Of a stretch of 64,000 bases of DNA, positions 1 through 64,000 are shown one piece after another. Below the pieces are notes generated by a model. It saw nothing but the letters and a program-made list of their open reading frames with translations, did not search any database and was not told the origin of the DNA. Within the stretch, counting starts at the first letter, position 1, and each line of letters begins with the position of its first letter. The position numbers and the translations under genes are program-made. The stretch is taken from assembly GCA_017303795.1 (NCBI GenBank), contig JAFLBR010000001.1, positions 531,285 to 595,284 of the forward strand, read 5' to 3'. This stretch comes from Cytophagales bacterium (GTDB lineage Bacteria > Bacteroidota > Bacteroidia > Cytophagales > Cyclobacteriaceae).

Positions 1-345
1 AACATTGGTGGTGCCTCCGCAATCACCAACATGACTGCAACAGCAAGTGGTAATACAGTAAATTATACTGGAGCGGCACAGACGGTAAAGAATGTGAACT
101 ATGCAAACTTAGGGTTGTCCGGCAGTGATGTGAAGACACTTCAGGTTGGAACAACAGCGATAACGGGTGATCTTACTTTGAGTGGTGCGGTAACCACAAC
201 AGGAGTAATAGGCCTTACAATTGGAGGTACAGTTGACATTGGACCAGGCACAACGTTCATTGCGGGTGCTTTTACGCATAATGTAGGTGGCGATTGGATC
301 AATGATGGAACATTTACAGGCACAGGCAGTGTGATTAATTTCAAT
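1..345 (+). repeat. Long coding repeat, copy A
   Basis: This segment aligns in frame with 1675-2019 at an offset of 1,674 bases. The protein copies share runs such as TATASGNTVNY and KTLQVGTTAI, while many third codon positions differ. This indicates an old duplication kept by selection on the protein rather than a recent tandem copy. Copy A is cut by the window start. Confidence 0.85.
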
Positions 346-3300
346 GGTGCTGCTCAGAGCATTATAGGAGGATCAGCCACATTCAATGATTTGGTCTTAT
401 CAGGATCAGGAGTTAAGACTTTTGGAGTTCAGGTAACGATAACCAACGATCTGTTCATTAATTCAGTTATCGCTGATTTAAGTTCCATAACTACACATAC
501 CGCCAACAGACTGATATTGGATGCCGTTTTGCAAGGAACCACCAATCAGACATGGGGTAGTACGGCTTCAGGTGCCAATGTTCAAAATGATACTTATTTC
601 TTAAACCCTAGTACAGGAAGAATAACGATAGCGGTAGGCGGTACTAACTTCTACTCAAGTGCCAGTGCAGATTGGGGTGTAAATACAACTTGGTCGAATG
701 TTAGTTTCGGAGGTCCAACAGCAGCTGGCACTCCTGGCCCTACCGATTTTGTGTTTATTGGAGGTGGTTTTTCTGTTTCCGTTGCGGGTACTGAAGTTTG
801 TAGTGCAATTACATTTGATCCTGGTACTAGTGTTACTAATACACTGACAATTACAGGTAGCTTAACCGTTACAGGGGCTATTACAATTCCTCAAACAATA
901 ACCTCTGGTCAAAATAACCTGAATGTTGGAGCCGGAAATCTGGTAGCTGAAAATGTAGCGTTTACAACTGGTTCGCCAGGAGGTACAGGTCACCGTATGA
1001 CTATTTCTACCGGTACTGCCACCATAAGCAGTAATGTAACCGGTACTGGTACCAGCAGCTTAATTATATTTTCAGGGGCTGGCTTACTTCGGTTAGGTGA
1101 AAGTTTTTACACATCGGCTAACGGTACATTGACTACTGTTGCAGGCAGCACGGTCGAGTATAATGGAACAGATCAAATAATTGAATCTCATACAACTTAT
1201 CGCAACCTGACGTTGTCTGGTAGTGGGAATAAAACGCTTTCAGCTAGTACAAACACCACCATTGGAGGTAATCTGGTTGTTGGAGATAATACAAGTTTTA
1301 ATATTGGAGCTTCAACCCTGGTTGTAACGGGTACCACTACAGTTGGTGGAGGTACAAGTGGAACATTGTCGATCACTTCGACTACCGGCACCAAAACCTT
1401 TAGTGGCTTAGTAACGATTGGAGCAGGGGCCACGTGGACTAATACAACAGAGGCCGTAACTTTTCAAGGTGGTATTACCAATGCTGGTACGTTCACAGCT
1501 GGTACTGGTATACAAACTTTCAATGCCAACTCTCAGGCTTTAACCGGTACATTCACTATTCCTAGTGTAACCGTTACGGGTGGGGCGGTTGTACTAACCA
1601 ATAATAACTCATTAACAGTTAATACAGCACTAAGTGGTACAGGGCGAATCACCCAGGGTGCAGGTGCAACCTTAAATATTGGTGGTACCTCGGGTATTAC
1701 TAATATGACCGCGACAGCAAGTGGTAATACCGTAAATTATTCAGGTGCCGCACAAACAGTTAATAATGTAAACTATGAAAACCTTGGGTTGTCTGGTAGC
1801 GGAGCGAAGACGCTTCAGGTAGGAACTACAGCAATTATAGGTGATCTTACCTTGGGTGGTACGGCAACGACTTCTGGAGTGATTGGTTTGACAATCGGTG
1901 GCTCATTAGACATTGGTTCGGGAACAACCTTCACAGCTGGTGCTTTCACTCATAATCTGGGTGGTAATTTTATAAATAATGGTTCGTTTGCTGGTGGCTC
2001 AGGTACAATTGGTTTTGTTGGAGCCGCACCTCAAACTATTTCTGGTACAACGGTAACAAACTTTAACAATATTTCAATTTCCAATACAACCGGAGTTTTG
2101 GTTGAATCAAATCAAAATCTGGTTGGTGTTCTTTCATTGGCTGCGAGTAGCGTATTTGATGCTGATGGTGGTAGCAATACCGCTGTATTTACATTATTAT
2201 CTTCAGGCGATTCCCCAACTCAAGACGCTTCAATTGCTACCCTGCCCGCAGGCGCATCTGTAATAGGAGATGTAACTGTGCAACGGTATATGGAAATAGA
2301 AGGCGCAAGTGGTGGTCGTATTTATCGGTATGTTTCATCTCCGGTTCAATCCGCACCGGTATCGCAAATTCAAGCAGAAATTCCTGTTACTGGATCCTTT
2401 ACAGGTACAAGTGTATGTGCGGCTTGCGGCTCAACTCAGTCTATGTTTTTATATAATGAATCGGTTATTACTGATACCAATGGCAGTGGTGGCAATAACT
2501 TTGATGATGGCTATGAAGATTTCCCTAACGCATCAAATTCAGAAATATTAACTACAGGTAGAGGGTATGCGCTTTTCGTAAGAGGTAATATTGATCCTGT
2601 TCTGTCAAGTGGTTCAGCCAGATGGGATGTGAGAGGACCTATTATCAGCGGAACGATTGACTATACCCCATTTACAACATTTACTTCTTCCGGAAATGTT
2701 GCAAATGATGGTTGGAACCTGGTTGGTAACCCTTACCCGTCAACCATTGATTGGGATGCTGCTACAGGTTGGACTCGGACAAACATTAATAATGCAATCT
2801 ATATGCGTGATAATGGTTTACTATCTCCGGTTTATGCTTCTTATGTTGGCGGAGTGGGTACAAACGGTGGCTCAAGATATATTGCTACTGGGCAGGCATT
2901 TTTTGTAAAGAGTAATGGCGGAGCAATTAATTTTCAATCAGATGAAAACGTAAAGGTGGGGGGCACTCAAACAACCTTCATTCGCGAAGGAGGAGTTAGT
3001 GATCTTATTCGCATAACCTTAAAAAGAGATGGCAACAAAGACGAGACTGTAATTAGATTTAATGCAAATGCATCGAATGAATTTGATCCAGATTTGGATG
3101 CCGTGAAACTCCCCAATTCTATTTTTAACCTGTCCACTGTGTCGGGTAATAATAGGTATGCAATTAATTCTGTACCAGAAAATTCTTGTAGAACAACTAT
3201 TCAATTGAATATTGCTAATGCTTCAGTAGGTAACTATGAACTTAATTTTTCGGATTTATCCACATTTAGCAATACGCCAGTAGTAAGTTTACTGGATGGC

Positions 3301-4401
3301 TTTACCGGTCAGGCGATAGCCATAACTGATAATATGAAATATAATTTCAGTATCACCAGTGATGTCAATTCTTCAGGAAATCGATTTAGTATTATTGTTG
3401 AACAACCTGCTATAAATCTTTTGATTCATGCTCAGGGTGCAGATAAGATTTGTATCGATTCACCTTATAATATTGCGCTGGCCACTTCAGAGACTGGCGT
3501 AAAATACTTTGCATCAATTGATGGAAATACTGTTTCGGAACCAGCTACCGGTAATGGTGGTGAGCTTATTCTGAATGTTTCATCAGATATGTTAGCCTTG
3601 GGAGAAAATACTTTAACACTGTATGCACAGCGCAATGGATGTACTGCCCTTCCATTGAGTAGTGTAGTAAATGTAACGGTTGACAGAATTTACGAAGTTC
3701 TATCTGTAACGGATGGGCTTTCATGTCAGTCAGGACAATCAACTCTTAGAGCTGATGGAGCGCCTGCAAATGGTAAGTATAGATGGTATCAAAGTGTCAA
3801 TTCATCTGAGTTGATAAGTGAAACTTCTAATGGTGAATTTGTTACACCAGTGCTGGATAAGACTAAATCATATTACGTGTCCGTAGTAAACACTGCAGGT
3901 TGCGAAGGAAACCGGCAGGAAGTGAAGGCGGTGGTAGAACAGTTCGAAAATGCTGAAATAACCGAAACTTCTTATGGTGTGTTAACATCCAACCATAGTT
4001 CAGGTAATCGCTGGTACTATAACAATGAATTAATTTCGGGAGCCACAGGTCAATCAATTACGGTAGCTGAGTCTGGCTTGTACAGAGTTGAAGTGGAAAT
4101 TGGTACTTGTAAAACTATTGATGAATTTGAATTTGTTGTAACAGGAGTTGAGGAGTCAAAAATTCAAGCCAGAGCCTATCCTAATCCAGTTGTTGATAAA
4201 TTAATTGTTCAGATTGCTGGATTGGGGGTTAGTTCTATAGAAATAATTTCTAATTCAGGGATTCCGGTCGGTCGAATTCAAGTCAAGAAAAACACGAATG
4301 ATGTTGAGATTGATTTTGCTGACAAACCCACAGGTCTTTATCTGGTTAAATTAAATAGCGATAGAAGCGCAGTTTCCACTTTCAAGATTATTAAGAAATG
4401 A
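1..4401 (+). CDS. Repeat-rich T9SS-secreted surface protein (5' truncated by window)
   Basis: The reading frame is open from base 1, and the first codons before the first ATG (base 31) match an internal repeat, so the gene starts upstream of the window. About 1,466 residues are visible. The first 740 are Gly/Thr/Asn/Ser-rich beta-strand repeats typical of large extracellular adhesins. They are followed by a segment with a GWNLVGNPYPS motif common in Bacteroidota T9SS cargo, then Ig-like modules. The last 80 residues carry an AYPNPVVDKL motif and end in STFKIIKK, a type A T9SS C-terminal sorting domain. The protein is therefore probably exported by T9SS and anchored at or released from the cell surface. 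The ligand is unknown. The next gene overlaps its stop codon by four bases. Confidence 0.9.
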   Translation, partial: NIGGASAITNMTATASGNTVNYTGAAQTVKNVNYANLGLSGSDVKTLQVGTTAITGDLTLSGAVTTTGVIGLTIGGTVDIGPGTTFIAGAFTHNVGGDWINDGTFTGTGSVINFNGAAQSIIGGSATFNDLVLSGSGVKTFGVQVTITNDLFINSVIADLSSITTHTANRLILDAVLQGTTNQTWGSTASGANVQNDTYFLNPSTGRITIAVGGTNFYSSASADWGVNTTWSNVSFGGPTAAGTPGPTDFVFIGGGFSVSVAGTEVCSAITFDPGTSVTNTLTITGSLTVTGAITIPQTITSGQNNLNVGAGNLVAENVAFTTGSPGGTGHRMTISTGTATISSNVTGTGTSSLIIFSGAGLLRLGESFYTSANGTLTTVAGSTVEYNGTDQIIESHTTYRNLTLSGSGNKTLSASTNTTIGGNLVVGDNTSFNIGASTLVVTGTTTVGGGTSGTLSITSTTGTKTFSGLVTIGAGATWTNTTEAVTFQGGITNAGTFTAGTGIQTFNANSQALTGTFTIPSVTVTGGAVVLTNNNSLTVNTALSGTGRITQGAGATLNIGGTSGITNMTATASGNTVNYSGAAQTVNNVNYENLGLSGSGAKTLQVGTTAIIGDLTLGGTATTSGVIGLTIGGSLDIGSGTTFTAGAFTHNLGGNFINNGSFAGGSGTIGFVGAAPQTISGTTVTNFNNISISNTTGVLVESNQNLVGVLSLAASSVFDADGGSNTAVFTLLSSGDSPTQDASIATLPAGASVIGDVTVQRYMEIEGASGGRIYRYVSSPVQSAPVSQIQAEIPVTGSFTGTSVCAACGSTQSMFLYNESVITDTNGSGGNNFDDGYEDFPNASNSEILTTGRGYALFVRGNIDPVLSSGSARWDVRGPIISGTIDYTPFTTFTSSGNVANDGWNLVGNPYPSTIDWDAATGWTRTNINNAIYMRDNGLLSPVYASYVGGVGTNGGSRYIATGQAFFVKSNGGAINFQSDENVKVGGTQTTFIREGGVSDLIRITLKRDGNKDETVIRFNANASNEFDPDLDAVKLPNSIFNLSTVSGNNRYAINSVPENSCRTTIQLNIANASVGNYELNFSDLSTFSNTPVVSLLDGFTGQAIAITDNMKYNFSITSDVNSSGNRFSIIVEQPAINLLIHAQGADKICIDSPYNIALATSETGVKYFASIDGNTVSEPATGNGGELILNVSSDMLALGENTLTLYAQRNGCTALPLSSVVNVTVDRIYEVLSVTDGLSCQSGQSTLRADGAPANGKYRWYQSVNSSELISETSNGEFVTPVLDKTKSYYVSVVNTAGCEGNRQEVKAVVEQFENAEITETSYGVLTSNHSSGNRWYYNNELISGATGQSITVAESGLYRVEVEIGTCKTIDEFEFVVTGVEESKIQARAYPNPVVDKLIVQIAGLGVSSIEIISNSGIPVGRIQVKKNTNDVEIDFADKPTGLYLVKLNSDRSAVSTFKIIKK
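1675..2019 (+). repeat. Long coding repeat, copy B
   Basis: In-frame partner of the repeat at 1-345, within the same surface protein. The unit runs from NIGGTSGITNM to about AFTHNLGGNF. The stretch between the copies (345-1674) holds diverged, shorter beta-strand repeats of the same style. Confidence 0.85.
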
Positions 4402-4592
4402 AATTGAATACCTTTTTCCTCCGAATCATTTTTAGCGCAGTATTGTGTGTACTGGTAGTTACTGGTTATGCCCAACCAGGTGATCCAAGCAGCGATCCGG
4501 ATGTACCTATTACGGGTATTGAGATTCTGCTTGCACTAGGAGGCATACTTGGGTTAAAGAGATTCCTCTCGTCTAAACAAAGGCGTTCGTAA
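4398..4592 (+). CDS. Small PID-CTERM-like exported membrane protein
   Basis: The protein has 64 residues. Residues 1-25 form a signal peptide ending near GYAQ, followed by a short acidic, Pro-rich linker. A C-terminal block reading VPITGIEILLALGGILGLKR is followed by a basic tail. The order motif, hydrophobic helix, basic end matches the PID-CTERM class of small Bacteroidota proteins, although this copy has PIT where the usual motif is PID. Its ATG overlaps the stop of the adhesin (ATGA) and the dehydratase gene follows after three bases, so the three are probably cotranscribed. Function is unknown. A sorting or processing role is only inferred from the CTERM-like layout. Confidence 0.65.
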   Translation: MKLNTFFLRIIFSAVLCVLVVTGYAQPGDPSSDPDVPITGIEILLALGGILGLKRFLSSKQRRS

Positions 4593-4595
4593 TTC

Positions 4596-6497
4596 ATGAA
4601 GAACCTTCCAGCCTTTTTAAGGAAGTTAAAAATATTACCTCGGTGGGTTATTGTTCTGATTGATTCAGGCTTTATCTTATTTTCAACCCTAACCGGCTAT
4701 CTGTTAAGATTTAACTTCTCTACTGCGGATTTAATTAATAATCACTTCTATTTCGGGATTGCCATCTATGGAACATGTGGGTTTCTGGCGATTATTTCAA
4801 CCGGTAGCTATAAAGGTATTATCCGCTATACCGGTATTCAGGATGGTGTGAGGATATTTTTTATGCTTGTATTAAATGCAAGTCTCGTATCAGCAATTAA
4901 TCTTCTTACTTATGTTAGCAGCGGAAACTTCATAATACCATTCTCAGTCATCTTTATCAGTCTACTTTCTTCTTTCTTATTCTTATTCAACTACAGGCTG
5001 CTGGTAAAATATATTTTTGCATACTATAGAAATGCCATTATAAAGAAATCAAGAGTCTTGATTTTTGGAGCTGGTCAGACAGGCATAATTACAAGGCACG
5101 TTATTGATTCAACACCAAGAATGCAGATTGTAGGTTTTCTGGAAGATAATCCAAATAAAATTGGTAAAGTATTGGATGGATCTAAGATTTATGATGGTAG
5201 GGGTGATAGTCTGGATCATTGCTTCGATGAACTAAATATTGATGAATTGGTAATTACCGTGCGGGACATCTCCCTGGAAAGAAAAAATGAGATGGTTGAT
5301 GCGTGTATACGAAATCAAGTGAAGGTAAGAACCGTTCCTCCTGTTGAGAAGTGGGTAGGTGGAGAATTGAGCATTAACCAGATACGAGAAGTTAATATTG
5401 AGGAATTACTCGGTCGGGAGACGATTCAGCTCAACAATCTTTCAATTGCTTCTGATCTGAAAGGCAAGCGTGTTTGTATTACCGGAGCAGCAGGCTCAAT
5501 TGGCAGCGAATTGGTTCGGCAAGTTGCAGCTTATGGACCGGAGCGGATAATATTGATTGATCAAGCCGAATCTCCCCTTTATGAAATTGAAAGAGAGATA
5601 AAAGTAAAGTTTACAGGCAGAGTTATTCCATACCTGGCTGATATAACAAACAGAGCAAGAATCAGTGCGATTTTTGAAGAAAATAAACCAGAGATAATTT
5701 ATCACGCAGCAGCTTACAAACATGTTCCATTAATGGAAGGAAATCCCAGCGAGGCCATTCATTGTAATATTTTGGGAACAAAGAGCCTGGCTGACCTAGC
5801 GGTTGAGTTTCGGATTAAAAAATTTGTCATGATCTCTACAGACAAAGCCGTTAATCCTACTAATGTGATGGGGTGTTCGAAGCGTATTGCAGAAGTCTAT
5901 GTACAAGCATTAAACGAAAAACTTCGCTTAGCCGGAAATCATACTACTGCTTTTGTTACCACCCGATTTGGAAATGTTCTTGGTTCAAACGGGTCTGTCA
6001 TACCATTGTTTAAGAAGCAGATTCAAGATGGTGGACCGGTTACGGTCACACATCCGGAGGTAACACGTTTTTTCATGACAATACCAGAAGCTTGCCAATT
6101 AGTTTTGGAAGCAGGTACAATGGGTAAAGGGGGTGAGATTTTTATTTTCGATATGGGCAAGCCCGTAAAAATTTCTGATCTGGCTAAGAAGATGATCCTG
6201 CTTTCAGGAATGCAGCCGGGAAAAGATATTGAAATTGTATTTACTGGACTGAGGGAAGGTGAAAAGCTCTATGAGGAGTTGTTGAATAAATCAGAAGACA
6301 CAATCCCAACTCACCACGAAAAGATATTGATCGGAAAGGTTGAACCTCATTCGTACGAAGAGATCAATCGGTACATAGAACTGTTCTTCGACTTAATAAT
6401 TGACAAGAACGAACTTAAAATGGTTGCCTTGATGAAGGAACTAATCCCTGATTTTCGAAGTAATTACTCCCGCTACGAAGTACTTGATAAGGAATAG
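4596..6497 (+). CDS. FlaA1/CapD/PglF-type nucleotide-sugar 4,6-dehydratase, membrane-bound
   Basis: 633 residues, the usual length of this family. Four membrane segments occupy about residues 15-130. A first Rossmann domain carries GAGQTG near residue 155. The catalytic SDR domain has GAAGSIGS at 297-304 and the STDKAVNPTNVMGCSK signature, with Met in place of the usual SDR Tyr as in PglF/FlaA1 enzymes. The family makes UDP-4-keto-6-deoxy sugars, usually from UDP-GlcNAc, for capsule, O-antigen or protein glycans. It acts at the cytoplasmic face of the inner membrane. It directly follows the adhesin and small CTERM-like gene, which fits a surface-glycan role. The exact substrate is not determined by the sequence. 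Confidence 0.9.
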   Translation: MKNLPAFLRKLKILPRWVIVLIDSGFILFSTLTGYLLRFNFSTADLINNHFYFGIAIYGTCGFLAIISTGSYKGIIRYTGIQDGVRIFFMLVLNASLVSAINLLTYVSSGNFIIPFSVIFISLLSSFLFLFNYRLLVKYIFAYYRNAIIKKSRVLIFGAGQTGIITRHVIDSTPRMQIVGFLEDNPNKIGKVLDGSKIYDGRGDSLDHCFDELNIDELVITVRDISLERKNEMVDACIRNQVKVRTVPPVEKWVGGELSINQIREVNIEELLGRETIQLNNLSIASDLKGKRVCITGAAGSIGSELVRQVAAYGPERIILIDQAESPLYEIEREIKVKFTGRVIPYLADITNRARISAIFEENKPEIIYHAAAYKHVPLMEGNPSEAIHCNILGTKSLADLAVEFRIKKFVMISTDKAVNPTNVMGCSKRIAEVYVQALNEKLRLAGNHTTAFVTTRFGNVLGSNGSVIPLFKKQIQDGGPVTVTHPEVTRFFMTIPEACQLVLEAGTMGKGGEIFIFDMGKPVKISDLAKKMILLSGMQPGKDIEIVFTGLREGEKLYEELLNKSEDTIPTHHEKILIGKVEPHSYEEINRYIELFFDLIIDKNELKMVALMKELIPDFRSNYSRYEVLDKE

Positions 6498-6509
6498 AAG
6501 TAAGACGGA

Positions 6510-7388
6510 TTACCTTCTCAGACCACCACGCTTATTGTATCTATAGGAAGCGCTACGCTTTTTGCTATACATTCTTCCATTACCATTGTCATGTAGATCA
6601 AACGGTAAATAGTATTCAAACTTGGCATTAAAAAGTAGGTATCCATCATTTGTAGAAGGATTTCCCCTTTGTTTTCCTGCTGCATTGAGTGGTTTCCCTA
6701 TCTCTGATCTTCTATCCGCCAAAGCCGCAGCAATTGGATTTGAGAAGGAGGTATTATCAATATATTCAGTGCTTACATCGTCCAAATAATCGGAGAAAGT
6801 CATTCTATAGCCTGCCTCAACAGCAATGTTAAAATTGGGTCCTCCCTTAAGTCTTAAACCTAAACCGTATGGCAGAACCAACCCAATTCTATTATAATTT
6901 ACACCCTCTGTGCGTAACGGCTGAAGAGCGTAAGATTTTCCTTGATATTCGGCTTTTGGATTAAAATAAAGAATACCTACTCCTCCAAAACCATAAACAT
7001 TAAAATATGGCCTTCTGTAATACCGATTCCCATTGGGAAACAAATTAAAGACTCCAACAAAATTTAGTTCATAGTTATTGGATTTGAAAGAAAGATTCCG
7101 TGATACCCTTCCTGCATCACTAGCCTTTGAGTCAGAGCCTTCTAGCGTGAACCAATTTAATTCGGTTCTTAAACTTACTTGAGGTGTTAAATAATATTGA
7201 AGGCCAGCATTGATATTTAATTTGGCATCAAAATAATCTCTGGGATTGGAAAGCTCCCCGAAATAAGTTGAGGTACCTGTGCCTGCTACAAGAATCAGTG
7301 ACCTATTCTTACGGATTGCATAGAAACTCTGGGCTATAGCTGCTTCAGCTACTGTAAGCAATACCACCAAAACCAATAGTTTACGCAT
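6510..7388 (-). CDS. Outer membrane beta-barrel protein, PorG-like/DUF6089
   Basis: 292 residues starting with a signal peptide that ends near AIAQS. The remainder is alternating aromatic and polar beta strands, with YFGELSNPRDYFDAKLN near the N terminus and repeated GLRYxLTP-style strands. This matches DUF6089, the family that includes the T9SS accessory protein PorG. A role in the T9SS outer membrane complex is plausible given the adhesin upstream, but the family also contains proteins of unknown role. The end of the protein is basic and Arg/Tyr-rich. It converges with the dehydratase gene, 12 bases apart. Confidence 0.7.
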   Translation of the reverse strand: MRKLLVLVVLLTVAEAAIAQSFYAIRKNRSLILVAGTGTSTYFGELSNPRDYFDAKLNINAGLQYYLTPQVSLRTELNWFTLEGSDSKASDAGRVSRNLSFKSNNYELNFVGVFNLFPNGNRYYRRPYFNVYGFGGVGILYFNPKAEYQGKSYALQPLRTEGVNYNRIGLVLPYGLGLRLKGGPNFNIAVEAGYRMTFSDYLDDVSTEYIDNTSFSNPIAAALADRRSEIGKPLNAAGKQRGNPSTNDGYLLFNAKFEYYLPFDLHDNGNGRMYSKKRSASYRYNKRGGLRR

Positions 7389-7443
7389 AATAACTATCTT
7401 TAAACCACGAATCTATGCTTTTTTATCCAAACAGGAAACCGGT

Positions 7444-8655
7444 TTAAGCCAGCACTTCCTTTATTTTCTGAGCCGCATCTTTCAATAAAATAGCCGAAAA
7501 AACCTTCAACCCCGATTCCTGAATGATTTTAGCCCCTTCTTCGGCATTGGTGCCCTGCAGGCGAACGATAATTGGAACTGGGATATTCCCTACTTTTTTG
7601 TAGGCTTCAACAACCCCATTCGCCACCCGGTCGCACCGAACAATACCCCCAAAAATGTTGATTAGAATCGCTCGCACATTTGGATCTTTTAGAATGATCC
7701 TGAAGCCAGCCTCTACGGTTTCAGCATTGGCTCCACCGCCTACATCGAGGAAGTTAGCGGGCTCGCCACCTGAAATTTTGATAATATCCATAGTAGCCAT
7801 CGCTAGTCCGGCACCGTTTACCATACAGCCCACGTTACCATCAAGTTTTACATAATTGAGGCCCGATTTGCCGGCTTCAACTTCCAATGGATCTTCTTCT
7901 GAAATATCTCTCAGTTCTTCCAGGTCTTTATGGCGGAATAAGGCATTGTCGTCCAAGTTAACTTTACCATCAACAGCCAGAATTTTATTGTCTGAGGTTT
8001 TTAGCACAGGATTTATTTCAAACATGGACGCATCCAAACCAATGTAGGCTGCATATAATGAATTGACGAATTTGATCATCTCCTTATAGGCGTTGCCTTC
8101 TAATCCCAGCTTAAAAGCAATTTTCCTGGCTTGAAAAGGCTGCAATCCAATAGAAGGATCAATCCATTCCTTAACAATTTTCTCTGGATGGGTTTCAGCA
8201 ACTTCTTCGATGTTCATGCCACCTTCGGTAGAGGCCATGATAACGGGTTTGCTGGTAGCTCTGTCCAACAAAATACTCATGTAGTATTCCTTGGGTTCAA
8301 CTTCACCGGGGTAATAAACATCTTCTGCTATAAGCACTTTATTTACCTTTTTGCCCGCAGGGCCGGTTTGTATCGTAACCAAAGTGCCGCCCAAGATGGC
8401 TTTGGATTTTTCAAGCACTTCATCAAAACTTTTAGCCAAAACCACACCTCGCGATCCGGTTTCTTTTATAGTGCCTTTGCCACGGCCACCGGCATGAATC
8501 TGAGATTTAATCACGAACCATTTGGAACCAGTTTCAGCGCCTAATTCTTTGGCTGCCGCCAGCGCTTTATCTGGGGTATCGGCAACAATACCGCGTTGTA
8601 CAGCTACTCCAAATTTTTTAAGAATGTCTTTGGCCTGGTATTCGTGTATGTTCAT
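7444..8655 (-). CDS. sucC: Succinyl-CoA synthetase (ADP/GDP-forming) beta subunit
   Basis: The ATP-grasp subunit of succinyl-CoA ligase, a citric acid cycle enzyme in the cytoplasm. It begins [15 protein letters not shown], the conserved SucC N terminus. An in-frame ATG seven codons upstream (8676) is less likely because it precedes this family start. The ATP-grasp part covers about residues 1-235. The CoA-ligase part has [13 protein letters not shown] and [14 protein letters not shown]. About 403 residues, full length. The alpha subunit gene sucD is not in the window, so the two are unlinked here. Upstream DNA lacks a Shine-Dalgarno sequence, which is usual in this phylum. Confidence 0.96.
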
Positions 8656-8716
8656 AAAAATAAGTTTTGGAGGCAAGCTACTTTTTTTAAACCTTTAATT
8701 CAACAAATTAAACGCA

Positions 8717-9367
8717 ATGTTAAAGGCTGAAGGACTAAAGAAAACATACGGTGACCTGGAAGTATTGAAAGGGGTGGACGTAGAAATTAAGAAAGGGGAG
8801 GTGGTTAGTATTGTTGGGGCTTCGGGAGCGGGCAAGAGTACGTTGCTGCATATCTTAGGTACATTGGATAAACCCGATGCGGGCAGGGTTTGGTTGGATA
8901 ATCAAGATGTCTTTTCTCAATCTACATCAGGGCTTGCAGCATTTCGCAATACCCGACTGGGATTTGTCTTTCAGTTTCATAATCTGCTACCCGAATTTAC
9001 GGCTGTTGAAAACGTGATGATACCGGCACTTATCTCCCGTAAGGAAGAAAAAGAAGTACGACAACGTGCGATAAAACTTTTGGAAACTCTTGCAGTTGGA
9101 GGAAGGGCTGAGCATAAACCCTCTCAGCTATCGGGTGGGGAGCAACAACGGGTTGCTGTTGCGCGGGCGCTAATCAACAATCCCAAGCTTGTGTTTGCCG
9201 ATGAACCTAGTGGAAATCTGGACTCTAAAAATGCCACCGAACTGCATCAACTTTTTTTTCGCTTGCGCGATGAGTTGGGACAAACTTTTGTGATTGTTAC
9301 ACACAATCAGGAGTTTGCGGGCATGACTGATCGCAAGTTGGAGATAAAGGATGGTAGAATGATTTAA
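8717..9367 (+). CDS. lolD: LolD-type ABC transporter ATP-binding protein
   Basis: 216 residues. Walker A is GASGAGKST (34-42), the signature is [15 protein letters not shown], and Walker B is [10 protein letters not shown], as in the LolD/MacB branch. The family powers extraction of lipoproteins from the inner membrane with LolC/E-type permeases, which are absent here. It is divergent from sucC (61 bases apart), and its last four bases overlap the 3' end of mtaB on the other strand. The assignment to LolD rather than another MacB-type exporter rests on length and motif pattern only. Confidence 0.85.
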
Positions 9368-10683
9368 TGATGGTGAAACGCTTCTTCTGTTTCAGATACC
9401 TCAACATGCCCTTTTGAGTTGATGCTTGTAAGCAGTACGTTTTTTGTTTCATTGATCAGTAACGGATCAAATTTCGCGGCCACGCGAATGTAGTTTTCGG
9501 TAAAGCCGTGCATCAATCCGTCTTCCACATCGTTTTCAAAAAGTACGCTGAACGATTTGTTCAGGTTCGCTTCATAGAAGGCTCTTCTTTTCTTTTCGGA
9601 AAGTATATGCAGCATGCGTGAACGTTCATGGCGTACCTTCATGGGCACAACACCCGGTAGTTCAGCAGCAACCGTATTTTCCCGTTCAGAGTAGGTAAAC
9701 ACGTGCAGGTAGGAGACATTGAGTTCGTTCAGAAACTGATAGGTTTCTAAAAAGTGTTCATCTGTTTCCCCAGGAAAGCCCACAATCACATCTACACCAA
9801 TACAGCAGTCGGGCATTACTGATTTTATTTTTTCCACGCGACTGGTATAAAGCTCGCGCTGATACCGCCTGCGCATTAATTTTAAAATTGTGTTGGAACC
9901 TGATTGCAAAGGAATGTGAAAATGCGGCACCAGTTTGGAAGAACTGGCTACAAGATCAATTATTTCATCGGTAAGTAAATTGGGTTCGATAGATGAAATA
10001 CGCAACCGTTCAAGTCCTTCTACTTGTTCCAGTTCTTTCAACAAATCAACAAACCGGTCTTTTCGTTCGCCCTCGCGAATCCCAAAATCACCCGTGTTTA
10101 CACCGGTTAGTACAATTTCTTTTACACCGGTTGCTACAATCTTTTGGGCCTGTTCAAAAATGTTAGGAATGGTGTCGCTTCGGCTTGAACCTCTTGCTAA
10201 TGGAATGGTGCAAAATGTACACGAGTAATCGCATCCATCCTGAACCTTTAAAAATGTACGGGTGCGATCGTGAAGTGAATAAGAAGTATTGAAAGTATTA
10301 GCAGATTCAATGGCCGAGGCAAGTACCTGCGGTGCTTTGGGTCGCACAAAACCATCCAGTAATTCAACCAGCCTGAATTTTTCGGCTGCGCCAAGTACTG
10401 CATCTACTCCGGGTATTTCCGAAATTTCTTTTGGTTTAAGTTGTGCGTAACAACCAATAATTGCCACATAAGCATCGGGCGAAATGTTGCGTGCTTCGCG
10501 TACTACTTTGCGACATTTCTTATCGGCATTTTCGGTAACCGAGCACGTGTTGATAATAAAAATATCGGGTTGCTCCGTAAATTCTACCTTCTGGTATCCG
10601 GCATCTTCCATCTTACGCGAAATGGTGGATGTTTCGGAGTAGTTAAGCTTACAACCCAGCGTGTAGAATGCTACTTTCTTCAT
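9364..10683 (-). CDS. mtaB: tRNA t6A37 methylthiotransferase MtaB
   Basis: 439-residue radical-SAM methylthiotransferase that converts t6A37 to ms2t6A37 in tRNA decoding ANN codons. The N-terminal UPF0004 domain carries three cluster cysteines at 11, 47 and 78. The radical SAM CxxxCxxC is at C151, C155 and C158 (CDYSCTFC). A C-terminal TRAM-like region follows. The N terminus KVAFYTLGCKLNYSE is the MtaB form rather than MiaB. The gene faces away from the 10732 gene with 48 bases between. Confidence 0.95.
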   Translation of the reverse strand: MKKVAFYTLGCKLNYSETSTISRKMEDAGYQKVEFTEQPDIFIINTCSVTENADKKCRKVVREARNISPDAYVAIIGCYAQLKPKEISEIPGVDAVLGAAEKFRLVELLDGFVRPKAPQVLASAIESANTFNTSYSLHDRTRTFLKVQDGCDYSCTFCTIPLARGSSRSDTIPNIFEQAQKIVATGVKEIVLTGVNTGDFGIREGERKDRFVDLLKELEQVEGLERLRISSIEPNLLTDEIIDLVASSSKLVPHFHIPLQSGSNTILKLMRRRYQRELYTSRVEKIKSVMPDCCIGVDVIVGFPGETDEHFLETYQFLNELNVSYLHVFTYSERENTVAAELPGVVPMKVRHERSRMLHILSEKKRRAFYEANLNKSFSVLFENDVEDGLMHGFTENYIRVAAKFDPLLINETKNVLLTSINSKGHVEVSETEEAFHHH

Positions 10684-10691
10684 ATTTTACG

Positions 10692-10699
10692 CAAAGATA
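10692..10699 (-). promoter_or_regulatory. Candidate -7 element for mtaB
   Basis: Minus-strand TATCTTTG fits the Bacteroidota -7 consensus TAnnTTTG. It lies eight bases before the mtaB ATG, so the transcript would be almost leaderless. No clear -33 TTG at the usual spacing was found. Confidence 0.3.
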
Positions 10700-10731
10700 A
10701 TAGATCAGATTTGGCTAATAGCATCACCACA

Positions 10732-11235
10732 ATGAAGTTGTTAAAATTCGCCCGAATAGTAGCCCTGCTTTTCATTTTCCACATTGTGTTTTCGCTATTC
10801 CTGATTGTTAGCCCAACTTTTAATGCCGGGTTGCTAACTTTGGTATATCGAAAATATCTTTTACCGGGGCCGTTTTTTACCAAAGACCGGATTGAACAAT
10901 CGTATTCGCTACTGCTTTCATGCCAAGTGGGAAACGTCTGGCAGCCGGTTTCACAACCTGCGTTGGAAAACTACCATCGATTAATGGCTACGGGTAATCC
11001 AAAGGCTATGCTTCAAGCCCGATTAGATCGGTATTTTTATTATCAATACGTTATTTCAAAGCATAAAAATCCCAATGTTCAAATCAATCCGGAATTTGAA
11101 CAGTTGATAAACTATTATCAAAACTATTTTCCTGTCGGAACAGATTCGGTCAAGTTGATCTTTGTGAAAAAAGAAACCACTGACTTTGCGATTAAAGTGG
11201 ATACCCTTTACACGATTAAGCATGGGGTTGATTAA
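10732..11235 (+). CDS. Membrane-anchored protein of unknown function
   Basis: I chose the ATG at 10732 (MKLLKFARIVALLF) because it begins a clear signal-anchor. The frame is open further upstream only because it runs antisense to mtaB. The 167-residue protein has one N-terminal membrane segment (about 8-30) and an extracytoplasmic part rich in Tyr, Gln and Asn, with no motif I recognise. Its last 14 bases overlap the start of the HTTM-like gene, which suggests translational coupling and a shared function. Confidence 0.65.
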   Translation: MKLLKFARIVALLFIFHIVFSLFLIVSPTFNAGLLTLVYRKYLLPGPFFTKDRIEQSYSLLLSCQVGNVWQPVSQPALENYHRLMATGNPKAMLQARLDRYFYYQYVISKHKNPNVQINPEFEQLINYYQNYFPVGTDSVKLIFVKKETTDFAIKVDTLYTIKHGVD

Positions 11236-12049
11236 TCAGATTGATGTTAGTGTCAAGCGTATGTTGCTGGAAGATTCCCGAAAGGAACTTTTCTTTAAAG
11301 TACTTTATTTATTTGTGCTGATTAAACTATGGTTAAGTTGGTCTACACTGGAGTTGATAATCGAATTTGTTCCCGCAAGGGTGTACAGTCTGGTTGGGTT
11401 GGTGTTACATGCACCACTACAACTATTAAATTTCGGGGTTGGTGCTTTCGTAGTAGTGTTTAGTTTAATCTTGCTAATAAGTATTGTTGTTCATTTAAAT
11501 TACATCAGCGCGTTCCTTATTTTTTGGTTTTCGGTTTGCCTGAGTAAATTTTTGTTTCCTGTTTTGAATGGGGCCGACCTTGTGCTGAATTTATTTCTTC
11601 TTATTGGATTGGTTACTCCAACGTTTCCGGTTTTAAAGTTGCGGGGTATAACAGAATACCAGAAAGTAATTTCTGCGTTTGGAGTTTTGTTTGTTAAAGT
11701 TGAGATAGCCTTAATTTATTTTTTATCGGGTTACGATAAGTTAATCACCCCTTCGTGGCGGAATGGTAACGCCATATTTTCAGTAGCTAACCTGGACTAT
11801 TTTTCGAATCCCAATTTTTCCATGCAGCTATCAGGGATAAGCGTATTAGTAGTGGCTTGGTTAGTAATACTTTTCGAAATCTCTTTTGCTTTTTTTATCT
11901 GGTTCAAAAAATTCAGAAACTATTGGTTGATAGCCGGGGTAGTATTTCACCTGGGCATAATTGTTTTTATGGGCTTACTCGATTTTGGTTTGGTCATGAT
12001 TATTTCTTACCTGATTTTTCTACCGGCTAAAAAGTTAGATTCAAATTAA
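11222..12049 (+). CDS. HTTM-like multi-pass membrane protein
   Basis: 275 residues from the ATG at 11222 (MGLINQIDVSVKR). That ATG overlaps the preceding gene by 14 bases and is preferred to an ATG 12 codons earlier. About seven or eight hydrophobic helices are visible. The motif IYFLSGYDKLITPSWRNG, in the second half, resembles the conserved region of the HTTM/vitamin K-dependent gamma-carboxylase-like membrane family, and the C terminus ISYLIFL is also typical. Bacterial members are mostly uncharacterised, so no reaction is assigned. The protein ends one base before the 3' end of the convergent mutase gene. Confidence 0.65.
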   Translation: MGLINQIDVSVKRMLLEDSRKELFFKVLYLFVLIKLWLSWSTLELIIEFVPARVYSLVGLVLHAPLQLLNFGVGAFVVVFSLILLISIVVHLNYISAFLIFWFSVCLSKFLFPVLNGADLVLNLFLLIGLVTPTFPVLKLRGITEYQKVISAFGVLFVKVEIALIYFLSGYDKLITPSWRNGNAIFSVANLDYFSNPNFSMQLSGISVLVVAWLVILFEISFAFFIWFKKFRNYWLIAGVVFHLGIIVFMGLLDFGLVMIISYLIFLPAKKLDSN

Positions 12050-13777
12050 TCATGCTAAATCTTTTTCGATGGCTTTTATACGGGCATCCAAGGCAGCAGT
12101 AACGGTTGGAAAATCTGCTTTGGATTTCAGGTCAGCTTTAACGCTCACATAAAATTTAATTTTAGGCTCGGTTCCCGATGGGCGTACTGAAATTTTACTA
12201 CCATCTTCTGTATAAAATTGTAACACGTCCGACTTAGGTAAATCCAGTTGAGTTTCTTTGCCACTTTTAATATCTTTCTGAATGCTGCTTTTATAATCTA
12301 AAATCTGAGTTACAGGGCTACCAGCAAATTGTTTTGGAGGTGCGGTGCGAAATTTCTGCATCATCTCTTTAATCTCCTGTTCGCCCGTGGCACCTTTCCG
12401 TACCAGGTTAATTAAACCTTCTTTGTAATATCCAAAATCAACATACATCTGAATAAGCCAATCGTAAAGTGAGAAGCCTTCATCTTTGGCAGCAGCAGCC
12501 AGAGCTGCAAAAAATGCACAAGCTGAAACGGCATCTTTATCGCGAACAAAATCGCCTACCATGTAGCCGTAACTTTCTTCACCGGCCGCAATAAATTTCT
12601 TTTTGCCTTCCATCTGGCCCATTAATTCGGCTATGTATTTAAATCCCGTAAGGGTATTGTAGCAGTCAATTTGCAATTTGGTAGCAATGGTATCCACCAG
12701 TTCGGAAGTAACAATGGTTTTAGCAATGTAGCCACCGTTACGATCTGCTTCGCTCAGGTTTTTCATAATAAACCACATCATCAAACTAAAAGCCTGGTTG
12801 CCATTCAATAGAAAGAATTCTCCAGTGTTATCTTTAATACCAATACCCACCCGATCAGTGTCCGGGTCAGTTGCCATTACCAACTCAGCATTTTCAGCTT
12901 TTGCTTTTTGCAAAGCAAGTTCCATAGCCGATTGTTCTTCAGGGTTAGGTGAGTGCACTGTTGGAAAATTGCCGTTTGGCTCTCGTTGCTCCTCCACAAC
13001 CTTCAGATTAGTAAACCCAAGTCGCTTTAAACATTCGGGCACCATGGTTATGCCGGCACCATGTATGCTGGAATAAACCAATGCGATGTTTGCCTGGCGT
13101 TTGATGCTATCTTTTTTGGGGATCAGTCTATTTACTTCTTCGTAATAGGCATCTTCCACTTCTTTGCCAACCGTTTTTATTTTGGATGGATCAGCTTGAA
13201 ACTTAATGTTCTCAAATCCACCAATGGCATTTACTTCCGTGATTACATTCTTATCATGCGGAGGAACCAATTGCGCGCCACCTTGCCAGTACGCTTTGTA
13301 GCCGTTGTATTCTTTTGGATTGTGCGATGCCGTTATCACCACACCCGACTGACAATTCAAATACCGGATAGCAAACGAAAGCAGGGGAGTTGGCCGTAGT
13401 TCCGAAAACAGATACGCTTCAATTCCGTTTGCCGAAAAAATATCGGCAGTAACTTGTGCGAAGGCCGCGCTATTGTTGCGACTGTCGTAAGCAATGGCAA
13501 CTTTGATTTTACCAGTAAAGGATTTCTTAAGGTAGTTTGCTAAACCCTGCGTGGCTGCGCCAATGGTGTAGCGATTCATACAATTAGAGCCTACGCCCAT
13601 TACGCCACGCAGCCCTCCGGTACCAAACTCCAGGTCCTTATAGAAGCTGTCAATCAACAACTTGGTGTTGTCGGGTGTAAGCATTTGCTGGATGGTAGCC
13701 TTGGTTTGATCGTCAATAGTCGGGCTTTGTAGCCAGTTGTTGGCGCGTTGGGTAGCAATATTTAATAAATCGTTCAT
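12050..13777 (-). CDS. Phospho-sugar mutase (phosphoglucomutase/phosphomannomutase)
   Basis: 575 residues of the alpha-D-phosphohexomutase superfamily. Domain 1 has the catalytic phosphoserine loop TASHNPKEYNG (Ser151). Domain 2 has the metal-binding DPDTDRVGIG near 304-313. Domain 3 has the sugar-binding GEESYGY near 399-405. Domain 4 has the phosphate-binding RPSGTEPKIKF. All four are intact, so the enzyme should interconvert hexose 1- and 6-phosphates in the cytoplasm. The length fits the PgcA/PGM2-like branch found in Bacteroidota. Preference for glucose or mannose cannot be read from the sequence. Confidence 0.93.
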   Translation of the reverse strand: MNDLLNIATQRANNWLQSPTIDDQTKATIQQMLTPDNTKLLIDSFYKDLEFGTGGLRGVMGVGSNCMNRYTIGAATQGLANYLKKSFTGKIKVAIAYDSRNNSAAFAQVTADIFSANGIEAYLFSELRPTPLLSFAIRYLNCQSGVVITASHNPKEYNGYKAYWQGGAQLVPPHDKNVITEVNAIGGFENIKFQADPSKIKTVGKEVEDAYYEEVNRLIPKKDSIKRQANIALVYSSIHGAGITMVPECLKRLGFTNLKVVEEQREPNGNFPTVHSPNPEEQSAMELALQKAKAENAELVMATDPDTDRVGIGIKDNTGEFFLLNGNQAFSLMMWFIMKNLSEADRNGGYIAKTIVTSELVDTIATKLQIDCYNTLTGFKYIAELMGQMEGKKKFIAAGEESYGYMVGDFVRDKDAVSACAFFAALAAAAKDEGFSLYDWLIQMYVDFGYYKEGLINLVRKGATGEQEIKEMMQKFRTAPPKQFAGSPVTQILDYKSSIQKDIKSGKETQLDLPKSDVLQFYTEDGSKISVRPSGTEPKIKFYVSVKADLKSKADFPTVTAALDARIKAIEKDLA

Positions 13778-13828
13778 GGTATTTATGCCAATGTGAAAAC
13801 TTTGTTTTGAGATGTTCGTTTACCGAAG

Positions 13829-13836
13829 CAAATATA
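13829..13836 (-). promoter_or_regulatory. Candidate -7 element for the phospho-sugar mutase
   Basis: Minus-strand TATATTTG matches TAnnTTTG and lies 51 bases before the mutase ATG, within the divergent region shared with the 13851 gene. No -33 TTG at normal spacing. Confidence 0.3.
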
Positions 13837-13850
13837 AAATCTATTACACA

Positions 13851-14297
13851 ATGAAAATGAAAATTATTGTTGGCGTGATGCTAAGTTTTGCATCCACTTT
13901 TGCAGTAGCACAACAGTTTAAAGTAGTTACTGTGGTTGAATCTATTGTACCCGGAGGTATTGGTCGCTCGCGGATGATTGAAGAAAAACAGGATATTAAT
14001 CATAAAGATCTGACCACCGAGCGTACCGATGGTGGAAAGAGCGATCAGGGCGATATTAAACGTTCCGATATCAAGATTGATAATTTTAGCGAGACCAAGT
14101 TGCTTAACTTTTACAGTATTGCGGGTATCAATTTTCAAAACATTGCTTCGAACGATGCAGTAATCTCATCCAAGATTAATGATATGGTTAAAGAGGGTTG
14201 GGATCTGGTATTTGTCTCCAGCGCAGTAGAAAGTGATGCCGGTAAAAGCGATGGCGTAGGTATTTTTATTACGCGCCTATACTTCAAGAAAAAATAA
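13851..14297 (+). CDS. Small exported protein of unknown function
   Basis: 148 residues from the ATG at 13851, chosen because MKMKIIVGVMLSFASTFAVAQQ is a clean signal peptide. An ATG at 13857 would also serve. The mature part contains EGWDLVFVSSA followed by a basic FITRLYFKKK end. The pattern recalls small DUF4177-type proteins (a xxGWELV core), but this is a weak resemblance. A strong terminator follows 13 bases after the stop. Confidence 0.6.
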   Translation: MKMKIIVGVMLSFASTFAVAQQFKVVTVVESIVPGGIGRSRMIEEKQDINHKDLTTERTDGGKSDQGDIKRSDIKIDNFSETKLLNFYSIAGINFQNIASNDAVISSKINDMVKEGWDLVFVSSAVESDAGKSDGVGIFITRLYFKKK

Positions 14298-14309
14298 AGA
14301 AGGAAATAA

Positions 14310-14338
14310 GAAAGCTGCCGGGTACTCTGGCAGCTTTC
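14310..14338. terminator. Bidirectional intrinsic terminator
   Basis: Perfect 10-bp inverted repeat GAAAGCTGCC / GGCAGCTTTC with a 9-base loop, between the convergent 13851 and hppD genes. The A/T flanks make it usable from both sides. Confidence 0.8.
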
Positions 14339-14346
14339 TATTTGGT

Positions 14347-15441
14347 TTAAAGATTTCCGCGCAAGCCTTGCTCCATCTCAATGGCTTCAAACAAAGCTTT
14401 GAAATTTCCTTTACCGAATGATTTAGCGCCATTGCGTTCTATTATTTCGAAGAACAGCGTGGGGCGATCCTGAATAGGTTTGGTAAAAATCTGAAGCAGG
14501 TACCCTTCTTCATCGCGATCGATAAGAATATTCAGTTTCTTTAATGCCTGAAGATCTTCATTAATGTGTCCCACACGATCCAGCACATCATCGTAATACA
14601 CATCGGGCACGCGTAAAAATTCTACACCTCTTCGCCTTAATTCACTTACGGTATGAATAATATCATCTGTAGCAATGGCAATGTGTTGTACGCCTGCACC
14701 TTTGTAAAAATCAAGGTATTCTTCAATCTGCGATTTCTTTTTTCCGGAAGCTGGTTCGTTAATCGGAAACTTGATGTAGCCATTTCCATTGGAAACCACT
14801 TTGGACATCAAGGCGCTGTACTCCGTTGAAATATCTTTATCATCGAAGGTAATAAGCAGGTTAAAGCCCATTACTTTTTCGTAGAACTCAACCCAATGGT
14901 TCATCTTACCCAGTTCTACATTGCCCACACAATGATCTACATACTTTAATCCAATCGGCTCAGGGTTCCAACTGGTTTTTACAGCTTGATACCCCGGTAG
15001 GAAAGCGCCCTTATAATTTTTCCGTTCTACAAATGTGTGGAATGTATCGCCATAGGTATGAATAGATGAGACCACCACTTCACCAAAATTATCTTTTAAC
15101 GTAGCGGGTGCAATAGCAGGTGCGCCACCGCGGGCTACAGTTTCTCGAAACGATTTTTCGGCATCATCAACCCATAGTGCCAGAACTTTTACACCATCGC
15201 CATGTTTGGCTACATGCTGGGCTATTGGGGTATCGGGTTGCAAACTTGTAGTTAGCACAAACCGGATTTTACCTTGTGTAAGCACATACGAGGCGCGGTC
15301 GCGAACTCCCGTTTCGGGGCCTGCATAGGCAGTGAGTTCAAAGCCCATACAATGCTGGTAGAACAACGCGGTTTGTTTGGCATTACCTACATAAAATTCG
15401 ATGTGGTCGGTGCCTAGGATGGGTAGAAAATCCTGATTCAT
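14347..15441 (-). CDS. hppD: 4-hydroxyphenylpyruvate dioxygenase
   Basis: 364 residues. Converts 4-hydroxyphenylpyruvate to homogentisate in tyrosine catabolism. Two VOC-fold halves are seen. The Fe(II) ligands of the second half are all present: His170 (VDHCVGN), His253 (VQHIAIATDDI) and Glu332 (FFEIIER). The conserved C-terminal helix GNFKALFEAIEMEQ closes the active site. The gene is monocistronic here. Other homogentisate pathway genes are absent, although a tyrosine ammonia lyase, which competes for the same amino acid, lies 10 kb away. Confidence 0.96.
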   Translation of the reverse strand: MNQDFLPILGTDHIEFYVGNAKQTALFYQHCMGFELTAYAGPETGVRDRASYVLTQGKIRFVLTTSLQPDTPIAQHVAKHGDGVKVLALWVDDAEKSFRETVARGGAPAIAPATLKDNFGEVVVSSIHTYGDTFHTFVERKNYKGAFLPGYQAVKTSWNPEPIGLKYVDHCVGNVELGKMNHWVEFYEKVMGFNLLITFDDKDISTEYSALMSKVVSNGNGYIKFPINEPASGKKKSQIEEYLDFYKGAGVQHIAIATDDIIHTVSELRRRGVEFLRVPDVYYDDVLDRVGHINEDLQALKKLNILIDRDEEGYLLQIFTKPIQDRPTLFFEIIERNGAKSFGKGNFKALFEAIEMEQGLRGNL

Positions 15442-15462
15442 ACTTAATTAGTTGCTGTCCTT

Positions 15463-15470
15463 CAAAATTA
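15463..15470 (-). promoter_or_regulatory. Candidate -7 element for hppD
   Basis: Minus-strand TAATTTTG matches TAnnTTTG, 21 bases before the hppD ATG, giving a short leader. No -33 TTG at the expected spacing. Confidence 0.4.
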
Positions 15471-15530
15471 ATCAATCGGCAAGTTTTAATTTAGGCTCCG
15501 TTTCTATAATCTTGATAAAAATTTGAAGCA

Positions 15531-15938
15531 ATGGACGTAAAAGAACTTGACAAAGCCATACAGGAAATAGCTAATCGCAGAAATGCTTTAAGCAAGATTG
15601 ATTACAATAACCCCAAGTATGACGATCTGGAAGAAGAATTACACGACCTGGAAGACTCACTTCAGGTAAAATATGGCGATTATCTGGAAGAAATTCTGCA
15701 AGACGTACACGATAAATATTGCCCTGATACCGATGTGTTATATCCAATTGCTTATCTGGCTAAAACTTATGCTATAAGTGATAAAAATGAATTTTCTGTA
15801 ACAAACAAAGAAGGTGTTTTTGTTGAGGTTGATTCGATTCCAGGTAAGGATACGAAGCTGGTTCTTGTGCCTAATCCTATGCGAGTAATTTTAAACGTGG
15901 GGACAAATCAGCAGCAGGTTGTTTGGACAGCAAAGTGA
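15531..15938 (+). CDS. Acidic protein of unknown function
   Basis: 135 residues without signal peptide or membrane segment. Residues 1-60 are strongly acidic and look helical, possibly coiled-coil (EELHDLEDSLQ). Residues 60-135 look like a small alpha/beta domain ending NVGTNQQQVVWTAK. I recognise no family. The start MDVKELDKAIQ is the only good one. It is divergent from hppD (89 bases apart) and probably cytoplasmic. Confidence 0.6.
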   Translation: MDVKELDKAIQEIANRRNALSKIDYNNPKYDDLEEELHDLEDSLQVKYGDYLEEILQDVHDKYCPDTDVLYPIAYLAKTYAISDKNEFSVTNKEGVFVEVDSIPGKDTKLVLVPNPMRVILNVGTNQQQVVWTAK

Positions 15939-15956
15939 GTTTGAACTTCTGCATGA

Positions 15957-16026
15957 GTAGGCAGTAAGCAGTATTCAGTGGGCTGTAAATAGATTTGTTG
16001 CAAACTGCGGCTCTCCAACTGCCTAC
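15957..16026. repeat. Word-like intergenic inverted repeat
   Basis: A 9-bp perfect inverted repeat (GTAGGCAGT at 15957-15965, ACTGCCTAC at 16018-16026) encloses near-repeats of the word GCAGT/TCAGT. It sits between convergent genes (15531 gene and trpS). Two similar structures made of other words occur at 57106 and 57833. Confidence 0.55.
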
Positions 16027-16039
16027 ATTAAATTTGCTC

Positions 16040-17008
16040 TTAATACCCCAAGCTACTTCGCACTTTATTTAAAACTGAGCGGGCAATTACGCGGGCTTTG
16101 GCTTCGCTCTGTTCTAATTTCTTATCTAATTCAGCAGGGTTATTCATGTAGTAATTGAAGATCTCGCGCTCCTTGGCATACTTTGTCAACACTAAAGCCA
16201 ATAGTTCTTGCTTGGCGTGGCCGTACCCAAAATTTCCGGCCAGGTATTTTTGGCGTAGGGCTTCAGTTTGTTCAAGTGTTGCAATGAGTTTATAAATCGC
16301 GAATACGTTATCGGTATCTGGGTTTTTAGGTTCTTCCAACGGAGTGCTATCGGTTATAATCGTTCCGATTTGTTTCTTCAACTCCTTTTCAGGCAAAAAG
16401 ATATCGATGATGTTATTGTAAGACTTACTCATCTTCTGGCCATCAGTTCCCGGAATTGTCATAACCGATTCTTCAATGCGGGCTTCGGGTAACACAAAGG
16501 TTTCGCCATACTGATTGTTAAACGTGCTGGCAATATCGCGGGCCATTTCTAAATGCTGGCGCTGATCTTTTCCTACCGGAACAAAGTTGGCATCGTACAG
16601 AATAATATCGGCCGTCATTAAAACCGGGTAGGTAAACAATCCCGCATTTACATCGGATAGCCGATCGGACTTATCCTTAAACGAATGAGCATTGGCCAAC
16701 ATAGGAAAAGGTGTGAAGCAACTGAGGTACCACGTAAGCTCACACACTTCCGGAATCTGGCTTTGCCGATAGAGCAGATTTTTATCTACATCAAATCCAA
16801 AAGCCAACCAGGCCGCGGCAACTGCCTGCACATTGGCTTTGCGTGTTTGGGCATCTTTTATGGTGGTAAGCGAATGCAGATCGGCAATAAAAAAGAACGA
16901 CTCGTTGCCGGGTTGTTGCGAGAGTTTGATAGCGGGAATAATCGCGCCAAGCAGATTACCCAAATGCGGGCGACCACTACTTTGAATGCCTGTAAGAATG
17001 CGTGCCAT
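16040..17008 (-). CDS. trpS: Tryptophanyl-tRNA synthetase
   Basis: Class I aminoacyl-tRNA synthetase that charges tRNA-Trp. The start is set at 17008 (MARILTGIQSSGRPHLGN), the family N terminus. An ATG 29 codons upstream adds a segment foreign to the family. The HIGH-type motif is PHLG near residue 14 and the KMSKS loop is intact (GQKMSKSYNN). At 322 residues it is the standard bacterial length. Confidence 0.95.
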   Translation of the reverse strand: MARILTGIQSSGRPHLGNLLGAIIPAIKLSQQPGNESFFFIADLHSLTTIKDAQTRKANVQAVAAAWLAFGFDVDKNLLYRQSQIPEVCELTWYLSCFTPFPMLANAHSFKDKSDRLSDVNAGLFTYPVLMTADIILYDANFVPVGKDQRQHLEMARDIASTFNNQYGETFVLPEARIEESVMTIPGTDGQKMSKSYNNIIDIFLPEKELKKQIGTIITDSTPLEEPKNPDTDNVFAIYKLIATLEQTEALRQKYLAGNFGYGHAKQELLALVLTKYAKEREIFNYYMNNPAELDKKLEQSEAKARVIARSVLNKVRSSLGY

Positions 17009-17100
17009 AATTGGTTGCAAATAAAGGTAAGAATAGGGAATTGCCTTCAGCCACTGGTGAATTATTTGCTGGTAAGATCGCTTTGGAGGATTCAATATTT

Positions 17101-17108
17101 TAGTTTTG
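17101..17108 (+). promoter_or_regulatory. Candidate -7 element for the DUF1573 gene
   Basis: TAGTTTTG matches TAnnTTTG but ends only four bases before the ATG at 17113, so the transcript would be leaderless or the match fortuitous. Confidence 0.25.
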
Positions 17109-17112
17109 CAGA

Positions 17113-18171
17113 ATGAAATGGTCTATACTCTTTTTATTAATCCCCGGTTTGGTAATGGCTCAAATAACAGAGCCGGTATTTTTTAAGTCGAAGACTTACG
17201 ATTTTGGTGAGGTGGTGGAATCGGGTGGCAACGTGGAATATGACTTTACATTTACCAACCTGGCTAATCGTCCTATTCGGATTCTGAATGTGCAGGCTTC
17301 GTGTGGGTGTACCACTCCGGGTTGGACTAAAGAGACAATTTCTGCTTCGGGTTCTGGTTTTATTAAAGTCAGTTTTGATCCGAAAGGCAAACCCGGTTAT
17401 TTCAACAAAACGTTAACCGTTACTACCGATATTGAAAAGAACCCTATTGTACTTACCATTAAAGGAAATGTGGTAGATAAAAAATCGGGTGGCGATGAGT
17501 TGAAAGTTGTGATGGGTAACCTTCGTGTGAAGAGTAACTCGCTTACGCTTGGAAAAGTGTTTGTAAATAAGCCGGCTATTACTCAGGAGTTTAAAATTCA
17601 GAATGCAGGTTCAGAATCGATTACCATTAAACGCGCCAATGCACCTGCGCATATCAAAGTAACTACCCCAGTAACTTTACAAGCGGGCGAAACCGGAATG
17701 CTTAATCTGAATTATGATGCGAAGACATTGAATCGCTATGGTTTTATTGCCGATAGAATTGAATTGGTTACAACCGATGTGGATTCTATTAAAGCTATTT
17801 CTGTTTACGCTATGGCGGAAGAATTTTTCCCCACATTAAGTGCTACGGAAATTACCAAAGCACCGGTACTGTTAGCGAATAACTATGCGCTGGATTTTGG
17901 TAGAGTACAGCAGGGAACCAAAAGCGAATTAACCGTAAGTCTTCAAAATAAAGGTAAACAACCACTCACCATTCGCGAAGTGCAACCCAATTGTACGTGT
18001 GTGACTACTTCAGTAGATAAAAATCTACTTCAGCCAGGTGAAATAGCTACCATGAAAATTGTATTGGATACAAAAGGCCGAGCTGGAACGCAAAATAAAT
18101 CCATCACGATTTATTCAACCGATCCGCGCAATCCTGTGCAGCGGATTACCATGAGTGGGTTTATTGAGTAA
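17113..18171 (+). CDS. Exported DUF1573 protein, two domains
   Basis: 352 residues with a signal peptide ending at VMAQ. Two DUF1573 domains lie at about 20-125 and 245-350, each with the family pattern YDFGEVxxG...F.F.N and a Cys-containing loop (ASCGCTTP; PNCTCVTT). The intervening region (130-230) looks like another Ig-like beta domain. DUF1573 proteins are ASH/Ig-like exported proteins common in Bacteroidota. Their molecular role is not known. It diverges from trpS and converges with the 18175 lipoprotein gene, three bases apart. Confidence 0.85.
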   Translation: MKWSILFLLIPGLVMAQITEPVFFKSKTYDFGEVVESGGNVEYDFTFTNLANRPIRILNVQASCGCTTPGWTKETISASGSGFIKVSFDPKGKPGYFNKTLTVTTDIEKNPIVLTIKGNVVDKKSGGDELKVVMGNLRVKSNSLTLGKVFVNKPAITQEFKIQNAGSESITIKRANAPAHIKVTTPVTLQAGETGMLNLNYDAKTLNRYGFIADRIELVTTDVDSIKAISVYAMAEEFFPTLSATEITKAPVLLANNYALDFGRVQQGTKSELTVSLQNKGKQPLTIREVQPNCTCVTTSVDKNLLQPGEIATMKIVLDTKGRAGTQNKSITIYSTDPRNPVQRITMSGFIE

Positions 18172-18174
18172 TTG

Positions 18175-18942
18175 TTAATTCTGAAATTGAACTTCAGAAG
18201 TATAAACGACATTGCTCTTATTTAGGGCGCGATCATAGATATAGAGACGAAATCGGACTGTTTTATTAAGAAATAGAATTCTCAAGAAATGGCTTCCAAT
18301 TTTAAAAGTCAATAGCATTTCCTGACTTGAAATCATTTTGAAATAAAATGGTGATCCGCTATCGCTTCCAAAATTCTGCAATTGAAACCTGCCGTGGAGA
18401 TTGAATCCGCAATTTGGGTAAGAAAATTCTTCCCGGAAATTAAATGTTGACCACGAACCATCATCTTGTTGCACTTGAAAATCAAAAATAAAATTATAGG
18501 GTAGTTCATTAATCTTAATGTAAACGGTATCAATAACTTGACCAAAGTCATTCCTTAATACCTCATAATTGATGCATGAATAGGGGTCTACAAATTCTGG
18601 AAGCGTATCGAATGATGGTGTGTATCGATCGCTGAATTTTAATAGCGAATTAATGTCTAAACCCTCAGCCTTGTAGGTGCCTGGAATTAACTTATCCTCC
18701 ACCTTATTGTAATACCACGCGTAGTGATAAGGGCTTTCAATGTCATTGATAGTCAGGCCTAAGTCAAAATCTCCATCCCTCACATAGAATTTCACAATAA
18801 CTGAATCCATGCTATTCTCGCGCTTTACCTCAATATCTCTGAATTCGATGTAAGGCTCAATTGGATAAATTGGCTCATCTTCTTTACAATTTATAATTGT
18901 TAGAAGAAGAAGGATTAGAGATGTTCCCCAAAATTTTTTCAT
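18175..18942 (-). CDS. Lipoprotein of unknown function
   Basis: 255 residues with a lipobox at TIINC (Cys19), so it should be lipid-anchored in the envelope. The rest is beta-rich with repeated aromatic residues and the motif RDGDFDLGL, reminiscent of Bacteroidota surface-lipoprotein beta-sandwiches. Its ATG overlaps the stop of gcdH by four bases, so it is translated from the same transcript. It is more AT-rich than its neighbours. No function can be assigned. Confidence 0.7.
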   Translation of the reverse strand: MKKFWGTSLILLLLTIINCKEDEPIYPIEPYIEFRDIEVKRENSMDSVIVKFYVRDGDFDLGLTINDIESPYHYAWYYNKVEDKLIPGTYKAEGLDINSLLKFSDRYTPSFDTLPEFVDPYSCINYEVLRNDFGQVIDTVYIKINELPYNFIFDFQVQQDDGSWSTFNFREEFSYPNCGFNLHGRFQLQNFGSDSGSPFYFKMISSQEMLLTFKIGSHFLRILFLNKTVRFRLYIYDRALNKSNVVYTSEVQFQN

Positions 18943-20156
18943 GAAAACGCTGCTATCCCCGTAATATGATTTCCCAGAATCAGCAAGTGAATATCATGCG
19001 TACCTTCATACGTTACCACCGATTCTAAGTTCATCATGTGGCGCATAATCGGGTACTCTCCGGTAATGCCCATGCCGCCATGTATTTGCCGCGCTTCGCG
19101 GGCAACATCAAGTGCAATTCTAATGTTATCGCGTTTGGCTAATGAAATCTGAGCCGTAGTAGCTTTACCTTCATTCATCAACACACCTAAACGCCAATTC
19201 ACTAATTGCGCTTTGGTAATTTCAGTCAGCATCTCAGCAAGTTTTTTCTGTATCAACTGAAACGAACCAATCGGTTTTCCAAATTGAATACGTTCTTTCG
19301 CATATCTTCTGGCTGAATCATAGCAATCCATAGCAGCACCAATCGCGCCCCACGCAATTCCATACCGCGCTGAGTCCAAACACATCATGGGCGCACCCAA
19401 ACCATTTTTGCCGGGCAATAAATTTTCTTTCGGAACTTTCACATTGTCAAAAACCAATTCACCGGTGGTACTGGCTCGTAAGCTCCACTTGCCATGCGTT
19501 TCGGGGGTGGTAAAGCCGGGCATGCCGCGCTCCACAATCAAACCATGAATGCGACCGGCCTCGTTCTTGGCCCACACAACCGCTACATCCGCTTTAGGCG
19601 AATTTGAAATCCACATCTTGGCGCCATTCAAAAGATAATGATCGCCCATGTCTTTAAAGTTGGTCACCATTCCCGATGGGTTGGAACCATGATCGGGTTC
19701 GGTTAAACCGAAACAACCCAACCACTCGCCACTGGCAAGCTTGGGTAAATACTTGTTGCGTTGTTCTTCGCTACCGAATTTGTAAATGGGGTACATCACC
19801 AACGAACCTTGCACCGAGGCCGTAGAGCGCATGCCCGAATCGCCACGCTCAATTTCCTGCATCAGAATACCATATGAAATATAATCCAGCCCGCCACCAC
19901 CATATTGCTGCGGAATGGTTGGCCCGAATGCTCCGATATCACCAAACTTCTTTACAATCTCGTAAGGAAAGTGCGCGCGTTGTGCCCAGTCTTCTATGCA
20001 TGGAGAAATTTCACGCTTCACAAAATCACGGATGGCACTGCGCACCAACTTGTGTTCTTCGGTAAGCAAATCATCAACCGCATAAAAATCGGGTTGCTCG
20101 TACGCGTCTTGTTTGGTGCTTTTGCGGGTTTTGGTTTCGGTAGCTTTTGATGACAT
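18939..20156 (-). CDS. gcdH: Glutaryl-CoA dehydrogenase-like acyl-CoA dehydrogenase
   Basis: Flavoprotein of about 405 residues from the ATG at 20156 (MSSKATETKT). An ATG 13 codons upstream (20195) lies too close to the divergent gene. Family features include GLTEPDHGSNPSGM (FAD/substrate loop), RIQFGKPIGSFQLIQKKLA, ARQIHGGMGITGEYP and the catalytic glutamate region VVTYEGTHDIH. The combination matches the glutaryl-CoA dehydrogenase branch, which forms crotonyl-CoA and CO2 in lysine and tryptophan breakdown. It is divergent from a tryptophan 2,3-dioxygenase gene, which fits that pathway. Confidence 0.85.
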   Translation of the reverse strand: MSSKATETKTRKSTKQDAYEQPDFYAVDDLLTEEHKLVRSAIRDFVKREISPCIEDWAQRAHFPYEIVKKFGDIGAFGPTIPQQYGGGGLDYISYGILMQEIERGDSGMRSTASVQGSLVMYPIYKFGSEEQRNKYLPKLASGEWLGCFGLTEPDHGSNPSGMVTNFKDMGDHYLLNGAKMWISNSPKADVAVVWAKNEAGRIHGLIVERGMPGFTTPETHGKWSLRASTTGELVFDNVKVPKENLLPGKNGLGAPMMCLDSARYGIAWGAIGAAMDCYDSARRYAKERIQFGKPIGSFQLIQKKLAEMLTEITKAQLVNWRLGVLMNEGKATTAQISLAKRDNIRIALDVAREARQIHGGMGITGEYPIMRHMMNLESVVTYEGTHDIHLLILGNHITGIAAFS

Positions 20157-20182
20157 AGTTTTGGTTATTCTGTGTGAATGGT

Positions 20183-20190
20183 CAAATTTA
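20183..20190 (-). promoter_or_regulatory. Candidate -7 element for gcdH
   Basis: Minus-strand TAAATTTG matches TAnnTTTG, 26 bases before the gcdH ATG, in the 54-base divergent region. A TTTG lies 25 bases further upstream, longer than the usual spacer. Confidence 0.35.
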
Positions 20191-20210
20191 CGCAAGTATT
20201 GAGAATTCCT

Positions 20211-21164
20211 ATGGACAAATCTTCGCTAGACCCCAGCCTTGCCGAACTACTTAAAAAGTTACAACAAAAGTATGCTGTGATGGGGCAGGATTTATCATCC
20301 TACCTGGATGGGCTGCTGCATGCCGATTATCTTACCTATTGGGATTACATTCATTTAGATACGCTATTGAGTTTACAAAATCCAAAAACTCAGTTCCCTG
20401 ACGAAAAAGTGTTTATTGTTTACCACCAGATTACAGAGCTATACTTCAACTTGATTTTATGGGAACTGGAACAAATAGCAGCGAAGGAAAACATGGATGA
20501 AAAGTTTTTTATTGAACGCACCACACGCATAGTACGGTATTTTCAATTGCTCGAAAGTTCATTTACTGTAATGGTGGATGGTATGGAGAAAGAACAGTTT
20601 TTGAAATTCCGCATGTCGTTGTTGCCCGCTTCGGGATTTCAATCGGCACAATATCGGCTAATAGAAATTTGTTGTACCGACATGATTAACCTGGTGAGCC
20701 TGGGTATGCGTGAGTCGTTGCAAGAGTATAGCGATTTAGAACAACAGGTAGAACATTTATACTGGCGAAGTGGTGCAACCGAATTGGCCTCCGGGAAAAA
20801 AACATTAACGCTTCAGCAGTTCGAAGAAAAGTACCTGAAATTATTTAATGAAACCGGCATGCGTTTCCGCAACAAAAACCTGCGCAAACTTTACCAAAAC
20901 CATTTTCCAAATTCTGAACCGGCAAAACAATTGCTTCGCCAGCTCGATCAATTAGCAAATGTGTTATGGCCGTTGGCACATTTAAAATCTGCCGGTCGTT
21001 ATCTGCAACGCGATCCGGAAGACATTAAAGCAACCGGAGGTACTAACTGGCAAAAATATTTGCCACCTCGTTTTCAACGCATCCAGTTTTTTCCGGAGTT
21101 ATGGTCGCCAGCTGAAACAGAAGAGTGGGGTAAAGCGGGTGTGCTCAATGCTTTGGGTCGCTAA
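20211..21164 (+). CDS. kynA: Tryptophan 2,3-dioxygenase family protein
   Basis: About 317 residues from the ATG at 20211. A frame-open ATG at 20178 would extend it by 11 residues. TDO is a haem enzyme that opens the indole ring to N-formylkynurenine. The distal His72 in VYHQITELYFNLILWEL matches the catalytic FIIQHQ region. His257 in LAHLKSAGRYL aligns with the proximal haem ligand, followed by the shortened GTNWQKYLPPRFQRIQFFPELW end. The TGGT loop is modified from the classical GTGGSxG. The role in the kynurenine pathway is inferred. No other kynurenine genes are nearby except the divergent gcdH. Confidence 0.82.
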   Translation: MDKSSLDPSLAELLKKLQQKYAVMGQDLSSYLDGLLHADYLTYWDYIHLDTLLSLQNPKTQFPDEKVFIVYHQITELYFNLILWELEQIAAKENMDEKFFIERTTRIVRYFQLLESSFTVMVDGMEKEQFLKFRMSLLPASGFQSAQYRLIEICCTDMINLVSLGMRESLQEYSDLEQQVEHLYWRSGATELASGKKTLTLQQFEEKYLKLFNETGMRFRNKNLRKLYQNHFPNSEPAKQLLRQLDQLANVLWPLAHLKSAGRYLQRDPEDIKATGGTNWQKYLPPRFQRIQFFPELWSPAETEEWGKAGVLNALGR

Positions 21165-21184
21165 TTCCTTTCGGGAGATTTCTG

Positions 21185-21192
21185 TAACTTTG
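21185..21192 (+). promoter_or_regulatory. Candidate -7 element for the MORN-repeat gene
   Basis: TAACTTTG matches TAnnTTTG, 34 bases before the ATG at 21227. An AGGAG-like purine run lies just before that ATG. No -33 at the usual spacing. Confidence 0.35.
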
Positions 21193-21226
21193 ATTACCAC
21201 TTACTATTCAAAAGTATTCAGGAGTA

Positions 21227-23002
21227 ATGCGCAGTGTTGTGTTGATCTTTTTGCTTTTACCCATTTGGACTTCCGCCCAGTTTAAGCGCTATACCTATCA
21301 CGATGCTGAGAAAAAAGTAATCAAAGAAGTTTATCAGGTTAAAGACACCATTCAGAATGTGTTGCATGGCCGCTATGTATCGTATTTCTTAAATGGAAAC
21401 ATCGAATCGAAAGGCCAGTTTGTAAACAACGAAACTTCGGGCGTGTGGGAATTTTATTACGAAACAGGTAACATAAAAATGCGCGGTATTCTCAGGCAAA
21501 ATTCAAACTATGGATTGTGGGAATATTTTTATGAGAACGGCCAGAAAAGTATGGAGGGTACTATAAATAATCGCTTGCGCGAAGGGCTTTGGAAAATTTA
21601 TTACGAAAGTGGCGACCTGAAAGAATCAGGAAGTTATGTGGTCGATAAACGATCGGGCTTGTGGCGAACATATTTTCAGGATGGCGTGCTGCGCGGTGAG
21701 ATTGAGTATGCCGATGATCATGGACGATACACGGAGTATTATCATTCCGGTAAAGTGTTAGCCGAAGGGCCGAAAGCAGGTGTGCGCAATGTGGGCCACT
21801 GGCGATATTTTAATGAAGATGGAACGCTTGAAAGCGAAGGCGAATTTCTGGAGGGAAAAAGAAATGGCGTCTGGAAACATTATTATCCATCAGGAAAAGT
21901 TTCCGCGCAAGGTGCTTATGAAAATGATGAACCTGCGGGCGCCTGGAATTATTATTTTGAGGATGGTACTGTAAGTGCAAGTGGCGAGTTTAAAGGAGGT
22001 AAAAAAAATGGCTACTGGAATTCGTTTGCCCCAGGCGGTAAGAAACGAAGTGAAGTTAACTATGTTTCTGGTAGCGGTGAGTATAAAGAATATTATCCAT
22101 CAGGAAAATTAAAAGCGAAAGGCAAGATTGAGAATGGAAAAAACCAAGGCGTATGGAATTATTATACTGAAGATGGGAAGCTGGAAGGTGAATGTGATTT
22201 TGTTTTAGGCTCGGGTACTTATAAAGGATATTTTCCCTCGGGATCGCTGCAGACCAAAGGCACCATTGAGAATGACTTACGGGTAGGGACATGGGAACTT
22301 TACGAAGAGGATGGAAAACTTTCAGGATACTACAAACCAGTGTATGAAAACAATGTGCTGGTTAATGCGCCCGCAAAAACGTTGAGTCAGGTCAGTAAAG
22401 AATCGCGCAGAGGCTTTACCTACTTTAATCCCCGCTATCCGGAATACCGCGGTGTAATTGTAGAAGGCAACCCGGCTTTAACGTTTGCCGGAATGTTGCC
22501 AATGGCTGTTGAGTTTTACAATGAAGAACGCTTAGGGCATGAGTTTGAGTTTGTCGCCATCCGCAATCCATTTTATACAGCCGATGCTAATGTGGCCAAA
22601 GACGAGGTGTTTGATCGGGGGTACGCCATCGCAGTGAAACAAAAATTTTATAATCCCATGAAGACGGGCATGTGGTATTTTGCACATGAAGTTCGCTTTA
22701 CTAACCTCGGGTATTTTGCCAATACCGATTTCCCCTTGGTGCCGGGCGCAACTTTTACAGCCAGTGCATCTGAACAACGGGCTGAGTATGGATTATTAGT
22801 AGGCTTGCGCCTGATGCAGCGTAACAATGGCGATGGATTTACCATAGATGCATTTACAGGTTATGGTTTGGGGTATCGCGCTTTTGATGTGGAACCAAGA
22901 TTTGAAAATATTTTTAACGGTGTAACGCAAGATAAGTTTGTACATACTTTCCGGATCGGGATTTCATTTGGGTACTCGGTTTCGTTTGGTGGTAGGAGGT
23001 GA
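21227..23002 (+). CDS. MORN_2-repeat protein with C-terminal beta domain
   Basis: 591 residues with a signal peptide ending near TSAQF. Residues 40-360 contain about 13 tandem 22-24-residue MORN_2 repeats of the form GxWxYYYxxGxxxxxGxxxN, the type annotated in YwqK-family proteins. Residues 385-591 form a separate beta-rich domain with alternating aromatic strands and a terminal strand ending SVSFGGRR, which looks like a small outer membrane barrel. Repeat array plus barrel suggests an envelope protein with the repeats on one face. The frequent 'antitoxin' label of this repeat family is not supported here, since no toxin gene is adjacent. Confidence 0.75.
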   Translation: MRSVVLIFLLLPIWTSAQFKRYTYHDAEKKVIKEVYQVKDTIQNVLHGRYVSYFLNGNIESKGQFVNNETSGVWEFYYETGNIKMRGILRQNSNYGLWEYFYENGQKSMEGTINNRLREGLWKIYYESGDLKESGSYVVDKRSGLWRTYFQDGVLRGEIEYADDHGRYTEYYHSGKVLAEGPKAGVRNVGHWRYFNEDGTLESEGEFLEGKRNGVWKHYYPSGKVSAQGAYENDEPAGAWNYYFEDGTVSASGEFKGGKKNGYWNSFAPGGKKRSEVNYVSGSGEYKEYYPSGKLKAKGKIENGKNQGVWNYYTEDGKLEGECDFVLGSGTYKGYFPSGSLQTKGTIENDLRVGTWELYEEDGKLSGYYKPVYENNVLVNAPAKTLSQVSKESRRGFTYFNPRYPEYRGVIVEGNPALTFAGMLPMAVEFYNEERLGHEFEFVAIRNPFYTADANVAKDEVFDRGYAIAVKQKFYNPMKTGMWYFAHEVRFTNLGYFANTDFPLVPGATFTASASEQRAEYGLLVGLRLMQRNNGDGFTIDAFTGYGLGYRAFDVEPRFENIFNGVTQDKFVHTFRIGISFGYSVSFGGRR

Positions 23003-23070
23003 TTCGGAAGGCATTAGGTATCATGGTTATATGGACATGAGCATATGTCAATAAAAATAACATTAAACAC

Positions 23071-23472
23071 ATGAAAAGAGTATATTCGATCGGTTATGAA
23101 TATGTCTTTTACTTCTTTCATAAGAATTGGCCTGACGACATTCCGCAATTTAACGCTGCTATTTTTTATTCACTGATTTTGATCTTATGGATTGCTGTGC
23201 TGACTGTGACTTTGAATATTGTTCTAGAGGTAAATAGTGTGTATGATTTTAAGTTAGTTCTAATGGGTGGCTACATATCTTTGAATTTATTAAACTACTT
23301 TTTATTTATACGTAGTAAAGAATATAAGAATCTTGCTAGAAATTTTAACGCTTTAGGCGCTAATCAAAGAAGATTGAAAAGGTTGAAATATAGAGTTGGA
23401 TTATTAGTTGTATCTCTTGGTTTCTTGACTCCATTTATATTGCTTTATTTGAAGTTATTCTTTTGGAATTGA
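23071..23472 (+). CDS. Small membrane protein of unknown function
   Basis: 133 residues with three hydrophobic helices at about 27-52, 62-84 and 108-130 and a basic stretch between the second and third (RRLKRLKYR). No signal peptide and no recognised family. It is AT-rich compared with the flanking genes and stands alone with no clear promoter. Confidence 0.55.
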   Translation: MKRVYSIGYEYVFYFFHKNWPDDIPQFNAAIFYSLILILWIAVLTVTLNIVLEVNSVYDFKLVLMGGYISLNLLNYFLFIRSKEYKNLARNFNALGANQRRLKRLKYRVGLLVVSLGFLTPFILLYLKLFFWN

Positions 23473-23534
23473 TATTGTTTTGGATTTGTATCTAAATTAG
23501 AATGTCAACTTATATTCATCGTTATTAGTAGTTA

Positions 23535-23565
23535 TTGATTATTGTGCGAATCAGCCTTACCTTTG
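23535..23565 (+). promoter_or_regulatory. Bacteroidota-type promoter before the FAD-dehydrogenase gene
   Basis: A -33 TTG at 23535-23537 is separated by 20 bases from TACCTTTG (23558-23565), a match to the phylum consensus TTG-N19-21-TAnnTTTG. Initiation would fall about 25 bases before the ATG at 23596. This is the best full promoter I found in the window. Confidence 0.5.
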
Positions 23566-23595
23566 TGGTATTGAAAGGGTAACTTCCTTTCCGGT

Positions 23596-25170
23596 ATGAA
23601 TCAGATTGTTGAATTACAACTTAGTCCGCAAGAGGCATTTGACGAAACTATTTTCAATGCTTCGCTCTATCAAAAACTTTCGCTATGGCCCGATGGCGAG
23701 TTAAAAGTTATCCCAATAAAACGTTCTATTGATGCCCGTGGCAAAAACGTACTGGTGCGGGTACAAGTGGAAATTGTTAAAGCGGATAAGACCAACCGAT
23801 TTAAAAATCAATTTGAATACAAGGACGTAACACACGCACCCCAAATTATAATTGTGGGAGCTGGCCCTGCCGGATTGTTTGCGGCCCTGCGTTTGATCGA
23901 AGCTGGAGTGAAACCCGTTGTACTGGATCGCGGCAAAGATGTGCAGGCGCGCAGACGCGATATTGCTGCCATCAATAAACAGCAAATCGTAAATCCGGAG
24001 TCCAATTATTGTTTTGGTGAAGGTGGAGCCGGTACATACTCCGATGGCAAACTATATACCCGCTCCAAAAAGCGTGGCGACATCAATCGCATTCTGGAAA
24101 TACTGGTAACGCATGGCGCTACTGAAGAAATCTTGTTCGATGCGCACCCACACATCGGTACCAACAAATTACCGAAGCTGGTTTCTGCTTTGCGCGAAAA
24201 GATTATCGCGTGTGGGGGCGAGGTGCATTTTAATACAAAAGTTACCGACTTGCTTTTGCAGGCTGGCGAAGTACAAGGTGTTGTGCTGCAATCGGGTGAA
24301 AAAATAAAAGGCGAAAGTGTTATTCTGGCAACAGGGCATTCGGCTCGTGATATTTATGAATTACTGAATCGAAAAAAGATTCTGATCGAAGCTAAGCCGT
24401 TTGCATTGGGCGTGCGCGTAGAGCATCAACAAAACCTGATTGACAAGATTCAATACCATTGCGAAACCGATCGGGGATTGTACTTGCCTGCATCGGCTTA
24501 TGCGTTGGTGCATCAGGCCAACGTAAATGGAAAGGAACGCGGTGTGTTTTCGTTTTGCATGTGCCCCGGTGGATTTATTGTGCCTGCGGCAACTGCTCCG
24601 GGCGAGATTGTCGTGAATGGTATGAGTCCTTCTCGTAGAGATTCGCAGTTTGCCAACTCGGGTATTGTGGTAGCCGTTGAGTTACATGATTTTAAAGCGT
24701 TTAATCAGCATGGTGCACTGGCCGGAATGTATTTTCAGGCAGCGGTTGAACAAAAAGCTTGCGCGATTGCAGGAGGCACACAAGTAGCGCCCGCGCAACG
24801 ATTGGTTGATTTTACGGAAGGAAAAATCTCAACGAGTTTGTTAGATACTTCGTATCAACCGGGCTTGGCTTCAATAGACATGAAAGAAGTACTGCCGCCT
24901 TTTATTTATTCAGGATTGAAGCAAGGCTTCAAAGCATTTGGACAGAAGATGAAAGGCTACTTCACCAACGAAGCCCAGGTGGTAGGAGTAGAGAGCCGCA
25001 CCTCGGCACCCGTTCGTATCCCGCGTGATAAAGAAACGCTGGAACACATTCAGGTAAAAAAATTGTTTCCTTGTGCAGAGGGTGCTGGCTATGCGGGTGG
25101 AATTGTATCCGCAGCTATGGATGGCGAGCGCTGTGCCGAAGCTGCAATTAAAATGTATGTAAACAAATGA
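23596..25170 (+). CDS. COG2509-type FAD-dependent dehydrogenase
   Basis: 524 residues. Residues 1-80 are an N-terminal alpha/beta domain. The FAD-binding Rossmann fold follows, with IIVGAGPAGLFAALRL near residue 88. The family stretch NYCFGEGGAGTYSDGKLYTR is present, and a C-terminal region has GAGYAGGIVSAAMDGERCAE. Length and motifs match COG2509 flavoproteins, which are widespread and uncharacterised. The electron acceptor and substrate are unknown. Its stop overlaps the start of the CoA-binding gene by four bases, so the two form an operon. Confidence 0.88.
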   Translation: MNQIVELQLSPQEAFDETIFNASLYQKLSLWPDGELKVIPIKRSIDARGKNVLVRVQVEIVKADKTNRFKNQFEYKDVTHAPQIIIVGAGPAGLFAALRLIEAGVKPVVLDRGKDVQARRRDIAAINKQQIVNPESNYCFGEGGAGTYSDGKLYTRSKKRGDINRILEILVTHGATEEILFDAHPHIGTNKLPKLVSALREKIIACGGEVHFNTKVTDLLLQAGEVQGVVLQSGEKIKGESVILATGHSARDIYELLNRKKILIEAKPFALGVRVEHQQNLIDKIQYHCETDRGLYLPASAYALVHQANVNGKERGVFSFCMCPGGFIVPAATAPGEIVVNGMSPSRRDSQFANSGIVVAVELHDFKAFNQHGALAGMYFQAAVEQKACAIAGGTQVAPAQRLVDFTEGKISTSLLDTSYQPGLASIDMKEVLPPFIYSGLKQGFKAFGQKMKGYFTNEAQVVGVESRTSAPVRIPRDKETLEHIQVKKLFPCAEGAGYAGGIVSAAMDGERCAEAAIKMYVNK

Positions 25171-25532
25171 AGAAAACAGTCATTATTGGTGCAACCACAA
25201 ATCCGAGCCGGTATGCATACCTCGCAGCCGAAATGTTAACCGAATACAACCACGAGATTGTACCGGTTGGAATTAAATCGGGTGTGGTGTTGGGTAAAGA
25301 GATTCTCCCCATTCAATCGCATCCGTTTATTCAAGATGTAGATACAATTACGCTTTACATTGGGCCGCAACATCAACCCGAGCATTATGAGTATTTGTTA
25401 AGTCTTAAACCTAAACGGGTAATCTTTAATCCCGGTACCGAGAATCCGGAGTTTGAAAAACAGGTAGAAGAATCAGGATCGGAAGCCTGGCAGGCATGTA
25501 CGTTGGTTTTGCTAAGGAGTGGGCAGTATTAG
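25167..25532 (+). CDS. CoA-binding domain protein (YccU-like)
   Basis: 121 residues forming a single Rossmann-like CoA-binding domain. It starts VIIGATTNPSRYAYLAAEML and has the conserved FNPGTENPEFE motif near the C-terminal half. Family members are small cytoplasmic proteins of unknown role. It is coupled to the upstream flavoprotein gene by an ATGA overlap. Confidence 0.85.
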   Translation: MKKTVIIGATTNPSRYAYLAAEMLTEYNHEIVPVGIKSGVVLGKEILPIQSHPFIQDVDTITLYIGPQHQPEHYEYLLSLKPKRVIFNPGTENPEFEKQVEESGSEAWQACTLVLLRSGQY

Positions 25533-25615
25533 ATTTTGGGTTGTAAGGTTTTTTAGTTTGTTGTAATATTGGTTTGATACACTAGTTTTTAGGAGCTTCA
25601 TTTTTATTCTCTTGC

Positions 25616-27154
25616 ATGATACGAGTAGGTTTAGGAAAGTTAACGGTACAGGATTTTGAACAACTCCTTTTTAAAGAAGCTTTAGTTGAGTTGGATGATC
25701 AGGCACGTAATGAGGTAGATCGCAATTTTGAGTTTCTAAAAAACTATGCCAGCGATAAAATTATTTATGGCATCAACACGGGCCTCGGGCCAATGGCTCA
25801 GTATAAAATAAACGAACAAGATCAGCATCAGCTTCAATACAATCTCATTCGAAGTCACAGTGCCGGTGCCGGTGCGTGGTTCTCCGAACCGTTGGCACGT
25901 GCGACTATGCTGGCCCGATTAAACAGTTTAATGCAAGCGCGTTCGGGTGTGCATATTTCTGCTGCCGATTTGCTAGTAACTCTTCTTAACAAAAAAATAA
26001 TACCATGCATTTTCGAGCGCGGTGGAGTGGGGGCCAGTGGAGATCTGGTGCAACTCGCGCATCTGGCGCTTAACCTGATTGGCGAAGGCGAAGTAATGTA
26101 TCAAGGTAAGCAACAAGCTGCGGCTGAGGTTTTCAAACAACTCAACATCACTCCGCTTCAAGTACACTTGCGTGAAGGGTTGGGTTTAATGAATGGTACT
26201 TCAGCCATGACGGGCGTGGGCATGGTTAATCTGATTCGCGCCAAGCGTTTGCTTACGTGCTCGGTAATTCTTTCAAGCATCACCAACGAATTGATGAAAT
26301 CGTTTGACGATCATTTTTCGCTGGAACTCAATCGCGCCAAGCACCACCCTGGGCAAGCCGCCATAGCTACACACATGCGCACATGGCTGCACGACAGCAA
26401 ACTGATACGTAAACGCCCTGAACATCTTTATCATAAAAAAATAAATGAGGCCGTGTTTACCGACAAGGTGCAGGAGTATTATTCGCTGCGTTGTGTGCCG
26501 CAAATACTTGGCCCCATTCACGACACCTGGCTGGAAGTAAAAACTGTTTTGGAGAACGAAGTCAATTCAGTCAACGACAACCCCGTGGTGGATCACATTC
26601 ATGAAAATGTGTATCACGGTGGCAACTTTCATGGGGATTATGTTTCGTTGGCGATGGACAAACTGAAAATTGCTCTTGTAAAACTTTCGATGCTTTCTGA
26701 GCGGCAACTCAATTACTTATTGAACGACCGCCTTAATCAACATCTTCCGCCATTCATTAATCTGGGTACACTCGGTTTAAATTTTGGATTACAAGGTTTA
26801 CAATTTGTGGCAACGTCAACAGTTGCTGAAAATCAGACCCTCGCTAACCCCATGTATGTGCACAGCATCTCCAGCAATAACGACAATCAGGATATTGTGA
26901 GTATGGGTACTAATGCTGCGTTGCTTACGCAAAAGGTAATCGATAATAGTTTTGATGTATTGGCTGTGCAATTGCTGGCGCTGATGCAGGCTATCGACTA
27001 TCTGAAATGTCAACCCCGGCTTTCTACTGCTACACGAAACGTGTACGAGGAAGTAAGGAAAATTTCGGAAGTAATTGCAGAAGACAAACCCCGCTATACC
27101 GACATTAAGAAGGTGAGCGGATATTTGAATACATTAGGTACTTACTCGTTTTAA
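25616..27154 (+). CDS. Aromatic amino acid ammonia lyase, probable tyrosine ammonia lyase (flexirubin starter)
   Basis: 512 residues of the HAL/PAL/TAL family. The MIO cofactor forms from Ala-Ser-Gly in GVGASGDLVQLAHLAL. Other family motifs are YGINTGLGPMAQ, GLGLMNGTSAMTGVG, EYYSLRCVPQILGPI and SISSNNDNQDIVSMGTN. The selectivity loop reads NLIRSHSAG. The Ser-His pair would suggest histidine as substrate, but from memory the characterised F. johnsoniae TAL shares this loop and most other motifs, so I favour tyrosine to 4-coumarate. It stands at the front of the pigment cluster, 10 bases before fabG, which supports provision of an aryl starter. No clear promoter was found in the 83 bases upstream. 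Confidence 0.85.
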   Translation: MIRVGLGKLTVQDFEQLLFKEALVELDDQARNEVDRNFEFLKNYASDKIIYGINTGLGPMAQYKINEQDQHQLQYNLIRSHSAGAGAWFSEPLARATMLARLNSLMQARSGVHISAADLLVTLLNKKIIPCIFERGGVGASGDLVQLAHLALNLIGEGEVMYQGKQQAAAEVFKQLNITPLQVHLREGLGLMNGTSAMTGVGMVNLIRAKRLLTCSVILSSITNELMKSFDDHFSLELNRAKHHPGQAAIATHMRTWLHDSKLIRKRPEHLYHKKINEAVFTDKVQEYYSLRCVPQILGPIHDTWLEVKTVLENEVNSVNDNPVVDHIHENVYHGGNFHGDYVSLAMDKLKIALVKLSMLSERQLNYLLNDRLNQHLPPFINLGTLGLNFGLQGLQFVATSTVAENQTLANPMYVHSISSNNDNQDIVSMGTNAALLTQKVIDNSFDVLAVQLLALMQAIDYLKCQPRLSTATRNVYEEVRKISEVIAEDKPRYTDIKKVSGYLNTLGTYSF

Positions 27155-27164
27155 ATACAACCAC

Positions 27165-27890
27165 ATGAAGTTTGCATTAGTTACTGGAGGATCGCGCGGC
27201 ATAGGCAGGGCCATCTGCATTAAACTGGCCAAACAAGGTTATCATATTTTGATTAACTACCGCAGCAACGATGCCGAAGCACAACGCACCGCACAACTGG
27301 TGGAAGAATGTGGTGTAACGGCAACGTTAATTAAATTCGATGTGTCGGATAAAGAAGCCGTAACGCAGCAAATTGAAAAATGGACAGCTGCCAATCCCCA
27401 TAAGCATATTGAGGTGTTAGTGAACAATGCCGGCATTCGGCAGGATACACTTATGATCTGGATGACGGACGAGCAATGGCAGGATGTTTTGGGTGCGAGT
27501 CTTAACGGATTTTATTTTGTAACACGGGCGGTGTTGAATGGTATGATCACCAAAAGATATGGTCGCATTGTAAATGTGGTTTCGCTCTCCGGAGTAAAAG
27601 GAATGCCTGGCCAGGTAAATTACTCGGCTGCTAAAGCAGGAGTAATTGGCGCCACCAAAGCACTGGCACAGGAAGTAGCCAGAAGAAATGTAACTGTTAA
27701 TGCTGTAGCCCCTGGTTTTATAAAAACCGACATGACGCACGATTTAAAAGAAGATGAACTAAAGAAAATGATTCCGATGCAACGCTTTGGCGAAGTGGAT
27801 GAAGTGGCCGATGTGGTAGTATTTCTGGCATCGCCTCAGGCATCGTATGTTACCGGCAGCGTGATTCACATTAATGGTGGGTTGTTGTAG
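27165..27890 (+). CDS. fabG: 3-oxoacyl-ACP reductase, FabG/ApeQ-type
   Basis: 241-residue short-chain dehydrogenase. The NADP site is TGGSRGIGRA near residues 8-17. NNAG lies near residue 87, and the catalytic Ser...Tyr-x-x-x-Lys is VNYSAAKAG, followed by PGFIKTDM. It reduces the 3-keto group of ACP-bound intermediates. Its position immediately after the ammonia lyase and before the KS genes assigns it to polyene chain reduction (ApeQ role) rather than to general fatty acid synthesis, though it could serve both. Confidence 0.9.
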   Translation: MKFALVTGGSRGIGRAICIKLAKQGYHILINYRSNDAEAQRTAQLVEECGVTATLIKFDVSDKEAVTQQIEKWTAANPHKHIEVLVNNAGIRQDTLMIWMTDEQWQDVLGASLNGFYFVTRAVLNGMITKRYGRIVNVVSLSGVKGMPGQVNYSAAKAGVIGATKALAQEVARRNVTVNAVAPGFIKTDMTHDLKEDELKKMIPMQRFGEVDEVADVVVFLASPQASYVTGSVIHINGGLL

Positions 27891-27895
27891 GCAAA

Positions 27896-27919
27896 TACAT
27901 GCAGCTGAAACAGCATGTA
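27896..27919. terminator. Possible terminator between fabG and the opposing pair
   Basis: A perfect 7-bp inverted repeat TACATGC / GCATGTA with a 10-base loop, followed on the plus strand by a T-rich run. It lies between convergent genes. The stem is short. Confidence 0.4.
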
Positions 27920-27928
27920 GTGTTTCTA

Positions 27929-28501
27929 TTAATTTTTGGATCGCTTTTTAATTTTTTTGTAAACAGTTTTACTTTCTTCCACAATTGAAGAACTGCCATC
28001 ATTTTGTTTTCTAATTTTGTTTAGTGCTTTGATATCCTCCTTGTCGATAGCACGATTAACGGCAAGCTTGCTCAGAATAAGATCGTTGTACCCTATTACC
28101 GGAAATTTGTTACCCTCAATTTCTGCAAGGCTTGCATTCTTCTTTGCCTCCGAAAAGCTTTCTAACCCCAAAATCACGGGAAGGAAATCTGTATGAAATT
28201 CTTTATGCGGAATTTTGAGAAAAGTTTTTTTTGGATCGAATACAATCTGCTGAAGTTCTGTGATGTCAACACCTAATTCATACAGAGCTTTTAGAAGTTT
28301 TTGAAAATTTGACAAAGATGGCTTATACCAAAAATCAAAATCCGCTTTTAGTTCAGGCTTGTATGTTGTTATCATGGAAGGTCGTCTATAGCCATATAGA
28401 AAAACTGCATACCCGCCCACAATCATGAAATCTACTTCATACTTAGTTAAAGCTGTGCATACAGCCGCCATCTGCCTATTCACCACCTCTTCCGATTTCA
28501 T
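27929..28501 (-). CDS. Nucleotidyltransferase-fold protein (DUF6036/AbiEii-like)
   Basis: 190 residues with a minimal nucleotidyltransferase core: FMIVGGYAVFLYG (Gly29, Gly30), then Asp54 and Asp56 in ADFDFWY, and a basic C terminus. These are the GG and DxD elements of the fold. Such proteins occur in type IV-like toxin-antitoxin and other accessory modules, where they transfer nucleotides to RNA or protein. It lies one base after a 60-residue gene on the same strand. The pair is inserted on the opposite strand between two parts of the pigment cluster, which suggests independent acquisition. Activity as a toxin is inference. Confidence 0.7.
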   Translation of the reverse strand: MKSEEVVNRQMAAVCTALTKYEVDFMIVGGYAVFLYGYRRPSMITTYKPELKADFDFWYKPSLSNFQKLLKALYELGVDITELQQIVFDPKKTFLKIPHKEFHTDFLPVILGLESFSEAKKNASLAEIEGNKFPVIGYNDLILSKLAVNRAIDKEDIKALNKIRKQNDGSSSIVEESKTVYKKIKKRSKN

Positions 28502-28502
28502 A

Positions 28503-28685
28503 TCACTTAACTGACTTTTGAGGTCTTGTGCGCTTATTCTTTTCTCTTACAAGATGGGTGTTAGACGCAATAGTCATCCACGTTTTTGTGGCACGTTTAC
28601 GTTTTGCCAGAGTAAGGTTTCCAAATAACTCGGCCTCAAGTTTTGCTTTCTCTTCAAAACTATGATATAGGATGGGCTTGATCAT
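28503..28685 (-). CDS. Small basic protein paired with nucleotidyltransferase-like gene
   Basis: 60 residues. The first half is a predicted helix (SFEEKAKLEAELFG), and the rest is strongly basic with Lys, Arg and Thr. No family recognised. The stop lies one base before the nucleotidyltransferase-like ATG. That arrangement (small gene first, tight spacing) is that of an antitoxin or accessory partner, but nothing in the sequence proves it. Confidence 0.5.
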   Translation of the reverse strand: MIKPILYHSFEEKAKLEAELFGNLTLAKRKRATKTWMTIASNTHLVREKNKRTRPQKSVK

Positions 28686-28795
28686 ATCAATTTTTCAATT
28701 TGGTAGCTAATCTAGCTAATATCAAAATTCGATTTTTTAAGTCACTTTTGAAAGTTGTTAGTGTACATACAAAACAATCATTGCCTCAAATTAAG

Positions 28796-28803
28796 TAATT
28801 TTG
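28796..28803 (+). promoter_or_regulatory. Candidate -7 element for the main pigment operon
   Basis: TAATTTTG matches TAnnTTTG and ends 25 bases before the first KS ATG (28829). A TTG lies at 28781, but the spacing to the -7 is only 12 bases. Since the upstream genes run the other way, this 143-base region must contain the promoter for the long downstream gene run. Confidence 0.4.
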
Positions 28804-28828
28804 TAGCCTGTATTAAGCACGCTTCGTA

Positions 28829-30046
28829 ATGAATAGAGTAGTTATAACCGGTCTAGGAATTTACTCCTGCATCGGTAAAAATTTAGCAGAAGTTAAAGCA
28901 TCTCTCTTTCAGGGTAAATCGGGTATTATATTCGATCCCAAGCGTAAGGAGATGGGCTATCGTTCCAGCCTTACCGGATTTGTTGAACGTCCTTCGCTAA
29001 AAGGTGTGCTCGACAGGCGTGCCCGAATTATGCTACCCGAGCAAGGCGAATATGCCTACGTAGCTACCCTCGAAGCATTGGCTCAGGCGCGCATTGATGG
29101 TGATTACCTGGAAGCGCATGAGTTGGGTATTATTTATGGAAACGATAGCTCGGCCCAGCCAGTAATTGAAGCCACCGATATTATCCGCGAAAAGAAGGAT
29201 ACGATGTTGGTGGGTTCGGGTTCCGTATTTCAGGCGCTCAACTCAACAGTGAGTATGAACCTCGCCACGATATTTAAAATCAAGGGGGTAAATTTTACGA
29301 TTAGTGCCGCCTGTGCCAGTGGGTCGCATGCCATAGGCATGGCTTACCTTTTAATTCAACAAGGCTTACAAGATGCCATCATCTGCGGAGGCGCGCAGGA
29401 AACCAACGTTTACTCGATGGGAAATTTTGATGCGCTTGGTGCTTTCTCCATTCGTGAAAATAATCCTACTGCAGCTTCGCGCCCGTTCGATAAAGACCGC
29501 GATGGGCTGGTGCCCAGCGGGGGTGCGGCCACCGTTATTCTGGAAAGTTATGAATCGGCTGTAAAGCGTGGTGCCCCCATCTTAGGCGAAGTGATTGGCT
29601 ATGGATTTTCATCCAACGCGCAGCACATCTCTAACCCAAGTGTACAAGGCCCGGCCCGATCGCTGCAAAGAGCCTTGCAAAACTCTGGCTTGCAAGCCAA
29701 AGACATCGACTACATTAATGCCCATGCTACCAGCACACCCGCAGGCGATGCCAGCGAGGCAGGCGCTATTGCGGATATTTTTGAAGCCTGCAAAACTCCC
29801 GTGAGTTCCACCAAAGGCATGACCGGCCACGAGTGCTGGATGGCCGGAGCCAGCGAAATCGTTTACAGCATGCTGATGATGCAGGAATCGTTTATTGCAC
29901 CCAATATTAACTTTGAAACCCCCGATGAACATTCTGCCCGATTGAATGTTATAGCTAAAACTCAGAATCAAAATATTGATGTATTTTTGTCGAATTCGTT
30001 TGGCTTTGGGGGCACCAACTCAACGCTTATTGTAAAAAAAGTATAA
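28829..30046 (+). CDS. Beta-ketoacyl-ACP synthase, FabF-like (cluster KS 1)
   Basis: 405-residue condensing enzyme with a complete triad: Cys162 (SAACASGSHAIG), His299 (NAHATSTP) and His334 (KGMTGHECWMAG). FabF-type motifs PFDKDRDGLVPSGGA and the C-terminal SNSFGFGGTNS are present. It should extend ACP-bound chains by decarboxylative condensation with malonyl-ACP. It is the first gene of the plus-strand run, nine bases before an ACP gene, and may pair with that ACP. It resembles the KS of aryl-polyene clusters, but its order in chain building is unknown. Confidence 0.9.
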   Translation: MNRVVITGLGIYSCIGKNLAEVKASLFQGKSGIIFDPKRKEMGYRSSLTGFVERPSLKGVLDRRARIMLPEQGEYAYVATLEALAQARIDGDYLEAHELGIIYGNDSSAQPVIEATDIIREKKDTMLVGSGSVFQALNSTVSMNLATIFKIKGVNFTISAACASGSHAIGMAYLLIQQGLQDAIICGGAQETNVYSMGNFDALGAFSIRENNPTAASRPFDKDRDGLVPSGGAATVILESYESAVKRGAPILGEVIGYGFSSNAQHISNPSVQGPARSLQRALQNSGLQAKDIDYINAHATSTPAGDASEAGAIADIFEACKTPVSSTKGMTGHECWMAGASEIVYSMLMMQESFIAPNINFETPDEHSARLNVIAKTQNQNIDVFLSNSFGFGGTNSTLIVKKV

Positions 30047-30055
30047 GCAGAATTG

Positions 30056-30313
30056 ATGGAAAAAGTGGAATTAATTGAAAAAATCAATGGTTTTTTGGTT
30101 GAGGAGTTTGAGGTAAGCCCCGAAAAAATCACACCCGATGCCAACCTGAAAGAGACGCTGGAACTCGACAGTCTGGATTATATTGATTTGGTGGTAGTAA
30201 TCGAAAGCAACTTCGGCTTTAAAGTGAAGCCCGAGGACTTCATGTCGATTGTTACATTCCAAAATTTCTACGATTACGTGCAGCAGCGCGTTTCTGAAAA
30301 AGTGCCTTCCTAA
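30056..30313 (+). CDS. Acyl carrier protein (cluster ACP 1)
   Basis: 85 residues. The phosphopantetheine attachment Ser39 lies in ELDSLDYIDLV, with the usual acidic helix 2. The start is the ATG at 30056. A TTG one codon earlier also reads in frame. The prosthetic group would be added by the cluster's own AcpS (48000). It lies between KS 1 and the LpxL-like acyltransferase. Confidence 0.93.
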   Translation: MEKVELIEKINGFLVEEFEVSPEKITPDANLKETLELDSLDYIDLVVVIESNFGFKVKPEDFMSIVTFQNFYDYVQQRVSEKVPS

Positions 30314-30315
30314 CT

Positions 30316-31203
30316 ATGCCTGCCTGGCAGGGAAAATCGCGCGGAACTAAACTGGGATACAGCATTTTTGTGGCCCTATGCAAACACGCTGGTTTACTGC
30401 CTGGTTATGTGTTGCTTCGCTTTGTTGCTCTTTATTATTTTTTGTTCTCGCTAAAATCATCGCGGCACATTTACCAATACTTTCGGTTGCGACAGGGCTA
30501 TTCTAAAGTAAAGGGATTGTTTAGTGTGTACACAAACTATTATCGGTTTGGGCAAACCTTGTTAGATAAGATTGTGATTATGGCTGGCATTCAAAACAAG
30601 TTTACCTACCATTTTGATGGCGAAGAAAACCTGCTCGCCATTGCATCACAAAAGAAGGGTGGAATTTTATTAAGTGCCCACGTAGGCAATTGGGAAGTAG
30701 CCGGGCATTTTCTGGAGCGATTAAAAACCACTATGAATGTGGTGATGTTTGATGGCGAACATCAACAGATAAAAGATTACCTGCAGCAGGTTACCGGTAA
30801 CCGTAAGTTTAATGCGATTGTGATAAAGGAAGATTTCTCACACGTGTATGCTATTGGCGAAGCACTTCAGAAAAATGAAATGGTGTGCATACATGCCGAT
30901 CGTTTTATGGAGATAACCAAAACTACACCTGTTAAGTTTTTGGGCGAAGAAGCCTTGTTCCCCAACGGGCCTTTTACTTTGGCCGCAGCTTTTCACGTTC
31001 CGGTTTCGATTGTTTATGCTTTTAAAGAAACCAACAAACATTACCACTTTTTTGGGAGCAAACCCATTAGCAGAATGGAAGATGAATCGAAGCAAGCGTA
31101 CACCCAGCGCCTTATGCAATTGTTTGTGAGCGAGCTGGAAGTAAAAATGAAAACCTACCCCGAACAATGGTTTAATTATTATAACTTTTGGGAGAAAAAA
31201 TAG
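30316..31203 (+). CDS. LpxL/HtrB-family acyltransferase (ApeD-like)
   Basis: 295 residues with a hydrophobic N-terminal segment (about 15-45). It has the lysophospholipid/lipid A acyltransferase motif HVGNWE near residue 122, a later basic-acidic site, and NGPFTLAAAFHVP. LpxL-family enzymes transfer acyl chains from ACP to lipids at the inner membrane. In aryl-polyene clusters a homologue (ApeD) is thought to transfer the chain to a lipid anchor. It lies two bases after ACP 1. Confidence 0.85.
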   Translation: MPAWQGKSRGTKLGYSIFVALCKHAGLLPGYVLLRFVALYYFLFSLKSSRHIYQYFRLRQGYSKVKGLFSVYTNYYRFGQTLLDKIVIMAGIQNKFTYHFDGEENLLAIASQKKGGILLSAHVGNWEVAGHFLERLKTTMNVVMFDGEHQQIKDYLQQVTGNRKFNAIVIKEDFSHVYAIGEALQKNEMVCIHADRFMEITKTTPVKFLGEEALFPNGPFTLAAAFHVPVSIVYAFKETNKHYHFFGSKPISRMEDESKQAYTQRLMQLFVSELEVKMKTYPEQWFNYYNFWEKK

Positions 31204-31206
31204 CTT

Positions 31207-31638
31207 GTGTTAGTTGGCAAACCCCATATCGAAAACTTTCTTCCACAGCGGGCACCTATTGTAATGGTAGATGAATTGCTGGAAGCCTCAACCGAACACG
31301 CTATCACCCGATTTGAAATCCGCAGCAATACACTTTTTGTTGAAAAAAATTTTCTTACTGAAGCCGGGCTTATTGAAAACATAGCACAGACAGCCGCAGC
31401 GCAGGCCGGCTATCTGGCGCAACAACAGGGCGTGGCCACACCCGTGGGTTTCATTGCTTCCATTAACGATTTAAAAATACTGGAGTCTCCAACCGTGGGT
31501 GTTGTGCTCACAACTTCTATCTCTGTTATCAATAGAGTTTTTGAAGTGATTATTATTCAGGCCCAAACAAAACAAGATATGCGTGAACTCTGCTCGTGCC
31601 AGATGAAAATATTTATTAAACCTCAGGATCGTGCTTAG
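31207..31638 (+). CDS. Hotdog-fold dehydratase subunit lacking the catalytic His (ApeP-like)
   Basis: 143 residues of the FabZ/FabA hotdog fold, beginning FLPQRAPIVMVDELLEA. The region where FabZ has its catalytic His (GHFPG) reads VEKNFLTEAG, so the His is missing. The central-helix glutamate is kept in LIENIAQTAAAQAG. A complementary protein with His but no Glu is encoded at 39492. Together they could form one active site. The start codon is GTG (31207), three bases after the previous stop. No ATG lies nearby. Confidence 0.8.
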   Translation: MLVGKPHIENFLPQRAPIVMVDELLEASTEHAITRFEIRSNTLFVEKNFLTEAGLIENIAQTAAAQAGYLAQQQGVATPVGFIASINDLKILESPTVGVVLTTSISVINRVFEVIIIQAQTKQDMRELCSCQMKIFIKPQDRA

Positions 31639-32044
31639 CTATAAAACAATTGTCCCCGTTCGTTTTAATGAAGCCGACCCGTTGGGTATTGTATGGCACG
31701 GGCATTACATCCGGTACTTTGAAGATGGCCGCGAAGCTTTTGGTAAAGAGTTTGGTATTTCTTACCTCGACTTTCATAAGCAGGGAATAGTGGTACCGAT
31801 TGTATCGGTGCAATGTGATTATAAAAAGCCGTTGCGCTATGGCGAAAGTATTATCATTCATACTATTTATCGACCGGTAGCTGCAGCCAAACTTATCTTC
31901 GATTACGAAATTACGCAGGCCGAAAATAATTCGCGTGTTGCGACCGGTTCAACCACGCAGGTTTTTGTAGATGCCAAAACATTTGATCTGCAACTTATTA
32001 CTCCGCCTTTTTTTGAGCAATGGAAAACCAAATGGCGAGTATGA
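31631..32044 (+). CDS. Acyl thioesterase, 4HBT/YbgC-like (ApeK-like)
   Basis: 137-residue hotdog thioesterase. Signature VRFNEADPLGIVWHGHYIRYFEDGREAF carries the catalytic Asp (in EADPLG) and the HGHY loop of the 4-hydroxybenzoyl-CoA thioesterase family. It probably releases or edits acyl-ACP in the polyene pathway. The start is GTG (31631), overlapping the previous stop by eight bases, which indicates coupled translation. Confidence 0.85.
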   Translation: MLSYKTIVPVRFNEADPLGIVWHGHYIRYFEDGREAFGKEFGISYLDFHKQGIVVPIVSVQCDYKKPLRYGESIIIHTIYRPVAAAKLIFDYEITQAENNSRVATGSTTQVFVDAKTFDLQLITPPFFEQWKTKWRV

Positions 32045-33147
32045 AAACAGTGTGGGTAGTAGGCGATAGTATGATTTCTCCATTGGGAGAAACGACAGCA
32101 GCTAACTACCAGAACGTTCGCGCGGGTAAGAGCGGTATTACTAAAGTTGAGTTAACCGAGTTACCGTTTTATGCTTCCACTATCGCCAATTTACAAGCAA
32201 CAACTACCAATACTCGTTTTGAAAATCTCGTGTTGCAGGCTGCACAGCCAATCGTAATACAAACAACACTTCCGCCCGATAAAACACTTTTTATACTTTC
32301 TACTACCAAGGGAAACATTGAATTGCTGAAAAGTGAACCTATCATTGGGTTGCATCCTCGTCTCGCCTTGCATGCAGCAGCCTCGCATGTTGCGCAACAA
32401 CTAGGATTAAAAAATTCGTTAGTCGTTTCTAATGCCTGCATCTCGGGTGTGCTGGCGTTGATTACAGCCAAACGTCTTTTACAAAATGGCGAATACGACC
32501 ATGCGCTTGTAGTCGGTGCCGATGTACTTAGTCCGTTTATTGTTTCTGGTTTTCAATGTTTACAAGCCATGAGCAGCGAACCCTGCAAACCGTTTGATAA
32601 AGATCGTTCTGGTATTAACCTGGGCGAAGGAGCTGCCGCTTTGTTATTAACTACAACACCAGAATCATTTCCGACAAGTCATAAAATAAAACTTACCGGC
32701 TTTGGCTTAAGTAACGATGCCAATCACATCTCGGGCCCATCGCGCACCGGAGAAGAATTGGCCAGCGCCATCGCGCAAGCATTCACGCAAGCGAAACTTA
32801 CCACAGAACAAATTGATGTTATTTCAGGGCATGGAACAGCAACTTTGTTTAACGATGAGATGGAAGCCAAAGCGTTAACATTAGCCGGACTCAATCAAAC
32901 TCCCCTTACGGGATTAAAGGGATACTTCGGCCATACGCTGGGTGCGGCCGGAGTTATTGAAACCATTATGGCCATGCAGGGCATGTTGCAAAACGAAACA
33001 GTCGATACAAAAGGATATACAGCTCACGGTGTTTCTGTTCCGCTCAACATTACGCAAGGAGTTAAGTCGCAATCACAAAAAAGAATTTTAAAAACCGCAT
33101 CCGGATTTGGTGGCTGTAATGCTGCCCTTATTCTGGAGCAAGAATAG
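32041..33147 (+). CDS. Beta-ketoacyl-ACP synthase (cluster KS 2)
   Basis: 368 residues from the ATG at 32041 (ATGA overlap with the thioesterase). Earlier in-frame ATGs at 32020 and 32032 are possible but extend into the neighbour. The triad is intact: Cys133 (SNACISGVLAL), His264 (SGHGTATLFND) and His298 (LKGYFGHTLGAAG). The protein is shorter than FabF and more diverged, like the KS proteins specific to aryl-polyene and flexirubin clusters (ApeR-like). It is likely a condensing enzyme for starter or extender units. Confidence 0.88.
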   Translation: MKTVWVVGDSMISPLGETTAANYQNVRAGKSGITKVELTELPFYASTIANLQATTTNTRFENLVLQAAQPIVIQTTLPPDKTLFILSTTKGNIELLKSEPIIGLHPRLALHAAASHVAQQLGLKNSLVVSNACISGVLALITAKRLLQNGEYDHALVVGADVLSPFIVSGFQCLQAMSSEPCKPFDKDRSGINLGEGAAALLLTTTPESFPTSHKIKLTGFGLSNDANHISGPSRTGEELASAIAQAFTQAKLTTEQIDVISGHGTATLFNDEMEAKALTLAGLNQTPLTGLKGYFGHTLGAAGVIETIMAMQGMLQNETVDTKGYTAHGVSVPLNITQGVKSQSQKRILKTASGFGGCNAALILEQE

Positions 33148-33149
33148 TT

Positions 33150-34400
33150 ATGCAAAGTAAAACAGATGTATTGGTAATTGGTGCCGGCCCTGCTGGAAGT
33201 ATAGCTTCTGCCTTGGTGCATCAGGCCGGGTTTAAGGTGCGTGTAGTAGAGCGCGAAAAATTTCCACGCTTTGTAATTGGTGAAAGCTTGTTGCCACGCT
33301 GCATGGCAGTGTTGGAAGAAGCAAATCTACTTGGTGCAATAAAACAGAAAAATTTTCAGGAGAAGTTCGGGGCTAAGTTTGTGCGTGGCGATTACGAAGT
33401 AGCTGATTACAATTTTGCCGAACAGTTTACTGCTGGTTGGAAATGGACCTGGCAAGTGCCCCGCGCGGATTTCGATACGGCATTGGCAACTGAAGTGCAG
33501 CGGCAAGGTGTGCCTGTCAATTTCGAAACTACAGTTACCGGTATTGCCATTCACGAAGATGAAACATCAGTTACTACAGTGCAGCACAAAGATGGCAGCA
33601 CCGAAGAAATTGAAGCGCGTTTTATTATCGATGCGAGCGGTTATGGTAAAGTAATTCCGCGCTTGTTTAAATTAGAGAAACCTTCCGCACTCGATCCGCG
33701 CAAAGCAATTTTTGCGCATGTAAAAGATATTAACCGCGCTGAGTTTGACGAACCCAATCGCATCATCATTGTAGTATATGCTCCGGCAGTGTGGGTATGG
33801 ATTATTCCGTTTGCCAACGGTACCACTTCCGTGGGATTTGTTGGCAGCCACGAGTTTTTCTCTGCTTATCTTGGTGATTTGAACGAACAGTTTAAAGCGC
33901 TCATTGCCGGACTTCCGCATTTGCAAAAAAGATTTGGTGATGCTCCGTTGGTGTTTGAGCCACGTAAACTGGAAAGCTGGTCGTCTGTTTCAAATACCTT
34001 CTTCGGAAACGGCTATGTGCTTACCGGAAACGTAACAGAATTTCTTGATCCTATTTTTTCTTCGGGTGTCATGTTTGCGGCAGTATCCAGTCATTTGGCC
34101 AGTAAACTGGTAATCCGTAAACTAAAAGGTGAAGTGTTTGACTGGCAACAGCAGTACACCGACAAACTTCAAAAAGGTGTAGATACTTTTCGTGAGTTTG
34201 TAGCTGCGTGGTACGATGGTCGTTTGGAAAAAATATTTTTTGCTAAAAATCCCGACCCGCTATTTAAAAGTCAGATTACTTCGGTGCTGGCCGGTTACGT
34301 GTGGGATGAAACCAACCCGTTTGTGGCCGATCCCGCCAAGGCAATAAAAGGATTGATAAAACGCATTGATGCGCGCGATAAATTTTTGCAGCAATCATGA
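33150..34400 (+). CDS. FAD-dependent halogenase-like oxidoreductase
   Basis: 416 residues. The FAD site is VIGAGPAGSIAS (residues 9-20). The loop FPRFVIGESLLPR is typical of the tryptophan-halogenase/CmlS-related group. The signature WxWxIP that marks flavin-dependent halogenases is present (Trp215, Trp217, Pro220). Lys72 or Lys76, in EKFGAKF, could be the lysine that forms the haloamine. Flexirubins are known in chlorinated forms, so halogenation of the aryl head is plausible. Hydroxylation or desaturation by a family relative is the alternative. Overlaps the next gene by four bases. Confidence 0.75.
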   Translation: MQSKTDVLVIGAGPAGSIASALVHQAGFKVRVVEREKFPRFVIGESLLPRCMAVLEEANLLGAIKQKNFQEKFGAKFVRGDYEVADYNFAEQFTAGWKWTWQVPRADFDTALATEVQRQGVPVNFETTVTGIAIHEDETSVTTVQHKDGSTEEIEARFIIDASGYGKVIPRLFKLEKPSALDPRKAIFAHVKDINRAEFDEPNRIIIVVYAPAVWVWIIPFANGTTSVGFVGSHEFFSAYLGDLNEQFKALIAGLPHLQKRFGDAPLVFEPRKLESWSSVSNTFFGNGYVLTGNVTEFLDPIFSSGVMFAAVSSHLASKLVIRKLKGEVFDWQQQYTDKLQKGVDTFREFVAAWYDGRLEKIFFAKNPDPLFKSQITSVLAGYVWDETNPFVADPAKAIKGLIKRIDARDKFLQQS

Positions 34401-34996
34401 CCATTACCAGCTATTGCATTATCCGAAACCAACAGGTACTAACACCCAACGAAACATTGTCGTTGACTCAACCATCCTTTGATGATTTCTTAACTGCTTT
34501 GTACGATCGTCTTCAACCAAACTATCCCAGGTTTTATAAAATGGATAACCAATCCAAGCTTGGGTTTCTGGCGGCAGAAATTTTGTTGAAAGAATACTCC
34601 ATTCAATCGTACAAACCTGAAACAGTATCGGTCGTGCTCTCTAACGCAAATGCCAGTCTTGATACCGACATCCGTTTTGAGGCCTCAACCCAAACTGTGG
34701 CCAGTCCTTCGTTGTTTGTTTATACGCTGGCTAACATTGTTATGGGCGAGATTTGTATCCGCCACAGCATAAAAGGCGAGAATGCTTTTTTTGTTGCTCC
34801 TGAATTTAACGCCCGGCTAATGACCTCTTACTCGCATCAGGTGCTAAACCAAAATAAAACTGAGGTTTGTTTAGCAGGCTGGGTAGATGTGCTGGGCGGG
34901 CAGCATAACGTTTTCTTATATTTGGTAGAAAATAGGGAACGCGGATTGGCCTTGCCACACACCGCCACCGAACTTGAAAAACTATACCGACAATAA
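34397..34996 (+). CDS. Truncated thiolase-fold (KS-like) protein lacking catalytic residues
   Basis: 199 residues, half the length of a KS. It shows a degraded N-terminal KS pattern: FLAAEILL, SVVLSNANASLDTD, SPSLFVYTLANIVMGEICIRHSIKG and ENAFFV. The position that would hold the nucleophilic Cys has none. Similar short 'beta-ketoacyl synthase-like' proteins occur in Bacteroidota flexirubin clusters. A structural or partner role for one of the active KS proteins is inferred. It lies eight bases before the second ACP gene. Confidence 0.6.
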   Translation: MTITSYCIIRNQQVLTPNETLSLTQPSFDDFLTALYDRLQPNYPRFYKMDNQSKLGFLAAEILLKEYSIQSYKPETVSVVLSNANASLDTDIRFEASTQTVASPSLFVYTLANIVMGEICIRHSIKGENAFFVAPEFNARLMTSYSHQVLNQNKTEVCLAGWVDVLGGQHNVFLYLVENRERGLALPHTATELEKLYRQ

Positions 34997-35004
34997 ATTT
35001 CACT

Positions 35005-35265
35005 ATGGAACAGTTGATGGCCGATCTGAAAGTGCAGATCATTGAAGCGTTGAACCTAAAGCACCTCAAGCCCGAAGATATTGGAGATGATCAGCCTTTG
35101 TTTATTGAAGGCCTCGGTTTGGATTCCATCGATGCGCTGGAATTGATTGTGTTGTTGCAGCAAAAGCACAATACAAAAATTGCAAACGCGCAAGACGGGC
35201 CTAAAATTTTTAAATCGGTGCGTAGCATTGCTGAGTACGTTCGCGCCAACCAAGCTGCCGCTTGA
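35005..35265 (+). CDS. Acyl carrier protein (cluster ACP 2)
   Basis: 86 residues. Attachment Ser41 in GLGLDSIDALELIVL. The acidic segment DIGDDQPLFIEG before it is typical of specialised ACPs of the aryl-polyene type. Its stop overlaps the TTG start of the next KS gene. Confidence 0.93.
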   Translation: MEQLMADLKVQIIEALNLKHLKPEDIGDDQPLFIEGLGLDSIDALELIVLLQQKHNTKIANAQDGPKIFKSVRSIAEYVRANQAAA

Positions 35266-36464
35266 GTTCGGGAGTTTACGTAGCGGGCGCAGGAGCTTTA
35301 TCGGCTATTGGCCACTCGTATGCAACCAGTTTTCTGGCTTTAGAAAATTCTACGCATGGTATTCGTCCGCTTTCCTTGCTGTCATCCATCTATAGCGGTA
35401 CGTTACCGGTAGGCGAAGTAAAACTTTCTAACGAACAACTTGCTGCACAGGCCGGATTAGCTAAACCTATTACCCGGACTGCACTTTTGGGTATTCATGC
35501 TGCCCGCGAGGCAATAGTAGATAGCGGACTTGATATTAAGAAATGGCGTACAGGATTTATCTCGGCCACAACGGTAGGCGGTATGGATCGCACCGAAGTA
35601 TTTTTTCCAGATTTTTTAAAAGATAATACGCAAGGAATTCTGAGTGATGTGATCCATCACGGTTGTGGCGCCACCACCGATCTGATCGCGCAAGCATTAG
35701 GTATTACTGATTTCACCACTACCATCAATACTGCGTGTTCATCGTCAGCCAATGCAATTATGCTGGGCGCACGATTGATTCGCCAAAATAAGTTGGATGT
35801 AGTGGTTGCCGGTGGCACCGACTCGCTTACGCGATTTACTGTTAACGGTTTTAAAAGTCTGATGATTTTATCGGATGAACTTTGCCAGCCGTTTGATGCA
35901 TCCCGTAAGGGATTAAACCTGGGCGAAGGTGCTGGGTTTGTCGTGTTGGTTTCCAGTCGTGTGCTGCAAGAAGAAAATCTAAAAGCCAAAGCATTACTTA
36001 CAGGGTTTGCCAATACCAACGATGCCTATCATCAAACGGCTTCATCGCCCGATGGAAGAGGTTCGTTTGCGGCCATGCAAAATGCATTAACCATGGCAGG
36101 CCTTACAACGAGTGAAATAGATTATATCAATCTGCATGGAACGGGTACTTTAAACAACGATCTTTCAGAAGGCACTGCTATTGCGCGTTTGTTTGCGGAG
36201 AAAATACCAGCAATGAGTTCTACCAAATCTTTTACCGGCCACACGTTGGGTGCCTGCGGTGGGTTAGAGGCTGTGTTTTCTGTTATGGCTATTGAACACC
36301 AATGTGTGTTTGCCAATTTAAGATTTGAAACCACTATGCCAGAGGTAAACATACCACCACAAACAAAGTTTGAGCATAAAACTGTGAACCACGTAATGAG
36401 CAACTCGTTTGGCTTTGGTGGAAATTGTTCATCGTTAATTTTTTCAAGACCTTCGGTAGGATGA
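35262..36464 (+). CDS. Beta-ketoacyl-ACP synthase (cluster KS 3, ApeO-like)
   Basis: 400 residues with an intact triad: Cys159 (NTACSSSANAI), His292 (LHGTGTLNND) and His327 (KSFTGHTLGACGG). The start is a TTG at 35262 within the ACP stop codon. MSSGVYVAGAGALSAIG is a proper KS N terminus and no ATG fits. It is followed by a catalytically dead KS-like gene overlapping by four bases. The pair therefore looks like a KS/chain-length-factor heterodimer, as known for type II aryl-polyene synthases. Confidence 0.88.
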   Translation: MSSGVYVAGAGALSAIGHSYATSFLALENSTHGIRPLSLLSSIYSGTLPVGEVKLSNEQLAAQAGLAKPITRTALLGIHAAREAIVDSGLDIKKWRTGFISATTVGGMDRTEVFFPDFLKDNTQGILSDVIHHGCGATTDLIAQALGITDFTTTINTACSSSANAIMLGARLIRQNKLDVVVAGGTDSLTRFTVNGFKSLMILSDELCQPFDASRKGLNLGEGAGFVVLVSSRVLQEENLKAKALLTGFANTNDAYHQTASSPDGRGSFAAMQNALTMAGLTTSEIDYINLHGTGTLNNDLSEGTAIARLFAEKIPAMSSTKSFTGHTLGACGGLEAVFSVMAIEHQCVFANLRFETTMPEVNIPPQTKFEHKTVNHVMSNSFGFGGNCSSLIFSRPSVG

Positions 36465-37489
36465 AATTATACATCAATTCGGTGGGTATTATTTCGCCTT
36501 CGCTGCAAGCAAGCGGGGAGTGGCAGTTACCACGCGTTGATGAAAATTACCTTACCTGTATTGAGCCAGATTACACGCAATGGATTCAACCGCAGCAACT
36601 CAGGCGCATGAGCCGGATTATGAAGATGGGAACAACGGCTGCACTGATGGCTGTAAAGACTGGTGCATCAAAACCTGATGCAATTATTGCCGGTACTGCT
36701 TATGGTTGTTTGGAAGACACGGCAACTTTTTTAACCAAGATTATTGAACTGAACGAGGAGGCACTTAATCCTACACCGTTCATGCAGTCCACACACAATA
36801 CCATTGCGGCACAAATTGCTTTGTTGCAGAATTGCCAGGGTTACAACCAAACGTATGTGCATGGCGCATTTTCATTTGAACATGCGTTGTTGGATGCAGG
36901 CATGTTGTTAACCGATACTCCCGCGCAAACTATACTTACAGGTGGTGTGGATGAATTAACCAAAGCTGGTCATGCAATCCATAGCCGGTTTAATAAGTAT
37001 AGAAAACAAAACACGCCCTATTTGATTTCTCCAGCCGGAGATGGAACGTGGGCGGGCGAAGGCGCTGCCTTTTTTATGCTGAGCGGTGCGAACGAAAGTA
37101 CTGTTGCAATAGCGGATGTGCATACATTTATGGCATCAAGTTCGGAGCAGGCTTTTCAACAGCTTGATAATTTTCTGAAGCAGAATCAACTTGATACAGA
37201 CGCCATCGACTTTTTACTTACGGGAAAGAATGGTGATCAGAAAAACGATTTGTTTTACGATCAACTGATTGATGTACGGTTTTCGGATCAGGCTTTTGGT
37301 GCGTACAAACATTTATGTGGGGAGTACAGCACATCAACTGCTTTTGCTACTGCTTTGGCATACACAATCCTAAAACATCAAACGGTTCCTGTTTCTGTTT
37401 TGAATGGTAGCTTAAATACACCCATTAAAACGCTGTTGATTTACAACACGTATGGTCCACATCATTCTCTTATTCTGCTTACGGTATGA
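36461..37489 (+). CDS. Chain-length-factor-like KS homologue (ApeC-like), catalytic residues lost
   Basis: 342 residues from the ATG at 36461. A TTG further upstream is rejected. The fold is recognisable, but all three KS catalytic positions are changed. The nucleophile elbow reads HGAFSF with Phe137 at the Cys position. The region of the first His reads LLTGKNGDQKND, and the KxxxGH region reads YKHLCGEYSTS. Overlap with KS 3 by ATGA implies stoichiometric synthesis. The likely role is to set polyene length and stabilise KS 3, as a CLF does. Confidence 0.75.
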   Translation: MKLYINSVGIISPSLQASGEWQLPRVDENYLTCIEPDYTQWIQPQQLRRMSRIMKMGTTAALMAVKTGASKPDAIIAGTAYGCLEDTATFLTKIIELNEEALNPTPFMQSTHNTIAAQIALLQNCQGYNQTYVHGAFSFEHALLDAGMLLTDTPAQTILTGGVDELTKAGHAIHSRFNKYRKQNTPYLISPAGDGTWAGEGAAFFMLSGANESTVAIADVHTFMASSSEQAFQQLDNFLKQNQLDTDAIDFLLTGKNGDQKNDLFYDQLIDVRFSDQAFGAYKHLCGEYSTSTAFATALAYTILKHQTVPVSVLNGSLNTPIKTLLIYNTYGPHHSLILLTV

Positions 37490-38259
37490 GTGGTTTTAAG
37501 AAATTGAATATCATCTTACTTGTTTTGCTGTCTGCTTTTGTGGTGATAGATGTGTTTTTTGATTTTCACTGGGCGTGGTATTTGTCTTTATTCTTTGTTG
37601 ACTTTGTTATTTGTATTTACGGGTCGTTTGTGCTCTCTGCGCAATTTTTCACATCTGTAAAATATAAGGGCGACCGCACTTCCAAAAAAATTGCGCTTAC
37701 GTTTGATGATGGCCCGCTGCCGAGCCAAACCGAACGCATTCTAAAAGTATTGGCTCAATATCAAATCAAAGCTTCTTTTTTTTGTATTGGCCAGCGGGTG
37801 TCGCAACATCCTCATATATTGAAACAAGTTCATGAACAAGGTCACCTGATTGGCAATCATACATTTCACCATTCACCCGTTATGGGGTTTTTATCATTAA
37901 AATATGTGGTGTCGGAGTTGACTAAAACCAACACTCAGATTGAACAAGTAATTGGTAAACTACCCCGTTTTTTTCGGCCACCGTATGGCGTAACTAATCC
38001 CAATATCGCGGAAGCCATTGGACAGGGCAAGTATCAAACCATAGGCTGGAGTATTCGTTCGTTCGATACAATAATCCGCGATCAGAACAAGCTATACAAA
38101 AGAATAACGCGTTCGTTAAAAGGTGGCGATATTGTGCTGTTGCATGATTATAGTGAAACTACTATTCAGGTGTTGCCCAGGTTGATCGAATATGCGCACC
38201 AAAACGGTTTGGTTTTTGTAAGGTTGGATGAATTACTAAATGAAGAACCTTATCGGTAA
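37486..38259 (+). CDS. Polysaccharide deacetylase-family (NodB) protein, membrane-anchored
   Basis: 257 residues with two N-terminal membrane segments (about 8-27 and 30-55) and a NodB domain. The metal and catalytic motifs are present: TFDDGPLPS, HTFHHSP and RPPYGVTN, plus a late HDYSET motif. The family removes N- or O-acetyl groups from carbohydrates. Here, within the pigment operon (ATGA overlap), the substrate may be an acylated pigment or a glycan anchor, which is unknown. Deacetylase genes are recurrent in flexirubin clusters as far as I recall. Confidence 0.85.
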   Translation: MSGFKKLNIILLVLLSAFVVIDVFFDFHWAWYLSLFFVDFVICIYGSFVLSAQFFTSVKYKGDRTSKKIALTFDDGPLPSQTERILKVLAQYQIKASFFCIGQRVSQHPHILKQVHEQGHLIGNHTFHHSPVMGFLSLKYVVSELTKTNTQIEQVIGKLPRFFRPPYGVTNPNIAEAIGQGKYQTIGWSIRSFDTIIRDQNKLYKRITRSLKGGDIVLLHDYSETTIQVLPRLIEYAHQNGLVFVRLDELLNEEPYR

Positions 38260-38271
38260 CTTTGGGCTGCG

Positions 38272-38901
38272 ATGGAAAAAGTGATTGTTTCGTTTTGTGT
38301 TATTGGACTTTTGTTTCTTCAATCGTCTTATCCGGGTTATAAACCGGTACAAGATGTAGATGATTTCAGGAAAAAATTTACGGTAGCGGCTGCGGCTGTA
38401 AAAGATATTAAGGCGGATTTTACACAAAAGAAAACATTGGTTGCCCTTACCGAAACCATTACCTCAAAAGGTACGCTTTGGTTTAAGCAAACCGATAAAG
38501 TGCGGATGGATTACACTACGCCTTTTGTGTACAAAATGATTATTAATGGTGATAACATGTTGGTTAAAGATGCGCAGAAAGAAACCCGCATGAGTGCCCG
38601 TTCGAATAAACTGCTGCAACAGGTAAATCGCATTATGATTGATTGTATGCAAGGTTCCTTGCTTGAAAGTAAAGATTTTTCTAATCGTGTTTTTGAAAAC
38701 GATAGCTATTACCTGCTTGAATTGACTCCGACTTCAAAGAATTTGCAACAGTTTTTTAGCACCATTATAGTTACAGTGGAAAAAAAAGATAATTCCCCGC
38801 ACATCATCGAACTAAATGAATCGGGTGGCGATAAAACCATCATTTCATTATCCAACAAAAAAGTAAACATGGCCTTGCCCGATGAAGTATTTTCTTTTTA
38901 G
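38272..38901 (+). CDS. LolA-like outer membrane carrier protein (ApeL-like)
   Basis: 209 residues with an N-terminal signal-like segment. It has the LolA fold pattern: IKADFTQKKTL, then KGTLWFKQTDKVRMDY and a C-terminal hydrophobic strand set. LolA carries lipids or lipoproteins across the periplasm. The aryl-polyene relative probably carries the polyene lipid towards the outer membrane. Its last 20 bases overlap the start of the lipoprotein gene. Confidence 0.85.
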   Translation: MEKVIVSFCVIGLLFLQSSYPGYKPVQDVDDFRKKFTVAAAAVKDIKADFTQKKTLVALTETITSKGTLWFKQTDKVRMDYTTPFVYKMIINGDNMLVKDAQKETRMSARSNKLLQQVNRIMIDCMQGSLLESKDFSNRVFENDSYYLLELTPTSKNLQQFFSTIIVTVEKKDNSPHIIELNESGGDKTIISLSNKKVNMALPDEVFSF

Positions 38902-39505
38902 TGCTTTGTGTTTTCTGGCGGGCTGCGCTTCGTATTACAAGGGCCTCACTAGCGAAGCATTAATTTCGTGTGCAGACGAAATAAAACCCGCGAATCTTAA
39001 CACAGCCTGGTACACGGCCAGCATCGATGTAATCGGTAAACACCTGAGCGGATTATTGGTAGTAAAGAAAATGCCCGATGCTTCTTATAGATTAGTGTTT
39101 ACCAACGAAGCTGGTGCAACCTTCTTTGATTTTAAATTTCAGCCAGATGGTTCCTTTCAAGTGGTTTCGGTAATTACACAACTTGATAAGAAGCCGGTGA
39201 TCGAAACTTTGCGTAAGGATTTTGAATTGATGCTGGGCTTGCCATTTGGTCAACCGCTACGGAGTTGGCAGCATAATTCACTGAAGTATGCCGGTATTGA
39301 AAGGGATGGCGAGAAAATTTATTTTATTGTTAATCCCGATTGCACCTCGCACGGCAATCTGGAGATAGGATCGAATCGAAAAAGAAAAGTGTCTGTTTCC
39401 TTGTCGGGAAAAGAACCTACGCAACCGGATTCGATTTTAATTACTCATTATACATTTGATATGACCATTCGTCTCACCAAATTCGATAAAGATGCTGATG
39501 AATGA
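38882..39505 (+). CDS. Lipoprotein of the pigment cluster (ApeN/LolB-like position)
   Basis: 207 residues with lipobox LAGC (Cys15). The mature part is beta-rich with no clear family match. The position directly after the LolA-like gene, with overlap, and the size match the lipoprotein (DUF3261/LolB-like) found in aryl-polyene clusters. It is inferred to accept the product at the outer membrane. Overlaps the following hotdog gene by 14 bases. Confidence 0.7.
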   Translation: MKYFLFSALCFLAGCASYYKGLTSEALISCADEIKPANLNTAWYTASIDVIGKHLSGLLVVKKMPDASYRLVFTNEAGATFFDFKFQPDGSFQVVSVITQLDKKPVIETLRKDFELMLGLPFGQPLRSWQHNSLKYAGIERDGEKIYFIVNPDCTSHGNLEIGSNRKRKVSVSLSGKEPTQPDSILITHYTFDMTIRLTKFDKDADE

Positions 39506-39866
39506 TTTTTATACGGTAGTGAAACAAGAATCGGGCGAAGGTTCAATCAACGCAACTATTCGCTTCAATAAAGAACATGCTATTTTTAAAGGTCACTTTC
39601 CGGGCTTGCCCATTGTGCCGGGTGTGTGTATGGTGCAACTTACACGCGAACTGGTTGAACAAGTAACAACCCAATCGTTACAATTGAATTCGGCTACTTC
39701 AATAAAGTTTCTATCGGTTATTAACCCTGATGCCAATCCGGAGGTAAATATTCAGATTATGTATTTGTTACAACAACATGAACATGTTGTGCAAGCCACT
39801 ATTTCTTTTGAAAGTATTATCTTTTTTAAATTCAAAGGAGCCTTTGTAAAGCATGGATACAATTAA
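39492..39866 (+). CDS. Hotdog-fold dehydratase subunit with His but no Glu (ApeI-like)
   Basis: 124 residues. The FabZ/FabA His motif is strong: HAIFKGHFPGLPIVPGVCMVQ. The acidic residue expected 14 positions after the His is Gln in VCMVQL. This is the mirror image of the subunit at 31207, which has the Glu and lacks the His. The pair is therefore predicted to form a heteromeric dehydratase acting on 3-hydroxyacyl-ACP. The start could also be the ATG two codons later. Confidence 0.82.
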   Translation: MLMNDFYTVVKQESGEGSINATIRFNKEHAIFKGHFPGLPIVPGVCMVQLTRELVEQVTTQSLQLNSATSIKFLSVINPDANPEVNIQIMYLLQQHEHVVQATISFESIIFFKFKGAFVKHGYN

Positions 39867-41025
39867 GGCTTTTCGCGATCGCAAAGTGTGCGTGATCATA
39901 CCCACGTACAATAATGAGCTTACGCTTGAAGCTGTAGTAAAAGGTGTTCAAACCTATTGCGTTGATGTAATTGTGATAAATGATGGCGCCACCGATACTA
40001 CTACATCTATCCTCCAAGAAATATCAGACATTACTGTAGTAAACTATTCGCCTAATAAAGGAAAAGGTTTTGCGTTGCGACAAGGATTTAAGAAGGCGAT
40101 TGAGTTAGGTTTTGATTATGCCATCAGTATCGATTCGGACGGGCAACATTTTGCCGATGATTTGCCCGCATTCATCCACGCTTTGGATGCGAACCCACAA
40201 AGTCTCTTGATTGGCGAACGCAACATGAATCAGGCAAGCGTTCCCGGTAAAAGTAATTTCGGCAGAAACTTTTCCAACTTCTGGTTTTGGTTTGAGACCG
40301 GCACCAAACTAAACGACACGCAGAGTGGCTATCGACTCTATCCCGTAAGGCGATTGCAAAAATTTACATTCTTCACCCGCAAATTCGAGTTTGAAATTGA
40401 AGTGTTGGTTCGCGCAGCGTGGGCGGGCATTCCTGTTAAAGAAGTTCCGGTAAAAGTTTTTTATGCCGAGCCGGGCAAACGGATTTCGCACTTCCGACCC
40501 TTTAAAGATTTTACGCGCATCAGTATTTTAAATACCGTGTTGGTTACCATTGCGTTGTTGTATATCAAGCCCCGCGATTTTATCCGAAGCCTTTTCACAA
40601 AAGCATTCTGGAAAGATCTTTGGCAAAAATTGATCAACCCGGCAGAGCCTGATTATGTTAAAGCCTTGTCAGTTGGGTTTGGTGTGTTGATGGGCATTGT
40701 GCCTATCTGGGGCTTTCAATTGGTAGTTGCTATTGCACTTGCATTTATGCTTCGGCTCAACAAACCGTTGGTTATTGTGGCCGCTAACATCAGCATTCCA
40801 CCCATGATACCCGTGATTCTGTTTTTAAGCCATGTTACCGGAACATTATGGATGGGCGAGGAAGCTGTAGCACTGTCTTTCAATCAGGAAATTACCCTCG
40901 ATCTGGTAAAGCATAGTTTTATGCAATATGTGTTGGGCGCGATAACACTTGCTATTGGCGCAGGTGTTATTTTTGGATTGATTACCTATGGCGTGCTTCG
41001 TATTTTTAAACGCCAGGTTGCCTGA
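39853..41025 (+). CDS. Glycosyltransferase family 2 with C-terminal DUF2062 domain
   Basis: 390 residues. The GT2 domain spans about 1-225, with CVIIPTYNNELTLEAVV at the start, the DxD-like SIDSDGQHF, and an acidic NDTQSGYRLYP motif. A hydrophobic DUF2062 region (about 265-385) follows with KALSVGFGVLMGIVPIWGFQ and later membrane helices. This GT2-DUF2062 fusion is recurrent in aryl-polyene and flexirubin clusters. The sugar and acceptor are not deducible. It overlaps the hotdog gene by 14 bases and precedes the fusion transporter gene by three. Confidence 0.85.
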   Translation: MDTIKAFRDRKVCVIIPTYNNELTLEAVVKGVQTYCVDVIVINDGATDTTTSILQEISDITVVNYSPNKGKGFALRQGFKKAIELGFDYAISIDSDGQHFADDLPAFIHALDANPQSLLIGERNMNQASVPGKSNFGRNFSNFWFWFETGTKLNDTQSGYRLYPVRRLQKFTFFTRKFEFEIEVLVRAAWAGIPVKEVPVKVFYAEPGKRISHFRPFKDFTRISILNTVLVTIALLYIKPRDFIRSLFTKAFWKDLWQKLINPAEPDYVKALSVGFGVLMGIVPIWGFQLVVAIALAFMLRLNKPLVIVAANISIPPMIPVILFLSHVTGTLWMGEEAVALSFNQEITLDLVKHSFMQYVLGAITLAIGAGVIFGLITYGVLRIFKRQVA

Positions 41026-41028
41026 TGC

Positions 41029-44000
41029 ATGGAAAAATTCTTTTTAGGAATATATCGGTTTTTTGAAAAGAGGCGAATCCTTTTCTGGATGGTCTTTGGT
41101 TCAACCATATTGGTGTTGCTAACGGGTGCGTATGCTGTGCGACTGGAGGAAAACATCACCCGTTTTTTTCCGGATGATGAACGGGTAGAAAAACTCAACA
41201 CGATTTTTCAGAATTCTTCTTTTGCCGATAAGGTGGTGGTGATGATTTCCGTTAAGGATAGCACACAAAAACTAACTCCCGATAGTCTTACGAACTATGC
41301 CGGGCAAGTAGCCAATCGGTTAGAAACTGATTTGCAGCCGTACGAAGCTGAAATTGCCAGTAGGGTGGATGATGAACGCCTGCTCGAAGTCTTTCAGATT
41401 GCGCAACAGCATCTGCCACTTTTTCTTACCGCTGGTGATTATGCCGAACTGGATTCACTTACGCAGCCCGAAGCCAGTCGTGCGCGCTTACGCGAACAGT
41501 ATCAACAACTGCTGGCACCCTCGGGCTTTGTGCTTAAGAATATGATTGTAAAAGACCCGATGGGGTTTACCAATCTTGTTCTTCGCAAGCTGCAACAACT
41601 TCAATATGACGATAACTTTGAGTTGTACGATAACTATATAATTACGCGCGATCACAGGCATGTGGTTTTCTTTGTTCAGCCTGGGCATGAATCAAGCGAC
41701 ACCGGACAAAACGCAGACTTTGTAAATGCGCTTCACCAAATCAGCGAAGCGTATTCTACCGAAACAATTTTGGTTTCTTACTTTGGTGCCACCGCAGTTG
41801 CTGTTGGTAATGCACAACAACTACGGCACGATATTCAGCTTACTATTTCTTTATTAATAGTATTGCTTGGTATTTTTATTATTGGCTTTTTTAGAAACGT
41901 GCAATCACTCGTATTCATTCTTATACCGGCTGTGTTTGGTGGCTTGTTTTCATTGTCGTGCATCTATCTTATTAAAGGAACGGTTTCTATTCTTGCTTTG
42001 GCGGCAGGCTCTGTTATTCTGGGTATTGCTGTTAACTATGCGTTGCACTTTCTGGTGCATTACCGCTATCATCCCAACAAAGAACAAGTAATCAAAGACC
42101 TGGTAAAACCTATGACGTTGGGTAGCCTTACTACCGTACTCGCTTTTTTTAGTTTACAGTTTACCAGCGCTGCTGTTTTGCAAGACCTCGGACTGTTTGC
42201 AGGTTTTAGTTTGATAGGTGCTGCGTTGTGTTCACTCATTTTCTTTCCACACTTTATTACACAACCTGATTTTAAGGAAACAGCTTTTGATCGGGCATTT
42301 GTTTTTAAAAAATCACCGGGGCGCATTCCTGTTTTTATAATTCTGCTCCTCACACCGGTGTTTTTTCACTTTGCATCGCAAGTGAATTTTAACAGCAACA
42401 TGGGTAGTCTGAATTTTATGAATGAAAATACCAGACAAGCTCAAGAACGTCTGGAGGCGATTAACCCAGCCAGTTTGCATTCGCTTTATGTTTCGAGTGA
42501 TGCGCCATCGCTGCAGCAGGCTTTACAAAAAATGGAGCAGGCAATTCCGGCTATCGAAAGTCTTGAAGCAAACGGAATAATTCAACGAACTCTTACACCT
42601 TCTTCGTTTCTGCTTTCCGATTCGTTGCAACGCATTCGCATACAGCAATGGCACACCTTCTGGAATACGCGCAAAGAAGCCTTCTTTCAAACTGTGAAAG
42701 AAGAAGGTGCCCGATTAAAGTTTTCAGCAGCGGTACTTGCTAATGTGGATTCGGTAGTAGATCGGAACTACGCCTTAATGAATGCAACCACTTTCAATAC
42801 GTTAAAGAATCTTTTCTTCAGAGATAATATTATTGAGCGAAATGAACAAGCAACGGTTATCTCATTAATCAATGTATTGCCTGAAGACAAAGCGCAAGTT
42901 CAGCAGACGTTAGCATCGGCACCAGCCAGCCTTTTAGACAGGCAAATGATAACTACCTTGTTTGTAGAATTCATTCACGAAGATTTTAACTTCATTGTAA
43001 CGTTTACGGCAATCCTGGTTTTTGTAGTGCTACTGATTTCAACCGGACGTATTGAGCTAACTATCGTTACGTTCACACCCATGCTGATTACTTGGATATG
43101 GATTCTCGGCATTATGGCGTTGGTGGGTATTGAATTTAATATCATCAATGTAATCATCTCTACATTCATCTTCGGCTTAGGCGATGACTACAGCATTTTT
43201 GTAATGGATGGCTTACAGCAAGAATACAAATCGGGTAAACAAAATTTACCTTCGGTGCGCGTATCCATTGCGCTTTCAACTTTAACTACGGTATCGGGCT
43301 TGGGTGTACTTATTTTTGCCGAACATCCTGCTCTGCGTTCAATTGCAGCTATAGCTATTATCGGTATTGTGTGTGTGTTTATTATGTCGCAGGTGATTGA
43401 GCCTTTTTTGTTTTCTAATCTGATCACCAATCGCACATTCAAGAAGTTGCCACCGGTAACCGCTAAAGGATTGTTTTTCACCACGCTTACTTACAGCTTA
43501 TTTGTGTTTGGTTCTTTGTTTCTTACAGTAGTGGGGCTACTCATGCTTTTAATTCCGTTTGCACGGAAAAGAGTTCGGCTTGCGTATCATCATCTCATTC
43601 GGTTCTTTACCAGAAGTGTGGTGTACCTGGCACTAAATCTGAAGAAGCGAATTACAAAACACAACACCGATATTTTTCAACGGCCCGGAATCATTATCGC
43701 TAATCACAGTTCGTTTCTGGATATATTAATCACTACTATGTTGCACCCGCGCGTAGTACTGCTCACCAATAAATGGGTGTGGAATTCGCCCGTGTTTGGC
43801 GGTGTAGTTCGGTTGGCAGGTTATTATCCGGTTGAAGCAGGAGCAGAGGGAAGTATCGATCAACTTAAGAATCGCATTGATGAAGGTTATTCGGTTGTTG
43901 TTTTTCCGGAAGGAACCCGCTCGAAAAATGGTACTATCGGTCGCTTTCATAAAGGTGCTTTTTTTATGGCCGAAAAATTTCAGCTCCCGATTTATCCGGT

Positions 44001-44847
44001 ACTGATTTCAGGTGCATCGCGTGCCATTCCAAAATCTACCTGGTATGTAAATGAAGCCACGGTTGCGGTAAGTATGTTATCAGGTATTGAAGCGACAGAT
44101 ACACACTTTGGAGCGACCTATCAGGAAAAGACCAAAGCCATTGCGCGGTATTTTAAAGAATCACATGCTCAACTGGAGAAAGAAGTACGTACCCCCAAAG
44201 AATTCAGGCATAGTCTGTATAACAATTATCGCTACAAAGGGCCGGTACTGGAGTGGTATCTGCGGATTAAACTGCGCATGGAAAACTACTATCAGATTTT
44301 CGATGAGTTAGTTCCTAAAAAAGCATCGGTGCTTGATCTTGGGTGTGGTTACGGTTTTTTGTGTTATCAATTGCAGTTTCTCTCAACTGAACGAACAATT
44401 ACGGGCATTGACCACGATGAAGAGAAAATTATGGTGGCACAACATGGTTATTTACGATCAGATAAACTTCAGTTTAATACCGCCAATGTGGCCGAGTGCG
44501 CCATTGCTCCGCACGATGCAATTATTATTGCCGATGTTTTGCACTACCTGTTGCCACAACAGCAAGAGGCATTATTAGTAAAATGTTTTGAAGCGGTATT
44601 GCCTGATGGCAAAATTATCATTCGCGATGGCGATGCTGATCTTATTCAACGGCATAAAGCCACACGGTTCACCGAAGTGCTTTCGGTTAGTCTGTTGGGT
44701 TTTAACCGTGCCGAAAATCCGCTCAACTTTATTTCAGGCAGTTGGTTAAAATTGTTTTGCCAGCAACACGGATTTAAGGTAGAGACAATTGATCAGTATA
44801 AAGCCACTTCTAATATTATTTTTGTGATTACTAAAGCAACTGTTTGA
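41029..44847 (+). CDS. Trifunctional fusion: MMPL exporter, PlsC acyltransferase and SAM methyltransferase
   Basis: 1,272 residues. Residues 1-830 are an RND/MMPL-type exporter with two blocks of membrane helices, periplasmic loops and a DDYSIF motif. Residues about 870-1075 are a PlsC-like acyltransferase with HxxxxD (His893-Asp898) and FPEGTRS. Residues about 1085-1272 are a class I methyltransferase with motif I LDLGCGYGF near residue 1100. In aryl-polyene clusters these are separate proteins (exporter ApeM, methyltransferase ApeB). Fusion would couple attachment, methylation and export of the pigment lipid. Similar three-part fusions are known in flexirubin producers. Confidence 0.92.
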   Translation: MEKFFLGIYRFFEKRRILFWMVFGSTILVLLTGAYAVRLEENITRFFPDDERVEKLNTIFQNSSFADKVVVMISVKDSTQKLTPDSLTNYAGQVANRLETDLQPYEAEIASRVDDERLLEVFQIAQQHLPLFLTAGDYAELDSLTQPEASRARLREQYQQLLAPSGFVLKNMIVKDPMGFTNLVLRKLQQLQYDDNFELYDNYIITRDHRHVVFFVQPGHESSDTGQNADFVNALHQISEAYSTETILVSYFGATAVAVGNAQQLRHDIQLTISLLIVLLGIFIIGFFRNVQSLVFILIPAVFGGLFSLSCIYLIKGTVSILALAAGSVILGIAVNYALHFLVHYRYHPNKEQVIKDLVKPMTLGSLTTVLAFFSLQFTSAAVLQDLGLFAGFSLIGAALCSLIFFPHFITQPDFKETAFDRAFVFKKSPGRIPVFIILLLTPVFFHFASQVNFNSNMGSLNFMNENTRQAQERLEAINPASLHSLYVSSDAPSLQQALQKMEQAIPAIESLEANGIIQRTLTPSSFLLSDSLQRIRIQQWHTFWNTRKEAFFQTVKEEGARLKFSAAVLANVDSVVDRNYALMNATTFNTLKNLFFRDNIIERNEQATVISLINVLPEDKAQVQQTLASAPASLLDRQMITTLFVEFIHEDFNFIVTFTAILVFVVLLISTGRIELTIVTFTPMLITWIWILGIMALVGIEFNIINVIISTFIFGLGDDYSIFVMDGLQQEYKSGKQNLPSVRVSIALSTLTTVSGLGVLIFAEHPALRSIAAIAIIGIVCVFIMSQVIEPFLFSNLITNRTFKKLPPVTAKGLFFTTLTYSLFVFGSLFLTVVGLLMLLIPFARKRVRLAYHHLIRFFTRSVVYLALNLKKRITKHNTDIFQRPGIIIANHSSFLDILITTMLHPRVVLLTNKWVWNSPVFGGVVRLAGYYPVEAGAEGSIDQLKNRIDEGYSVVVFPEGTRSKNGTIGRFHKGAFFMAEKFQLPIYPVLISGASRAIPKSTWYVNEATVAVSMLSGIEATDTHFGATYQEKTKAIARYFKESHAQLEKEVRTPKEFRHSLYNNYRYKGPVLEWYLRIKLRMENYYQIFDELVPKKASVLDLGCGYGFLCYQLQFLSTERTITGIDHDEEKIMVAQHGYLRSDKLQFNTANVAECAIAPHDAIIIADVLHYLLPQQQEALLVKCFEAVLPDGKIIIRDGDADLIQRHKATRFTEVLSVSLLGFNRAENPLNFISGSWLKLFCQQHGFKVETIDQYKATSNIIFVITKATV

Positions 44848-46355
44848 TGGAGCAATATGATGTAGTGATTGTGGGAAGTGGGCTGGGTGGTTTGGCATGC
44901 GGTACTATTCTGGCGAAGGAAGGCTATAAAGTTTGTTTAATAGAAAAGAACAAACAGATTGGGGGTAACCTCCAGACTTTTGTGCGCGAAGGTGTGGTGT
45001 TTGATTCGGGAGTGCATTATGTAGGCGGGCTGGATAAAGGGCAGAACCTCTATCAACTTTTCAAATACCTTGGTATTATGGATAAGTTGAAGTTACGCAA
45101 GTTGGATGAAGATGTATTTGATGCCATTTTGTTTGAAGGCGATCCGGTAGTTTATAAGTATGCGCAGGGCTATGAAAATTTTATTCGCGTGTTGACCGAA
45201 CAATTTCCTGAAGAAGAAGCTGCGCTGCGAATCTATTGCGATAAGATTAAAGATGTATGTTCACGCTTTCCGCTTTATAATCTGCGCAAAGGCGATTACT
45301 TTGATAAAATTGAAGCCTTAGAGATTGATACCAAAACCTTTATTGAGTCAATTACTTCAAACAAAAAATTGCAGAATGTTTTGGCGGGCACCAGTTTGCT
45401 TTATGCTGGCGAGCCCGACAAAACGCCACTTTACGTTCACGCACTGGTGCTCAACAGTTATATCGAAAGTTCATGGCGGTTTGTAGATGGCGGTTCGCAA
45501 ATTGCCCGCTATCTGTCGCGGCAAATTGTAGGTAGTGGTGGTCGCATCGTTAACTATACTGAAGTAGTTAAGTTCGTTGAAGAGGATGATAAGATTGCGT
45601 ACGTAGAATCAAGTACCGGAGAAAAATTTTATGGCAAACTTTTCATTTCCAATCTGCACCCGGCCAAAACACTGGAGATGACTGAGAGCGATCGTATTAA
45701 AAAGGCCTTTCGCACGCGTATTAATAGTCTGGAAAATTCCATTTCTGTTTTTTATGTAAACGTAGTGTTGAAACCTAAAACCATGAAGTATGTTAATCAC
45801 AACTACTACTATTTTGCGGTAGAAGATACATGGTCGGTACTCGATTATAAATTGGAAAACTGGCCAATGGGTTTTGCATTTTATTATAGCGCATCTTCTG
45901 AAGATACAGAGTATTGCGATGGTGTTACGGTAATGACTTATATGCGTTTTGATGAAGTTGCCAAGTGGAAGGATACGTTTAATACGGTGGCAAACGAAAA
46001 TGACCGTGGTGCTGAGTATGAGGAATTTAAAAAAGTAAAATCGGAAATGCTGTTTGATATGGTGGAAGCTAAATTTCCGGGCTTTAAAGATTCTATCCAA
46101 TCGTATTACACGGCCACGCCACTTACTGTGCGCGATTATATTGGCACCGATGATGGTTCGCTTTATGGCATTACGAAAGATTATCGCGAACCTATGCGCA
46201 CGTTTATCTCGCCACGAACCAAAATCTCAAACCTTTACCTTACCGGACAAAACCTAAACCTGCATGGGGTGTTGGGTGTAACTGTTAATGCTGTAATGAC
46301 GTGTTCGCAAATCCTGGGTATTGATTACATGCTAGAAAAAATCAAGAATGCGTAA
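44847..46355 (+). CDS. CrtI/phytoene desaturase-like FAD oxidoreductase
   Basis: 502 residues from the ATG at 44847. The stop TGA of the fusion gene overlaps this ATG by one base. The Rossmann FAD site is VVIVGSGLGGLACGTILA. The IEKNKQIGGNLQT segment and a late LYLTGQNLNLHGVLG resemble phytoene desaturase, retinol saturase and similar flavoenzymes. No carotenoid genes (crtB, crtE) are nearby, so a role in pigment desaturation or tailoring is more likely than carotenoid synthesis. Confidence 0.85.
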   Translation: MEQYDVVIVGSGLGGLACGTILAKEGYKVCLIEKNKQIGGNLQTFVREGVVFDSGVHYVGGLDKGQNLYQLFKYLGIMDKLKLRKLDEDVFDAILFEGDPVVYKYAQGYENFIRVLTEQFPEEEAALRIYCDKIKDVCSRFPLYNLRKGDYFDKIEALEIDTKTFIESITSNKKLQNVLAGTSLLYAGEPDKTPLYVHALVLNSYIESSWRFVDGGSQIARYLSRQIVGSGGRIVNYTEVVKFVEEDDKIAYVESSTGEKFYGKLFISNLHPAKTLEMTESDRIKKAFRTRINSLENSISVFYVNVVLKPKTMKYVNHNYYYFAVEDTWSVLDYKLENWPMGFAFYYSASSEDTEYCDGVTVMTYMRFDEVAKWKDTFNTVANENDRGAEYEEFKKVKSEMLFDMVEAKFPGFKDSIQSYYTATPLTVRDYIGTDDGSLYGITKDYREPMRTFISPRTKISNLYLTGQNLNLHGVLGVTVNAVMTCSQILGIDYMLEKIKNA

Positions 46356-48003
46356 GCGATTACTCAAAATAGCATTAGGCATTGTGATCACGCTGCTCGT
46401 GGTGACTGGTGTGTTGATGCTGTATATTCAACAGGTTGCATATTTTACGCCTCCGCAGTTTCCAATAGATGCGATTACAAAAGTGAATGTAATGGAGGAC
46501 TCAGGTTTGTTTGTGTATGAACAGAATTGGTTTCGCAAAAGTGAAAGCGGTTTGCATGAACTGTATGTAGAAGGTGATGCCGTGCAACGCGGTATAGCTA
46601 TGGGAGCGCTAACGCAATCATTAGCTCATTATCAGGAAAAGGTGTTTACGGATCAAATTAACCAGATGGTGCCCTCTGCTTTTTACCGAAAAGTGTTGAT
46701 GTATTTTATCGGTTGGTTTAACCGCGATCTGGATAAACATGTGGTGGAAGAATATCAGCAGGAAATTTATGGCATTGCTCAATATGCCTCGCCCGATTTT
46801 GATTCTATTGCTCCCGCTTATCAACGCATTCTAAATTATCATGCCGCCCACGATATTGGTCACGCATTGCAGAATATGTCGTTGGTAGGATGTACTTCGT
46901 TTGCTACATGGGGCAGTTCATCGCAAGACAGTTCATTGATTATCGGTCGTAATTTTGATTTTTATGTAGGCGATGATTTTGCAAAGAATAAGATTGTAGC
47001 GTTTATTAACCCGGATAAAGGCTACAAGTTTATGATGCTAACATTTAGCGGCATGGTAGGCGTGCTTTCCGGAATGAACGAAGCCGGACTCACCGTCACC
47101 ATCAATGCAGCTAAGTCTGAAATTCCTTCGGCTGCGGCAACTCCGGTTTCGTTGGTGGCGCGTGAAATTTTGCAATATGCGGCCACTATAGAAGAGGCGT
47201 ATGCCATTGCTTCCAAAAGAGATTTGTTTGTGGCCGAATCGTTTCTGATAGGTTCGGCCAATGATAACCGCGCGGCTCTTATCGAAAAGAGTAATACTGA
47301 AACAGCACTCTATCAGGTTGAAGGAACGCAACTCATCAGTACCAATCACTTTCAAAGTAATCAATTAGGCAATACCGAACTTAACCAAACACACAAGCAA
47401 CAAAGTGCTTCCGTCTATCGGTATGAGCGCGTGGCTGAACTGCTTCAAGAGCAAGGAAAAAACACAATAGAAAAAACTGCTGCGCTGCTTCGCAATCAGC
47501 AAGGACAACGCGATAAAGATATTGGTATGGGTAATGAGAAACTGGTTAATCAGCTCATTGCGCATCACGGCATTATTTTCCAACCAGAAAAAAGACTGGT
47601 GTGGATTTCTACTGCACCCTGGCAACTGGGCAAGTTTGTTTGTTATGATTTGAACAAGGTGTTTCAGTTAAACCTGAATGCCAATCGGGAAATTTATGAA
47701 TCGGATAAAGAGATAAAGGCTGATACTTTTATAACTACACCGGCTTATGCCGATTTTGTGAAGTATTCGGCCTACCGGTTTGCTTTTGCACCACGCGAAA
47801 ACCTGAACCCCGATAGTGTGGTGGCATGGAATCCGAATTTGTATCATTCCTATATGCTGGCCGGGGATTATTGGTTTGATAGAAAAGAATACAATCAAGC
47901 CCGGAAATTTTATGAACTTGCGCTTACCAAAGAAATTGCCACGTTTGCCGAGCGCGAACACATTACCAAAAACCTGGCTACGTGTATAACTAAAGCTCCA
48001 TGA
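46348..48003 (+). CDS. C45/AAT-family hydrolase or acyltransferase (Ntn fold), membrane-anchored
   Basis: 551 residues with an N-terminal membrane anchor (about 5-28). The Ntn-hydrolase nucleophile is probably Cys in VGCTSFATWGSSS. The GRNFDFY and GVLSGMNEAGLTVTINA motifs identify the C45 acyl-CoA:6-aminopenicillanate acyltransferase-like family, which matures by autoproteolysis and forms or cleaves amide or ester bonds. Placed inside the flexirubin operon, it might esterify or amidate the polyene. That is inference. A C-terminal TPR-like end follows (about 500-551). Overlaps the previous gene by eight bases. Confidence 0.8.
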   Translation: MRKRLLKIALGIVITLLVVTGVLMLYIQQVAYFTPPQFPIDAITKVNVMEDSGLFVYEQNWFRKSESGLHELYVEGDAVQRGIAMGALTQSLAHYQEKVFTDQINQMVPSAFYRKVLMYFIGWFNRDLDKHVVEEYQQEIYGIAQYASPDFDSIAPAYQRILNYHAAHDIGHALQNMSLVGCTSFATWGSSSQDSSLIIGRNFDFYVGDDFAKNKIVAFINPDKGYKFMMLTFSGMVGVLSGMNEAGLTVTINAAKSEIPSAAATPVSLVAREILQYAATIEEAYAIASKRDLFVAESFLIGSANDNRAALIEKSNTETALYQVEGTQLISTNHFQSNQLGNTELNQTHKQQSASVYRYERVAELLQEQGKNTIEKTAALLRNQQGQRDKDIGMGNEKLVNQLIAHHGIIFQPEKRLVWISTAPWQLGKFVCYDLNKVFQLNLNANREIYESDKEIKADTFITTPAYADFVKYSAYRFAFAPRENLNPDSVVAWNPNLYHSYMLAGDYWFDRKEYNQARKFYELALTKEIATFAEREHITKNLATCITKAP

Positions 48004-48374
48004 TTGCAGGGACCGGAATAGACATGGTGGACGTAGTGCGTATCGCTGAAAAGCTTGCCAAAGAAAATGGCTTTCGCGAAAAAGTATTTTCTACGCATGA
48101 GATTTCTTTCTGTGAATCAAAGGCAAAACAGGCAGAACATTATGCCGGTCACTTTGCTGCAAAGGAGGCATTCTTAAAAGCAATCGGTAGGGGATTGTTA
48201 CTCGATCTTGATCTTACAACTATAGAAGTTCAGCACGAAACTTCGGGTAAACCGTTTCTAAAACTGACTGGCGTATTTGATGCGTTTATGAAAGAACAAC
48301 AGTACGCTGCTGTACACCTTTCCATTACTCACACTTCATCCATGGCTTGTGCTATGGTTATTCTTGAAAAATGA
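48000..48374 (+). CDS. acpS: Holo-ACP synthase (4'-phosphopantetheinyl transferase)
   Basis: 124 residues, the AcpS length. Motifs are GTGIDMVDVVRI with the metal-binding Asp and FAAKEAFLKAIGRG with the Glu-Ala-Lys site. It should load phosphopantetheine on the cluster ACPs at 30056 and 35005. ATGA overlap with both neighbours shows tight coupling. Whether the organism has a second AcpS for primary metabolism cannot be seen here. Confidence 0.92.
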   Translation: MIAGTGIDMVDVVRIAEKLAKENGFREKVFSTHEISFCESKAKQAEHYAGHFAAKEAFLKAIGRGLLLDLDLTTIEVQHETSGKPFLKLTGVFDAFMKEQQYAAVHLSITHTSSMACAMVILEK

Positions 48375-49660
48375 TTTCTGAAATAGAATTTGCTTCATCA
48401 AATGAAATTGCTGCGTTGCAGTATAAAAAGGTTGCGGACTTAATTAATTACGTGGCCCAACATTCTCCCTTCTTTCAAAGGCATTTTGCGAAACACAACA
48501 TTACAATTGCTGCTATAAAAAGTTTAGCCGATTTAGATCGAATGCCAGTAACCACCAAAGACGATCTTCAACAAGCTAACTGGGATTTTCTATGTATTCC
48601 TAAACATCAGATTGCAGAATACACCAGCACTTCGGGCACGTTGGGTAAGCCGGTAACTATTGCGCTTTCAAAAAAAGATGTAGAACGCCTGGCTTATAAC
48701 GAAGCGCTTTCATTTGCGTGTGCCGATGGCGGTAGTAATGATGTATATCAACTCATGCTTACGTTGGACAGGCAGTTTATGGCTGGCATGGCGTATTATG
48801 AAGGCATTAGAAAGTTGGGTGCCGGAATGGTACGCGTGGGTCCTGGGTTGCCGGCATCGCAATGGGAAACTATTCAGCGACTTTCGCCCACTACAATAGT
48901 GGCAGTTCCTTCATTTGTGGTGAAGTTGTTAGAGTTTGCTCAACAGCAGGGCATCGATCCGAATCAAACATCTGTAAAGAAAATAGTTTGTATTGGTGAA
49001 AGCATCCGGCAGGAAAATTTGCAGGCCAATGTTTTGGCGCAACGTATCACTAGTCAATGGCATGTAAAGCTCTATGGCACGTATGCCTCTACCGAAATGC
49101 AAACTGCTTTTACAGAATGCAGTCATGGTGCAGGTGGGCATCTGCATCCTGAATTGCTTTATGTAGAATTGCTTGACGAAAGCAACAAACCCGTAGGTGA
49201 AGGCGAAACCGGTGAAGTAACCATTACTACATTAGGTGTGGAAGCCATGCCTTTGCTACGATATAAAACAGGCGACATGGCGAAGTTTCATCAGGAGTCC
49301 TGTGCTTGTGGACGAACCTCATTACGACTCGGACCAATTGTGGGGCGCAAGCAACAGATGCTAAAACTGAAAGGCACTACGGTTTATCCTCCGGCTTTGT
49401 TCGAGATTTTAAATCAGCAGCTACCCATTATTGATTACGTGGTGGAAGCGTTTACGAACGAACTGGGTACAGATGAAGTACGGATTTTTATCCACGCCAG
49501 TGAAACACACCAGCCTGAAGTTCAGGAAACCCTGCACCGGAGTTTTCAATCGCAGCTGCGCGTAATACCTACGTTGGTTTTTACCGATCTGGCTGCTATT
49601 GAGAAGCTGAATGGTATTGGAATAAATCGAAAAATTCGCAAATTTGTTGATACACGATAA
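48371..49660 (+). CDS. Adenylating acyl ligase, phenylacetate-CoA ligase-like (ApeH-like)
   Basis: 429 residues of the PaaK-like branch of the ANL superfamily. The phosphate loop is EYTSTSGTLGKPVTIAL, followed by KLYGTYASTEMQTAFTEC and a C-terminal domain with KLKGTTVYPPALFEIL. It is the obvious candidate to activate coumarate made by the ammonia lyase and pass it to an ACP or CoA. Located at the end of the tight operon, with an ATGA overlap with acpS. Confidence 0.87.
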   Translation: MISEIEFASSNEIAALQYKKVADLINYVAQHSPFFQRHFAKHNITIAAIKSLADLDRMPVTTKDDLQQANWDFLCIPKHQIAEYTSTSGTLGKPVTIALSKKDVERLAYNEALSFACADGGSNDVYQLMLTLDRQFMAGMAYYEGIRKLGAGMVRVGPGLPASQWETIQRLSPTTIVAVPSFVVKLLEFAQQQGIDPNQTSVKKIVCIGESIRQENLQANVLAQRITSQWHVKLYGTYASTEMQTAFTECSHGAGGHLHPELLYVELLDESNKPVGEGETGEVTITTLGVEAMPLLRYKTGDMAKFHQESCACGRTSLRLGPIVGRKQQMLKLKGTTVYPPALFEILNQQLPIIDYVVEAFTNELGTDEVRIFIHASETHQPEVQETLHRSFQSQLRVIPTLVFTDLAAIEKLNGIGINRKIRKFVDTR

Positions 49661-49670
49661 AACACCGTTT

Positions 49671-50099
49671 ATGAAAAAAACTTTCTTTGCATTGGTACTG
49701 AGTTTGGCAACCCTGAATGCTGCCTGGGCGCAGTTTAATTCCGACAAGGCTTTGTATGCATCCAAGGTGGAACGATATACCCGTATGAGCAAAACAGGTG
49801 CTACATTAACAGCCGTAGGGGGTGCACTTTTTATAGCCGGTATTGTTATGATTTCAAATTCACCCAGTACAACTACCTACAATAATTTTGGACAACCGCA
49901 AACTACTTATACGGGCGGACAAGCAGTAGGGGGTGCCCTTGCCATAATAGCCGGAGTGGGTGGGGTAGGTGCTGGTATCCCCCTTTGGATTATAGGTTCC
50001 AAAAATAAAACCAAGTACGAGCAAAAGCTTGAGCTGACTGGTTTCCAAATCAATCCGCGCGATTCATGGGCGGGTACGGGTATCCGCTATAGGTTCTGA
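49671..50099 (+). CDS. Small exported Gly-rich membrane protein
   Basis: 142 residues from the ATG at 49671, chosen because it begins a clean signal peptide (ending AWAQ). The preceding in-frame ATG overlaps the ligase gene. Two Gly/Val-rich hydrophobic segments follow (about 45-62 and 85-112), separated by a Ser/Thr/Asn loop. No family recognised. It is only 10 bases from the ligase and before the terminator, so it is probably in the operon. Function unknown. Confidence 0.65.
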   Translation: MKKTFFALVLSLATLNAAWAQFNSDKALYASKVERYTRMSKTGATLTAVGGALFIAGIVMISNSPSTTTYNNFGQPQTTYTGGQAVGGALAIIAGVGGVGAGIPLWIIGSKNKTKYEQKLELTGFQINPRDSWAGTGIRYRF

Positions 50100-50118
50100 T
50101 TATAAAACTGAATTCAAA

Positions 50119-50151
50119 AAAAGGACGTTCTGCTTAGTGGGACGTCTTTTT
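50119..50151 (+). terminator. Intrinsic terminator of the pigment operon
   Basis: A 10-bp stem with one G-T pair (AAAAGGACGT / ACGTCTTTTT) and a 13-base loop ends in a T run. It lies 20 bases after the last coding sequence and is consistent with termination of the long transcript. Confidence 0.75.
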
Positions 50152-50244
50152 TATTTATGGCTTCTATCTTCCCTCATCACATAACCAATCCTGAGCGAGG
50201 TAGGTTGCGCTTGGGCGCGAAGTATCTATAAACCTTAGCTAAAA

Positions 50245-50650
50245 TTATTTTTCTTTCTCCTTCTTATAATTCTCTACTTGCTTCTTCAGCAAAAACTGAT
50301 GTATTGCCTCTGCATCTTCTTCACTTAACGAGTTACTAAAACCAGCCATTCCATTCTCAGATAAAATTCCTTTCAGTACAATATCATTAAACAGCAGGTG
50401 TTTGGCTTCCGGTAGCTTCGATAAGTCGGGGTGTTGCGATAAGTGTTTATCACGCAAAACCCAACTGCTGTACATTAGCTTTATTAATAACGTTAAGCGG
50501 AGAGTAATGCTGCATCTGCTGATTGCCACCCAACGTAAGCCAATCTTTCGCTTCCTGATTATTCAATCGTTGCTGATCAATCCAACCCGCAGGATTTTGG
50601 TTGGAACAACTTAACGTAAACACGAGTAAGAGAAGGGAGTACTTTTTCAT
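50245..50650 (-). pseudogene. Remnant of a PQQ-dependent dehydrogenase (internal deletion)
   Basis: Two fragments in different frames remain. The upstream one (start 50650, to about 50452) begins with a lipoprotein signal (lipobox LSCSNQ) and reads DWLTLGGNQQMQHYSPLN, the typical N terminus of a quinoprotein alcohol dehydrogenase. The downstream one (about 50465-50245) reads LLFNDIVLKGILSENGMAGF and EEDAEAIHQFLLKKQ, the typical C-terminal cytochrome/linker end. The several-hundred-residue propeller and the haem CxxCH are gone. The fragments join near 50455 with a frame change, so the gene is dead. Confidence 0.85.
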
Positions 50651-50699
50651 AGGCATCAGGTTAGGCATTAAAGATACAGCAAACAGAATTCAAGATTGA

Positions 50700-50870
50700 T
50701 GGTAAATTTTGAACCAGCCTGCGGCAGGCAGGTCTGAAATTTCGAATTCGTGAGGGCGGCTGCCGCGCGAGGCGCAGCGGCACCGGGCTTTCCGTTACAA
50801 GTCCGGCCACGCACAAGCTAACGTGCTTCGGGCTTTTCACTGCAATCCCTGCCGCGGGTACTCGCTAAGT
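50700..50870. repeat. GC-rich intergenic repeat-like segment
   Basis: A sharply GC-rich non-coding stretch in an otherwise AT-leaning region. It holds a hairpin GCCTGC-G-GCAGGC (50717-50729). It also has a stem TGCCGC / GCGGCA near 50761-50782 and two related copies of a motif starting CGGGCTTT, at 50784 and 50829. I recall similar intergenic repeats in other Bacteroidota genomes. No coding potential is seen. Confidence 0.5.
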
Positions 50871-50920
50871 ATTTAAGATTGGTTGCTGAATGGTTCGAGG
50901 GGACATGAACCAGAGCGGAA

Positions 50921-50957
50921 GAGATTTAAGATTGTTGGTCAGGCGACCAACAATAAC
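50921..50957 (+). repeat. REP-like palindrome, left copy
   Basis: Begins GAGATTTAAG, followed by a perfect 10-bp hairpin (ATTGTTGGTC, loop AGGC, GACCAACAAT at 50931-50954) and TAAC-like end. Thirty-five of 37 bases recur at 51596-51632, on the far side of the transposase. Confidence 0.85.
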
Positions 50958-51023
50958 ATCAAATCGGCCTACAAAGCGAACCAGTGATAATTTTATTCTT
51001 GTGATCAATAAAATTCGTAGTTG

Positions 51024-51045
51024 TAGCGGGTCGCCTGACCCGCTA
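51024..51045 (-). repeat. REP-like palindrome, inverted copy with different arms
   Basis: A 9-bp perfect stem TAGCGGGTC / GACCCGCTA with the loop GCCT, which is the reverse complement of the AGGC loop in the other copies. The core GGTC-AGGC-GACC is thus conserved in opposite orientation, with compensatory change of the outer arms. It sits 28 bases before the transposase ATG. Confidence 0.75.
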
Positions 51046-51073
51046 TCTTTATACTACCCAATCAATTTTAGTC

Positions 51074-51604
51074 ATGCAGCAAATCTCAATGCATCCTGTT
51101 CAGTTTTTTACTGCGGTTTGTTATGATTGGATAAAACTACTCGATTCAGAGAAGGCGAAGCAAATCGTGGTTGAAGCATTGCGATTTAGGGTAAAAAATG
51201 GTCAGGTGAAAATATGTGCTTTTGTTGTTATGCCCAATCACATTCATCTTATCTGGCGAGTGCAAAATGGTTTTAAATTGGAAGAAGTGCAGCGGGATTT
51301 TCTAAAATTCACAGCTCGTGAGATATTATTGCTAATACGAAACGAAAGAGGCGAGCGTGGATTGGAAGAATTATTTGTGGGACTGAAAGATCGAAAGTAT
51401 CAGGTTTGGAAAAGAAATTCAATGAGTATTGACCTTATTCATGATTGGTTTTTCAAACAAAAATTTGAGTATCTGCATGCTAACCCGTGCCAACCGCATT
51501 GGCAGTTGTGCGTACGTCCAGAGGATTATTACTACAGTTCAGCCAGATTTTACGAAGAGGGTGTAGAAGATTTTGATTTTTTGTGCCATCATGATGAGAT
51601 TTAG
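51074..51604 (+). CDS. REP-associated transposase (RAYT, IS200-like Y1 fold)
   Basis: 176 residues. The HUH metal motif is MPNHIHLIW (His56, His58) and the C-terminal signature KFEYLHANP...PEDYYYSSARFYEEG is typical of RAYT/TnpA-REP. The usual tyrosine after WKRN is not obvious (the site reads NSMSID). Tyr133 is a possible nucleophile. A start at the next in-frame ATG (MHPVQFF) is possible. REP palindromes lie on both sides, and the right copy overlaps its stop codon. The protein probably acts on those palindromes. No TnpB gene is linked. Confidence 0.88.
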   Translation: MQQISMHPVQFFTAVCYDWIKLLDSEKAKQIVVEALRFRVKNGQVKICAFVVMPNHIHLIWRVQNGFKLEEVQRDFLKFTAREILLLIRNERGERGLEELFVGLKDRKYQVWKRNSMSIDLIHDWFFKQKFEYLHANPCQPHWQLCVRPEDYYYSSARFYEEGVEDFDFLCHHDEI

Positions 51605-51632
51605 GATTGCTGGTCAGGCGACCAACAATAAC
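51596..51632 (+). repeat. REP-like palindrome, right copy
   Basis: Near-identical to 50921-50957 (one mismatch in the 5' part and one in the left arm, ATTGCTGGTC). The last two codons and the stop of the transposase (GAGATTTAG) lie inside the repeat, so gene end and repeat are a single unit. Confidence 0.85.
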
Positions 51633-51645
51633 TAAGGCAGATGTT

Positions 51646-52323
51646 TTACATATTAGTTGTTTCTGGCTCATCCTTTACTTCGTGGAGTAGTGATTCAACA
51701 TTAGCGTAATCCTTAATCACTTTTATGGCCAGTAATGCCAGCGGTATTCCGATAATGTTGGAAAAGATACTCAGGACTGTGGTGGTGTTTAACTCTTCAA
51801 GTGATTCTGCATTTAATGAATACCGAAATACAATCTGGCCTGCAAAGCTGTTGAGAAGCCAAAATGCCCACCACCAACCTAAAGTACTGGTGGCAAGATC
51901 TCCTTTGAAAAAAATCTCTTTCTTTACAAGCAGAGCTTTTGTTTCCTGGTACAGTTCTTTCATAATCTTATAGGGTCTGTACAGGTTTGTAAAAGGCACA
52001 AACCAACTGCCAGCAGCCCAGCCCTCTGGGTGGCTCAAATGTTTTACTTTCAAATGCAGGTTAAAGTAAGCTCGCCTGAACCAAAGTATGAAGGTGACTA
52101 CCGAAATAACGTACGCGATCAAATACAGGATTGCAATTACTTGCTCACGGAGATCATTTGAATTTGCTGATTCTTCTGAAATCTCACCGCCATTTATCGC
52201 GGTCTGAATTAAATCATACAGCAAATACCCAGAAAGTATGGCTAATATTTCCAATGCTAATACAATCCAGATTAACAGGATGGCATTCTTTGCGCGCTGT
52301 TCGTTGGGTTTTAGGACTTCCAT
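51646..52323 (-). CDS. DUF4328 membrane protein
   Basis: 225 residues with about six hydrophobic helices. The DUF4328 signature is visible: a Trp-containing helix (FILWFRRAYFNLH), then HPEGWAAGSWFVPFTNLYRPYKIMKELY and a WWAFWLLNS helix. The role of the family is unknown. It lies between two REP-type elements and is convergent with the transposase. Confidence 0.8.
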   Translation of the reverse strand: MEVLKPNEQRAKNAILLIWIVLALEILAILSGYLLYDLIQTAINGGEISEESANSNDLREQVIAILYLIAYVISVVTFILWFRRAYFNLHLKVKHLSHPEGWAAGSWFVPFTNLYRPYKIMKELYQETKALLVKKEIFFKGDLATSTLGWWWAFWLLNSFAGQIVFRYSLNAESLEELNTTTVLSIFSNIIGIPLALLAIKVIKDYANVESLLHEVKDEPETTNM

Positions 52324-52360
52324 GAGGGTGTGTTTGTTTGGATAAATGTCTTATAATAGA

Positions 52361-52378
52361 GATCAAGCGACCAACAAT
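52361..52378 (+). repeat. Degenerate REP half-site
   Basis: Reads GATCAAGCGACCAACAAT, matching the loop and right arm of the nearby REP copies with two changes. The left arm is absent. It lies in the 57 bases between two minus-strand genes. Confidence 0.5.
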
Positions 52379-52380
52379 TA

Positions 52381-53898
52381 TTAATGGTTATTTATTTCCT
52401 TGCTTATCTGCTTCAACTTATCAATAACTTCTTTTGCACTTTCCTTGAATTTTTCTTTTGCTAAAGGCTCATCAGAGGTAATCCATTTTTTAACTTCATC
52501 CAATAGTTTCTTTTTTGCATTTCTTTTTTCTTGTTTGTCTTTAATTTTTATAATGGATTCAGCCTTAGTTTGGAATTCTAATGGATAGTATTTTTCGAAA
52601 TCATGCTCTTTAAATTGTTCGAAATTATCTTCGTTCCACCCGGCATTTCTGTACTTGTCTTTCATTTTCGAAATAATTTGTTGCTCCTCAACACCAGCAT
52701 CGATTAGTACCCAAACTTTGTTTTTATATGTTGGTTCTAGGTGTAGGAAAACAAATAGCTTATCAAAGTCTTCGAATTTAGGTATGATTGATGAGGTTCC
52801 TCCAGCGGAAAAAGTTCTAATTTTGTTTTTCAATGGTTTTACAAACCAATCAATGAGGTAGTCTCTGATTATTACTTCTGCTGATGACTCTTCTAAAAAT
52901 AACCAACCTTTCCATAGGTCGAAGTCGAAAAAATCATATCCAAGGTCTTCTAAGATTTGTCTTCTTTCCTCAGGGCTGTCCGAAACTTCGATTAACTCTG
53001 ATACAAATAGATTTGGTCGCTGAGTATCCTTTCGTTGATTCTTAATATTAAATATTTTCGCGTTCGGAGCGGCACCAAGATACTTCATTACAATATTAGA
53101 ATGGGTTGAAACAAAGAATTGGTTATTACCTGACTTTTCTACAATAAGTTTGAGTAGTGCTTTTAGTGCTTTAGGGTGTATGTCATTCTCGGGTTCTTCA
53201 ATTAGGAATATCCTTTCTTCAGATACGCACAGGTCAGTTATTAAACCTAAAATATTAGCCACTCCTTCACCCATAGCAGGTAGGGGAATGTGTTCCAAAT
53301 TATATACAAAGTAGACTGCCTTTTTTCCACTACCTAAAGCAAGTGTTGAGATTTCAAATCCTAAGATATTCTTACATGCCTCCACATATTGTTTATTTCC
53401 TGGCTGAAATTGTGGGGTAACTAATCGGTCAATTTTTGAGTATAAATTAGTTAAGTTACCAGTTACGGAATTAGCATTAGCTTCGTTTATTACATCTTCA
53501 TAATTTACTGCTTTCCGTTTAGATAGATAAGGATAAATAAGGTTTGAAGGTTCTTTTTCTGGGATGCGTTGGTATTGAGCATGTTCATTTCCCCTTCTTA
53601 TTCCAAAATGAATTAAATTACTCTCTAATTTGAAGATAATTCTGTCATGCGATGGATCATAATTTAAAAGCGATGAGTGAGTGCCTGAAAAATAGAGTTC
53701 AATTCGACCATAGCTTTGACCAATAGTTATATCTTGTTTGTTCAACACAGGTCGTTGCAGATTGAAGATAGTATTTAACATTGTCGACTTACCAGTGTTG
53801 TTGGCTCCAATGAAAATATTAACAGATTCGGAAAAATTCGTCAAGGGTATATTTTGAAACCCTCTCACATTTTGCAATAAAATGGATGTAATTTTCAT
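52381..53898 (-). CDS. OLD-like AAA ATPase with a TOPRIM-like C-terminal region
   Basis: 505 residues. Walker A GANNTGKST (31-39), a Walker B of the form IFLIEEPENDIHP (230-242) and the H-loop STHSN (264-268) define an SMC/RecF/OLD-type ATPase. The C-terminal half has TOPRIM-like LEESSAE (335-341) and VLIDAG (397-402). The second acidic residue of the classical DxD is Gly, so nuclease activity is uncertain. OLD-family proteins act as nucleases in phage defence (OLD, Gabija GajA) or repair. No GajB helicase lies next to it. The gene is AT-rich and sits in the transposase-bearing accessory region. Confidence 0.8.
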   Translation of the reverse strand: MKITSILLQNVRGFQNIPLTNFSESVNIFIGANNTGKSTMLNTIFNLQRPVLNKQDITIGQSYGRIELYFSGTHSSLLNYDPSHDRIIFKLESNLIHFGIRRGNEHAQYQRIPEKEPSNLIYPYLSKRKAVNYEDVINEANANSVTGNLTNLYSKIDRLVTPQFQPGNKQYVEACKNILGFEISTLALGSGKKAVYFVYNLEHIPLPAMGEGVANILGLITDLCVSEERIFLIEEPENDIHPKALKALLKLIVEKSGNNQFFVSTHSNIVMKYLGAAPNAKIFNIKNQRKDTQRPNLFVSELIEVSDSPEERRQILEDLGYDFFDFDLWKGWLFLEESSAEVIIRDYLIDWFVKPLKNKIRTFSAGGTSSIIPKFEDFDKLFVFLHLEPTYKNKVWVLIDAGVEEQQIISKMKDKYRNAGWNEDNFEQFKEHDFEKYYPLEFQTKAESIIKIKDKQEKRNAKKKLLDEVKKWITSDEPLAKEKFKESAKEVIDKLKQISKEINNH

Positions 53899-54171
53899 TC
53901 CTCAACAATTTTAGTCTAACTCTCTAATATATTGAACCTTTCTGGGCTAACCTGACTTATATGTAGACAATGGCATGTACAATTAAATTTAGGCTTCCCT
54001 GCATAACCATACAAATCGGGTAGGGGTATTTATTTTGAGACCAAGGTGTAATGGGGGCGGTGTGGTCGTGTCTCAGTCTTGCTAATACAAACCGAGGAGT
54101 TCGGTTTGAGGGCGTATAACAAAAACGCCTCAGTCTCCCGAGGCGTTTTACTATCTAAGCACAATCAACTT
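53899..54171. other. Intergenic region with nested hairpins, possible structured RNA
   Basis: 273 bases without a gene. It contains an 8-bp hairpin CAAACCGA / TCGGTTTG (54088-54108). It also has a pair TGAGAC / GTCTCA (54036-54041, 54070-54075) with a competing GACCA / TGGTC, and a G-rich block near 54050-54062. The downstream terminator ends it. A non-coding RNA is possible but unproven. Confidence 0.3.
54122..54149 (-). terminator. Intrinsic terminator for the Gfo/Idh genes
   Basis: Perfect 10-bp stem AAAACGCCTC / GAGGCGTTTT with an 8-base loop, 22 bases beyond the stop of the minus-strand 54172 gene and followed on that strand by TTTGTT. Confidence 0.85.
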
Positions 54172-55602
54172 CTACAAACTCCAACCTGCACGGTATTCAC
54201 GCTTTACAAACTGGTTGGCTTCATCGTAGTTGGTAATCTTCATGTTCTTGGCATCCCACAATAACTTCTTGCGGCCAGTAAAACCTTTGTCGGTGCGCAG
54301 GTTATAACTGCGAATGGCGAGGTTGCCCATCAGCACAGCTTCGGTAAAGGGTCCGGCAAATTCAAACGGTGAACTCAATTGCATTTTTCCATAACCCGCT
54401 ATACAAGCATCAACCCATTGTGTATAATGGCCTGCTTCTTGGCCGGGAACGCGCGGCAGGGTAGGCTTGGGTAACGTTAAGTCTTTCATGCTGGCAGTGG
54501 GTAACAACACCGGCATACGTTCGTAGTTGGCCATCAGTTTACCTTTGGTGCCTTCAAAGATGTAACCGTTGCCACCACCATCGCCTAATTTTTCATCGGG
54601 CAAAAGCTCATCGGGGCGTTTGGGTAGTAAACCACCATCCATCCACGTAAAGTTAATGTTGCCTTTACCATCAGTACGTGGAAACTTCAAATGAATAATA
54701 GAAGATGAAGGACAGCTATCGGGGTAATCGGCAACTTTAAAGAAGTCGGCCCACGCAGTAGTAGCACTGCATTCTACTTCCGATGGATAATCGATTGGCA
54801 GAATGCGGAATGGTGCATCCATAATGTGGCAACCCATATCGCCCAATGCACCGGTACCAAAGTTCCACCAGCCGCGCCAGTTAAACGGATGGTAAGCAGG
54901 ATTGTATTCGATGTCTTTTACCGGGCCTAACCATAAATCCCAATCCATTTCTTTCGGCACTTCATGTTTACCAGTTGGAGTGGCAATACCTTGTGGCCAC
55001 ACGGGGCGGTTTGTCCAGCAATACACGGTGTGTACATCGCCAATTAAACCGGCATCAACCCATTCTTTGGCCACGCGTACATAATCTGCGGAAGCGTATT
55101 GATTACCCATTTGCGTAACCACTTTATATTTCTTGGCAGCTTCTGTTAATGCGCGGGCCTCAAAGATGTTGTGCGTAAGCGGCTTTTGTACGTACACGTG
55201 TTTGCCACGTTGCATGGCAGCCATAGATGCCACTGCGTGAGTGTGGTCGGCAGTAGATACCGAAACGGCATCAATGTTTTTTGCTTCTTTATCTAACATT
55301 ACGCGGAAGTCTTTGTAATACTTCGCGTTTGGAAAATTCTTTTTGGATTCTACGGTTTGGCGTTCGTCCACATCGCAGAGAAAAGAAATTTTTGCTTTCG
55401 GATTGCCTTTTGTTTTTCCATCAATGCTTCCGGCAAAGCCTGTAAGGTCGCTGGTACCTTTACCACCTACACCAATACCGGCAATGTATAAGGTATCGCT
55501 TGGCGCGATGTAGCCGGGGCCGCCCAATACAAAGCGGGGAACAATGGAAACTGCAGCAGCACCGAGAGCCGCCTTCTTAACAAAACTTCTGCGTGAGATC
55601 AT
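54172..55602 (-). CDS. Tat-exported Gfo/Idh/MocA oxidoreductase (paralogue 1)
   Basis: 476 residues with a Tat-type signal (RRSFVKK, then a hydrophobic stretch ending VPRFVLG). The NAD-binding Rossmann part has IAGIGVGGKG and FLCDVDER. The family motif appears as QKPLTHN in place of the usual EKP. The C-terminal alpha/beta domain contains HYTQWVDACIAGYGK. Such Bacteroidota/Planctomycetota secreted members oxidise or rearrange sugars or glycosides. The substrate is unknown. It follows a close paralogue by 30 bases. Confidence 0.88.
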   Translation of the reverse strand: MISRRSFVKKAALGAAAVSIVPRFVLGGPGYIAPSDTLYIAGIGVGGKGTSDLTGFAGSIDGKTKGNPKAKISFLCDVDERQTVESKKNFPNAKYYKDFRVMLDKEAKNIDAVSVSTADHTHAVASMAAMQRGKHVYVQKPLTHNIFEARALTEAAKKYKVVTQMGNQYASADYVRVAKEWVDAGLIGDVHTVYCWTNRPVWPQGIATPTGKHEVPKEMDWDLWLGPVKDIEYNPAYHPFNWRGWWNFGTGALGDMGCHIMDAPFRILPIDYPSEVECSATTAWADFFKVADYPDSCPSSSIIHLKFPRTDGKGNINFTWMDGGLLPKRPDELLPDEKLGDGGGNGYIFEGTKGKLMANYERMPVLLPTASMKDLTLPKPTLPRVPGQEAGHYTQWVDACIAGYGKMQLSSPFEFAGPFTEAVLMGNLAIRSYNLRTDKGFTGRKKLLWDAKNMKITNYDEANQFVKREYRAGWSL

Positions 55603-55632
55603 GGGTAGAATAAAAGTTTAAAGAATAAATAA

Positions 55633-57060
55633 TTATAAGCTGTAGCCTTCGCGGTAAGTACGTTTCACAAACTGGTTGGCTTCATCAAAGTTGGTAATCT
55701 TCATGTTGGGGCCATCCCAGAGTAATTTTATATACCGTCCGGGATAGTCAAACTGATCGGGCCGGCCTTCGCGTGGTTTACGAATATCGAAACTACGCAA
55801 CGCCAGGTTGCCCATTAAAATGCTTTCGGTTAAAGGGCCAGCTAATGCAAAGTCTGAACTGAGTTCGGTCTTGCCATAACCAGCAATACAACCATCAACC
55901 CATTGCAGGTAGTGGCCAGGTTCGGCACCACCAACCACTCGCTTTAAAGTTTGCGGTACGTTTACTTCTTTGGTACGCGTGGTAGGTAATAACTGCGGAT
56001 TGATTCCATAGGTACCACACATCATTTTTCCTTTCGTGCCAATCATCAGCACACCGTTGCCACCATCGCCAAATACTTCGTTGGGGCCAAGTTCTTCGGG
56101 GCGCTCAGGTTGAATGCCGCCATCCATCCAATGAAATTTAATGTTTGGTTTTCCATTCACACCATTAAACTTTAACGTGATGTGTGAGGAAGGTGGACAG
56201 CTTTCAGGAAAGTAGCCGCGTTTAAATTCATCTACATACACACTGCCCACGCTGCACTCCACTTCTGTGGGATAACTCAAGCCAAGTGTGCGGAAGGCGG
56301 GTTCAATGATATGACAAGCCATATCGCCCAAGGCACCGGTGCCATAATCCCACCAGCCACGCCAGTTGAAGGGTACAAGTTTATCCACATACTCTTTGTA
56401 CGGAGCAGTACCGAGCCATAAATCCCAATCTAATTCTTTGGGTACATCTGCTTTGTTGTTAGACCATGGAATGCCTTGTGGCCACACGGGGCGGTTAGTC
56501 CAGCAATACACGGTGTGTACATAACCAATCAAACCGGCATCGTACCACTCGCGCATTTGTCTTACACCATCACCTGATGCGCCCTGGTTGCCCATCTGTG
56601 TTACTACTTTGTATTTCTTGGCAGCTTCGGTAAGCATACGCGCTTCGAAGATGTCGTGCGTTAAAGGCTTTTGAACATACACGTGTTTGCCCAGTTTCAT
56701 AGCGGCCATGGCTTGCACACCATGCATGTGGTCTGTAGTAGAAACCGAAACAGCATCAATGTGTTTGTGTTCGGCATCCAGCATTTTGCGATAATCTTTA
56801 TAGTACTTCGCTTTCGGAAAATTCTTTACTGATGTTGCTGCTCTGCGGTCGTCCACATCGCACAGATAGGCAATATTTACATTAGGACTTTTGGCAAAGC
56901 TTGCAATGTCGCTCTGGCCTTTACCACCCACACCAATGCCAGCAATGTTTAGTTTATCGCTTGGCGCGATGTAGCCGTTGCCCAATACATGGCGTGGTAC
57001 AATGGTTACTGCTGCGGCCGCAAGGCCAGCTGATTTAATAAAAGATCTACGGGTAGTCAT
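55633..57060 (-). CDS. Tat-exported Gfo/Idh/MocA oxidoreductase (paralogue 2)
   Basis: 475 residues, the same domain order as the 54172 gene: RRSFIKS Tat signal, IAGIGVGGKG, YLCDVDDRR, QKPLTHD and HYLQWVDGCIAGYGK. Many long stretches are shared, so the two arose by tandem duplication. It also differs by an extra C-terminal segment near GRPDQFDYPGRY. Probably periplasmic, with NAD bound before export as in other Tat redox proteins. Confidence 0.88.
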   Translation of the reverse strand: MTTRRSFIKSAGLAAAAVTIVPRHVLGNGYIAPSDKLNIAGIGVGGKGQSDIASFAKSPNVNIAYLCDVDDRRAATSVKNFPKAKYYKDYRKMLDAEHKHIDAVSVSTTDHMHGVQAMAAMKLGKHVYVQKPLTHDIFEARMLTEAAKKYKVVTQMGNQGASGDGVRQMREWYDAGLIGYVHTVYCWTNRPVWPQGIPWSNNKADVPKELDWDLWLGTAPYKEYVDKLVPFNWRGWWDYGTGALGDMACHIIEPAFRTLGLSYPTEVECSVGSVYVDEFKRGYFPESCPPSSHITLKFNGVNGKPNIKFHWMDGGIQPERPEELGPNEVFGDGGNGVLMIGTKGKMMCGTYGINPQLLPTTRTKEVNVPQTLKRVVGGAEPGHYLQWVDGCIAGYGKTELSSDFALAGPLTESILMGNLALRSFDIRKPREGRPDQFDYPGRYIKLLWDGPNMKITNFDEANQFVKRTYREGYSL

Positions 57061-57105
57061 AGTGGTTGCTGGTTACAGGTCTCTTGTTTCTGGTTCTGTT
57101 TGTTG

Positions 57106-57144
57106 CCGGTTGCCAGTTCCCGGTAACAGGTAACTGGCAACGGG
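57106..57144. repeat. Word-like intergenic inverted repeat
   Basis: A 13-bp arm (CCGGTTGCCAGTT) and its near-perfect complement (AACTGGCAACGGG, one mismatch), loop 13 bases. The surroundings repeat variants of the word GGTTxC. Located downstream of the GDH-subunit-3 gene on the minus strand, where it might also serve as a weak terminator. Confidence 0.55.
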
Positions 57145-57152
57145 TAACTTAT

Positions 57153-57806
57153 TTAACTATCAAACTTCACACTCTCGGCAAGCGTACGTTCATCATACTT
57201 CATGCCATATTGGTCTAACACTTCTTGAGGCACGCCATCCCATTGGTTGGGTTTGTTGCCCATGTAGCCTAAATCTTTAATTCCGATTTCGGAAGTAAAG
57301 AAGCCACAGGCGGTGAGGTCGCGCATTAAATTGAAGAAAGCAACACCTTGTGCCAGTTCTGGTTTTGCCTTTTCAGGATATGCTATCTCATCAATCATTT
57401 CAATTTGCTGTGCTGAACTGCAAGCCGCAAAATCAGCATTGTAACGTTTCATGCATTGCAGATCGAGCCACTTCAAGCCACCCCGCATGGGTATTTGATG
57501 GCGCGGCATGTCTTTTACAATGAACTCGATAAACTCCGGTACCTTGGCTTCTGTAGCCGAACCCGAAGTTTCATCTTTCGGAATGATAATATCCGCCAAC
57601 AAGCGAATGGTTCTCATTTCGTGCTCATCGAAAAAAGTTTCGCTTAACAGTTTTTGTTCGCGCAACAATTCATCGGGCGTACGATCGATGGTGAACGTAG
57701 GCAACTCCGGTGTTTTTTCTTTTGGCATTTCGCACGATTGGTTGAGTAGGGCAGTAGCACCAAGTGAACCAACGGCAAGTGTTTTTAAGTATTTTCTTCT
57801 ATCCAT
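57153..57806 (-). CDS. Gluconate 2-dehydrogenase subunit 3-like protein
   Basis: 217 residues. An N-terminal Tat-like DRRKYLKT followed by a hydrophobic stretch and LNQSC (a possible lipobox). The body matches the gluconate 2-dehydrogenase subunit 3 family: TIRLLADIIIPKDETSGSATEAKVPEFI and a late FFNLMRDLTACGFFTSEIG. Subunit 3 assists the membrane association or export of the GMC flavoprotein. Here the GMC gene lies just upstream on the same strand, as expected. Confidence 0.88.
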   Translation of the reverse strand: MDRRKYLKTLAVGSLGATALLNQSCEMPKEKTPELPTFTIDRTPDELLREQKLLSETFFDEHEMRTIRLLADIIIPKDETSGSATEAKVPEFIEFIVKDMPRHQIPMRGGLKWLDLQCMKRYNADFAACSSAQQIEMIDEIAYPEKAKPELAQGVAFFNLMRDLTACGFFTSEIGIKDLGYMGNKPNQWDGVPQEVLDQYGMKYDERTLAESVKFDS

Positions 57807-57832
57807 AATATTAGTATTGAGTTCTTAGTCCT

Positions 57833-57900
57833 TAGTCGTTAGTCTTGAGTTATAATGAATTACTAATTACTCAGGACTATGTACTAATGACTAACGACTA
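57833..57900. repeat. Word-like intergenic inverted repeat
   Basis: A 12-bp perfect inverted repeat TAGTCGTTAGTC (57833-57844) and GACTAACGACTA (57889-57900), with several imperfect copies of the words TTAGTC and GACTA around and between the arms. It spans the short intergenic region after the GMC gene, and its right arm includes the last codon of that gene. Confidence 0.55.
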
Positions 57901-59637
57901 TATATTCTGTTTCTTCAACTCTTCAATAATGTATTCGCTCGTGCGCATCGACAAAGCCATAATTGTCCACGTTGGGTTTTTATCAGCTTGCGATACAAAC
58001 GGCCCACCATCTACCACAAAAAGATTATTCACTTCATGGGCCTGATTGAATTTATTTAAGACTGATTTTTTTGGATCGTTGCCCATGCGCGTTGTACCCA
58101 CTTCATGAATAATTCTTCCAGGTGCTTCCAATCCATAATCATTTTCGGCACTGCCTTGGCCCCACGTTACAACGCCACCCATTTTGTCAATCAGTTCGGC
58201 AAACGTTTCTTTCATGTGTTTGGCTTGCTTCACTTCATGCTCGCTCCACTTGTAATGGAAGCGTAGCACCGGTATTCCAAATTTATCGACTGTAGTCGGA
58301 TCGATTTCGCAATAGTTGTCTTCGCGGGCAATGGCTTCACCACGGCCAGCCATTCCGAAAGTTGCCCCATAGAAATACCGGTAATCATCTTTCAGAGAAG
58401 CACCATAACCACCGGCTTGCTTTACAGCTCCATCGCGGCCGGGGTACTTGCCATTTAAACCTTGCATACCAAATCCAAAACCATAACCGGGCATTCCCAT
58501 ACCGCCCCAATACTCAATGTGGTAGCCACGCGCAAAATCTAATTTCTTATTGTCCAACCACCACGGTGTATAAACGTGCATGCCGCCAACGCCATCTTCG
58601 TTATAGCGTTTGCGCCCAATCAGTTTTGGTAAGATGCCACCCATAGATGCTCCGGTGGAGTCATGCAAATATTTACCCACTACACCGCTGGAGTTGGCAA
58701 GACCGTTAGGGAAGAGGCTTGATTTTGAATTGAGTAACAACCGCGCAGACTCACACGCACTGGCTGCCAGTATTACTACTTTGGCATTAACGGTGTATTC
58801 CTGTTTGTCGTCTTTATTAACGAACGAGATACCCGTTGCTTTACCCGAGGCATCGGTAATTACTTCGCGCGCCATGGCGTTTGGTATTACATCTACATTG
58901 CCGGTTTTAAGTGCAGGCTTAACCAATACCGATGATGAAGAGAAATCGCCATACACGGTACACCCCCGATTACATTGCGAGCAATAAAAACATGCTCCGC
59001 GTTCGTTGTTAATAGGTTTAGTTAAAATGGATAACCGCGAAGGGATTACAGGGATATTAAGTTGCGTGGCTGCCTCTTTAATGAACAACTCGTGCAACCG
59101 CGGTTTGGGTGGTGGAAGAAAAATACTATCCGGATCGTTGGGTAAATTTTCTTTTGAACCAAATACACCAATCAGTTTATCGATCTTATCGTAGTAAGGT
59201 GCAACGTCATCGTAGCTAATAGGCCAATCATCGCCCAGGCCATCAATGCTTTTGCGTTTAAAATCTTTTGGCCCGAAGCGCAGGGAGATACGGCCCCAAT
59301 GATTGGTTCTTCCCCCCAGCATGCGCGAGCGAAACCAATCGAACTTGGTTCCATTTTTATGCGTATAGGGTTCGCCTTCCAATTCCCAACCGCCATAGGC
59401 TGCATCAAAATCACCAAAGTGGCGCAGCGGAGTACTTGCACCTCTGCGGGGCGACTCCCACGGCCACTTTAACTGCGTAACATTTTTAGCGGGATCGTAG
59501 AGTGGCCCAGCCTCCAACAACACAACTTTTATTCCGGCATTAGCCAGTACATAGGCGGCCATACCACCACCGGCACCAGAGCCCACTATACAAACATCGT
59601 AATCCTTAGGAGTTTTTTTGATTTGAAAATCTGCCAT
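57898..59637 (-). CDS. GMC-family FAD oxidoreductase (gluconate dehydrogenase-like)
   Basis: 579 residues. The FAD site is CIVGSGAGGGMAAYVLANAG. GMC motifs include MLGGRTNHWG and the C-terminal EVGTTRMGNDP with HEVNNLFVVDGG. A Cys-rich loop FYCSQCNRGC is present in the mid region. With the downstream subunit 3 it makes a membrane-linked dehydrogenase for sugars or sugar acids. The typical third partner, a cytochrome c, is not in the window. The first gene of the minus-strand set. Confidence 0.9.
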   Translation of the reverse strand: MADFQIKKTPKDYDVCIVGSGAGGGMAAYVLANAGIKVVLLEAGPLYDPAKNVTQLKWPWESPRRGASTPLRHFGDFDAAYGGWELEGEPYTHKNGTKFDWFRSRMLGGRTNHWGRISLRFGPKDFKRKSIDGLGDDWPISYDDVAPYYDKIDKLIGVFGSKENLPNDPDSIFLPPPKPRLHELFIKEAATQLNIPVIPSRLSILTKPINNERGACFYCSQCNRGCTVYGDFSSSSVLVKPALKTGNVDVIPNAMAREVITDASGKATGISFVNKDDKQEYTVNAKVVILAASACESARLLLNSKSSLFPNGLANSSGVVGKYLHDSTGASMGGILPKLIGRKRYNEDGVGGMHVYTPWWLDNKKLDFARGYHIEYWGGMGMPGYGFGFGMQGLNGKYPGRDGAVKQAGGYGASLKDDYRYFYGATFGMAGRGEAIAREDNYCEIDPTTVDKFGIPVLRFHYKWSEHEVKQAKHMKETFAELIDKMGGVVTWGQGSAENDYGLEAPGRIIHEVGTTRMGNDPKKSVLNKFNQAHEVNNLFVVDGGPFVSQADKNPTWTIMALSMRTSEYIIEELKKQNI

Positions 59638-59718
59638 ACTTTTTCGGTAAGAAAAAAGAAAGATGGCCGAAAGGTTTTACAAATCAAAGTGCTGTTATGT
59701 GATTGGTATGTGAAGTAT

Positions 59719-59955
59719 TTAGTGTTTTTTGTGCTTGTGCTTTTTGGGAACGGGATCGTAACCGCTGGTTCCCCACGGATGACAGCGGCTGATGCGATTG
59801 GCACCTAACTTTATTCCTTTTAAAACTCCCCATTCCTGTATTGCTTCGATGGTGTATTGCGAGCAGGAGGGAGTATGGCGGCAATGTGCACCCAGCATGG
59901 GGGAGATGGTTGCCTGGTAAATGCGAATAGGAAGAATGAAGATTTTTTTCAACAT
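59719..59955 (-). CDS. yidD: Membrane protein insertion efficiency factor YidD
   Basis: 78 residues from the ATG at 59955. A TTG three codons upstream is not needed. The motif [22 protein letters not shown] and the [14 protein letters not shown] end are diagnostic of YidD, which works with YidC at the membrane. The C terminus is Lys/His-rich. Located alone between the GMC gene and a divergent gene. Confidence 0.94.
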
Positions 59956-60038
59956 GAACTGCAAATCTCTTGGTTAACCCGATCGTTAACAAATTGGTTC
60001 TTAAAATTTCGGTAATATTAATTTCTAATTTAAAACTC

Positions 60039-61544
60039 ATGAAGCCAGCCTACCTTTTACTCTTTATGTTTCAAGTTGGATACGCGCAAAGTCCGGTTGG
60101 AATTTTTGAGAACCATCAGGATATTGGCGAGCCTAAAAATGCTGGCTCAGTAATTTATAATTCCGAAAGTCAGGACTACAGCCTTACCGGCAGTGGCTAC
60201 AATATTTGGTTTGGTCGCGATGAGTTTCAATATGCTTTCAGCAAAGTAACTGGCGATTTTATCGCGACCGCAAATTTTCAGTTTGTGGGTAAGGGCACCG
60301 ATCAACACCGTAAAATTGGTTGGATGGTTCGCGCTTCCGCAGATGAAGATGCATCGCACGTAAGTGCCGTGGTGCATGGCGATGGACTTACAGTTTTGCA
60401 AAGGCGTTTGCTACGGGGCGCACACATGCGCGATCCAGAAGATGAAATCAGGTTTACAAAAAAACATGTTCAGATTGTTCAGGTAGAAAGAAGCGGTAGC
60501 ACCTACATTATGCGCGTGGCTAACCCGGGCGAACCATTACAAGAAGTGGGTAAGTATGTGCAAGAGTTGGGTTCTGCAGTATTGGTAGGTTTATTTATCA
60601 CATCTCATAACGAGAATGTAATTGAGCAAGCAAAAGTCTGGAATTTAAGAATAGAAAAACCAGTAGCCGAAGATTACAACCCGTATCGGCAAGGTTTTAT
60701 TGGTAGCAAGCTTGAGGTAATGAATGTTGAAGATGGAAAACGCAAAGTACTCCTGGAAGCTGATGGAAGATTTGAAGCCCCCAACTGGATGCCCGATGGA
60801 AAACACTTGCTGATAAATGAAGATGGAAGTTTGTTTAAAGTTGCTTTGCAAGATGCGAAGAAAGAAAAACTCAACACGGGTGCTGCCAATCGGAATAATA
60901 ACGATCATGTAATTTCATTTGATGGCAAGATGTTGGCCATCAGCCATCATCGCGATGGATTGCCCGGTGGCGGCTCTACTATTTATACATTGCCTTTAGC
61001 TGGTGGTGAACCAAAACTAATTACAGAAAAAACACCCTCATACCTGCATGGCTGGTCACCCGATGGTAAAGATCTGGTGTTTGTTGGCCAGCGCGACACA
61101 GAGTTTTACGACATCTACAAAATTCCCGCCAAGGGTGGCAAAGAAGTTAACCTTACGTTCAACAATGGTTATCATGTAGATGGTTGCGAATACTCGCCCG
61201 ATGGTAAGTACATCTATTTTAATTCCAGCCAAAGCGGAACGATGCAGCTGTGGCGAATGAAACCCGATGGTTCGGGCAAAGAGCAACTTACATTCGATGA
61301 ATACAACGATTGGTTTCCTCACATCTCGCCCGATGGTAAATGGATTGCCTTCATTTCATTTCCAACAACCATTAATCCTAACGATCATCCTTCGTACAAG
61401 CGGGTAATGCTTCGGTTAATGCCGGCTAACGGAGGAGTGCCACGCGTAATTGCTTACTTATATGGTGGGCAAGGGACCATTAACGTTCCATCATGGTCGC
61501 CCGATAGTAAGTTTATTGCGTTTGTGAGTAATAGCCGAAAGTAA
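60039..61544 (+). CDS. Exported TolB-like beta-propeller protein
   Basis: 501 residues from the ATG at 60039, which starts a signal peptide ending VGYAQ. Residues about 20-210 form a beta-sandwich with DGLTVLQRR and IRFTKKHVQIVQVERSG. Residues 210-500 hold WD40-like PD40 repeats with SPDGKYIYF, SPDGKWIAF and SPDSKFIAF, as in TolB. The likely role is periplasmic binding or a secreted glycoside- or peptide-related function. No partner Pal/Tol genes are nearby, so it is not the Tol-Pal TolB itself. Confidence 0.85.
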   Translation: MKPAYLLLFMFQVGYAQSPVGIFENHQDIGEPKNAGSVIYNSESQDYSLTGSGYNIWFGRDEFQYAFSKVTGDFIATANFQFVGKGTDQHRKIGWMVRASADEDASHVSAVVHGDGLTVLQRRLLRGAHMRDPEDEIRFTKKHVQIVQVERSGSTYIMRVANPGEPLQEVGKYVQELGSAVLVGLFITSHNENVIEQAKVWNLRIEKPVAEDYNPYRQGFIGSKLEVMNVEDGKRKVLLEADGRFEAPNWMPDGKHLLINEDGSLFKVALQDAKKEKLNTGAANRNNNDHVISFDGKMLAISHHRDGLPGGGSTIYTLPLAGGEPKLITEKTPSYLHGWSPDGKDLVFVGQRDTEFYDIYKIPAKGGKEVNLTFNNGYHVDGCEYSPDGKYIYFNSSQSGTMQLWRMKPDGSGKEQLTFDEYNDWFPHISPDGKWIAFISFPTTINPNDHPSYKRVMLRLMPANGGVPRVIAYLYGGQGTINVPSWSPDSKFIAFVSNSRK

Positions 61545-61545
61545 C

Positions 61546-63048
61546 TTACTCAAACGAATAAGTCATCTCACCAGCTTTACCATCCTTAATCTGGATGCCG
61601 AGTTTTTTCAGGTCGTCCCGGATCTTATCAGACAAAGCAAAGTTTTTGTCGGTGCGGGCTTTCTTGCGCAGGTCTATTAAAAGTTCGATGGTGCCCTTCA
61701 GGGTTTCATCGTTTTGCTCTTTCTCTTCCTGCAGGCCCAGCACTTCTTCCATAAAGCCGATATAGGTTTGCTTGAATTCCGCGAAAGCGGTTGCATCTAT
61801 GTCAGTTAGTTTAATGTTACCGGATTTCAGATCGTTAATGCGCGAAGCCATTTCAAACAACACCGCCAGAGTTTTGGCCGTGTTAAAATCATCGCTCATG
61901 TTCTGGTAACACTCGTTGCTTAACCGGGTAAACTCCGTACTGGTTGGTGAAGCATTTGAACCAGCAGATACTTCCATTTTTTTAATTAACCCAAGTGCAT
62001 TTACCAGTTTTTTGAATCCCTTTTCAGCTGCTTGCAAAGCTTCATTCGAAAAATCAAGCGTGCTGGAGTAGTGCGATTGCAACATAAAAAACCGCACAGC
62101 CATCGGGCCATAACCTTTGTCTAACAGCTTATGTGTACCGGCAAACAATTCGCGCGGTAAGAAAGAGTTGCCCAACGATTTGCTCATCTTCTGCCCGTTA
62201 ACGGTAAGCATGTTGGAGTGCAACCAATAATTTACGGGGCCTTTGCCGGTAGCTCCGGTGCCTTGTGCTATCTCGCATTCATGATGTGGAAATTTTAAAT
62301 CCATACCGCCACCATGTATATCGAAAGTTTCGCCCAGATATTTTGTACTCATAACGGTACACTCAATGTGCCAGCCGGGGAAGCCATCGCCCCACGGAGA
62401 AGGCCAGCGCATGATGTGATAAGGTGAAGCTTTCTTCCATAATGCAAAATCAATCTTCTCACGCTTCTCATCCTGGTTATCCAGTTCGCGACCGCTTTCC
62501 ATCAGTTCTTCAATATTGCGGCCTGATAGAATTCCGTAATGATTTTCTTCGTTGTATTTGCGCACATTAAAGTAAACCGAACCATTGGATTGATAGGCTA
62601 AGCCTTTATCAAGCAACTTTTGTGTGATGTTAATTTGTTCTACAATGTGGCCGGTAGCACTGGGTTCGATGCTGGGCGGCAGTATATTGAACTGGCGCAT
62701 TACTTCGTGAAAGCCCTCGGTGTAATGCTTCACAACTTCCATTGGTTCTAATTGTTCAAGCCGCGCTTTCTTGGCGATTTTATCTTCGCCTTCATCCGCA
62801 TCGTTTTCCAGATGACCTACATCGGTAATGTTGCGCACGTAGCGAACTTTAAATCCCAGAAAACGGAAGTACCGCGATACAATATCAAATGTTAAAAAAG
62901 TACGCACATTACCCAGATGCACATCGTTATAAACGGTTGGCCCGCATACATACATCCCCACAAAACCAGGGGTAATGGGTTTGAAGATTTCTTTCTTACC
63001 GGTTAACGAATTGGTTAGGGATACAGGGTGCTGCTCAGACTGCTTCAT
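61546..63048 (-). CDS. cysS: Cysteinyl-tRNA synthetase
   Basis: 500 residues. The class I HIGH-type motif is VHLGN (43-47) with the Zn-site Cys35 in VCGPTVY, and the KMSKS loop is intact ([10 protein letters not shown]). Further Zn ligands Cys and His are seen in HIECTVMS and HHECEIAQ. Full length for the family. It lies 29 bases from the LacI-family gene upstream. Confidence 0.95.
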
Positions 63049-63077
63049 AGATCAAAAATGCAACCGCGAAAATACGA

Positions 63078-64000
63078 TTAAAAATCGGACGCTGATAGTT
63101 TAGGATTACCCGAATGCGATAGGTAGGTGTTAACATTTTGGGCGGTAATTACATCGAGAGGGAACAGATACCGGGCACGTGCTTCGCGTTTGAATAACAA
63201 GTAGTTGGCCATGGTCTGAATTCCGAGTTTAGCTTGCCGCGCTGGGTTTTGGTTGATCAGGAAATCTATTTTGTTGGATTTCAATAACTCGATATTTGGA
63301 GGGATTAAATCATAGCCAACAATTCTGATTTTTGGATTTTGATTTTTAAAGGCAGTGGCGATCAAATATGCTTTCGAAGTACTTACCGCTATTCCGGCAA
63401 GATCAGTTTGATTAACTAACTCAGTTAGTTGTTTATCAAACGCGGCATTTGTAGGTGGCCCCAGCGTTGCAGAAGTAGCTGAGAACGAATTAGTATGCTT
63501 AAGGTAGTTCATAAACCCTTTCTCTTTCTCTTTTAAGTGAACCGAGTTGGGGACATCTTCATCAATGTGAAGAAAGATGAACTTACTATGTTGTGGTTGA
63601 CCAATTGAAACAAGTTCTGCAGCCAGAACTCCGCTTTGCTCAAGATCCTGGCCTATAAAGCTGAGCGCATTGGCTTCTACTATTGGTGTATTAAATAAGA
63701 CAAAGGGAATGTTTGCCTCCTTCAGACTTTTGAAAAATGGAATGGATGCAAAGTAGAATAGGGGAGCAACCAATACACCATCTGGTTTGCTATGATAAAT
63801 TTCCAGCGCAGCACGCTGAAAGTCGTGGTTGTCATGCAGATCGTAATAGATGGTTTTAACATCAACATCAATGCTGAATTGCGCAAGTTGTTTTAGTCCA
63901 GCCTTCAAGCCAACTTCAGATTGTTTCCAATATGGATCTGATTCAGGGTATGGAATTAACACTCCTATTCGGTGTTGTTTAGAAATTCCTAAGGTCCTTG
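63078..64000 (-). CDS. LacI-family transcription regulator (5' truncated by window)
   Basis: The visible 307 residues run from RTLGISKQHRIGVLIPYP to the end. They form a periplasmic-binding-protein-type sensor domain as in LacI/GalR regulators, with PDGVLVAPLF, IGQDLEQSGVLAAEL and RIVGYDLIPPNIELL. The helix-turn-helix is outside the window. The reading frame continues to the last base, so the start is missing. The sensed molecule, probably a sugar, is unknown. Confidence 0.85.
   Translation of the reverse strand, partial: RTLGISKQHRIGVLIPYPESDPYWKQSEVGLKAGLKQLAQFSIDVDVKTIYYDLHDNHDFQRAALEIYHSKPDGVLVAPLFYFASIPFFKSLKEANIPFVLFNTPIVEANALSFIGQDLEQSGVLAAELVSIGQPQHSKFIFLHIDEDVPNSVHLKEKEKGFMNYLKHTNSFSATSATLGPPTNAAFDKQLTELVNQTDLAGIAVSTSKAYLIATAFKNQNPKIRIVGYDLIPPNIELLKSNKIDFLINQNPARQAKLGIQTMANYLLFKREARARYLFPLDVITAQNVNTYLSHSGNPKLSASDF

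Follow-up and report, generated by a model that had tools for sequence, protein, structure and literature searches.

The locus at positions 25616–49660 of the window (the whole 64,000-nucleotide stretch of Cytophagales DNA analysed here) raises the question of whether a flexirubin-type polyene cluster leads to a flexirubin when the dialkylresorcinol (DAR) genes are out of view. The preliminary description had read it as a complete-looking flexirubin/aryl-polyene cluster, with the dar genes lying elsewhere or with an aryl-polyene product that has no resorcinol part. The 23 genes found there are colinear with the 25-gene flxA–flxY polyene cluster of Chitinophaga, and their order follows that of Chitinophaga polysaccharea G010, in which 25 genes were recognised, except that flxG and flxJ are lacking. 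Five flx-specific NCBIfam equivalogs (FlxA, FlxB, FlxY, LolA2 and LolB2) score above their cut-offs, which bears out the proposed identity. The cluster is complete only as far as 23 of the 25 genes, flxG and flxJ of the Chitinophaga and Ohtaekwangia clusters being missing. No flxG was found within the window, and no flxJ genome-wide at E≤1e-60. The FlxJ methyltransferase is a variable trait, present in 52 of 74 genomes.

The cluster starts with flxA (25616–27154), a tyrosine ammonia-lyase with an ASG triad at 140 (NF053541, 815.8 bits against a curated cut-off of 700), and flxB (27165–27890), an SDR ketoreductase (NF053542, 404.5 bits, cut-off 340). All flx genes lie on the forward strand. A nucleotidyltransferase ORF on the reverse strand (27929–28501; DUF2204/DUF6036 by Pfam) separates flxAB from the remaining genes, which therefore do not form a single continuous operon with them. 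This ORF has no match in the other 23 regions compared and is probably an insertion outside the pathway. A regular-expression scan for a Bacteroidota-type promoter gave one match, inside flxA, which was set aside. From flxC to flxY (28829–49660) the spacing between neighbouring genes is −40 to +12 bp; the genes, coordinates and compactness described earlier are thus confirmed.

The first part of this run comprises a ketosynthase, flxC (28829–30046; PF00109/PF02801, AC-S active site), an acyl carrier protein, flxD (30053–30313; PF00550), and an LpxL-like acyltransferase, flxE (30316–31203; PF03279). The letters D, E, H, K, M, Q, R, T, U and X were assigned by synteny. Most of the gene order described earlier stands, but the "two hotdog subunits, thioesterase" between the LpxL-like gene and the next ketosynthase are only two hotdog proteins, a FabZ-like dehydratase, flxF (31207–31638; a weak NCBIfam FabZ match of 29.4 bits, and synteny), and a 4HBT thioesterase, flxH (31631–32044; PF13279, TIGR00051), which in relatives is preceded by flxG. 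The ketosynthase flxI (32020–33147; PF00109), followed in relatives by flxJ, is here next to flxK (33150–34400; PF04820), a flavin-dependent halogenase-like enzyme whose nearest PDB entry is 3nix (506 bits). The earlier list had omitted the conserved 199-residue gene that follows, flxL (34397–34996), located between flxK and the second acyl carrier protein, flxM (35005–35265; PF00550). FlxL has no Pfam match, and its profile search reached a PDB ketosynthase at only E 0.028. The best AlphaFold model has a pLDDT of 79.8, other models being as low as 45.6, and the Foldseek matches are ketosynthases and chain-length factors at rmsd 8–12; the models weakly suggest a half-size member of that family.

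The ketosynthase flxN (35262–36464; PF02801/PF00109) retains the AC-S active site, and the chain-length factor flxO (36425–37489; PF13723) is without the active-site cysteine. A polysaccharide deacetylase, flxP (37486–38259; PF01522), precedes LolA2, flxQ (38272–38901; NF053544, 187.9 bits, cut-off 125), and the LolB2 lipoprotein, flxR (38882–39505; NF053540, 112 bits, cut-off 60). A second gene left out of the earlier list, the FabA-like hotdog dehydratase flxS (39492–39866; PF07977), lies between LolB2 and the GT2-DUF2062 protein flxT (39853–41025; PF00535 and PF09835). The MMPL fusion reported before, flxU (41029–44847), can be specified as MMPL, LPLAT acyltransferase and methyltransferase (PF03176, PF01553, PF13847). 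The last genes encode a CrtI-like oxidoreductase, flxV (44844–46355; PF13450, PF01593), a C45 autoproteolytic acyltransferase/hydrolase, flxW (46348–48003; PF03417; NF040521, 222.6 bits, cut-off 85), an AcpS phosphopantetheinyl transferase, flxX (48000–48374; PF01648), and a 4-coumarate-CoA ligase family member, flxY (48371–49660; NF053551, 626.4 bits, cut-off 520). The ketosynthase/chain-length factor pair, acyltransferase, glycosyltransferase, MMPL exporter and LolA of an APE-like lipid cluster are all present.

The resorcinol genes were searched for in the window and in the whole source genome (4.87 Mb, scored 100% complete). Within the window, tblastn detected no DarA, DarB, DarG, DarH or dar permease, in agreement with the preliminary description; the dar ABC ATPase gave one match of 27% identity at 8720–9352, distant from the cluster. 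Genome-wide there was no match to DarA or the BtrH-like acyltransferase DarH at E≤1, and none to DarB at E≤1e-20. The same searches detect DarA and DarB in 44 of 69 FlxY-bearing genomes, which serves as a positive control. The FabH matches yielded no DarB: a gene on contig 19, initially taken for a candidate, encodes a PKS of the chalcone/stilbene type and has a methyltransferase and UbiA as neighbours, two matches above the cut-off lie near genes such as those for leucyl-tRNA synthetase or acetyl-CoA carboxylase (named by eye), and the fourth is FlxI of the cluster itself. It should be mentioned that the 24 contigs of the assembly imply gaps. For the assembled genome, a location of the dar genes elsewhere is refuted, and the other alternative, an aryl polyene that lacks the resorcinol moiety, is to be preferred.

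The presence of nearly the whole polyene gene set with none of the searched key resorcinol genes makes a simpler aryl-polyene pigment probable. We propose, with a probability of about three in four, that the cluster encodes the polyene half of the flexirubin pathway in a dar-less genome, and that its product would be an aryl-polyene lipid that lacks the FlxJ methylation and may carry a ring modification introduced by FlxK. FlxA would deaminate tyrosine to 4-coumarate, which FlxY would load; both activities have been shown for the Chitinophaga pinensis enzymes (PMC3992019). By homology, the aryl-polyene acid would then be assembled by FlxB, the hotdog dehydratases and the type II ketosynthases together with the chain-length factor, and FlxE, FlxT and FlxU with LolA2 and LolB2 would tether it to lipid and transport it to the outer membrane. 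Since DarA, DarB and DarH are absent, the DAR ester would not form. The predicted pigment is therefore probably tyrosine-derived and lipid-anchored, and not a flexirubin sensu stricto.

Ring decoration is compatible with such an aryl-polyene lipid. The WxWxIP motif and the aligned lysine have a role in FADH2-dependent halogenases, and FlxK carries the motif at 215 and Lys72 aligned to CmlS/ChlB4-type enzymes. FlxK is also kept in nine of the ten compared clusters without FlxJ. FlxK could thus be a chlorinase giving a ring-chlorinated, xanthomonadin-like product, but we regard this as unlikely. FlxK is present at the same position in C. polysaccharea, and C. pinensis, whose flxA–flxY also comprises 25 loci, makes an unchlorinated flexirubin, C43H54O4 (PMC3992019), so the enzyme need not mean chlorination.

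Less likely still, the cluster could be a silent or early-decaying relic of the loss of the dar module. The losses of flxG and flxJ, the foreign ORF between flxB and flxC, and the rarity of FlxY above the cut-off within the genus (5 of 62 genomes) would fit such decay. An alkali shift would still be expected of a 4-hydroxyphenyl polyene by itself, so the negative flexirubin tests of the polyene-only strains Chryseosolibacter histidini and Reichenbachiella faecimaris may mean that their clusters are silent. However, all 23 ORFs are open and closely packed, and lipid and transport genes persist in the clusters of 12 of the 14 dar-less genomes compared. Comparison with G001 shows the putative pathway genes to be under constraint: for 21 cluster genes pN is 0.11–0.34 with pS near saturation at 0.61–0.91 (dS saturated or >1.2 throughout; GT2 excluded, and the second acyl carrier protein pair, which involved a wrong ORF, left out of the range). 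A GT2 frameshift in G001 was a first impression only; in many relatives GT2 and DUF2062 are separate ORFs, and the split is probably no error.

Published phenotypes fit the reading of a dar-less aryl-polyene cluster. C. histidini, with yellow colonies and a negative flexirubin test, has flx and no dar in its genome, and the test-positive Ohtaekwangia koreensis has both. In a Reichenbachiella report (PMC10752948), the test is positive in all three strains with antiSMASH arylpolyene and resorcinol clusters and negative in the one strain with the arylpolyene cluster only; R. faecimaris, with a polyene cluster without resorcinol genes, is beige and test-negative.

The least probable reading is that a true flexirubin or flexirubin-like ester is made. 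Its resorcinol half would then derive either from a dar operon missing from the assembly or from genes unrelated by homology, for instance the contig 19 locus with its type III PKS, methyltransferase and UbiA. The 24 contigs and this chalcone/stilbene-synthase-type locus would allow it, but the genome is scored 100% complete, DarH is absent, the separate assemblies nearest in FlxY (G001 and G004) are equally without dar, and FabH-profile matches of similar size (compared by size only) also occur in dar-positive genomes, so the PKS does not seem to stand in for dar.

The same arrangement is found beyond this genome. G001 and G004 keep the cluster without DarA, DarB and DarH; as a counterpoint, G412, a FlxY-bearing genome of the same genus, has dar. 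DarB above the cut-off is missing from 25 of 69 FlxY-bearing genomes. Of these 69, 55 come from 391 genomes drawn evenly across the order (53 scoring above the FlxY cut-off and two, G362 and G395, slightly under it) and 14 come from loci. In a second set of 52 (50 of the 66 remaining loci, 16 being left out, plus three genomes of the genus, minus L030), DarB is missing from 7. In one genome a deletion of 8.3 kb cuts through the dar operon, with the flx cluster kept. On the tree of FlxY, parsimony counts 12 changes in dar presence, at least six of them on well-supported branches. The tree has 101 rows (65 dar-positive, 23 dar-negative and 13 unknown), several of the negative rows being draft or metagenome-assembled genomes in which absence is weaker. 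Omitted were L022, L024 and L045, duplicates of G412, G410 and G443, and G161, the same record as L020. G029 was labelled negative despite a DarB-like match below the cut-off, L051 positive from a DarB fragment and DarH in its locus, and L044, L049 and L074 positive from genes visible in their loci. The distribution shows that the predicted polyene pathway without resorcinol genes recurs among flx-bearing Bacteroidota, and a good share of relatives seem to make the simpler pigment as well.

Polyene clusters that lack DAR genes have been published before. To our knowledge, the E. coli APE cluster does not start with a tyrosine ammonia-lyase, unlike the flx cluster here. It resembles the present locus in making an aryl polyene without DAR and in having acyltransferases, a glycosyltransferase, an RND exporter and Lol-like proteins (PMC8253772). 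The xanthomonadin/arcuflavin clusters share a halogenase gene and a polyene module, which is accompanied by a DAR part in Azoarcus but not in Xanthomonas (PMC3949708); they belong to Proteobacteria and use a chorismatase start unit. The C. pinensis cluster shares the tyrosine ammonia-lyase start and FlxY ligase, and its relative C. polysaccharea the same genes in the same order; in C. pinensis the dar genes also lie outside the polyene cluster, but darAB (Cpin_6850-6851) are present elsewhere and flexirubin is made, whereas dar, flxG and flxJ are absent here (PMC3992019). The DAR fragment in C. pinensis has m/z 293. The 37-kb flexirubin cluster of Flavobacterium johnsoniae has homologous polyene genes and differs in carrying the dar genes inside (PMC3992019); LolA2/LolB2 are a further likeness (PMC11885536).

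The dar operon contains darA, darB, darG, darH, an ABC transporter and a second acyl carrier protein, ketosynthase and chain-length factor. Across 72 genomes the occurrence of DarB matches that of DarH exactly, and FlxW, the candidate ligase proposed in 2014 for the ester step, is retained in 12 of the 14 dar-less clusters. Together these patterns point to DarH as the ester-forming enzyme. More tentatively, and with somewhat less than even confidence, flexirubin biosynthesis could consist of two separable modules, the dar operon being a non-essential cassette for capping that has repeatedly been lost as a whole; DarH, not FlxW, would join polyene to resorcinol, and FlxW would serve a lipid-anchored aryl polyene made by many Bacteroidota unseen by the standard flexirubin test.

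For the genome as assembled, the question is settled in that the polyene pathway stands without resorcinol genes. The co-distribution of DarA, DarB and DarH, set against the retention of FlxW, offers a directly testable reassignment of the ester-forming step. Flexirubin serves as a marker in chemotaxonomy, and where its two halves are inherited separately this marker can mislead.

The preliminary description placed a flexirubin/aryl-polyene cluster at 25616-49660 of the window, and scans with Pfam and NCBIfam confirm a polyene cluster there, with five genes passing curated, flx-specific NCBIfam models (FlxA, FlxB, FlxY, LolB2 and LolA2). Most genes had been said to abut or overlap; from flxC to flxY, neighbours are indeed spaced by -40 to +12 bp. 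The window proteins carry the motifs ASG (lyase), AC-S (three ketosynthases), GCT (C45 protein) and HX4D (LPLAT domain), which we take to be signatures of these proteins, and AC-S is absent from the chain-length factor. The window was compared gene by gene with 23 other regions by tblastn. In Chitinophaga polysaccharea, 25 genes from lyase to ligase are recognised, matching the letters A-Y assigned to Cpin_1853-1877 in PMC3992019; letters given by neither that paper nor NCBIfam were assigned by gene order. The window has the same gene order as C. polysaccharea but lacks flxG and flxJ. GT2 and DUF2062 form a single protein in the window (39853-41025) and in Chitinophaga, and two ORFs in Chryseolinea-type clusters.

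Several other ORFs lie in or beside the cluster. A DUF2204/DUF6036 nucleotidyltransferase ORF (27929-28501, minus strand) sits between flxB and flxC on the opposite strand, with no tblastn match in the other 23 regions. A small ORF (49644-50099, plus strand) overlaps the end of flxY; among the regions compared, only G001 and G004, the nearest FlxY relatives, have homologues in the same place. About 1.4 kb past flxY is a gene resembling REP-associated tyrosine transposases (51074-51604, plus strand; 75.4 bits against a cut-off of 80).

The dar operon was located in relatives, where the NCBIfam models for DarB, DarG and DarH established its identity; DarA, without a Pfam or NCBIfam match at the thresholds used, was recognised by its position beside DarB. 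The genome search suggested earlier for DarA and DarB found neither in the window's genome (4,868,279 bases, 24 contigs, completeness 100): DarA and DarH gave no match at E<=1, nor did DarB at E<=1e-20. This speaks against dar genes elsewhere in the assembled genome and for their absence. The same genome holds a type III PKS and a methyltransferase with a divergent UbiA (G000:C19:93052-96876), a possible phenolic-lipid locus.

Among 69 FlxY-bearing genomes, DarB exceeds its cut-off in 44, and DarA is detected in 45. In the extra genome, G264, DarA is a fragment that covers 97 profile positions and is interrupted by a stop; G375 DarA also carries a single in-frame stop. DarH exceeds its cut-off in 45 of 72 genomes, namely the DarB set plus G412, whose DarB was found in a separate search, and two weaker DarH-like matches fall below it, one in G335 and the other an additional copy in G005. 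DarB and DarH agree in 72/72 genomes, and DarA and DarB in 68/69, uncorrected for kinship. DarB-like matches below cut-off at G029:C36:13309-14421 and G487:C2:51948-53069, in open frames of 640-658 aa, are perhaps fused StlD/DarB relatives. Clusters without DarB occur in 25 of the 69 genomes versus 7 of 52 in a second set, mostly Chitinophaga and Mucilaginibacter; the frequency of dar-less clusters depends on the sample. In the window's genus, FlxY exceeds its cut-off in 5 of 62 genomes, four without DarB and one (G412) with it.

One dar loss can be followed directly. G231 has a complete dar operon, and the flanks of the G264 locus (L174, G264:C33) align with it, positions 6449-14774 of the G231 stretch being gone. 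This internal deletion of ~8.3 kb places the darA start beside a ketosynthase end and leaves a CLF remnant, while the flx cluster is retained, FlxJ and AcpS being undetected there and in G231 alike. A FlxY tree of 101 rows (65 with dar genes, 23 without, 13 unknown) was built by a quick method and has several long branches; on it, parsimony requires 12 changes of the dar label, of which at least 6 are forced by well-supported branches. These are rough counts in which gain and loss are indistinguishable. L008 (G001), L013 (G004) and the window form one group with a support of 99, all three dar-less, nested in a 19-row clade (10 with dar genes, 9 without) that includes Chryseolinea and Ohtaekwangia.

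FlxJ, named 'FlxJ family methyltransferase' by NCBIfam, is found in 52 of 74 genomes searched, in none over the curated cut-off of 560 (517.6 bits in Ohtaekwangia, 544.6 bits in Solitalea). At E<=1e-60 it is absent from the window's genome, its relatives G001 and G004, and the remaining four same-genus genomes whose FlxY exceeds the cut-off; two of these four are just 73-81% complete. It is missing from 17 of 27 dar-less versus 5 of 45 dar-bearing genomes (raw counts, uncorrected for kinship). FlxK retains the WxWxIP motif and has a lysine that aligns with the one in CmlS- and ChlB4-type halogenases. In the stretches fetched for 19 clusters, FlxK occurs in 15, FlxJ in 9 and at least one of them in 18, the cluster with neither being G233. 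Ring chlorination by FlxK in the window's pathway is only a possibility, because the C. pinensis flexirubin is chlorine-free (C43H54O4; PMC3992019) and C. polysaccharea has FlxK.

Formation of the polyene-DAR ester has been proposed for FlxW (PMC3992019). Of 14 dar-less clusters compared, 12 have FlxW; the other two, G233 and G335, are minimal, with most lipid and transport genes also missing. DarH exceeds its cut-off in no genome where DarB does not. The Azoarcus pigment is a DAR-polyene ester, as deduced from MS, and its dar operon includes a BtrH-like gene, named darE there; the 35 genes of Table 1 in that paper include no C45-type protein by domain annotation, three entries having no domain listed (PMC3949708). 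Because FlxW is kept in dar-less clusters, DarH tracks DarB, and Azoarcus has a BtrH-like gene without an annotated C45 protein, we favour DarH rather than FlxW as the ester synthase. NCBIfam already labels DarH a BtrH-related acyltransferase. It is noted that G233 (L150-L151) and G335 (L154-L155) are lyase-type polyene clusters, with GT2, MMPL, CrtI, C45, Lol and deacetylase genes absent from the stretches fetched.

The colour of the flexirubin test comes from the phenol-polyene, and the test phenotypes fit dar presence and absence. In one study under identical culture conditions, Ohtaekwangia koreensis, which has dar genes, was positive and Chryseosolibacter histidini PWU4 negative with yellow colonies (PMC9296434); the latter has no dar genes and, by tblastn, all 25 flx genes. 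In Reichenbachiella, all three strains for which antiSMASH gives both an arylpolyene and a resorcinol cluster were positive, R. faecimaris, beige and with arylpolyene only, was negative, and strains with neither were negative (2/2), the reference-strain values being literature-derived and the cluster content as that paper states (PMC10752948). Given the origin of the colour, and since the Azoarcus pigment is described as giving no alkali shift (PMC3949708), a negative test could instead mean that the cluster is silent or its product masked.

Polyene clusters lacking DAR genes have been published before: DAR clusters were present in 16 of 39 genomes with polyene clusters (PMC3949708), and for Flavobacteriia the polyene genes were treated apart from the dar genes, the polyene being described as yielding a flexirubin-type pigment if DAR proteins occur as well (PMC5932025). 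LolA2 and LolB2 have been located in flexirubin loci (PMC11885536). Among the open-licence papers searched, none was found that describes DarH being lost together with DarAB or that reassigns FlxW. What the window's cluster adds to the known polyene-only clusters is modest: a testable inference on the roles of DarH and FlxW.
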